Shown here: piece by piece, positions 1-24,413 of the stretch
Layout: each line of letters begins with the position of its first letter
How positions within the stretch are numbered: position 1 is the stretch's first letter
Translations under genes and position numbers: made by a program
Notes under the pieces: model-generated
Told to the model about the DNA's origin: nothing
Databases searched by the model: none
Seen by the model: only the letters and a program-made list of their open reading frames with translations
Virus record (IMG/VR): IMGVR_UViG_3300043398_000136
Location: 1-24,413 of that record
Direction: 5' to 3' (one strand)
Source: a virus
DNA length: 24,413 bases

Positions 1-389
1 TCAATTCCCAGAAAATCACGCTTCTTTCCTCTTATCGGCTTATCTCTTCCATAGGTACCTAGAATGTTACCTTCAGCCTTTGCATTTTCTTCTGTTCCTC
101 TTTCAAAGCCTACAACAATTGCGCCATTTTTGTGCTTTAAAAGTTGTAAAGCAGCCATCATGTCTCCGCTTAATTGAAGATCAATCTTGCTTGCAGACTT
201 TCCAGCGTTTTTAAAATCAAGTGATGCTTTGTAAGCAGCAGAGTAACCAGGGAACTCACGACCATTTTTATCAAGACCACGATTGGTGCGGTCATAGATA
301 TGTTCCACGATCAAGTCACCAAGCTCTTCACGCTGCGCTGGCTTGAGATCTGAAGGGATTTTGAGCTCAATCTTCTGCCAATCCGCCAT
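1..389 (-). CDS. Virion morphogenesis / connector-like protein, 3' end cut by window
   Basis: The frame opens at an ATG at 387-389 and is open to base 1, so about 129 residues are visible and the C terminus is outside. It overlaps the end of the portal gene by 23 nt. Visible features are a polar N terminus, a segment reading NGREFPGYSAAYKASLDF, then DLQLSGDMM, IVVGFERGT and GKKRDFLG near the cut. The order 'G..FP.YS..Y ... LSGDM...L ... GF..G' resembles small phage head-tail connector or virion-morphogenesis proteins, which act in the neck or in head completion. Its position directly after the portal agrees with this. The family is inferred from pattern only; that it is a real phage structural gene is much surer. 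Confidence 0.75.
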   Translation of the reverse strand, partial: MADWQKIELKIPSDLKPAQREELGDLIVEHIYDRTNRGLDKNGREFPGYSAAYKASLDFKNAGKSASKIDLQLSGDMMAALQLLKHKNGAIVVGFERGTEENAKAEGNILGTYGRDKPIRGKKRDFLGI

Positions 390-1794
390 CTTTTTCCTCT
401 TGCGTATCTTCCATTTGATCTTCTTGATCGTTCTCTTGTTCTATTTGTTCCTGCTTATTGAATCCTCTTTCCTCATCAATTTCCTCAATATATTTTTGAA
501 GTTCATCTTCACCCAAGCCAGGATTTAGCTTCTTGATAGCGTTTTTGCGTGAAATAAACCCAGCTGCGAACTCTTCACGCACTTCTTTAACTACCTCACC
601 ACGTGTTTTTATTGGTAGCTGCTCTGCAAATACAGTTTGAACGAAGGCATTAGGATCAAATAAAGCTTTGTTGTCTATTTGCCCAGTCTTCACCCAGTGA
701 GGATGCATATATTTTAGGATCAAATCCCAGAGCTGCGCTTCTCCTGACTCAAAGAAAGGTATTTGCTTTTGTCTTGCCTCATATGTGTCCATCTCATCGA
801 TGACTTTTGAGATACCAGAAGAAAAGTTTTCTTGTGTTAGTGATCCAACCGATGATGCTCTGATGCCTTTAGTGCCAAGCCACATCATTAGCTCACTTTG
901 AATCAAGTTTAGAACTTCAGCATAGTCAACTTGAGGCTTGAGCATTCCAAGTTCAGGCTTTTTGTCTGATGTAGGATCAGATTTTAAACGCCAAAAAGCA
1001 TTAGGCGACATTTTTAAGTTCTCATCATCTAGATCGATACCATACATAATTGAGAACGCTTGAAACATTGCTGCCACGTTTAGATCTGTAAGCATGATAG
1101 GAATGATTTTAGTCAGCTTAATGATGTCTTCATCGGTCTTGGGATAGAGGCGGTATTGTGAAGAGTTGATATACACGAAAGGAATAATGCCAAGCGGGTT
1201 GATGCCTTCTTCATTGTATAGTTCTTGCATCATTTGATATTCAATTTGCCCGTCGCTATTGCAAATCATAAACTCGGTATCTGAATAAACCGTGTAGTAT
1301 TCCTTCCCATACTCACAAGAAATAATGATGACATAAGTTGGGATGGTTGAATCAACTTCATTTTCAGAATAAACCAGGAACTTATCATTAAGGATATTTC
1401 TAAGGTATGGCACGCCTTGATAGATATAAGGCTGGATCAATGTTGACTTGCAAAGGTTAAAGAACTCATTAGCAGAGTTCATCTTTACATTCATTCTAAG
1501 CTTATATTGGTACCAGGCTTGAAGTTCCTTGTCTTTTGGAGAACCGTCAATCACGGCTCTAAGCACTGGCCTGTTATATATACCAGTTAGCTTGTCGATG
1601 ATCTTTGGCAGAATGTTGATAGGCACCGTGCGGATCTTAGCTTGCTCATACATCTGCAAGCTAAATTGCTTCTTCATGTCGCAATCGATGTAAGGTAAAA
1701 GATTATTTTCAAATATATCAATCAGCATGTAGTTATGCGCAAGATAAGAGCGCTTGCTTTGAACTAAATCAATGACCTGTTTAGGATCTAACAT
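367..1794 (-). CDS. Portal protein
   Basis: 475 residues. Portal proteins form the dodecameric ring at the capsid vertex through which the terminase pumps DNA. Support comes from length, position right after TerL (2 nt between the TerL stop and this ATG), an N-terminal segment IIDKLTGIYNRPV, a mid-protein block around YGIDLDDENLKMSPNAFW, and the helical SVGSLTQENFSSGISKVIDE stretch typical of the portal stem and wing in SPP1 gp6-like or related families. The last 40 or so residues are strongly acidic (EQIEQENDQEDQMEDTQEE), as is common in portal C termini. Assignment to an exact portal family is not possible by eye. Confidence 0.82.
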   Translation of the reverse strand: MLDPKQVIDLVQSKRSYLAHNYMLIDIFENNLLPYIDCDMKKQFSLQMYEQAKIRTVPINILPKIIDKLTGIYNRPVLRAVIDGSPKDKELQAWYQYKLRMNVKMNSANEFFNLCKSTLIQPYIYQGVPYLRNILNDKFLVYSENEVDSTIPTYVIIISCEYGKEYYTVYSDTEFMICNSDGQIEYQMMQELYNEEGINPLGIIPFVYINSSQYRLYPKTDEDIIKLTKIIPIMLTDLNVAAMFQAFSIMYGIDLDDENLKMSPNAFWRLKSDPTSDKKPELGMLKPQVDYAEVLNLIQSELMMWLGTKGIRASSVGSLTQENFSSGISKVIDEMDTYEARQKQIPFFESGEAQLWDLILKYMHPHWVKTGQIDNKALFDPNAFVQTVFAEQLPIKTRGEVVKEVREEFAAGFISRKNAIKKLNPGLGEDELQKYIEEIDEERGFNKQEQIEQENDQEDQMEDTQEEKDGGLAED

Positions 1795-1796
1795 CT

Positions 1797-3161
1797 TTAA
1801 AACTCCACCGAGCCTTGCGGTTTTTTGCTTGTCTGTAAGTCAATATAAAAGACGGCGTATCCAATAGCCGTAGTTATATGCTGATAGTGTTTGCTATCGT
1901 CTTCAATGTAGCTCCCACCCTTTTTAAGCTTCGTTAACCTCATACCCTCATCAGCAGTCTTGCATCCCTTGTGGATAAAAAACCGCACTTGACCGAGTGC
2001 ATTCTTGCAATAGCTGTTCACCTTGTTATGCCTTGACCGCACTGGAGGGTTGGCAGGAGGTACGTTGTAAGTGAATTTGATTCTATTATTTTGAAGTATT
2101 TGGCGGATTATATCATAATCGGACCTTGTTGATCTTGTGTCACTGTTTTTACCAGCTGCGTCACCATAGATGGCATATGTAAAAGCTTCTGAAATAAGCC
2201 CACGGGATAGAAAATCTTCCATCACCTCTGAAGTTCTTGCACCAAAGATCACGCTTTCCGCGAAAAAGTGAAACGTCTTATCTATATGCTGGAACATAAT
2301 AGCCGACATTGGCTTGCCATCGCCGATATTGAAGTCAAATGTTATGCCAATTGGATAAGCAGGGTTGGGAGTGTAGTCATGATCCTTGAGGTAGTTTGTA
2401 GCTGAATCATATTCATAATAGATCACTTCACCTTTTAATTCATTCCATCTGCCCTCAAGGTACCTTTCAGCCTCTTTTTGCGTCATTGTTTCTTTAAGCT
2501 GGGTTATATACGAAGCATCAAGGAAAGGGTTTTGCTCGGTGTTGGAATAAAAGACGTATTTAAAAGCATGCTGGGAATGAGTGTTAGGCTCGATGAAATA
2601 CTTATAAACCCAGTGACCAGGTGCGTCTGGGTTTGTTGCTGCAATAAGAAGATTGTCTTTGACGTGCGGTAAACGACGCAACCTTGCAGATAGTTGCTTG
2701 AAAGCTTCAAAATCTTCCTCATCATTTTCCACGATCTCTTCTATCACCAGCATTGAGATCTTGAGAGAACGAAACTTTTTATAAAGCCTATCAGCCCATG
2801 AAACTGCGAATATTTCAGAGCCGTTTCTAAAACGTATAACAAAATCAGTGCGGTTTATTTTATAGTCTTTACCTTCTTCAAAATCTTCTTGCATGTGATC
2901 CAGTATTTCACGCCATATAGTGCGTTTTAAGTCTGGCAATGCTTTCCTACCAACACACACACGAGCCTTAGGGTTTTCGATACAGTGACGAATTGCAAGA
3001 TGGGTCATCAGCGTGGTCTTTGCAGAGCCGTATGATCCAGAGAGAAGGATTTGAAGATTGTTCTTTGTATAATCGAAATCACGGACAAGATCACATACCG
3101 CACGTTGGTATGGAATAACGTCAGGGGAAAATTTTGTGAAGTATGGTTCAGATTTAATCAT
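1797..3161 (-). CDS. terL: Terminase large subunit (TerL)
   Basis: ATPase-nuclease motor that packages and cuts phage DNA. Counting from the ATG at 3161 (454 residues): Walker A GSYGSAKTT at about 42-50, Walker B MLVIEE at about 137-142, and the coupling motif AATNPDAPGHW at about 174-184. The C-terminal RNase H-like nuclease has candidate metal ligands in FDFN (D276), YGD (D334) and the acidic pair before SKHYQHITTA (about D421/D422). The frame is open to a TTG at 3179, which would make a TTGA overlap with the stop of the upstream small gene. I prefer the ATG six codons later, but coupling through TTG is possible. It follows TerS and two small genes and precedes the portal, the usual packaging order. 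Confidence 0.93.
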   Translation of the reverse strand: MIKSEPYFTKFSPDVIPYQRAVCDLVRDFDYTKNNLQILLSGSYGSAKTTLMTHLAIRHCIENPKARVCVGRKALPDLKRTIWREILDHMQEDFEEGKDYKINRTDFVIRFRNGSEIFAVSWADRLYKKFRSLKISMLVIEEIVENDEEDFEAFKQLSARLRRLPHVKDNLLIAATNPDAPGHWVYKYFIEPNTHSQHAFKYVFYSNTEQNPFLDASYITQLKETMTQKEAERYLEGRWNELKGEVIYYEYDSATNYLKDHDYTPNPAYPIGITFDFNIGDGKPMSAIMFQHIDKTFHFFAESVIFGARTSEVMEDFLSRGLISEAFTYAIYGDAAGKNSDTRSTRSDYDIIRQILQNNRIKFTYNVPPANPPVRSRHNKVNSYCKNALGQVRFFIHKGCKTADEGMRLTKLKKGGSYIEDDSKHYQHITTAIGYAVFYIDLQTSKKPQGSVEF

Positions 3162-3175
3162 GAAACCATTATAGC

Positions 3176-3367
3176 TCAATAACCATTGATGATAGTCATA
3201 TCCTTCGCCTCAATAGCTCTGCAATATTTATCAACATCTTCTTTTAGAACTTTGATCACATTGCTATATGACTTTACGGTATCTTGCTTTTTGATCTCCA
3301 GGATCCCAATCTCGATCACTAAATCCGCGATCTTCAGCTTTGCTAACTTTAGTTCCTCGTCTGTCAT
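3176..3367 (-). CDS. Small helical (coiled-coil) protein
   Basis: 63 residues from the ATG at 3367, preceded by GGGAA about 6 nt upstream. The open frame extends further upstream (to 3451), but that part lies inside the preceding Cys-rich gene and reads as a shadow. The protein is nearly all helix-forming: MTDEELKLAKLKIADLVIEI, then KKQDTVKSYSNVIKVLKEDV, consistent with a short coiled coil. It overlaps the previous gene by 104 nt and ends at the TerL start. Function unknown; its place between TerS and TerL suggests an accessory packaging role, which is inference only. Confidence 0.6.
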   Translation of the reverse strand: MTDEELKLAKLKIADLVIEIGILEIKKQDTVKSYSNVIKVLKEDVDKYCRAIEAKDMTIINGY

Positions 3368-3521
3368 TAGATTCCCACATCGTGAAAGTTTTATGGCAAT
3401 TGCTACAGTAAGAACAAAAACGCCCTTCTGATATTTCCATAGATCGGACATTGAACGTTTTGCATTTTGTTTTGTGTGCTTCTAGCAATGCATTCAAAGA
3501 TTTATCTTCAGAATATATCAT
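3264..3521 (-). CDS. Small Cys-rich (zinc-finger-like) protein
   Basis: 85 residues, starting 4 nt after the TerS stop. The N-terminal half contains C20 and then FCSYCSNCHKTFTMW (C36, C39, C42, H43), a plausible zinc-binding knuckle. After residue about 52 the sequence becomes highly charged and low in hydrophobics (DRRGTKVSKAEDRGFSDRDW). That tail lies antiphase to the start of the coiled-coil gene, so it may be little constrained. No RBS stronger than AGAAG is seen. It may be a small nucleic-acid-binding accessory protein; the function is not recognised. Confidence 0.55.
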   Translation of the reverse strand: MIYSEDKSLNALLEAHKTKCKTFNVRSMEISEGRFCSYCSNCHKTFTMWESNDRRGTKVSKAEDRGFSDRDWDPGDQKARYRKVI

Positions 3522-3525
3522 GATG

Positions 3526-3879
3526 TTACTTCTGATAGTTTAAAGTTAGTGTCTTATTTTCTTCAGGCGCTTGCATCTCTTCATGCTTCGGTTCTTTCCA
3601 GCCAAGCTTGCATTTAAGCCAGAAACCAGTCATCCAAGGATGCTTGCCAGAAGTCGCCATTTTGAATGCTGTTTTTAAAACTTCTGATGAAGCAAGACTT
3701 CTTCCCTTATCTAAAGCATCAGCCAATGCCTCATCCCTTTTCTTAAGCCTATCTAATGTTGCAGGTGAAACTCCGATGATGTAGGCAATTTGCTCCAACG
3801 TGCAGCCAATACCAGCTAGTTTTGCGGCGGTATCGATCTGCTCTTTAGTTAGAGTTATTTTATTGCCATTTGCACCCAT
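3526..3879 (-). CDS. terS: Terminase small subunit (TerS)
   Basis: 117 residues. The N-terminal half is a helix-turn-helix: AKLAGIGCTLEQIAYIIGVS followed by PATLDRLKKRDE. The next segment, LKTAFKMATSGKHPWMTGFW with LKCKLGWKEP, is a characteristic block of small terminases of this type. TerS recognises the packaging site and stimulates TerL. It sits between the RuvC-like gene (3 nt gap) and the small Cys-rich gene in one tight minus-strand run ending with terL and portal. Confidence is high from the motif plus context. Confidence 0.85.
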   Translation of the reverse strand: MGANGNKITLTKEQIDTAAKLAGIGCTLEQIAYIIGVSPATLDRLKKRDEALADALDKGRSLASSEVLKTAFKMATSGKHPWMTGFWLKCKLGWKEPKHEEMQAPEENKTLTLNYQK

Positions 3880-3882
3880 GTT

Positions 3883-4380
3883 CTAAATCCATCCCATATA
3901 TTTGCGCCTGCCAAATTCAGCTATAAGAGCGGCATCAATTAAACCCTCGTGCGGTTTCTTTGATCGCTCGGATATTAGAAACTCTTCTCCAGGGAAGATG
4001 TCTTTTGCTAGCTTCAATGATTTTTCTTTGCTAGATCCATCATAGCCAGTATGAAGCTTGCTTGTCCAGGTTTGAGGCGGTACCAGAGTATAAACCGCAC
4101 CTAGCGTGGATAGGATACCAACCAGAGATCCGAAATGAGATCCATAGTTGAACATCGAAACTACGCCTTGGTTTGGCATTGCTTGTGCTTTTTCGAGAAA
4201 GAATCTTAGTTTGTAACGTTCCAGGTGGGTATATGTGAACTTTGTGAAGAACTCGGCAATAGCTCCAGTATCTGCTAGCATTGGGAACTTGTAAAAGATC
4301 TTGCCGCTATCAGCTAGAAATACGATCCCACCTTTAAGACCAGGATCAATGCCACAAAATAGAGTTTCTGTTTGATTCAT
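3883..4380 (-). CDS. RuvC-like Holliday junction resolvase
   Basis: 165 residues, about the length of bacterial RuvC. RNase H-fold features are in order: FCGIDPGLKGGIVF with Asp12, FFLEKAQ with Glu63, and a C-terminal HEGLIDAALIAEFG with His144 and Asp149. These match the D-E-(H/D)-D metal-binding set of RuvC-type and phage resolvases. The middle segment NQGVVSMFNYGSHFGSLVGI is also typical of the family. It would cut branched DNA left by ERF-driven recombination and replication before packaging. Its place directly upstream of terS supports that. Metal-ligand assignments are by pattern, not structure. Confidence 0.85.
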   Translation of the reverse strand: MNQTETLFCGIDPGLKGGIVFLADSGKIFYKFPMLADTGAIAEFFTKFTYTHLERYKLRFFLEKAQAMPNQGVVSMFNYGSHFGSLVGILSTLGAVYTLVPPQTWTSKLHTGYDGSSKEKSLKLAKDIFPGEEFLISERSKKPHEGLIDAALIAEFGRRKYMGWI

Positions 4381-4426
4381 CCAGCTAGGATGTGCTGGGT
4401 TGAGGAGTTTGGCAAGAGATTATTTG

Positions 4427-4729
4427 TTATTCATCTTCATTATTGATTGAAACTCTTAAGTCAGTGAATACATCTTCTATACTTGCATTATCTCTAGCCT
4501 CTGCACCGAAAAGGCCATGCCTTATACCCATGCAAATATAATGATCTAAACTACTATCTTTTAATGAAAGGCTATTATTTTCAATAGCATGACCAATTTG
4601 ATCTGCTAAAACCAGTAGGGGCGCTGATTGGTCATTTACCCCTTGTATGTCTGTTAAATAATTTAATTTTTCGGATAAAATTTTTAATCTTAATTCTTGA
4701 TCATCTGTAAGAATTTTTCTTTTATCCAT
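4427..4729 (-). CDS. Hypothetical 100-residue phage protein
   Basis: I chose the ATG at 4729 because GGAG lies 6 nt upstream, and the gene then overlaps the previous one by only 8 nt. An in-frame ATG at 4756 would overlap by 35 nt. The product is acidic and mostly helical, starting MDKRKILTDDQELRLKILSE, with a central SAPLLVLADQIGHAIE and an acidic end. It has no signal peptide, membrane segment or recognised motif. It follows another unknown gene in the same minus-strand run that leads into the RuvC-TerS-TerL block. Confidence 0.65.
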   Translation of the reverse strand: MDKRKILTDDQELRLKILSEKLNYLTDIQGVNDQSAPLLVLADQIGHAIENNSLSLKDSSLDHYICMGIRHGLFGAEARDNASIEDVFTDLRVSINNEDE

Positions 4730-5096
4730 TGATAACTCCATACAAAGAAACAGCATTGAATGGAATTACTGGAGACGTTTGTTTGACATCTTCTTTAAGA
4801 ACATAGTTGTCCCACAAATCTTGCCAAACTTCTTCTTGGCTCAAATGGTTTCCAGTTACTACTTTTCCATCAAACTTGGCATAAACCATAACTTGTGTGT
4901 GAAAAGTTATCTTGTGCATCTTCTTAGCTTTATCTTCCATATAATATTCGCCTGGCGTTAACTCTTCACAAAAGACATGCCATGGTTTGATTATAGGCTT
5001 TTCTTTAACTCCGAAATCAGTTAGGCAATCATATTTTTCTTTTCTTGATTTTTGTTTATGAATAGTTAAATTGAAATTATTAGGATCTATAAGCAT
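4722..5096 (-). CDS. Hypothetical 124-residue phage protein
   Basis: An in-frame ATG exists at 5108, but the one at 5096 is preceded by GAGG at 6 nt spacing and is the better start. The protein has mixed helix and strand character with several aromatic residues (IIKPWHVFCEELTPGEYYME, then WQDLWDNYVLKED) and no membrane segment. It is not recognised. It is the first gene after the repeat-rich non-coding stretch at 5109-5394, so it probably heads the packaging transcript and may be controlled by those repeats. Confidence 0.65.
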   Translation of the reverse strand: MLIDPNNFNLTIHKQKSRKEKYDCLTDFGVKEKPIIKPWHVFCEELTPGEYYMEDKAKKMHKITFHTQVMVYAKFDGKVVTGNHLSQEEVWQDLWDNYVLKEDVKQTSPVIPFNAVSLYGVING

Positions 5097-5187
5097 TTTT
5101 AACCTCATTTTTCGTTAGAACGAGAGATGCTATATCATTGTTTTGTTATTTTACCAATAGAAAATTGAAGTAACTTAAAAATGATAC

Positions 5188-5403
5188 GGTAACCAGGTGT
5201 GTTTTTCAAATAAACCAATAATATCAACATGGTAACCAGGTAACCAGTAACCTTGAGATAAAGAATTTTTATTATATATCTCTCTTCTCTTCTTCTCTTC
5301 TTCTTCTTTTTTTTTTTTTTTTATTTTATAGAGAAGTTACTGGTTACTGGTTACTTAATAGAAATATCAACAAAAAAGTGAAGTTACTGTTTTGTTACGT
5401 AAC
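5188..5403. repeat. Inverted iteron clusters; candidate replication origin or operator region
   Basis: The left cluster reads GGTAACCAGG (5188-5197), then tandem GGTAACCA at 5231-5238 and 5239-5246 followed by GTAACC (5247-5252). The right cluster reads GTTACTG (5336-5342), GTTACTG (5343-5349), GTTACTT (5350-5356), plus AGTTACTG (5382-5389) and the palindrome GTTACGTAAC (5394-5403). The clusters form a perfect 13-bp inverted repeat: GTAACCAGTAACC (5240-5252) and GGTTACTGGTTAC (5342-5354). Between them are an AT-rich segment and a pure T/C tract. The last palindrome overlaps the helicase stop codon. Iterons plus an AT-rich core beside a primase-helicase pair suggest an origin; an operator for the downstream packaging genes is the alternative. 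Confidence 0.7.
5279..5322. repeat. Polypyrimidine tract ending in a run of 16 T
   Basis: The plus strand is only T and C from about 5279 to 5322: TCTCTTCT and TTC units, then 16 consecutive T at 5307-5322. It lies between the inverted repeat clusters. Such asymmetric tracts melt or bend easily and are found at unwinding elements. The run is also prone to length errors in sequencing. Confidence 0.8.
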
Positions 5404-6852
5404 CTGAAAAAATCCAATATCTGTTCTTATTGACAATCCAATGTAACATTTCATCACAAATACATCGCAAGCCTGTATAGTATTTATATTTGCAAATGTG
5501 TCTGGATAAAGTTTGGAAAGTTTTTCTTTGCTTACTTTTTTGCCGCCATATTTCACGCCATGTTTATTTTTGAGATACATATAAAATTTTGCTTTAAAAG
5601 ATTCAGTTTCTTTTTTCAGGATACCACCCATAACACCTGGAGGAACAAAGCCGTCTTTATCTAATCTAAAATGGGTATTTAATATGGATTCAAAAACCTC
5701 CTCGCTTTGATCTAATACTTGGTTTAATGCTTCTCTTTCACATTTAATAAATCCCCTACCTGGATAAGCTTTTAAATAATCTCTGATACATCTATTTAAA
5801 AAATTGCCAGTTTCAAACCATAATTTTTCTTTGTAGTTATCATTTAAGGAATTTATATCGATGGGATTGTCTTCAAACTCAACATAAATACATCTTCTAA
5901 CATCACTTCTTTCTGAACTTATTTGAGGTATTCCATTGGCTGTGATGATTATTTTTGCATTAAATTTAACGTCTATTGGTTTTTCATAGTTTGCTCTCAT
6001 TGATTGCCCAGAACCACCAGTCAAAGACATGAACCAGCCATGTGTTGGTAGCTTTAAATTGGATCCTTTTACATCATCAAAAGTGATAACTCTTTTTCCT
6101 ACAATTGCCCAAAAATACCGATCAACATCACCCTTTTGATTTGGTGGATGTTGCTGTGTATAAAATTGGCCAAAAATTCGAGATAAAATTTCAAGCAAAG
6201 AACCCTTACCATCATTGCCTTGTCCATTTAACCATAGATACTGCTGGTTATATGAATCCTCAAAAAAAATTGAAGCAATGAAATGGCAATAAGCTTCTTT
6301 GTTGCATTTTATTCTGCTTAGTAACTCATCCCACGTTGGACATTCTTTAGATGCTACAGGGTCATAATCCCAAGGAAGCCGATTAAATGTCTCTCCTGGC
6401 TCATTTGCCCATAAAAACATTTTTGGCATCTCATGAATTGGTGCAGTCATAACCCACCATTCAGCACAATCCTTAGCTTGCTTTGCTGTTAGCTGATAAA
6501 TTTTTTTATCGAAAAGATTTATTTTTAAGAATTTCAAAATATCGCTAGCAAGTTCTTTTTCACTAGCAAATTTAGCAATGTTATTTTCATCAACTTTTAT
6601 AATTTCATTGCAAGTTTTTAGTCTATTTACTAAATAGTATTTGAAGGGAAAAGCAGGCAATTTCAATTCTAAGAACAATTTATCGCGGTTTATAACAGAA
6701 GATAAATCATGATAAACCTCTGCAATTTGGATTTTAGCTTTCTTTTCTTTTTCTGGTTTTGGCTGATCTTTGGAATCAGTTTTATTTTTTGCTTTTGAGG
6801 CTTTTATATCAATAAGGCTACCAAGTTTTGTGCTGTTGTCTTCTTGATCCAT
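5395..6852 (-). CDS. SF3 (D5-like) replicative helicase
   Basis: 485 residues. The first 45 or so residues are a charged linker (PKPEKEKKAKIQ). The ATPase core holds Walker A GQGNDGKGS at 210-218, Walker B VITFDD at 255-260, motif C IIITAN at 301-306, and a basic RSDVRR (315-320) that can supply the arginine finger. This is the superfamily 3 arrangement found in phage and virus primase-helicases of the D5/DUF5906 kind. The helicase would unwind DNA at the fork. The Prim-Pol-like primase lies 20 nt upstream on the same strand, so the two activities normally fused in D5-type proteins are split here. The RBS is weak. It ends inside the GTTACGTAAC palindrome. Confidence 0.85.
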   Translation of the reverse strand: MDQEDNSTKLGSLIDIKASKAKNKTDSKDQPKPEKEKKAKIQIAEVYHDLSSVINRDKLFLELKLPAFPFKYYLVNRLKTCNEIIKVDENNIAKFASEKELASDILKFLKINLFDKKIYQLTAKQAKDCAEWWVMTAPIHEMPKMFLWANEPGETFNRLPWDYDPVASKECPTWDELLSRIKCNKEAYCHFIASIFFEDSYNQQYLWLNGQGNDGKGSLLEILSRIFGQFYTQQHPPNQKGDVDRYFWAIVGKRVITFDDVKGSNLKLPTHGWFMSLTGGSGQSMRANYEKPIDVKFNAKIIITANGIPQISSERSDVRRCIYVEFEDNPIDINSLNDNYKEKLWFETGNFLNRCIRDYLKAYPGRGFIKCEREALNQVLDQSEEVFESILNTHFRLDKDGFVPPGVMGGILKKETESFKAKFYMYLKNKHGVKYGGKKVSKEKLSKLYPDTFANINTIQACDVFVMKCYIGLSIRTDIGFFQVT

Positions 6853-6872
6853 TGGCGGCTTGCTTTCTAAAT

Positions 6873-7634
6873 TTAGTGTTTCCAGGCGCTGATCATTGTT
6901 GCACGTATTTCTTTACGTAAAGCATTGTCAGCAATCCCGTTATATATGTGATTTAGAACAAATTCAAAAGCTTCAGCTTGTGACCTGCCTAGCTTCTTAA
7001 GATCTATAAAAGCCCCATATGCGGTAATATTTCTTTTTCCTATTGAAACGCCATTCCCTTTAACTAATTTCCTAAGAAATGGTGTCAACATTCCAGCATC
7101 ATAATAAGCCTGGTAACTAACTATCGTTTCACTTTTAGGCTTTTCAACAACCGCACTCAATCCCTCTTTCCTAATACTCACGATCTCTTTACATGGATAA
7201 AATAACCTTGCCCCATCAGTGCATTTTCTATCGCAAGGAAAGTTCTTAACTATCAATTTCATGTTGTATCTATAGACCTCAACATCATTCATAACCTCGC
7301 CAGCTTTTATAACAACGCGAAAACGGTCAATCACCTTGCCATCTTTTTCAATCTGATGATTTCTCGTGGTACCAATCACATGCGAAAAATCTTTGAAGTC
7401 ATCCACCGCACGTTTCAAGTCATAACGCTCATCCTCAAAATCAAGCACAAACAAATCACACCCTAAGAAGTTATCTTGATTGCGATGCCCAAACTTAAAA
7501 ACGATAGGCGACCACACAAACCTGGTTATGCAGTTAGCAATCCTAGCCATGTCACTTGTATCTGCATAATTCCAGCCATGAGAGTAACCATACTTTTTAT
7601 CATTATTAAATTGCTTAATGTGATAACTAATCAT
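6873..7634 (-). CDS. Prim-Pol (archaeo-eukaryotic primase)-like protein
   Basis: 253 residues. The pattern of AEP-fold primases is visible: LFVLDFED (D65, E67, D68) for the first metal-binding strand, GTTRNHQ with His93 followed by DRFRVVI (103-109) for the nucleotide-binding strand, and TDGARLFYP (139-147) for the third element. The C-terminal part, from about residue 170, is helical, as in PriCT-like extensions. It would make primers for phage replication. It is the first gene of the leftward replication transcript and is divergent from the ribbon-helix-helix gene. Active-site assignment is by pattern; the family call is fairly sure, the exact activity less so. Confidence 0.75.
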   Translation of the reverse strand: MISYHIKQFNNDKKYGYSHGWNYADTSDMARIANCITRFVWSPIVFKFGHRNQDNFLGCDLFVLDFEDERYDLKRAVDDFKDFSHVIGTTRNHQIEKDGKVIDRFRVVIKAGEVMNDVEVYRYNMKLIVKNFPCDRKCTDGARLFYPCKEIVSIRKEGLSAVVEKPKSETIVSYQAYYDAGMLTPFLRKLVKGNGVSIGKRNITAYGAFIDLKKLGRSQAEAFEFVLNHIYNGIADNALRKEIRATMISAWKH

Positions 7635-7710
7635 TTACATCAAACCATTTTTAAAGTAAAAAGAAACTCAATTTTATTGTTACTATAAACACACAAAAAT
7701 GGAAACAAAA
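7635..7710. promoter_or_regulatory. Divergent intergenic region between leftward and rightward operons
   Basis: The 76-nt AT-rich gap between the primase start (minus) and the ribbon-helix-helix gene (plus) must carry start signals for both directions. A TATAAA at 7684-7689 could serve as the rightward -10. A convincing -35 is not seen in either direction. The neighbouring ribbon-helix-helix protein is a natural candidate to bind here. Confidence 0.4.
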
Positions 7711-7917
7711 ATGGCAAAAATAGGAAGGCCAAAACGTATAGAACCGATTGGCAAGAAGCATTTCATAAGGATTGGCCTTGACGAAGAAGCACACAAAGAC
7801 CTGGCAAAGATCGCGGATAAACTAGGTTTGGCGGTGCATTCGTACGCAAAAGCTCTTATCATGCAACAAATCCTCACAAGTAAAACTCAACCAAATAAAC
7901 AAAAGGCGTTTCTATGA
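7711..7917 (+). CDS. Ribbon-helix-helix-like DNA-binding protein
   Basis: 68 residues from the ATG at 7711. An in-frame ATG at 7699 adds four residues, but it would sit almost at the presumed transcript start and has no RBS. The sequence IGRPKRIEPIGKKHFIRIGL gives a basic arm and a short strand, then two helices (DEEAHKDLAKIADKLG, VHSYAKALIMQQIL), the Arc/MetJ/CopG layout. It could repress its own divergent promoter region or act as a replication-control factor. It overlaps the ERF gene by 4 nt (ATGA), so the two are translationally coupled. Confidence 0.7.
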   Translation: MAKIGRPKRIEPIGKKHFIRIGLDEEAHKDLAKIADKLGLAVHSYAKALIMQQILTSKTQPNKQKAFL

Positions 7918-8510
7918 AGCTTAGAACATCAGATAGCATCAATGAACTGGCCACCGCACTTGCAATAGCGCAGGGTCAAATAGAGCCAGCTGATAAAGAT
8001 GGTAAAAGCCATCAAGCCAAATACGCCACGCTTTTAAGTGTTAGGGAAATCTCACGCAATGCCTTGGCTAAAAATGATCTTTCAATCATTCAAGCGCCGT
8101 TTTTTGAAGAAGGTAGGGTAGGTGTTGTTACCAGGCTCATGCACAAAACTGGCCAGTGGATTGAAACAGAGATTAGCATCAAGGTGATGAAAGATGATGC
8201 CCATTCTATCGGATCAGCGATCACATACGGCAGGCGTTATGGTATGTCGGCTATCCTTGGAATTGTTGCAGATGATGATGATGATGCCAATTTAGCTATG
8301 GGCAATAACCAACAAAAACAAAAACCGCACCAACAAGCACAACAACAACAGCAGGTTTTTAATTCCAACAATCCCAAGCATCGTGAATGGGCATTGCAAA
8401 AACTTGATGAACTAAATATGGGTGAAGAGCAGAAGCAAAAGTTTTTAGCTGAAATTCACGGATCAACTCTTGAACACGTGAAAGAAGAGCTGAACAAATT
8501 GAGGGATTAA
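7914..8510 (+). CDS. erf: ERF-family single-strand DNA annealing protein
   Basis: 198 residues. The ERF signature AHSIGSAITYGRRYGMSAIL followed by GIVADDDDDAN lies at about 96-126. The N-terminal part has HQAKYATL and VVTRLMHKTGQWIET, also typical of the family. ERF proteins (P22 Erf type) anneal single strands for recombination and genome circularisation. A Gln-rich linker (about 133-150) separates the core from a small C-terminal helical domain. It starts in a 4-nt overlap with the upstream gene. The SSB 2.6 kb downstream and the RuvC-like resolvase complete a phage recombination set. Confidence 0.9.
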   Translation: MKLRTSDSINELATALAIAQGQIEPADKDGKSHQAKYATLLSVREISRNALAKNDLSIIQAPFFEEGRVGVVTRLMHKTGQWIETEISIKVMKDDAHSIGSAITYGRRYGMSAILGIVADDDDDANLAMGNNQQKQKPHQQAQQQQQVFNSNNPKHREWALQKLDELNMGEEQKQKFLAEIHGSTLEHVKEELNKLRD

Positions 8511-8512
8511 AT

Positions 8513-8740
8513 ATGGATCTAATACATAGCCCAGAACATGAAGAACTTGCAAAAGCATTGCAAAACCTGAAACAGGAGTGCGGTATGCTAATCATTTTTA
8601 ATCAGCGAGAAAGAGAAGATGGGATTCAAGAATTAGATTCAAGCATGGTTTGCAAGATACCTGATGGGCAAAAAGATTTAGTAGCAGAGCTTTTGAAAGA
8701 TATAGCCGAAGCTGTAGAAAAAGAGAATGCAAGTGAGTGA
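8513..8740 (+). CDS. Hypothetical 75-residue protein
   Basis: Starts 2 nt after the ERF stop. It is an acidic protein with helix at both ends (EHEELAKALQNLKQECGMLI, KDLVAELLKDIAEAVEKE) and a central strand-like segment. No recognised motif. A GTGCGGT heptamer lies in it at 8578. Its tight spacing with ERF and overlap with the next gene make expression likely. It may be an accessory recombination protein; that is inference. Confidence 0.6.
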   Translation: MDLIHSPEHEELAKALQNLKQECGMLIIFNQREREDGIQELDSSMVCKIPDGQKDLVAELLKDIAEAVEKENASE

Positions 8741-8912
8741 AAAAGAAGATCCGCATTTATTAGTTGCTCGTTGGTTATCAGAAATAGATGACATGGATGA
8801 AGCAGAGTTTTTAGATATCGCAAAAGGATTAAGCAAAGAGCTGGTTATTGCATATCTTCAAAGATTAAAAGCAAGCTTGCCAGATGATTTGCTTGAATAT
8901 GATCGTTCATAA
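8727..8912 (+). CDS. Hypothetical 61-residue acidic protein
   Basis: Overlaps the previous gene by 14 nt, with AGAGA just upstream of the ATG. A GTG at 8733 is an alternative start. The sequence is acidic and helical (WLSEIDDMDEAEFLDIAKGL, VIAYLQRLKASLPDDLLEYD). Not recognised. It lies in the same rightward run as ERF. Confidence 0.55.
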   Translation: MQVSEKEDPHLLVARWLSEIDDMDEAEFLDIAKGLSKELVIAYLQRLKASLPDDLLEYDRS

Positions 8913-8924
8913 AACATCTGTTTA

Positions 8925-9008
8925 ATGAACAAGAAAAAACTACCATACATTTACCGAAAAAACGGGAAAAGAAAATACCATACATCGAGAGGGTTTAATG
9001 AACGATGA
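8925..9008 (+). CDS. Possible 27-residue basic peptide
   Basis: A short open frame beginning MNKKKLPYIYRKNGKRKYH, very basic, overlapping the start of the next gene by 11 nt. It has no good RBS. It spans a 10-bp direct repeat (TACCATACAT at 8941-8950 and 8976-8985), so the stretch could be a site rather than a gene. Low confidence. Confidence 0.3.
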   Translation: MNKKKLPYIYRKNGKRKYHTSRGFNER

Positions 9009-9222
9009 ACAACGAAAATCTTATGAATCTGACTATGAATCCAATAGTTCATTTTCCGACATATCAACAGATAAGAACCCAGTAACTCCATACATGCAAG
9101 CATACAAGCTTTTGATCGAGCAACACGAAAGGCAAATGAGAACCCATGATCTTCTATTTAAGATGGTCTTCTGCTTCGCTGCCATCCTCTTAACCTTCAC
9201 ATGCTATCTGTTGATGCGATGA
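8998..9222 (+). CDS. Small tail-anchored membrane protein
   Basis: 74 residues with a strong RBS (GAGAGGG about 4 nt upstream). The N-terminal two thirds are polar (MNDEQRKSYESDYESNSSFS), followed by a helical stretch and one C-terminal membrane segment MVFCFAAILLTFTCYLLM. The soluble part would lie in the cytoplasm. Function unknown. It overlaps the next small gene by 4 nt (ATGA). Confidence 0.65.
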   Translation: MNDEQRKSYESDYESNSSFSDISTDKNPVTPYMQAYKLLIEQHERQMRTHDLLFKMVFCFAAILLTFTCYLLMR

Positions 9223-9362
9223 CAAAAAAAGAAACCGCACAAATTTTAGAAGAGCTTGATAAATTAAAAGCATCCCTGGAAAGTTTGAGTTTGTATTTGC
9301 AGAAGAAAACTATTTTGCAGAAGAAAAAGAATAAGAATAAGAAAAAGAATACTCAATCATAG
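9219..9362 (+). CDS. Small Lys/Asn-rich coiled-coil protein
   Basis: 47 residues. It starts in an ATGA overlap with the stop of the preceding membrane-protein gene. The N-terminal part is a leucine-spaced helix (LEELDKLKASLESLSLYLQ). The last 14 or so residues are almost all Lys and Asn (KKKNKNKKKN). The overlap and clean reading frame favour a real gene; function unknown. It ends the first part of the rightward cluster. Confidence 0.55.
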   Translation: MTKKETAQILEELDKLKASLESLSLYLQKKTILQKKKNKNKKKNTQS

Positions 9363-9451
9363 CCTCTCCAAATCTATATAAAATATTAATCCAATAAAAC
9401 AAATAGTTATAGCCAATATATTTTAGCATAGCTTTATTATACATTATTAAC

Positions 9452-9480
9452 TTTACATTTAAAACGCCTTTTTATATACA
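9452..9480 (+). promoter_or_regulatory. Candidate promoter for the HINT protein gene
   Basis: TTTACA (9452-9457), 17 nt, then TATACA (9475-9480) fits a sigma70-type promoter within an AT-rich gap (9363-9543). The transcript would start near 9487, inside or next to an ACCGCACTT heptamer-containing site (9482-9490), leaving a leader of about 55 nt. It suggests the HINT gene and its neighbour are an independent unit. Confidence 0.5.
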
Positions 9481-9543
9481 AACCGCACTTTATTAAATAT
9501 GGTTTTTAATAAAGAAAAATCCTTTTTTTTAGGGAAGATTGCC

Positions 9544-10266
9544 ATGAAGTTGTTAAAGAAAATTGTGCTAATTTGCGGAGTTTTTGCAGGTATTGCAAAC
9601 GCAGAAGGCTACACTGGAGAAACGCTAGTTAGAACTCCAAAAGGCCACGTCAAGATTCAAGATCTTGTCAAAGGTGACGAAGTGTTTTCTGTTTATGACA
9701 AAGCTTTGGAAGGTGGAAGCTGCTGCGCAAAATGCGATAAAGCAGAAGAGAAACCAAAGTGCGGTGGTGATGTAAGAGTTAAAGCAAAAAAGATTGTAGG
9801 TATTGCTGAAAAAGAATCAACAGAACTATATGAACTAAGAACTGGCGATGATGTTCTAGTTCTTGATGCTGATGCAAAAGTTTTTTCTCTTCACGATAGA
9901 AAATATTTGCCAGTTTCTGAACTAAAAGCTGGTGATGTTACTATCAACGTTTTCTTCCATCCTGTTTTAATTGATTCAATTAATAAGCTAGAAGGAACTC
10001 AAAAAACTTTTGTTATTGAAGTTGAAGAAAACCATACTTTCTTTGCTGGTAAACAAAATATCTTGGTTCACAACGGGCCTTTCATGGCATTGCTATGTGG
10101 TGCTGCTTGTAAAGTTATCAACGCTCTTGGTTGCGCTGGTGCTACTGCTGCTGGAGTTCCAGGCGGGCCTGCTATCGTGGCTTTAATTGTGGCAGTTTGC
10201 GCGACAATGATGGAAGGATCTGCGTTAAGTTGTGCAGCTCTTTGCATGAGCCTACCTAGCCCATAA
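9544..10266 (+). CDS. Secreted degenerate HINT-domain protein with Cys-rich hydrophobic tail
   Basis: 240 residues from the ATG at 9544, chosen because AGGGA lies upstream and a clean Sec signal peptide follows (MKLLKKIVLICGVFAGIANA, cut before EGYTG). An ATG at 9499 would bury the signal. Residues 23-177 follow the Hedgehog/intein plan: GYTGETLVRTPKGHVKIQDL near the N terminus, YLPVSELKAGD (121-131), VIEVEENHTFFAG (157-169), ILVHN (173-177). The nucleophile position is Gly22, not Cys/Ser, and the usual block-B His is replaced (LDADAKVF), so self-cleavage is doubtful. An inserted loop has C60, C61, C64, C73. Residues 178-240 form a hydrophobic tail with C185, C189, C197, C219, C230, C234. It may be an exported antimicrobial or surface peptide; function unproven. 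Confidence 0.75.
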   Translation: MKLLKKIVLICGVFAGIANAEGYTGETLVRTPKGHVKIQDLVKGDEVFSVYDKALEGGSCCAKCDKAEEKPKCGGDVRVKAKKIVGIAEKESTELYELRTGDDVLVLDADAKVFSLHDRKYLPVSELKAGDVTINVFFHPVLIDSINKLEGTQKTFVIEVEENHTFFAGKQNILVHNGPFMALLCGAACKVINALGCAGATAAGVPGGPAIVALIVAVCATMMEGSALSCAALCMSLPSP

Positions 10267-10273
10267 GGTTTAT

Positions 10274-10423
10274 ATGAAAATAAATGTCCCTTTTGTTTTT
10301 ATGATCATTGCAACAATTGCAAACGTGATGATCAAAGAGTTTTATGATGTCCCTGATGTTTTTTACAACGCTATCCAGAACTTTTTACTGCTTTGGTTTA
10401 TGTTTAAAAGCTTCAAAAGATAA
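10274..10423 (+). CDS. Small membrane protein, candidate immunity or holin-like
   Basis: 49 residues, starting 7 nt after the HINT gene stop, with AAGG at good spacing. It has a first hydrophobic segment (VPFVFMIIATIANVMI), a short polar loop with acidic residues, and a second (IQNFLLLWFMF) with a basic end KSFKR. This is a two-segment hairpin or one segment plus an amphipathic helix. It is followed by a strong terminator, so it is the last gene of a two-gene unit with the HINT protein. The layout resembles a peptide/immunity pair, but a holin or an unrelated small membrane protein is equally possible. Confidence 0.6.
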   Translation: MKINVPFVFMIIATIANVMIKEFYDVPDVFYNAIQNFLLLWFMFKSFKR

Positions 10424-10450
10424 GACATTATAAAAATGGATTATCCAAGG

Positions 10451-10480
10451 TGCGTTGTAGGCGACTACAGCGCATTTTTT
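10451..10480 (+). terminator. Rho-independent terminator after the HINT unit
   Basis: TGCGTTGTAG (10451-10460) pairs with CTACAGCGCA (10465-10474) with one G-T wobble, a GCGA tetraloop of the GNRA type, and six T at 10475-10480. It lies 27 nt after the stop of the 49-residue gene. Confidence 0.85.
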
Positions 10481-10512
10481 ATTAGTGGTTTTTCAAATTC
10501 TCCTAATATGTC

Positions 10513-10604
10513 AAACACTTAAACTAAGTTGTTGAAATCAATATACATTCCAGTAATCCCACCTATTTCTTCAAAAAATATCTCAATCCATTTAAACACT
10601 TAAA
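10513..10604. repeat. Pair of 11-bp direct repeats in a non-coding gap
   Basis: AAACACTTAAA occurs at 10513-10523 and 10594-10604, 81 nt apart. They lie in the 200-nt gap (10481-10681) between the terminator and the next small gene. They could be operator sites for the downstream unit. Apart from them and the RBS at about 10670 I see no clear promoter or gene in this gap. Confidence 0.45.
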
Positions 10605-10681
10605 AGATTTTTTAAAATAGTCCTCAAGTTTTTCCCAGAAATACCGTTAAGAGATACATAACAACGGCGGGAGGACAAGCC

Positions 10682-10780
10682 ATGAACGAGCAAGAAGTAA
10701 GAGAACTAATAGCGGATCTTGTACGACGTGGATTTAAAGTAAATGAAGTAGCAATGCTTAAAGTTTTGCTTAAAAAATAA
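10682..10780 (+). CDS. Small 32-residue helical protein
   Basis: A short frame with a very strong RBS (GGGAGGA, about 7 nt upstream). It begins MNEQEVRELIADLVRRGFKV and ends in LLKK. It is amphipathic and helical and looks like the start of a small helix-turn-helix or ParD-like fold. Function unknown. Ten nt after its stop the next small gene begins, so they are probably one transcript. Confidence 0.5.
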   Translation: MNEQEVRELIADLVRRGFKVNEVAMLKVLLKK

Positions 10781-10790
10781 CGGGGAATTT

Positions 10791-10952
10791 ATGTATATAC
10801 CTGAAGAAATAATAAATTTAGTAGTTCTTATTACTTTTGGATTAATCGTAATGTCACTTCACAACGATCTTGAGGCTGAAAAAGAGCGAAAATATAAACA
10901 AAGGATGGAAGAAATAAACTCAAAATATAATAAAAATAAGGAGCAAATATGA
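10791..10952 (+). CDS. Small single-pass membrane protein with charged tail
   Basis: 53 residues, with GGGGA about 5 nt upstream. One N-terminal membrane segment (IINLVVLITFGLIVMSL) is followed by a highly charged helix (DLEAEKERKYKQRMEEINSK). This is the topology of an inner-membrane spannin, though much shorter than known ones. It overlaps the next membrane-protein gene by 4 nt (ATGA). Confidence 0.55.
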   Translation: MYIPEEIINLVVLITFGLIVMSLHNDLEAEKERKYKQRMEEINSKYNKNKEQI

Positions 10953-11059
10953 TTACCATGATTCTTGCCATATCAACTGCAATAGGCATGATGTTGATAC
11001 CGCTTACAACGGCGTTCTATATATACGAAACTGATAAGAAAGAAACAGACAATAAATAG
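10949..11059 (+). CDS. Tiny single-pass membrane protein
   Basis: 36 residues: a membrane segment (MILAISTAIGMMLIPLTTAF) and a short charged tail (ETDKKETDNK). It starts in an ATGA overlap with the preceding gene, which has the same topology. The pair looks coupled. A GTGCGGT heptamer and a terminator follow. No lipobox is seen, so it is not a typical o-spannin. Confidence 0.5.
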   Translation: MITMILAISTAIGMMLIPLTTAFYIYETDKKETDNK

Positions 11060-11084
11060 ATTTTAAACCGCACCTCAAACCGCT

Positions 11085-11115
11085 ATCCTGGTTATTCATA
11101 CCAGGATTTTTTTTT
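11085..11115 (+). terminator. Rho-independent terminator upstream of ssb
   Basis: ATCCTGGT (11085-11092) and ACCAGGAT (11100-11107) form a perfect 8-bp stem with a 7-nt loop, followed by a run of T to 11115. It ends 9 nt before the SSB start and shares sequence with its RBS region, so it may act as an attenuator: ssb needs read-through or a promoter not identified here. Confidence 0.8.
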
Positions 11116-11124
11116 AGGAATTTT

Positions 11125-11553
11125 ATGCAGATTAATGAATTATATTTTGCTGGAAACATCGGCGGTGAAGTTAAAATAAATACTACTGCGGCAGGCAAAA
11201 CAGCTGCTAGTTTTTCAGTTTGTAACTCCGAAAAATTAAAAGACGGGAGAGAGTTTACAACATGGCTACAAGTTTCTTGCTTCGGTGACTATTTAATTGG
11301 CAGATGCTCGAAGTTAAAAAAAGGCGATAACGTTTTAGTTCATGGCTCGATAAAGACAAATAAATATACAGATAAAGAAGGCGTCGAAAGAATCTCAACA
11401 TTTATTTTAGCTAAAAATTTGATGATCGATCCGAAGCAGCCAAAAGCAGAGCAGCCACAAATTGAATCAAGCGGGTTTCCTCAATTCCAATCTTCACAAC
11501 TTAATAACTCTTCTCTTGCTAGTGCGGTGGATTATAATGATATCCCCTTCTAG
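11125..11553 (+). CDS. ssb: Single-stranded DNA-binding protein (SSB)
   Basis: 142 residues. The N-terminal OB fold (about 1-105) has YFAGNIGGEVKI, TTWLQVSCFGDYLI and KKGDNVLVHGSIKTNKYTDK, all standard SSB elements. A Gln/Ser-rich linker leads to the C-terminal tip DYNDIPF, the acidic peptide that recruits replication and repair partners. AGGA lies about 7 nt upstream. It coats single strands during phage replication and would work with ERF, Prim-Pol and the SF3 helicase. A GTGCGGT heptamer lies in its 3' end. Confidence 0.95.
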   Translation: MQINELYFAGNIGGEVKINTTAAGKTAASFSVCNSEKLKDGREFTTWLQVSCFGDYLIGRCSKLKKGDNVLVHGSIKTNKYTDKEGVERISTFILAKNLMIDPKQPKAEQPQIESSGFPQFQSSQLNNSSLASAVDYNDIPF

Positions 11554-11561
11554 GAGATTTT

Positions 11562-11771
11562 ATGACTTACCTAATCATCACATGCGCAATTTTGTTTTTC
11601 TTTTTAGCTTCGGCTGGAATTGTTATGGGCATCCTTGGATCAATTGCACTCCATGAAATTAAACAGAATGTGAAAAAGATTGAGAACAGCATCAAAAGTA
11701 TTCATGTAAAACTTGACGAGTTTCAAGCTGTATACGTTGAGGATGGTGAAATAGCTGGAGTGATAAACTAA
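11562..11771 (+). CDS. Small N-terminally anchored membrane protein
   Basis: 69 residues, with AGGAG overlapping the ssb stop. It has one long N-terminal membrane segment ([20 protein letters not shown]), then an amphipathic helix ([20 protein letters not shown]) and an acidic end. The topology resembles small phage membrane proteins near lysis or SSB genes. Function unknown. It shares one base with the next start codon (TAATG). Confidence 0.6.
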
Positions 11772-11926
11772 TGCCGCTTAAAGAAGGTACCTCAAAGAAA
11801 ACAGTTTCAGAAAATATTTCTAAGCTTGTAAGTGAAGGCTATGACCAAGATCAAGCCATCGCAATTGCATTAAAAGAAGCTGGAAAAGCTAAAAAGAAAA
11901 AGCCTAAGAAACCTAAGAAGGGATAA
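11771..11926 (+). CDS. Small basic phage protein (MPLKxGxSKKxxSxNI type)
   Basis: 51 residues. It starts [20 protein letters not shown], continues [15 protein letters not shown] and ends in a Lys/Pro-rich tail. This layout (basic start, Q-A-x-A-I-A-L-x-x-A-G, Lys tail) is a very widespread small phage protein of unknown function. Start and stop are coupled with the previous gene by TAATG. It is the last gene of the rightward cluster. Confidence 0.75.
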
Positions 11927-11974
11927 GAAAGTGCACAGGCTTTTGATTCTTTGTTTTATATATCTTGATCCGCA

Positions 11975-11998
11975 CTGGTCTTAGATAAAATAAACCAG
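11975..11998. terminator. Weak hairpin between convergent genes
   Basis: CTGGT (11975-11979) and ACCAG (11994-11998) can pair with a 14-nt loop, in the 96-nt gap where the rightward cluster meets the end of the protease gene. There is no proper T tract on either side, so termination here is only a possibility. Confidence 0.25.
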
Positions 11999-12022
11999 CC
12001 AGCCTTTTGCTTGACGTATACA

Positions 12023-12868
12023 CTAACGACAACCCACCGCACCGCTATGCAAGCCACAAATCTTTTCACCTGTTTCATTCATCCATGCTTTAAAAAAGTC
12101 TATAGCTTCTTTACGAGATACGCTAGATAGGTAGCTTGTTGTTTTAATATCACCGCGCGAATTTATTGAAATGATCTTTCTAGCATTGCCTACAACCTTA
12201 TAAGCTGGTCCACCACTGTCACCGAAACATAATGCAATAGGTGCAGTTGTTACATAATCGTTTGAAGATCTTCTAGGATCAGGAACGCGATTAATAACAG
12301 CTTCACCAATCCTAAACTTTCCATCATTGCCACCAGTGCCATTGGATCTAATACAGCCAAAGCCAGTTAGTAAAACGCTGTCGCCAACTTTTACATAATT
12401 CTGATCATCATTAAGAGATTCATAAGGCACATCTTTGACCTTCTCTTTAACTAAGCAAAGAGCATAGTCGGCAGTATGGCTTGTATTGTAAGTTGGATTT
12501 CTCTTACAAACGCTTTCATATTTGATCTTGTTAACAGTAGTAAACTCTGTCACCGCACCATCATCAACGCAATGTGCAGCCTGGATCAATGCCCTTTCTC
12601 CGACAATTGATGCAGTACATTTTGCAACAGTACCATTTTTTCTAAAGTTTCTTGTGTAAACATTGGCTGGGAAAAGCTTCTGATCAACAACAACACCGCC
12701 AATCAAACCTTGATTTTCTTCTAGCCTTTGGTTTTCCTCCACCTGCTCAACATCTGAAAAACTAGACGCAATAGATGAACTAAGATTGTTACTACCTTCA
12801 TGGGATGTCCCTTCCTTTTCACTGCATGAAATTAATGAAATGATAAATACATATGATAAAACTCGCAT
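12023..12868 (-). CDS. Trypsin-fold (S1) serine protease, predicted lipoprotein
   Basis: 281 residues from the ATG at 12868 (GGAG upstream). A longer frame to 12916 would hide the signal. MRVLSYVFIISLISC ends in a lipobox LISC, so Cys15 is probably lipidated after export. A Ser/Glu-rich spacer follows, then the S1 domain: LIQAAHC with His99, TADYALC with Asp134, CFGDSGGP with Ser218, and the full triad. The residue six before the Ser is Ala212, not the Asp that gives trypsin its Lys/Arg preference, so cleavage is more likely elastase- or chymotrypsin-like. Secreted S1 lipoproteins are not phage housekeeping proteins. It lies beside the lysis-like genes and may aid release, alter the host surface, or be a cargo gene. 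Confidence 0.88.
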   Translation of the reverse strand: MRVLSYVFIISLISCSEKEGTSHEGSNNLSSSIASSFSDVEQVEENQRLEENQGLIGGVVVDQKLFPANVYTRNFRKNGTVAKCTASIVGERALIQAAHCVDDGAVTEFTTVNKIKYESVCKRNPTYNTSHTADYALCLVKEKVKDVPYESLNDDQNYVKVGDSVLLTGFGCIRSNGTGGNDGKFRIGEAVINRVPDPRRSSNDYVTTAPIALCFGDSGGPAYKVVGNARKIISINSRGDIKTTSYLSSVSRKEAIDFFKAWMNETGEKICGLHSGAVGCR

Positions 12869-12886
12869 TTCACTTCTCCTTGAAAG

Positions 12887-12916
12887 GATATAAAAATGAT
12901 TTATCAGCTGATTCAA
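12887..12916 (-). promoter_or_regulatory. Possible promoter for the protease gene
   Basis: On the minus strand TTGAAT (12911-12916) and TATATC (12887-12892) are 18 nt apart. This would give a leader of only about 11 nt carrying the GGAG. If real, the protease is expressed separately from the lysis-like genes upstream, as cargo genes often are. The match is mediocre. Confidence 0.3.
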
Positions 12917-13039
12917 TTTGGCGTGCTTTTGATTCTAGGTATGATCGTATTTTTAGAATTTCGAGAAAAACGGCGGAAAGATCAGATAAGCAATAGAATA
13001 AAAGTTCTATATTCGCTTATTATTAAACGCGTGAAATAA
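12896..13039 (+). CDS. Possible small membrane protein on the opposite strand
   Basis: 47 residues, preceded by AAGGA at good spacing. An N-terminal membrane segment (LIQFGVLLILGMIVFLEF) is followed directly by a basic stretch (REKRRKDQ), a convincing positive-inside topology. It is divergent from the protease (27 nt apart) and its last 33 nt run antisense into the end of the transglycosylase gene. Its orientation is against all its neighbours, so either it is a stand-alone small gene or chance. Confidence 0.4.
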   Translation: MIYQLIQFGVLLILGMIVFLEFREKRRKDQISNRIKVLYSLIIKRVK

Positions 13040-13492
13040 CGAAAGCACTTTATCAACATACTCCTGGTTGATGTAGCTTCCGTTACTCTTACGCTTAACA
13101 GAACCCGCATTATATGCCGCTAACTGATCATTCAAGTCAAGATAATCCATACATCTTTTCTCAAAATACTCACAACCCCACATCACGCCTATTTCTGGCT
13201 TGCATAGATCAGGAACCCAGCCACTAAATCCAAGATCTCTTGCAGTGCCACCCATAATTTGCATTAAGCCCCATGAGAACTTTTGTAGTGTGTTCTCTGT
13301 TTGCAGAGTTATATTGAACATGTTTGCAAATAGATCTGCTTTAAACGTATAGGTAAAATTCTTTTCATAACGTGCCGTATTAGCTTGCCAGTTGCTTTCT
13401 GTAGAAATGATCGCACTAATCACATTGGGATTTATTTGGCGTCTTTCACATTCAGCTTTTACTAGCTTGCTTAAATTTTGCGGCACAATCAT
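13007..13492 (-). CDS. Lytic transglycosylase (SLT domain), candidate endolysin or tail lysin
   Basis: 161 residues from the ATG at 13492; a GTG three codons upstream is also in frame. It shows the goose-type/SLT motif series: ISTESNW with catalytic Glu32, FSWGLMQIMGGTARDLG (72-88), and LAAYNAGS (124-131). It has no signal peptide. The enzyme would cleave the glycan strands of peptidoglycan. Its position after a holin-like gene, with a 41-nt overlap, suggests the lysis endolysin. The inserted segment between Glu32 and the SWGLMQ motif is longer than in minimal SLT domains. Confidence 0.85.
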   Translation of the reverse strand: MIVPQNLSKLVKAECERRQINPNVISAIISTESNWQANTARYEKNFTYTFKADLFANMFNITLQTENTLQKFSWGLMQIMGGTARDLGFSGWVPDLCKPEIGVMWGCEYFEKRCMDYLDLNDQLAAYNAGSVKRKSNGSYINQEYVDKVLSLFHAFNNKRI

Positions 13493-13733
13493 TTTTCTCA
13501 CCCTTCGTTTCTAATACAGCGATCTTTTTTTCATGTTCGCTACAAAGATCATGAAGCTTTTCTAACAATTCCAACTTCACTTGCATGCTAGATAACTGGG
13601 ATTTTATATCTGATAGCTTTTCTGCAATCGTTTCTATCTTATCGGCTGTGCTTGTTACTAAATACTTAGCAAGCCCTAGCCCAATAGAGCCACCTATAAT
13701 TGGTGAGATGATTTGATCCCAATCAAAGTGCAT
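13452..13733 (-). CDS. Holin-like small membrane protein
   Basis: 93 residues. A glycine-rich hydrophobic segment near the N terminus (IISPIIGGSIGLGLAKYLV) is followed by a long coiled coil (IETIAEKLSDIKSQLSSMQV, LELLEKLHDL) and a charged end. One membrane segment plus a coiled coil, placed immediately before a peptidoglycan hydrolase, fits an XhlA-like or other class of holin accessory. The holin role is inferred from context. AAGG lies upstream of the ATG. Confidence 0.6.
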   Translation of the reverse strand: MHFDWDQIISPIIGGSIGLGLAKYLVTSTADKIETIAEKLSDIKSQLSSMQVKLELLEKLHDLCSEHEKKIAVLETKGEKNDCAAKFKQASKS

Positions 13734-13742
13734 GGCATTGCC

Positions 13743-14003
13743 TTAAGATTTAAAAGCGCCGATCACATTCTTTGCTAGTTCATAGATACGTGCGGTCAAG
13801 ATACTCACTTCTTTTGATTCAAGATCTTTAATTTCTGGCAAGCAGAAAGGAAGTTCTTTGCAAAAATCAACTACATCTTGGAGAGCTTTTAAGAAAGCAA
13901 TAATGTCGCCAATTCCAATGCCATCTTTTACGATGTTCACTAAACCGCACAACATTCTTTCAAGATCGTCTAAAGTTTCTAGCACATTTTTAATGTCAGA
14001 CAT
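13743..14003 (-). CDS. Hypothetical 86-residue protein of the lysis-like operon
   Basis: First gene of the leftward lysis-like unit, with GAGG at 6 nt spacing and a candidate promoter just upstream. It is helical (VLETLDDLERMLCGLVNIVK), with a semi-hydrophobic middle (GIGIGDIIAFLKALQDVVDF) and FCKELPFCLPEI. It could be amphipathic and membrane-associated, but has no clear transmembrane segment. Function unknown; linked to the holin-like and transglycosylase genes by order. Confidence 0.65.
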   Translation of the reverse strand: MSDIKNVLETLDDLERMLCGLVNIVKDGIGIGDIIAFLKALQDVVDFCKELPFCLPEIKDLESKEVSILTARIYELAKNVIGAFKS

Positions 14004-14036
14004 TTGATACCTCTAAAATGAAATTTCGTTACTTCA

Positions 14037-14064
14037 ATTTTAGATCCTTTTCATATCAACTCAA
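14037..14064 (-). promoter_or_regulatory. Candidate promoter of the lysis-like operon
   Basis: On the minus strand TTGAGT (14059-14064), 16 nt, TAAAAT (14037-14042). Transcription would start near 14030, about 27 nt before the ATG at 14003. It lies just after a set of terminators, which is where a new transcription unit is expected. Confidence 0.5.
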
Positions 14065-14072
14065 AACATGCC

Positions 14073-14102
14073 AAAAAAAAATGACCAGCTGAAATTTCAG
14101 CT
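14073..14102 (-). terminator. 16-bp palindrome followed by a T tract on the minus strand
   Basis: AGCTGAAATTTCAGCT (14087-14102) is a perfect palindrome that can fold as a 6-bp stem with an AATT loop. On the minus strand it is followed by GGTCA and a run of T (14073-14081). It may terminate leftover transcription from the tail operon, or be an operator next to the candidate lysis promoter. Confidence 0.55.
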
Positions 14103-14158
14103 AGCCAAGACGGAGTGACCTATGATGCTATGTGGTCTAATAAATTATAAAATAAAAA

Positions 14159-14182
14159 CCCCCGCAGTCAAAACTTTGGGGG
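14159..14182 (-). terminator. Terminator-like hairpin 2 after the tail operon
   Basis: CCCCC (14159-14163) pairs with GGGGG (14178-14182), with a further AGT/ACT pairing inside a small internal loop. On the minus strand it is followed by TTTTTATTTTA. It shares the core AGTCAAAACTT with the hairpin at 14223-14249. Confidence 0.7.
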
Positions 14183-14222
14183 AAAAATCAATAATGATGA
14201 GAAACACATTGTAAAAATAAAA

Positions 14223-14249
14223 AGCCCCAAAGTCAAAAACTTCGAGGCT
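14223..14249 (-). terminator. Rho-independent terminator after the tail operon
   Basis: AGCCCCAAAGT (14223-14233) and ACTTCGAGGCT (14239-14249) form an 11-bp stem with two G-T wobbles and a 5-nt loop. On the minus strand it is followed by TTTTTATTTTT. It lies 50 nt past the stop of the last tail gene. The gap 14004-14298 otherwise holds the second hairpin, the palindrome and a promoter; no gene is seen in it. Confidence 0.8.
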
Positions 14250-14298
14250 AGATCAAAAAAACAACAGGTCACCAAGAAATAAGGATAAAAGAATTATA

Positions 14299-14820
14299 TC
14301 AGCTTACATTATAAGTTAAACATATAGATTGAAACAATCCGCCAGCAGTGCTGTTTGTATAGTTTGTTGTTGTATCAGCGCTTCTATACATCTCAAGTAT
14401 TCCAGCCGTTGTAACTCTAAGCATTCCAGTTGTCGCCAGCCTAGCACCGTTGTCATAAACTTCTGTTATCGGAAAGACTAATAAAATTCTAGGTCGTGCC
14501 CATGATGGCATTGCTGTATCGGTTACAACTCTATTTGCACTTGTTCCGACGTTTGTCACTGAAAGAGCTTCTATTTCAATGTTAACTAGGTTTCCAATTC
14601 TAGTTATCCTATACGTTCTTGAAGCGGAAGTTGTTCCACCTGTTCCACTAGAAGAGTTTGTGGAAGTAAAAGTTTCTTCACGGTAGTAGTTAAGAGGATC
14701 ATCGCTACCACCTGAACCCGTAAAAGTAACACCGCCGTCTTTTACTAAAACGCTATCAATAGTCACACCAGCAGCAGCGGTGTTTTCGCTTATCGTATCA
14801 GTTACAACGTTACCAGCCAT
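14299..14820 (-). CDS. Tail fibre / receptor-binding-like protein
   Basis: 173 residues, last gene of the tail operon, with GGAG 7 nt upstream. Beta-rich and Ser/Thr/Gly-rich: an N-terminal repeat-like part (TIDSVLVKDGGVTFTGSGGS), a low-complexity hinge (SSSGTGGTTSAS), and a C-terminal domain with SWARPRILLVFPITE and MLRVTTAGILEMYRS that resembles trimeric fibre tips. It probably binds the host surface. Its first residues (MAG plus Thr/Ala-rich strands) resemble the style of the preceding fibre gene. The family is inferred from composition and position. Confidence 0.7.
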   Translation of the reverse strand: MAGNVVTDTISENTAAAGVTIDSVLVKDGGVTFTGSGGSDDPLNYYREETFTSTNSSSGTGGTTSASRTYRITRIGNLVNIEIEALSVTNVGTSANRVVTDTAMPSWARPRILLVFPITEVYDNGARLATTGMLRVTTAGILEMYRSADTTTNYTNSTAGGLFQSICLTYNVS

Positions 14821-14837
14821 TTAAAACTCCAAAAAAA

Positions 14838-16250
14838 TTAATCAGAAATAACTGTGCCATTCACTGTTAAAGTTCCGTTTACCGTTAAAGGTGCTTTTGT
14901 CCACCAAAGTGCGGTTGATGCAACCGTGATAGTTACACCAGTGTCGATGGTATTATAGCCACTTGTCATGGTATAGCCGCTTGATATTGTAAAGTTGGAA
15001 GTCAAAAGCTGCTTCGATAAAAAGCCCCAGTCTGTTGTAACAAGTTGGCTACCAAAAATTGGTGATATTTTAGTACCCGCTATTGCAGCAGCAGCATCAA
15101 CATCATTGTTAACAATTGCAGACGATGAAACATTCCCGCTAGCGTCTAAATGTGCAATGCCAGTTGTATAAGCATTGAATTGTAAAACACCTGTTTTTTT
15201 AACAGTCAACCTAGCTTCTGATGTTGCACTGTTATAAAACTGGATCGTATCACTAGCATAATTTTTAGATATACCTGCTTGGGATGATGTTGTATTCATC
15301 CTCAAATTCTGATCACCCGCTAAATTTAAATGAATATCTTTTGTAGTAGTGGTCTGGCCTGTACCGTTCGGCGTTAAAACAAGATCGCCGTTTGTGTTGG
15401 TTGTGCTTATTGTGTTTCCATCCAGCAATAAGTTATCAACTGCAAGGCTAGTGATACCTGTAAAAGACTTGTTAGAAATAGCTTGAGAACTTGAAAGATC
15501 CACTATTTCAACTTCAGAACCTAATAAACCAAGCTTCCATTTGGATGTAGTTGTGGCATCAAATATCAAGCTTCCGTGTGTAGATGTGCGGTACACTCGC
15601 AAACCTGCACCAACTGAAGAAGCATCATTGCCACCATTGTTTATTGTGATGTTGGCATCTTCCACATCTAGGTTGGTTGTATTTAGCGTTGTTGTGGTTC
15701 CACTAACTGTAAGATCACCAGGGATAACTACAGTTGAGGTTGCGCCACCGATTGTAATATTGAAAGCGCCAGCTGATGTAGCAAAGCTTAAATTGCCCGC
15801 TGATTGAACGTCTAAGGTTCCACCTGATATAAGACATGTAGAAAGAATTGCAGCGTCCAGCGTTTTATTTTGAAGAGTTTGTGAGGTATTGACACCGACT
15901 ACCGTCAAAGTTGCGTCTGGAAAAGTATATGTCCTAGAAGATGTGGAGTTGAAATCAAGCGTATTAGAAACACCAGTTGAACTACCTGCTACATCCACTA
16001 AAAAAAGTTTTGTCGCGTCTGTTATATCGCTTTCATTGACTGCATTTCTCCACGCCGAGCTTAGAAAATACCGCACCTTTCCAGTGGTACTATTAAGATA
16101 CGAAGAACCATTTATAGCAGCACCAAAAGCAGAAACATACGCGGCATCATTTGCAAAAACTGGTAGAAATGCTGCTGAAATACTCAAGTCAGTAGGTGCA
16201 CCAACGTTAGTTCCCTCTGAAAACTGTAACTTTTTAATTGTTCCAGCCAT
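14838..16250 (-). CDS. Long tail fibre / side-tail-fibre-like protein
   Basis: 470 residues, very rich in Ser, Thr, Asn and Gly, predicted all-beta. Recognisable fibre phrases are FPDATLTVVG, SQTLQNKTLDA, LTVSGTTTTLNTTNLDVED and SNKSFTGITSL, which recur in many phage fibre repeats. The N terminus MAGTIKKLQFSEGTNVGAPT is likely the attachment end. The last 40 residues repeat LTVNGTLTVNGTVISD-like strands. It would mediate host contact. It has AAGG upstream and follows the tail tip gene by 10 nt. Confidence 0.8.
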   Translation of the reverse strand: MAGTIKKLQFSEGTNVGAPTDLSISAAFLPVFANDAAYVSAFGAAINGSSYLNSTTGKVRYFLSSAWRNAVNESDITDATKLFLVDVAGSSTGVSNTLDFNSTSSRTYTFPDATLTVVGVNTSQTLQNKTLDAAILSTCLISGGTLDVQSAGNLSFATSAGAFNITIGGATSTVVIPGDLTVSGTTTTLNTTNLDVEDANITINNGGNDASSVGAGLRVYRTSTHGSLIFDATTTSKWKLGLLGSEVEIVDLSSSQAISNKSFTGITSLAVDNLLLDGNTISTTNTNGDLVLTPNGTGQTTTTKDIHLNLAGDQNLRMNTTSSQAGISKNYASDTIQFYNSATSEARLTVKKTGVLQFNAYTTGIAHLDASGNVSSSAIVNNDVDAAAAIAGTKISPIFGSQLVTTDWGFLSKQLLTSNFTISSGYTMTSGYNTIDTGVTITVASTALWWTKAPLTVNGTLTVNGTVISD

Positions 16251-16260
16251 ACAAAACCTT

Positions 16261-18342
16261 TCAAAGCCTGAATAAATCAGACGCTTCTAATGAAATTCTA
16301 TTAGGTGATTTAGTTATGCTTGTTATTTTAACAGCTGATTGGTCTGAAGTTCCTAGTACACGCTTATCATCTAGCAAAACATCATCGCCAATCTCGCTAT
16401 CAATGTCTTCCGTAGCTGTCTCAAATCTATAAATAGCCCGTCTTTCAGATCTTAAATCAATATGCCTTTGGATGTTTGATGTGAACTCTTCCAAAACGTG
16501 CCTAAATCTTGTGACATTTGACACGCCGTGAAGGTATTTTGAAAGGTTGCTAGAAGCAGTTGCAGATGGAGAGGTAGCAGCATCTATTGCTATCTGACTA
16601 TCATGGTGAGGATTGTAGGCAATGATTGAAGTTTCAATGTCGCCATACTCTATATCAACAGAAATGGATCGGTTTAAAATTAAAGCATCGTCACGAGTGT
16701 TTGAACTGCTAGGAGAAGAGAAAATATGGTACTCAACTTCAAAGCTGGAATTTATTTTAAGGTAGCTTATCGCACTGGAAAGCACATCCTGCGTATACTC
16801 AAGAAAGCTTTTGTAGTCGCTCTCATCAAAATTCGGGATGTGGAAGCGCGCTTTAACTGGTAAGTCTGTATAGGCAGAAGAAAAGCTAGCAGAGTTAACA
16901 ACAAAGCCATTTATTTCCAACATGTCTTTAATAATATCCGCATGACTTTGAATAACAGTGTTTGAAGTTCTAAAAAAAACTTCGTCTTGTTGAGGATCCA
17001 ATGGGTCAACCATGGAAAGATTAGCTTCAAAGTTGTTTACAAACTCAATCTCGATGTATTTATTGCCACCAGTGGTAGTAGTTTCTGTCGTCGTGTAGTC
17101 GCGTTCATATTTTGGATAGTACCTAGTACCATCTCCTAGAGTTATAAACGTTGCGAAGCTTTTAAGGTTTGAAACAGTTGAGGCAAGAGTAAAAGGGCCT
17201 GTTGGATCAGAGATGATCACGTTATAACTAACACTAGAATAGGTGAAGGTTCCAACATAGTTGACGATGCCATAATACGTAACGGCTGATTCAACCCATT
17301 TAATCGTATCGCCTATAAAAACATTCGACGTTGAGGCAAAACGAATAAATCTATACCCAGTACCTGAATCGAGCGTGGCTTGAACCGCACCAAAAGACTG
17401 CGTTTGTACACTTCCTTTTATCCGACAGCACCCCCATGTGCGGTTTGTTGAGGTACTAGGTGCAGAATCAAAATCAACACAATAGGCATTTGTTCCAATA
17501 TCCAAACGATACACGTCTGGAACACCTGAAAGTGCCACGCTTAAAGATACGGTTTTAAATCTTGAGGATGATCCAACAATATAAGGGCATGGCAAATCAT
17601 TTGCGCTTGGGTCTAAGTCAGGAAATGAAAGAGCATTGCGGCTAAAATAGGCTTCATTGTTTGTATCACCCATCAAAGCTGGCTGATCTAATTTATTAAA
17701 GCTATCCACGCAATTTAAATTGACCGTGTTCGACGTGATATTTAATCCGCGTATGGTACCAGTAAAAATCTTTTGGATGTTAGCGGCTGAATTAATGCAT
17801 AGCCAGATATCAACTTGCTTATTGAAGAAGCTATCTTGTGTAGTTAGGTATTCTTGGAAATTTCCATCTTCATTTATGAGATTAATAGACGCATTTGAAA
17901 TAGTGAAATAACCAGAAAGAATGTTAGTTATGCTTTGAGTGATAGAAGGCGTTGCAAGTATACGTGGCTCCCAAAGCCTAGTTGAGGTCAAGCTATCTTC
18001 TGGATCTTCTGGCAACGATCTAAATTTAGTGTTGGTATAAAAGAGATAGTAAAAGCATATGACTTGGTTATTGCCATTTGTTGTTGTACTCGGTGCACTT
18101 GCAGTCTTTACATAAAGCACTTGTGCGGTGGCGTCATAGTACCATTCATCATTATTTGTAGGAATTGTAGAAACTTTAGTTAAAACCGCACCGTTTCTTT
18201 CAACACGATTGACGATATATGGCATCGATGCGCTATAAACCGTTCCACTATACACGGCAAAAGTTAAAGCCCTTGCTGGATTCATTCTAACAAGTATGAA
18301 TCTTTCACTAGCAAATTTTACTTTTTCAGTTGCTATGCTCAT
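16261..18342 (-). CDS. Tail tip / central hub-like protein
   Basis: 693 residues, beta-rich, no signal peptide. The order of the operon (tape measure, distal tail, small protein, this, fibres) places it where the tail-tip hub (Tal/gpJ-like or an alternative) belongs. Visible segments include SGYFTISNASINLINEDGNF, IFTGTIRGLNI and NTVNLNCVDSFNKLD in the first third, and SEIGDDVLLDDKRVLG with SPNRISLEASDLFRL at the C terminus, where a chain of beta elements resembles hub C-terminal parts. It starts in a 4-nt overlap (ATGA) with the previous gene. No enzyme motif is seen. Confidence 0.65.
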   Translation of the reverse strand: MSIATEKVKFASERFILVRMNPARALTFAVYSGTVYSASMPYIVNRVERNGAVLTKVSTIPTNNDEWYYDATAQVLYVKTASAPSTTTNGNNQVICFYYLFYTNTKFRSLPEDPEDSLTSTRLWEPRILATPSITQSITNILSGYFTISNASINLINEDGNFQEYLTTQDSFFNKQVDIWLCINSAANIQKIFTGTIRGLNITSNTVNLNCVDSFNKLDQPALMGDTNNEAYFSRNALSFPDLDPSANDLPCPYIVGSSSRFKTVSLSVALSGVPDVYRLDIGTNAYCVDFDSAPSTSTNRTWGCCRIKGSVQTQSFGAVQATLDSGTGYRFIRFASTSNVFIGDTIKWVESAVTYYGIVNYVGTFTYSSVSYNVIISDPTGPFTLASTVSNLKSFATFITLGDGTRYYPKYERDYTTTETTTTGGNKYIEIEFVNNFEANLSMVDPLDPQQDEVFFRTSNTVIQSHADIIKDMLEINGFVVNSASFSSAYTDLPVKARFHIPNFDESDYKSFLEYTQDVLSSAISYLKINSSFEVEYHIFSSPSSSNTRDDALILNRSISVDIEYGDIETSIIAYNPHHDSQIAIDAATSPSATASSNLSKYLHGVSNVTRFRHVLEEFTSNIQRHIDLRSERRAIYRFETATEDIDSEIGDDVLLDDKRVLGTSDQSAVKITSITKSPNRISLEASDLFRL

Positions 18343-18809
18343 CGTTTACCACAAATTCTAATTCTTGCACCAGGTTGAACAGGGTTTAATTGCGTGTTAA
18401 CTGGTGAGTACCAATCAAGGTTAAGCCCTATGTAAAAAGTATCACCCACGCGGGTATAACCGCTTGTTTCACATGTCATGTAGTAAACCACGTTGGGATT
18501 AAGAGGATAACCTGAAAAGTCAGCATAAAGATTTCCGAACCAGTTTTGTGTGTATGCTGGAGAAGATGAAAGCGTTGTTGTGGAAAGAGTAAACCAGTCG
18601 CTTGTAAACTCTGGAGTTTCGTTTGAATCACTACCGAAAATATTCACGCGCATATTTATAGGCGTTGCAATCACACCGCGGATAAATAAGGTAAGCATCA
18701 TATGCTTGAACTCGGTACCGTCTGGGATCTGAAAATTTCCCATACGAGTAACGGTATCGTTTTCTAACACTCTAAAATATTGCGTCTCTGGGAATTGAGT
18801 AAAAGACAT
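18339..18809 (-). CDS. Small beta-sandwich tail protein
   Basis: 156 residues between the distal tail protein and the hub, with AGAGG upstream. Almost all beta, rich in aromatics (NTVTRMGNFQIPDGTEF, FTLSTTTLSSSPAYTQNWFG, YTRVGDTFYIGLNLDWYSP). The jelly-roll-like pattern suggests a carbohydrate-binding or tail-tip accessory domain. Not recognised beyond that. Confidence 0.6.
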   Translation of the reverse strand: MSFTQFPETQYFRVLENDTVTRMGNFQIPDGTEFKHMMLTLFIRGVIATPINMRVNIFGSDSNETPEFTSDWFTLSTTTLSSSPAYTQNWFGNLYADFSGYPLNPNVVYYMTCETSGYTRVGDTFYIGLNLDWYSPVNTQLNPVQPGARIRICGKR

Positions 18810-18810
18810 A

Positions 18811-19911
18811 TTAAAAAGCCTCTCTCATTTCAAAATCGATATTATAGTAAGTTCTAAAAATATGATCGAAACGCGGCGGCCTTGTCATGATGACAAACCT
18901 AGTAAGCTCTTCTAGTGCTGCTGTTACTTCTGTTCCTGGATCTATTGAAACAAGAAATGGGTTTCTTACACCTAAATCATAGAATAGCTGCTGAATCTCT
19001 CTTTGCTCTGATCCTGATAAAAGCTGAATGCCACAATTTGCGATGGTTAGATACCTAGGTTTAACTTCTACAAACAAAGCACCGTTTTCACTTTGAAGAG
19101 ATACAGAAGGGTCACTTAATTCTTGGTTAAAACCAGATGCAATGTTACTAGTCGTGATAGTTGTATGATCGCCTATATATCCATAAGCAACTTCCATACC
19201 TTCGGGGCCATTATAATTTCCACGGTCTATAATTTCTAAACGCCAAAAACGGTAACTATCAGTGACTTCATCATCAAAAAAATAAAAACATCCAAGGTCA
19301 GTTACTGGGATAGTGATATCAACTGGTGGAGAAACCCAGTAGTCAATATTGTTTGCTCTAAGTTTTACGGTAGCTGTTTCACTTAAAGTAAACACCTCAT
19401 CAATACCAGAAAGCAAAGCTGCAAATGTTGCTAGCTGTGGCACCCCAACATCGCATTGGATCCATTCGCTTGTATGGTTGCGCTGCGCATCGGCAATAAA
19501 ACTAAGGCCTGTAAGATCGCTAGTACCAGTAAAACCGATCACATCCCACACCGCACTTGTTGTCTGGGTTATCCTTAAAGTTGCGCTAGAAGATCTTGCG
19601 ATTGTGAACTTGCCAGTTAAAACATTATAGGTGCATGTCCACCCAGAAGAGGCCGCATTGAGTTGTGTTTGGATATGGCTTGCAAGAGTGTTGTAAAGAT
19701 AGCTTGCAGAAGTAAGAGTGATGGTTTTATTTGATCCATCGTTTATATAAAGCAAATTATTTGTGCTAGTGATCTCAAAGTTGCCTGCTGGCTTCCATAT
19801 CTTAGAGCGTGAAGTGTTATGCGCATTGGTAGCTGGAAAACCTGCTAGCTGGCTTGAATAAGTAAAGCTTCTTTCAAGATAATTGTTGTTCATGAAGCGT
19901 ATTTTTTTCAT
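18811..19911 (-). CDS. Distal tail-like protein
   Basis: 366 residues, starting in a 4-nt overlap with the tape measure stop (ATGA). The N terminus has FTYSSQLAGFPATNAHNTSR with SKIWKP, a start frequently seen in phage tail proteins of this position. Residues about 50-135 form an inserted domain (YLYNTLASHIQTQLNAASSG ... YNVLTGKFTI ... IGFTGTSDLTG) that also occurs in the tail tube protein at 23346-24413. The C-terminal part has VEVKPRYLTIANCGIQLLSG and a predicted mixed fold. A distal-tail (Dit-like) role is inferred from position between tape measure and hub. Confidence 0.65.
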   Translation of the reverse strand: MKKIRFMNNNYLERSFTYSSQLAGFPATNAHNTSRSKIWKPAGNFEITSTNNLLYINDGSNKTITLTSASYLYNTLASHIQTQLNAASSGWTCTYNVLTGKFTIARSSSATLRITQTTSAVWDVIGFTGTSDLTGLSFIADAQRNHTSEWIQCDVGVPQLATFAALLSGIDEVFTLSETATVKLRANNIDYWVSPPVDITIPVTDLGCFYFFDDEVTDSYRFWRLEIIDRGNYNGPEGMEVAYGYIGDHTTITTSNIASGFNQELSDPSVSLQSENGALFVEVKPRYLTIANCGIQLLSGSEQREIQQLFYDLGVRNPFLVSIDPGTEVTAALEELTRFVIMTRPPRFDHIFRTYYNIDFEMREAF

Positions 19912-22778
19912 GCAAACAGCCTAGCATTATTTCTGCTTAAATTTAGAATCACGTTTGCTAGTTCCCTACCATCTATAGTTATGGCAGTGCTAACTTGTTG
20001 GGGATTGTTTAAAGCATTATATATCTTATTTAGCAGTGCTGTCTGCATTCCGTTATCAGGTGCGGTAGCTTGTGTATCTTGATCAATTAAACCAAGAAGA
20101 CCGCTTGTTATATTTGGTGGTAGAACCATTTCGCCAGATGTTAGACGTGCTGGGAATGTATCGTTAGGGAATCCAGTCGGGATGATCCCACCTTCTGCAA
20201 ATCCAAAAGCGCTTGATATTGCACCACCTAGATCACCTAATACACCACCACCACCGCCAAAGCTAGGTGCTTCAATTTTAATATTGAAGAGATCTTTGAA
20301 AGAGTTTGCTATGTCGGTCATGCCTTGCCTAATGCCATCAATTGCAGCATTAAAGCCACCTATAACAGCATCTTTTATACTCGTTCCAAGGCTGCCAAGA
20401 TCAAAAGCTTGCTTGAACTCTCTAGATATATCAACCGCACCAACTTTTATAGCTCGTGATATATCACCGCCCAAATCTTTCAATCCGTTTGCAATACCAT
20501 TTGCAAAAGCCAAACCTACAGCTTCTAAAAATTGAGGGTCAGTTGATAGGGATATAAAAGCTTTTGTCACTCCAGACGCTATTTCTGGAAGTGCTGCAAT
20601 GATCGCTGTTATTAAGTCTTCAATAATTTGAGCAGCATTGTCTTTTATAAAGCTAGAAAGACTAGCAACAATTCCAGGGAAGGCTTTTACAAGCTCAATC
20701 AAATTCGCTGCTATATTTTTAAAGAACTCTGGGGAAAATAATGTAGCTAATTGCTCTTTAAACTTGTCGGTGCTTTGAGAAAAGAAGGCAAATAGTTCAC
20801 CAGCAGCAGCACCTAAACCAGGTAGTATGGTATTAGTGATAGCTTCGACACCTGATTTTGCCAAGCCCTGCAAGCCACTTGTTGTGAATGTGGTGATGCC
20901 TTTTGTGAAGTCTTCATATGAAGCTGTTTGAGCTGCAAGAATCCGCTTATTAGATTCTTCAACTATCACTTCATTTAATTTAGCCGCTTCTTCAGCTGAT
21001 ATAAGCTGTTTCTTATAATACTCTTCAACATTTTTTAGGTCTTTTTCTCTTGCCAGCTCAATAGCTGTAAGATTGCCAAGCTCTTTTGACAAAATTCTTT
21101 CTAACAATGCGTCCCGTTTTTCGGCGTCTTTTTCTGCAAGATCATTATTTTTTAAAGAGAAACTTTTTAAAGCCTGGTTTCTAAGTCTTTCAGCTTCATT
21201 TGTTTTGATGACCTTATTATTTTCAAATAAAGCTATCTGCTCATTGTCTTTTTCTAGCTGCTTCTGAACCTTTTCCCGCTCTGTTAAAGTGCGGTTTGTC
21301 AGCTCTTCGGTAAAAGATTTTACTTTGTCCTTAAACTTTTCTTCTATTTCAAGCTGCTTTGCTTTTTCTTTTGCAGCTTCCACAGAAGCTTTTACTGCCG
21401 CTTGCCCTTCTTCTTCTTGCGCTTCTTTTGCTTTCTTGGCTGATTTTGCTATGTCGTTATCAGTACCAATAATCTTTAATGCCGAATCAATATATTTATC
21501 AGAGAAGCTATCAATAGTTTTTGTAAAGGATGCAGAAACACTTCCGATGCTTGTTTGTGCGTTATCAAGAGATGTTTTGATCCCATTGACGCCGTTTTTT
21601 ACCTTATCAAAATCTTTCTCATCAAATAAAAGACCGTCAAACGATGCTGATGTTTCTTCCAGTTTTGCAATTGTGGCATCAAGATCAATACCAAGGCGAT
21701 TGAATACGGTTGCAGCACCTGGGATTTCACGAATGGAAGTTATAAATTGAGTGACTAGATCAATTGTTCCTGTAAAGAAATCTGAAATAAAGTTAGAAAC
21801 GCCTTCCACAGTAGACCTAACAGATTCCAAACTTAAGAACGCATCAACTATAGTGACAATAGCTTGAGATATTCCCACCGCACCTGAAGCCATGACTTCA
21901 ATAAATGTAGAAACAACTTTTATTGCAGTTGAAATAATCTCAACAGTAGCAGCAAAAACACCAGCGCCGATCTTTACAAGAGCAGATACAAAGTTTTCTA
22001 TAGGCTCTTGGGAATCTTCTAAGACCTTACCAAGGCTTTCTATAACAGAAGTAACGCCTTTGATTGCAGCTATCACTACAGGGTTTTGCGTTATAGTCCT
22101 TCCAATCGCTTTCTGCGCATCATCAAATGCGACGCCTAGCTGATTCAAAGCACCCTTGTAGGTGTTCGTCGAATCAAGAGCAGAACCTTTTAGACGATCT
22201 GCAACATAATCAATTGCAGCCCCTGCCTCTAATTGTTCTTTAGTGAATTTTTTAAGCTCTGGGATTGTGTTAGAAATAGCACCAGCTGAACCCTTCAAGG
22301 TCTTAGAAAGCTCACTAAATGAAGTTTCTAAACTATCACCTGTCACAGTTGCAAGGTCTGCTGCTGTTTGAACAAGCTTTTTAGCATCGGTATTAGTAAG
22401 ACCGAGCTGCTTAGCAAGAGCAAGCTGGGATAAAACCACATCATCAGAAAATGAGCTTGTTTTTTCTAGCTCACCTGAAAAGTCTTCAAAATCTTTTTTT
22501 GCTTCTTGTGAAAAATCACCTACAGACTTGAGGCTTGATTCAAGCTTGCGCATTGCCTCATCAGTTTGCACCGCCTTGTCGATAGCATCGCTGAAAAAAT
22601 CAAATACTTGTTTACCAGCAAACACTGCGACGGCAGCAATGGCAGCAGTTTTTATTCCATCGAAAGATTTTGAGATATCATCGGCAGATTTTGTAGCCAC
22701 TTTTTCAAGGGTCTGCAATGAGTTAACCGCTTCGCTTACGGTTGCCAGGATCTCAATTTCAACGCTTTCGGCTGCCAC
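19908..22778 (-). CDS. Tail tape measure protein
   Basis: About 956 residues from a GTG at 22778, chosen because GAGG lies upstream and MAAESVEIEILATVSEAVNS is the usual style of start. A TTG at 22823 would add a basic stretch that mirrors the upstream gene. It holds long coiled coils (KAKEAQEEEGQAAVKASVEA and neighbours), several hydrophobic helices (KTAAIAAVAVFAGKQVFDF; ALVKIGAGVFAATVEIIS), and near the C terminus the typical FAEGGIIPTGFPNDTFPARL with TSGEMVLPP. It sets tail length and may enter the host envelope. At the common rule of about 0.15 nm per residue, the tail would be about 140 nm long. Confidence 0.92.
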   Translation of the reverse strand: MAAESVEIEILATVSEAVNSLQTLEKVATKSADDISKSFDGIKTAAIAAVAVFAGKQVFDFFSDAIDKAVQTDEAMRKLESSLKSVGDFSQEAKKDFEDFSGELEKTSSFSDDVVLSQLALAKQLGLTNTDAKKLVQTAADLATVTGDSLETSFSELSKTLKGSAGAISNTIPELKKFTKEQLEAGAAIDYVADRLKGSALDSTNTYKGALNQLGVAFDDAQKAIGRTITQNPVVIAAIKGVTSVIESLGKVLEDSQEPIENFVSALVKIGAGVFAATVEIISTAIKVVSTFIEVMASGAVGISQAIVTIVDAFLSLESVRSTVEGVSNFISDFFTGTIDLVTQFITSIREIPGAATVFNRLGIDLDATIAKLEETSASFDGLLFDEKDFDKVKNGVNGIKTSLDNAQTSIGSVSASFTKTIDSFSDKYIDSALKIIGTDNDIAKSAKKAKEAQEEEGQAAVKASVEAAKEKAKQLEIEEKFKDKVKSFTEELTNRTLTEREKVQKQLEKDNEQIALFENNKVIKTNEAERLRNQALKSFSLKNNDLAEKDAEKRDALLERILSKELGNLTAIELAREKDLKNVEEYYKKQLISAEEAAKLNEVIVEESNKRILAAQTASYEDFTKGITTFTTSGLQGLAKSGVEAITNTILPGLGAAAGELFAFFSQSTDKFKEQLATLFSPEFFKNIAANLIELVKAFPGIVASLSSFIKDNAAQIIEDLITAIIAALPEIASGVTKAFISLSTDPQFLEAVGLAFANGIANGLKDLGGDISRAIKVGAVDISREFKQAFDLGSLGTSIKDAVIGGFNAAIDGIRQGMTDIANSFKDLFNIKIEAPSFGGGGGVLGDLGGAISSAFGFAEGGIIPTGFPNDTFPARLTSGEMVLPPNITSGLLGLIDQDTQATAPDNGMQTALLNKIYNALNNPQQVSTAITIDGRELANVILNLSRNNARLFA

Positions 22779-22977
22779 GTTTCTTTGCCTCTTCAGCCTG
22801 AACTTTGTCGATCTCTTGATCAATCAACTGGAAGCATTCGGCCTTAAAAAAGGTTAGCTCATTTATATTTGACGTAAACCCGAGTGCGGTCATACGTTTG
22901 CGCGTGATGTATTCCGATACGATAGGGGCAGCTTCATTTATCAAGCTTTGGCCTTTTGCTACAGACCTTGCTTGCAT
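22759..22977 (-). CDS. Tail assembly chaperone T-like part, reached by -1 frameshift
   Basis: The ORF after the G-like gene encodes 72 residues from an ATG at 22977, rich in helix and ending in KAKKRGSRKR-like basic residues. The frame is open upstream of that ATG back to the slippery site at 22998-23004, adding RLKAALR. It is thus more likely the C-terminal domain of a G-T fusion (113 residues from G plus 79, total about 192) than a separate gene. In lambda, GT binds the tape measure, whose gene follows here. It overlaps the tape measure start by 20 nt. Confidence 0.7.
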   Translation of the reverse strand: MQARSVAKGQSLINEAAPIVSEYITRKRMTALGFTSNINELTFFKAECFQLIDQEIDKVQAEEAKKRGSRKR

Positions 22978-22991
22978 TCTAAGAGCCGCCT

Positions 22992-23336
22992 TTAACCGTT
23001 TCCCACCGCACCTTTAAATATCAACATCGCTACATCTCTTATTATAGCCGATGCTTTAGGGTCGCAGCTTAGATCTTCATAAGTTTTATAGTCTGTGATG
23101 ATGCCGCTTGATTCATGTTTGACATCAACAGATTCATAAAACTCTCTTGCAATCTTGATCATGCTGCTAAAAGTTTTAAGCGGGTTTTCATTTTGGCCGT
23201 ATTTCATATTGTTGTTTTCATCGACGCCAATATTCATGCGATCCATGAAATCAATACGCTCTTCATAAAGAGGCATGCGCAATTTAATTTCACCGCTAAA
23301 ACCTTCTTGATCTGGCTTATAGGAAATAGTCTTCAT
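22992..23336 (-). CDS. Tail assembly chaperone G-like
   Basis: 114 residues between the tail tube and tape measure genes, with AGGTGA just upstream. It has a beta-like N terminus (YKPDQEGFSGEIKLRMPLYE) and a helical C-terminal half (LKTFSSMIKIAREFYESVDV; ASAIIRDVAMLIFKG), as in lambda gpG-like chaperones. Its stop (TAA) follows the GGGAAAC slippery heptamer by one codon. The short form made by normal termination and a long form from frameshifting are expected in a fixed ratio. Confidence 0.75.
   Translation of the reverse strand: MKTISYKPDQEGFSGEIKLRMPLYEERIDFMDRMNIGVDENNNMKYGQNENPLKTFSSMIKIAREFYESVDVKHESSGIITDYKTYEDLSCDPKASAIIRDVAMLIFKGAVGNG
22998..23004 (-). other. Programmed -1 ribosomal frameshift site GGGAAAC
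   Basis: On the minus strand the heptamer reads G GGA AAC in the zero frame, an exact X XXY YYZ slippery sequence (lambda uses GGGAAAG; simian type D retroviruses use GGGAAAC). The next zero-frame codons are GGT and the stop TAA. After a -1 slip the frame continues CGG TTA AAG GCG into the T-like ORF without a stop. No strong downstream stem is obvious. The heptamer GTGCGGT abuts it (23004-23010). Confidence 0.8.
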
Positions 23337-23345
23337 TAGTCACCT

Positions 23346-24413
23346 TTATACAAAGTTTAAGTAAACTTCACCTTGACCAGTTGAGTTTACAAAAGCTTGT
23401 AGGTCTAGTGTTAGCTGATAAAGACCATCAGCGTCTTCAATTGCATAACTTGTGATCACGCATGTAGGGATGTAAAGAGCACCGCACTTGCCAGCAACCC
23501 AGTTCCCAGCTGACTTTTGACCAAAAGAATATTGAAACTTGATCTCATCGTTTGAACGGAAGTTCTTAAACTTCTCGGCTTGGTATTGTTCAAGCAGCGC
23601 GGAAATTGTAACGGTAGCAGTTCTTGAGGAAACAACTGAACCTTGAACGCCTGTAGTTGCACAAACACTTAGAATGTCAGTTTTAGGAACATCCAAGCTA
23701 AAAGACACATTACTTGCTTTAAAACAGACATAGTCATTAGTACCACCCACCATAACTTCATGGTCTTTTGCAGTTAAAGGATCAGCAGAATCATAAGAAG
23801 GCGTATAAGGTGCAGCTAATGAGATAGCACTATCTGATTTATAACCAGTAGTAGCGGCTGTACCTGTATCATCTGCTGCTAGTGAAAAACCAATCTTATC
23901 ACCGATTGAGTTAGCAGTGTTGGCGCCTGTATTCCAAAGCAAGCTTAGAAGCGTGCCAGTTCCGACGATCTTAAACTTTCCACCGTCGCCAGCTGTTAGA
24001 TCAGCGGCCTGATCCATATAGGTAACTGTGTAGGTTTGTGTGGATGCTGTTGCGTTAAGAGCATCTTGAATTGCAGTAGCTAGCTCGTATGGGTCTTTAT
24101 AGAAACCAGTGGCAACAGTTGCAACGAAAGTACCGTCATCATCTGTAAAATCTAGTTTTGCATCTGTTGAAAGGATATTGATTGGGTTCCAATAGTAAGC
24201 AAGCCCAGCCAAGCTGTAGTTGGCATTGATAAGCTCACCAGCTGGGAAATCTATTCCAACGTTTGTCACTCTCATACCAGCGCCCAGCTGAATTGCGCCG
24301 CCGTTTCCAGCATAATGCCATAAGGTCAAAGATGGGTGTGATGTATCTGCTGGCTTGTATAAAACCGCACGCCCCAAGTTGATACCTGTTCCAGGTGCGG
24401 TAGGAAGTTGAAA
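23346..24413 (-). CDS. Major tail (tube) protein, 5' end cut by window
   Basis: The frame is open through base 24413: residues QLPTAPGTGIN precede a TTG at 24377, so the true start is outside the window and that TTG is not the start. About 355 residues are visible. An N-terminal strand-rich part is followed by a domain (about 50-165: DPYELATAIQDALNATAS ... DLTAGDGGKFKIVGTGTLLS ... SIGDKIGFSLAADDTG) shared with the distal tail protein. A C-terminal half with IEDADGLYQLTLDLQAF fits a tube protein. Position before the G/T chaperones supports the call. No sheath gene is seen nearby. Confidence 0.75.
   Translation of the reverse strand, partial: FQLPTAPGTGINLGRAVLYKPADTSHPSLTLWHYAGNGGAIQLGAGMRVTNVGIDFPAGELINANYSLAGLAYYWNPINILSTDAKLDFTDDDGTFVATVATGFYKDPYELATAIQDALNATASTQTYTVTYMDQAADLTAGDGGKFKIVGTGTLLSLLWNTGANTANSIGDKIGFSLAADDTGTAATTGYKSDSAISLAAPYTPSYDSADPLTAKDHEVMVGGTNDYVCFKASNVSFSLDVPKTDILSVCATTGVQGSVVSSRTATVTISALLEQYQAEKFKNFRSNDEIKFQYSFGQKSAGNWVAGKCGALYIPTCVITSYAIEDADGLYQLTLDLQAFVNSTGQGEVYLNFV

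Follow-up and report, generated by a model that had tools for sequence, protein, structure and literature searches.

A dense, exact GTGCGGT word in an uncultured phage resembles Chi sites more than the Haemophilus uptake sequence

The heptamer GTGCGGT is over-represented at the DNA level in the window, by which we mean the whole 24,413-nucleotide stretch analysed (IMG/VR record IMGVR_UViG_3300043398_000136), and its pattern points to a closer resemblance to Chi sites than to the Haemophilus uptake sequence. Recounting reproduced the figures of the initial annotation: 39 exact copies in 24.4 kb (1.6/kb) between positions 286 and 24401, 16 on the plus strand and 23 on the minus strand, with 8 preceded by AA (Table 1). 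We tentatively read the word as a Chi-type, exonuclease-attenuating signal of a bacterial host group. The literature covered by our searches contained no earlier report of a GTGCGGT motif in such phages.

Chance, base composition and protein repeats are ruled out as sources of this density. Dinucleotide shuffles of the window gave an expectation of 0.75 copies and never more than 4 in 100 shuffles, an order-2 Markov model gave 1.35, and models of orders 0–5, trained after masking the GTGCGGT copies, gave 0.3–1.1; set against 0.93 expected copies, the observed count is a 42-fold enrichment. The initial annotation held that a Markov model of order 4–5 could overturn its case. The only figure leaning that way, 31.7 copies from an unmasked order-5 model, is circular because the model was trained on the motif itself, and masking lowers it to 0.29, so composition does not explain the count. 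The proposed constraint on the seven bases was borne out: copies of the 21 words that differ from GTGCGGT at a single position add up to 22, where 24.9 would be expected (0.88-fold). Under our own gene model, 34 copies lie in coding sequence, where 500 synonymous-codon shuffles averaged 1.6 and peaked at 6; they occupy both senses and every frame, so that, as first argued, a protein motif cannot account for them. The 5 of 39 outside genes match expectation for 88% coding DNA, and spacing is close to random (coefficient of variation 0.90). The sites recur unchanged in L009, another contig from this phage that is 99.98% identical over 5.1 kb.

Enrichment extends to other uncultured phages, all of them retrieved with protein queries (terminase or trypsin of the window, or a tail protein) and never by the motif. 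GTGCGGT ranks first among about 8,128 heptamers in seven of them: G370 (17 copies against 3.6 expected), G373 (24 against 5.3; strands 13/11), G374 (14 against 1.6; strands 8/6), G380 (14 spaced copies against 1.1), G381 (10 against 1.4), L292 (10 against 1.7) and L307 (10 against 0.4). One-mismatch words stay at 0.87–0.99-fold in the five G-numbered phages. Pooling 71 tail-protein relatives gave 209 copies against 75 (rank 2) and pooling 40 terminase relatives gave 100 against 29 (rank 3), while 35 distant terminase phages showed no excess (24 against 26; rank 4266). Some phages carry fixed extensions of the motif (GTGCGGTGG, GGTGCGGT and GTGCGGTTGG), two use a 9-nt form, and ACGGTT is perhaps a further dialect. 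When 72 phages are placed on a tree of their tail protein, the trait changes at least 7–9 times, so its distribution seems to track the host rather than phage ancestry; recurring in other phages and changing repeatedly on their tree, the motif behaves as if set by the host. Tyrosine and serine integrases are absent from most enriched phages, including contigs of 41–51 kb, whereas G370 and G402 each have one; the window itself is a fragment. Probes with the portal, primase and Hint protein yielded no further relatives, and an IMG/VR scan for close GTGCGGT pairs returned mostly chance occurrences among the matches listed.

Several lines of search addressed the host. The window has no DNA similarity to 50,697 phage records, and its terminase relatives are environmental metagenome contigs plus one Bdellovibrio metagenome-assembled genome (MAG; L087). 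That match, together with trypsin homologues (best 50% identity), was the source of a Bdellovibrionota lead. Bdellovibrionota were rejected as host, with 0 of 369 genomes showing raised GTGCGGT and none holding a tail-protein relative; ten genomes were sampled at 9–40 kb each, a depth sensitive to strong enrichment only. Look-ups of cultured phages and plasmids gave no informative host.

Table 1 GTGCGGT copies and selected genes in the window
Feature	Position	Strand	Remarks
Terminase large subunit (Terminase_3)	1797..3179	-	5 GTGCGGT copies inside; probe for related phages L009-L087
ERF-family single-strand annealing recombinase	7914..8510	+	PF04404 E=1.5e-22
Single-stranded DNA-binding protein	11125..11553	+	TIGR00621
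Trypsin-like serine protease	12023..12916	-	probe for trypsin phages G370, G373, G374
GTGCGGT copy 1	286..292	+	exact match
GTGCGGT copy 2	1982..1988	-	AA-preceded; within terminase
GTGCGGT copy 3	2036..2042	-	within terminase
GTGCGGT copy 4	2664..2670	+	within terminase
GTGCGGT copy 5	2848..2854	+	within terminase
GTGCGGT copy 6	3097..3103	-	within terminase
GTGCGGT copy 7	3949..3955	+	exact match
GTGCGGT copy 8	4094..4100	-	exact match
GTGCGGT copy 9	7150..7156	-	exact match
GTGCGGT copy 10	7405..7411	-	GTGCGGTGG
GTGCGGT copy 11	7953..7959	-	AA-preceded, GTGCGGTGG
GTGCGGT copy 12	8324..8330	-	exact match
GTGCGGT copy 13	8578..8584	+	exact match
GTGCGGT copy 14	9234..9240	-	intergenic
GTGCGGT copy 15	9482..9488	-	intergenic, AA-preceded
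GTGCGGT copy 16	9759..9765	+	AA-preceded, GTGCGGTGG
GTGCGGT copy 17	11067..11073	-	intergenic
GTGCGGT copy 18	11522..11528	+	GTGCGGTGG
GTGCGGT copy 19	12036..12042	-	GTGCGGTGG; within trypsin gene
GTGCGGT copy 20	12552..12558	-	within trypsin gene
GTGCGGT copy 21	13790..13796	+	exact match
GTGCGGT copy 22	13944..13950	-	exact match
GTGCGGT copy 23	14909..14915	+	AA-preceded
GTGCGGT copy 24	15586..15592	+	exact match
GTGCGGT copy 25	16070..16076	-	exact match
GTGCGGT copy 26	17384..17390	-	exact match
GTGCGGT copy 27	17438..17444	+	exact match
GTGCGGT copy 28	18123..18129	+	GTGCGGTGG
GTGCGGT copy 29	18185..18191	-	exact match
GTGCGGT copy 30	19550..19556	-	AA-preceded
GTGCGGT copy 31	20060..20066	+	exact match
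GTGCGGT copy 32	20434..20440	-	exact match
GTGCGGT copy 33	21289..21295	+	AA-preceded
GTGCGGT copy 34	21877..21883	-	GTGCGGTGG
GTGCGGT copy 35	22884..22890	+	exact match
GTGCGGT copy 36	23005..23011	-	GTGCGGTGG
GTGCGGT copy 37	23481..23487	-	AA-preceded
GTGCGGT copy 38	24364..24370	-	exact match
GTGCGGT copy 39	24395..24401	+	exact match

Chi sites are asymmetric and over-represented. The known words are 5–8 nt long and species-specific, some contain GCGG (AGCGG, GAAGCGG), and in P. syringae Chi occurs once per about 3 kb without strand skew (PMC5959072). GTGCGGT is likewise short and asymmetric, and its non-polar, mismatch-free pattern is like that of Chi in coliphage P1, which we found on both strands (15+/12-) at 12-fold enrichment, with one-mismatch words at 1.09-fold and no flank bias. 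The initial annotation had taken near-equal orientations as an argument against Chi; that argument fails because Chi in P1 is itself non-polar, enriched and free of mismatch variants. The original interpretation stands as a DNA-level, seven-base constraint that neither proteins nor composition explain; identity with the Haemophilus-type uptake signal is not supported, and neither is the exclusion of Chi. Virulent phages over-represent Chi (PMC3784561), and most GTGCGGT-enriched phages lack an integrase, which favours the Chi reading. Other observations count against it: the 369 Bdellovibrionota genomes show no enrichment; the match to the 7-base Haemophilus uptake core would have to be coincidence; the 9-nt GTGCGGTGG is longer than any listed Chi; and the window encodes its own ERF recombinase, phages with recombinases needing Chi less. 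The word is also absent from the published Chi words GCTGGTGG, AGCGG, GCGCGTG, GAAGCGG and GCTGGCGC (list in PMC5959072), and 29–42-fold at 1.6/kb is extreme for Chi because lambdoid phages typically reach about 2.5-fold (PMC3784561) and the first 50 kb of T5 only 1.9-fold.

We infer that the reader of GTGCGGT is a host protein, the likeliest candidate being an end-processing helicase-nuclease of the RecBCD/AddAB class. Such an enzyme would recognise the word as a short, exact, asymmetric signal, and several unrelated phage lineages of one host group would have filled their genomes with it independently. Phage DNA offers the enzyme free ends to enter while it replicates, as concatemers or just after injection; on meeting GTGCGGT the enzyme would attenuate its degradation and recombination would be favoured. 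With many sites in both orientations, the genome would thus be protected whichever end is entered. Slightly different words read by different hosts would yield the dialects GTGCGGT, GTGCGGTGG, GGTGCGGT, GTGCGGTTGG and perhaps ACGGTT.

Orientation, mismatch tolerance and spacing alone cannot tell Chi from uptake signals. Signals of the USS and DUS classes promote DNA uptake by competent hosts, are over-represented in both strands of those hosts' genomes at about 1/kb, and are found in prophages and temperate phages. GTGCGGT could be such a signal in an unrecognised group of naturally competent hosts, with dialects around a core GCGGT, and could have built up in phage DNA, much as it does in prophages of Pasteurellaceae, by way of recombination and biased uptake, although we think this unlikely. 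Its seven bases form the core of Hin-USS AAGTGCGGT, GCGGT is common to Hin-USS and the Apl dialect (PMC1626085), constant-core dialects like those here are known for uptake signals, and the magnitude is USS-like: Pasteurellaceae phages accumulate USS with saturation near 750/Mb (PMC6776037), and the 9-bp USS is 55-fold enriched in HP1 (0.53/kb). However, AA precedes 8 of 39 copies here against 17 of 27 in HP1, and the AT-rich 3' flank of HP1 and Aaphi23 (z=2.6 and 2.9; n=34) is absent at 228 environmental sites (z=0.6 and -1.0). One-mismatch words are slightly over-represented in the USS phages HP1, Aaphi23 and F108 (38 against 26), an excess lacking here, and large, probably lytic Pasteurellaceae phages are USS-poor (PMC6776037), whereas most of the enriched phages here lack integrases. 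A narrower reading, an ordinary Hin-USS in a phage of Haemophilus or another Pasteurellacean, is very improbable. It shares the core, and AAGTGCGGT reaches 328/Mb in the window, above the 100/Mb cut-off of PMC6776037, but 79% of copies lack AA (37% in HP1), the AT-rich flanks are missing, the 50,697 phage records gave no DNA match, and the terminase relatives are environmental contigs and one Bdellovibrio MAG. Prefix and flanks led us to reject the ordinary Haemophilus signal.

A reading about as unlikely as an undescribed uptake signal is that GTGCGGT is the recognition word of a site-specific phage or host enzyme or binding protein acting genome-wide, such as a nickase, methylase, or nucleoid or repressor protein. 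Exact recognition of 7–9 nt without tolerated mismatches resembles an enzyme, and site-specific nicks at short consensus words occur in T5, phiKMV-like and tf phages (PMC3517423). Those nicks, however, fall on one strand and number about 4–17, whereas GTGCGGT sites are dense and non-polar in the window, G373 and G374 alike; a restriction site would be depleted rather than built up, repeated gain and loss across different phage families argues against one phage-encoded reader, and no candidate motif-reading enzyme emerged among the proteins scanned.

Together, these observations show that dense, exact, apparently host-tracking DNA words occur beyond Pasteurellaceae phages. Such words appear again and again in families of uncultured phages, most of them without an integrase, and their dialects shift across the phage tree. 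They may, although we hold this as no better than a possibility, reveal an undescribed, host-group-specific, genome-wide signal convergently built up by largely virulent phages: either a new uptake family outside Pasteurellaceae and Neisseriaceae or a Chi system far more strongly selected than any known. If a Chi-recognising nuclease reads GTGCGGT, these phages disclose which Chi words uncultured bacteria use, along with very strong selection to escape end degradation; if an uptake receptor does, a new group of competent hosts comes to light, and the signal is perhaps exploited by phages with DNA that enters or recombines via competence machinery. Either way, the motif could serve as a sequence-only host tag linking orphan phages to hosts.

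Among known systems, Chi in phages (GCTGGTGG in P1; lambdoid phages, PMC3784561) shares with GTGCGGT a short, asymmetric, exact, G-rich, species-specific and host-determined word, non-polarity, enrichment, background mismatch words and unbiased flanks; GTGCGGT differs in being no published Chi word, in exceeding known cases in enrichment and density, and in having some 9-nt dialects. The site-specific single-strand interruptions known from T5, phiKMV-like and tf phages likewise involve short consensus words spread through the genomes of virulent phages, but GTGCGGT occupies both strands with up to 39 copies in 24 kb. The Pasteurellaceae USS (PMC6776037, PMC1626085) has the same core on both strands, accumulates in the phages of one host group and has core-sharing dialects, whereas GTGCGGT does not require AA, lacks the AT-rich 3' flank, carries different 3' and 5' extensions (GTGCGGTGG, GGTGCGGT) and sits mostly in integrase-less phages. 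The Neisseriaceae DNA uptake sequence reportedly forms dialects among related hosts. It needs no flanking motifs (PMC1626085) and resembles GTGCGGT in dialects and lack of flanks, but is unrelated in sequence.

A recount of the window found 39 copies of GTGCGGT, 16 on the plus strand and 23 on the minus strand, reproducing the number and positions in the initial annotation. That annotation had asked whether a Markov model of order 4-5 could explain the count. With the motif masked, models of orders 0-5 predict only 0.29-1.14 copies; the 31.7 expected under an order-5 model comes from unmasked training and is circular. Dinucleotide shuffles gave a mean of 0.75 copies (maximum 4), and synonymous-codon shuffling left 1.6 of the 34 copies in coding sequence. 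Words one mismatch away from the motif, 21 in all, add up to 22 occurrences where 24.9 would be expected. The copies are spread over coding and non-coding DNA, as had been noted, falling in and out of genes proportionately and in all frames and both senses. Their spacing is near-random, and their flanks show weak preferences (A at -2; T or G at +1 and +2). Motif-bearing codons of the terminase match the family consensus in 5 of 15 cases versus 57% of 416 other codons, which, in this small sample, is consistent with DNA-level selection.

The 24,413-base contig (virus record G000) derives from an uncultured phage; it is a fragment, linear and lacking terminal repeats. L009, a second contig of the same phage, extends ~270 bases past position 1. 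We found no DNA relatives among 50,697 phage records, and no tyrosine or serine integrase in this contig fragment. Homologues of the trypsin-like protease occur in ten further uncultured phages and, at up to 50% identity, in one Bdellovibrionota clade; the cultured-phage collection gave no match. The Hint-domain protein, for which no phage relative was found, starts much like a signal peptide and contains a degenerate Hint/intein-like domain that ends in VHNG. Its C-terminal tail of ~60 aa is hydrophobic and rich in Cys, and may resemble halocin C8-like peptides.

Genes annotated in the window phage
Feature	Position	Strand	Remarks
Terminase			Terminase_3
Small terminase subunit			
RuvC-like resolvase			
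Primase/helicase			
ERF annealing protein			
SSB			
SLT lysozyme			
Tape measure and tail genes			
Trypsin-like protease	12023-12916	-	lipoprotein-like N-terminus
Hint-domain protein	9499-10266	+	Hint_2, E=2e-4

Relatives were retrieved via the terminase, the trypsin or a tail protein of the trypsin phages, never via the motif, and all ~8,128 non-palindromic heptamers were ranked against an order-2 Markov background. GTGCGGT ranked first in phages G374 (14 vs 1.6 expected, 8+/6-), G373 (24 vs 5.3, 13+/11-), G370 (17 vs 3.6), G380 (14 vs 1.1) and G381 (10 vs 1.4), where one-mismatch words lay at background (0.87-0.99-fold), and likewise in loci L292 and L307; the GC content of these phages ranges from 38 to 55%. 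When pooled, 71 tail-protein relatives placed it second (209 vs 75 expected) and 40 terminase relatives third (100 vs 29). In a negative control of 35 distant terminase phages it ranked 4266 (24 vs 26). The enrichment is not confined to the window phage. Because G370, G373 and G374 belong to one family, they are not fully independent, but the tail-protein tree nonetheless shows repeated change. Several records are fragmentary, and some A3-family loci do not span the whole contig. Spurious top heptamers arose from long tandem repeats of in-frame codons (GGCTCT-type in L046, 2754-3060; GCTGCT-type in L040, 8822-9070); later counts applied a 60-bp spacing rule that leaves these repeats out.

Some relatives carry extended forms: GTGCGGTGG in L342 (13/13 copies) and L335 (9/9), GGTGCGGT in G379 (14/15) and GTGCGGTT in L317 (9/10). 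In L307, T directly follows the motif in 8 of 10 copies, and the next two positions are G in 7 of 10 each. Certain GTGCGGTGG sites in L342 and L335 apparently occupy homologous places (for example, contexts GTGCGGTGGTCACTCT and GTGCGGTGGTTGGATC) and others are unique, a sequence pattern suggesting site turnover with number maintained. A separate clade with the same tail-protein family (L354, L352, L309, L308, L346) has ACGGTT in place of GTGCGGT, often as ACGGTTA or AACGGTT. In the 21.7 kb of L354 it occurs 60 times over both strands versus about 10 (9.7) expected, and it is perhaps a further dialect of this type of signal that belongs to a different host. In other related phages, further dispersed heptamers or hexamers are enriched 3-9-fold on both strands: CGGGATC (L020/L019), TTCACGG (L330/L333), CACGGAT (L335), GGTTGAG (G379), and GGTGGGG and CCCGGT (G382/G386). 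Only one of the distant-terminase control contigs tested passed the threshold for such words.

On the 72-row tail-protein tree, the GTGCGGT label has to change 9 times, and well-supported branches force at least 7 of these changes. Since the trait appears and disappears across the phage tree, spans phage families and has dialects, it is most simply explained as set by the host, which we infer rather than see. GTGCGGT is a real, very strong, host-tracking DNA word in uncultured phages, and we found no earlier report of it in such phages in the literature searched. Bdellovibrionota were considered as the host, as hinted by the trypsin homologues and by L087, a Bdellovibrio MAG contig that is the only terminase relative in genome collections. 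We rejected them: none of 369 Bdellovibrionota genomes carries GTGCGGT near phage densities, ten sampled genomes have O/E near 1 or below, and none of those searched encodes the tail protein.

What reads the word can be weighed against known signals. The proposed link to the Haemophilus-type uptake signal (Hin-USS) holds for the shared GTGCGGT core, a real point in favour of an undescribed uptake signal, but not for the AA prefix, missing in 31 of 39 window copies. The 9-bp form AAGTGCGGT is 36-60-fold enriched in HP1 and Aaphi23, whose sites are followed by AT-rich DNA on the 3' side (z=2.6 and 2.9); environmental GTGCGGT sites lack that flank (n=228). Moreover, Pasteurellaceae phages gather the signal as prophages, large and likely lytic ones being signal-poor (PMC6776037), whereas most GTGCGGT phages examined have no integrase. 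Flank, prefix and integrase together speak strongly against Hin-USS itself, and we consider an undescribed uptake signal less likely than the Chi-type reading below. Some other DNA-binding protein or site-specific enzyme as the reader is given the same, lower likelihood. The known site-specific nicks of T5, phiKMV and tf lie in one strand at few sites (PMC3517423), a poor fit to GTGCGGT.

Our preferred, though tentative, reading is that GTGCGGT is a Chi-type, exonuclease-attenuating signal of a putative host group, read by a putative host enzyme. Near-equal orientations had been held against Chi, an argument that fails because Chi in coliphage P1 shows the same non-polar, mismatch-free pattern: 15+/12- in the first 50 of 95 kb, a density of 0.54/kb and a 12-fold enrichment. 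Its one-mismatch words stay at background, and its flanks are unbiased. The first 50 of 113 kb of T5 hold only 2 Chi copies. Chi is over-represented in phages that leave RecBCD unblocked, with a median O/E of ~2.5 in Rec+Inh- lambdoids (PMC3784561), and published Chi words span 5-8 nt, GTGCGGT not being among them (PMC5959072). The P1 Chi pattern resembles that of GTGCGGT in G370-G381 at similar strength, and GTGCGGT in the window is 3-4 times stronger than P1 Chi.

What the first reader, a model, noticed from the sequence alone, without database searches (positions are those of the whole stretch)
9544..10423. Secreted HINT protein with a twin-CX3C hydrophobic tail, paired with a small membrane protein
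A promoter-like sequence, a Sec-exported HINT-fold protein, a 63-residue hydrophobic tail with six Cys (C185-x3-C189-x7-C197-x21-C219-x10-C230-x3-C234), a 49-residue membrane protein 7 nt downstream and a strong terminator make a self-contained two-gene unit. CX3C pairs flanking a hydrophobic stretch are what a disulfide-stapled helical hairpin looks like (compare alpha-hairpinins). HINT domains are known pre-toxin processors in polymorphic toxins. The unit could make an exported membrane-active peptide with a dedicated immunity protein carried by a phage; surface exclusion of other phages is another possibility.
Basis: partly seen in the sequence, partly recalled or inferred. Interest (0 to 1): 0.82.

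Follow-up and report, generated by a model that had tools for sequence, protein, structure and literature searches.

The report
Phage exported HINT protein, Cys-hairpin tail
A phage, probably of a Bdellovibrio-like bacterium, encodes an exported self-cleaving-type protein that appears to have kept only the chemistry needed to cut off its own greasy, cysteine-rich tail, next to a tiny membrane protein that may protect the maker; no relative of the tail or the partner could be found, so any toxin role is still a guess.

Summary
The sequence features are real, except the promoter. ORF 9544-10266 encodes a 240-residue protein: a Sec signal peptide, a HINT domain (residues 22-177) and a 63-residue hydrophobic tail with C185-C189-C197-C219-C230-C234. 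A 49-residue membrane protein starts 7 nt downstream, followed by a strong terminator. A profile built from other HINTs hits it at E = 4.3e-15.

The new point is which catalytic residues survive. Cys1 is Gly22 and the block-B Thr and His are gone. His164, His176 and Asn177 are kept. All 39 complete HINTs aligned here keep both Cys1 and block-B His. Splicing and N-terminal cleavage therefore look impossible. Only Asn cyclisation at N177|G178, which would free the tail, remains possible. Signal peptidase would make the other end. The tail is best read as a helical hairpin stapled by disulfides.

Related phages lack the unit, and a terminase relative sits in a Bdellovibrio MAG. Neither tail nor partner has a detectable relative in any collection searched, so co-conservation, toxicity and immunity are untested. 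Verdict: probable pretoxin-like moron releasing a membrane-active peptide (about 0.4); rivals are a superinfection-exclusion anchor or an inactive HINT.

The parts
9544..10266 (+). 240-aa exported HINT protein with hydrophobic Cys tail
   Evidence: ORF and translation; HINT profile E 4.3e-15; SD AGGGAAG
9544..9603 (+). Sec signal peptide, residues 1-20, predicted cut ANA|E
   Evidence: Read from the sequence: charged n-region, hydrophobic core, AxA motif, no lipobox; no signal-peptide program was available
9607..10074 (+). HINT domain, residues 22-177; Cys1 position is G22, block B Thr/His lost, H164, H176 and N177 kept
   Evidence: Alignment A2 and profile alignment; PDB 2lwy match
9700..9777 (+). 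Insertion within the HINT, residues 53-78, with C60, C61, C64 and C73
   Evidence: Gap between the two profile blocks 23-52 and 79-177; Cys positions
10072..10077 (+). Predicted cleavage point N177|G178
   Evidence: End of the HINT match at residue 177; cleavage itself is inferred
10075..10263 (+). 63-residue hydrophobic tail, residues 178-240, six Cys (C185, C189, C197, C219, C230, C234)
   Evidence: Cys framework; hydropathy; helical single-sequence model, pLDDT 68
10274..10423 (+). 49-aa hydrophobic membrane-type protein, candidate immunity protein
   Evidence: ORF and translation; hydropathy; SD AAGG and simulated chance 0.003; no family match
10447..10478 (+). Intrinsic terminator after the pair
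   Evidence: 14-pair stem then T run; -18.6 kcal/mol

Best explanation
The unit is a phage moron encoding a small exported pretoxin-like protein and a candidate immunity protein. Proposed steps: (1) Sec exports the precursor and signal peptidase cuts after residue 20, leaving the HINT domain at the N-terminus (inferred from sequence). (2) With no upstream passenger, the N-terminal half of the HINT chemistry is not needed, and its residues Cys1, ThrB7 and HisB10 are gone (loss shown by alignment; the reason is inferred). (3) The retained His164, His176 and Asn177 cyclise Asn177 and cut N177|G178, freeing the 63-residue tail (inferred, not tested). (4) In an oxidising periplasm the tail folds as a helix-turn-helix hairpin stapled by nested disulfides 185-234, 189-230 and 197-219 (inferred). 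(5) The freed peptide inserts into membranes of cells lacking the partner, perhaps after lysis, and the 49-aa membrane protein protects the producer (inferred, least certain).
For: A HINT profile made without this protein matches residues 23-52 and 79-177 at E 4.3e-15. Catalytic census: 39 of 39 complete HINTs have Cys1 and HisB10, whereas this one has G22 and D/A at B7/B10 and keeps HisF13, HisG6 and AsnG7. Asn cyclisation uncoupled from the N-terminal steps is a documented cleavage route, and A-type BIL domains cut at their C-terminal Asn without ligating (PMC7765530; PMC4031507). HINT is a known toxin-processing domain linked to several export routes, and a hydrophobic two-helix toxin domain (W-TIP) has been described (PMC3482391). 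[quoted passage not shown] Tail: GRAVY 1.38, hydrophobic windows above 2.0; ten Cys in the mature protein, an even number; helices predicted. Genomes of the phylum of the Bdellovibrio MAG carry exported HINT proteins with toxin-like or hydrophobic tails (L101/L184, L224, L223). Related phages lack the unit, as expected of a moron.
Against: No tail or partner relative was found, so neither toxicity, immunity nor co-conservation has comparative support. Cleavage is not shown, and some inteins need the N-terminal steps before Asn cyclisation. Loss of catalytic residues can also mean a dead domain. The retention-versus-loss contrast rests on one sequence and a handful of residues. The census is biased, because many viral loci were fetched with a block-B motif. 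Export across the outer membrane is unexplained.
Confidence: 0.4

Rival explanations
1. Superinfection exclusion or envelope modification: the HINT is not cleaved, the tail is a membrane hairpin anchor that holds the domain at the periplasmic face, and together with the 49-aa membrane protein it blocks entry of other phages.
For: Tail and partner are both hydrophobic enough to sit in a membrane. The unit looks like a moron absent from related phages. No toxin family match.
Against: The complete C-terminal cleavage set H164/H176/N177 would be an odd thing to keep in front of an anchor. Six Cys is unusual for a plain anchor. No match to known systems in PADLOC or PHROGs beyond generic HINT.
Confidence: 0.22
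2. Inactive HINT: a decayed pretoxin or BIL-type protein whose HINT is only a folding scaffold or leader, with the HN end kept by chance or for structure.
For: Cys1, ThrB7 and HisB10 are all lost. Pfam and NCBIfam scores are below curated cut-offs. No relatives show selection on the HN pair.
Against: Both ORFs are intact with SD sequences and a terminator. All three C-terminal residues survive while the N-terminal ones do not, which is not what random decay predicts, though the numbers are small.
Confidence: 0.22
3. Exported factor aimed at the host's own envelope or at the infected cell, for example helping lysis or helping the host against its prey, with the 49-aa protein as a helper rather than an immunity protein.
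For: Host lineage is probably Bdellovibrionota, a group with predators. The phage also encodes an exported trypsin-like protein.
Against: The transglycosylase and its neighbours lie elsewhere on the other strand. Nothing ties the 49-aa protein to lysis. The host assignment rests on one MAG contig.
Confidence: 0.12

Closest known systems
Pretoxin HINT (PT-HINT, PF07591) polymorphic toxins, such as the MafB, CDI and RHS types
   Same: Exported protein, HINT directly before a short C-terminal effector-like region, small ORF directly downstream
   Different: Only 240 aa, no trafficking repeats, Cys1 and block-B Thr/His lost, C-terminal region is a Cys-rich hydrophobic hairpin rather than an enzyme; polymorphism not shown
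A-type bacterial intein-like (BIL) domains (PDB 2lwy)
   Same: HINT sequence similarity, C-terminal His-Asn, no +1 nucleophile (Gly178)
   Different: No Cys1; sits at the mature N-terminus after a signal peptide; Cys-rich insertion in the middle
Engineered C-terminal-cleaving mini-inteins (F4-Asp mutants such as Npu DnaE D118G, PMC7765530; Cys1 mutants from general knowledge)
   Same: N-terminal chemistry disabled, C-terminal Asn chemistry kept
   Different: Natural and exported; F4 is Val here, where most HINTs aligned have Asn or Asp; activity unknown
Plant alpha-hairpinins
   Same: Two CX3C motifs that would sit in two antiparallel helices with nested disulfides
   Different: No sequence relation; here the helices are membrane-length and hydrophobic, with a third Cys pair inside
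W-TIP toxin domain
   Same: Small hydrophobic two-helix domain at the C-terminus of polymorphic toxins
   Different: Tail has no Trp, no TIP and no RxxR
MuF polymorphic toxins of temperate phages
   Same: Phage-encoded toxin, usually with a small ORF downstream
   Different: MuF toxins belong to the packaging module; this one is Sec-exported and lies in the replication-gene region

Membership tests
HINT superfamily | Significant sequence match to HINT profiles over the splicing fold | tested here: met
   Own profile from five other HINTs, E 4.3e-15, residues 23-52 and 79-177; weak hits to curated Pfam and NCBIfam HINT/intein models
HINT superfamily | Catalytic Cys/Ser at position 1 and block B T-x-x-H | tested here: not met
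   G22 at position 1; D and A at B7 and B10
HINT superfamily | C-terminal His-Asn (block G) | tested here: met
   H176-N177
Pfam PT-HINT (PF07591) | Score above the curated cut-off | tested here: not met
   17.1 bits against 27.7
Polymorphic toxin | Export signal, HINT before a C-terminal toxin region, small gene directly downstream | tested here: inconclusive
   Architecture present, but the tail has no known toxin match
Polymorphic toxin | C-terminal toxin varies among relatives and the immunity gene co-varies | tested here: inconclusive
   No relatives found
Polymorphic toxin | Toxicity neutralised by the partner | not testable with these tools
   Needs expression
A-type BIL domain | Autocleavage at the C-terminal Asn | not testable with these tools
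   Residues kept, reaction not observed
Stapled helical hairpin of the alpha-hairpinin layout | Two CX3C motifs in two helices joined by a loop, linked by disulfides | tested here: inconclusive
   C185/C189 and C230/C234 present; helices 2-26, 31-45 and 49-59 in a tail model of pLDDT 68; disulfides not shown
Plant alpha-hairpinin family | Detectable homology to known members | tested here: not met
   No Pfam, NCBIfam or PDB sequence match and no Foldseek match; a very diverged relation is not excluded
W-TIP toxin | RxxR in helix 1 and W plus TIP in helix 2 | tested here: not met
   Tail contains no W, no R and no TIP (sequence; definition from PMC3482391)

The most novel reading that the evidence does not exclude
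A natural, exported HINT domain reduced by evolution to a C-terminal-only self-cleaving release device: signal peptidase makes one end, Asn cyclisation the other, and the product is a disulfide-stapled, membrane-inserting phage peptide with a dedicated 49-aa immunity protein.
Probability: 0.28. Interest if true: 0.75.

Novelty: new variant of a known kind. Interest (0 to 1): 0.52.

Why it matters
If right, it shows how an intein-like domain becomes a one-sided peptide-release device once a signal peptide takes over the other cut, and it gives phages of Bdellovibrio-type bacteria a small exported membrane-active peptide with its own protection gene. The cleavage claim is cheap to test. The tail would be a new peptide scaffold with no detectable relative in the collections searched.

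Tried and rejected
Whole-protein scans of viral contigs and genome contigs and tblastn against phage and plasmid records: only generic HINT or intein matches. Tail alone and 49-aa protein alone: nothing usable (one search gave only weak, chance-like hits, best E 0.008). DNA pattern VHNGP-x5-CX3C in viral contigs: three chance hits. Profile A3: no relative; A2 had no stretch conserved enough to scan with. 65 viral HINT loci: where the HINT end could be read they were inteins or proteins ending at or near VHN(K); none had a Cys tail. Foldseek of the tail model: no match. Lysis role rejected: the transglycosylase 13007-13501 and its neighbours 13452-13733 and 13743-14003 lie on the other strand, and the first and last have relatives in L012. 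Class 2 and class 3 intein splicing rejected: +1 is Gly and block F has no Cys. Lipoprotein export rejected: no lipobox at C11. A halocin C8-like peptide was considered from memory; NCBIfam gave no match for the tail.

Full report
Observation. The ORF at 9544-10266 is 240 aa and is followed after 7 nt by a 49-aa ORF at 10274-10423, each with a plausible Shine-Dalgarno sequence. A 14-pair terminator follows at 10447-10478. The claimed promoter is not better than chance.

The HINT domain. Curated libraries give only sub-threshold matches and the PDB gives the BIL domain 2lwy at 2.9e-4. A profile I built from five other HINT domains, without this protein, matches it at E 4.3e-15 in two blocks, residues 23-52 and 79-177, so residues 53-78 are an insertion; it carries C60, C61, C64 and C73 (positions).

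Catalytic residues. In the alignments the Cys1 position is G22, the block B Thr and His are replaced, and F4 is V157. The block F His (H164) and the terminal H176-N177 are intact. Every one of 39 complete HINTs gathered here keeps both Cys1 and HisB10. This sample is biased, because many of the viral loci were found with a block-B motif. One protein from the phylum of the Bdellovibrio MAG, L101/L184, also lacks Cys1 (Tyr there) shortly after a signal peptide, but it keeps the block-B His and has Arg in place of HisG6. Reviews describe Asn cyclisation uncoupled from the first steps as C-terminal cleavage, and A-type BILs as cutting at their C-terminal Asn (PMC7765530; PMC4031507). The simplest reading is that signal peptidase now makes the N-terminal end and the HINT retains only the reaction that releases the tail. 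This is inference; cleavage was not observed.

The tail. It is 63 residues, GRAVY 1.38, with one basic and one acidic residue, and six Cys against a phage background of 1.1%. A single-sequence model gives helices at tail residues 2-26, 31-45 and 49-59 with mean pLDDT 68; Foldseek finds nothing in the PDB. Nested pairing 185-234, 189-230, 197-219 would staple an antiparallel hairpin, like the Cys1-Cys4 and Cys2-Cys3 pairs of alpha-hairpinins (PMC7191063), but this is a resemblance of layout only.

The partner. The 49-aa protein is hydrophobic, with one or two possible membrane segments, and has no convincing relatives. Its position fits an immunity gene, nothing more.

Context. The window is a 24.4-kb virus record with terminase, primase, tape measure and transglycosylase-type genes. 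Terminase relatives include viral contigs and a contig of a Bdellovibrio MAG at 48% identity, which suggests a Bdellovibrionota host. Related phages that share terminase, ERF-like, SSB or trypsin genes have no HINT match; in L012 the ERF-like and SSB genes overlap, with nothing between them. The unit is therefore best seen as a moron. Profile A2, which includes this protein, finds HINT-like domains in 75 of 368 genomes of that phylum at E <= 0.001, the weaker ones uncertain. Several of the strong ones look exported and end in short or toxin-like tails, one with VHN|CTIGATAAITAGALAGAYRWLNF (L224).

Verdict. The anatomy is sound, and the one-sided loss of catalytic residues is a real and testable finding. 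The toxin and immunity interpretation is plausible, not shown, and cannot be strengthened here because the tail and partner have no relatives in the collections searched.

Noticed in passing
window 12023-12916 (-): Exported trypsin-like serine protease (Pfam Trypsin 3.7e-14) with a lipobox-like LISC near an internal start; relatives in L003, L010, L012 and L013 at 29-41% identity, so it belongs to this phage group.
   Followed up: partly
window 10513-10523 and 10594-10604: Exact direct repeat AAACACTTAAA in the noncoding stretch after the terminator, possibly an operator pair; with one mismatch allowed, 9 of 100 shuffles do as well.
   Followed up: partly
window 9700-9777 (residues 53-78): Cys-rich insertion CCAKCDKAEEKPKC inside the HINT domain, possibly disulfides or a metal site.
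   Followed up: no
L101 200-1042 (-); also L184: Exported HINT protein in the phylum of the Bdellovibrio MAG lacking Cys1 (Tyr) and ending VRN, followed by a C-terminal region of about 110 aa that looks toxin-like by eye.
   Followed up: partly
L223 6225-9293 (-); L182: Two exported HINT proteins in tandem, with a lysozyme-like reading frame upstream of them and several small ORFs downstream.
   Followed up: partly
L117, L118, L120, L121, L123, L125-L127, L129: A group of related viral contigs encode 587-594-aa frames with two HINT ends, the second closing the chain at VHNK.
   Followed up: no
L002: A 5411-base IMG/VR contig identical at protein level to the window's terminase-portal region, apparently the same phage in another record.
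   Followed up: no
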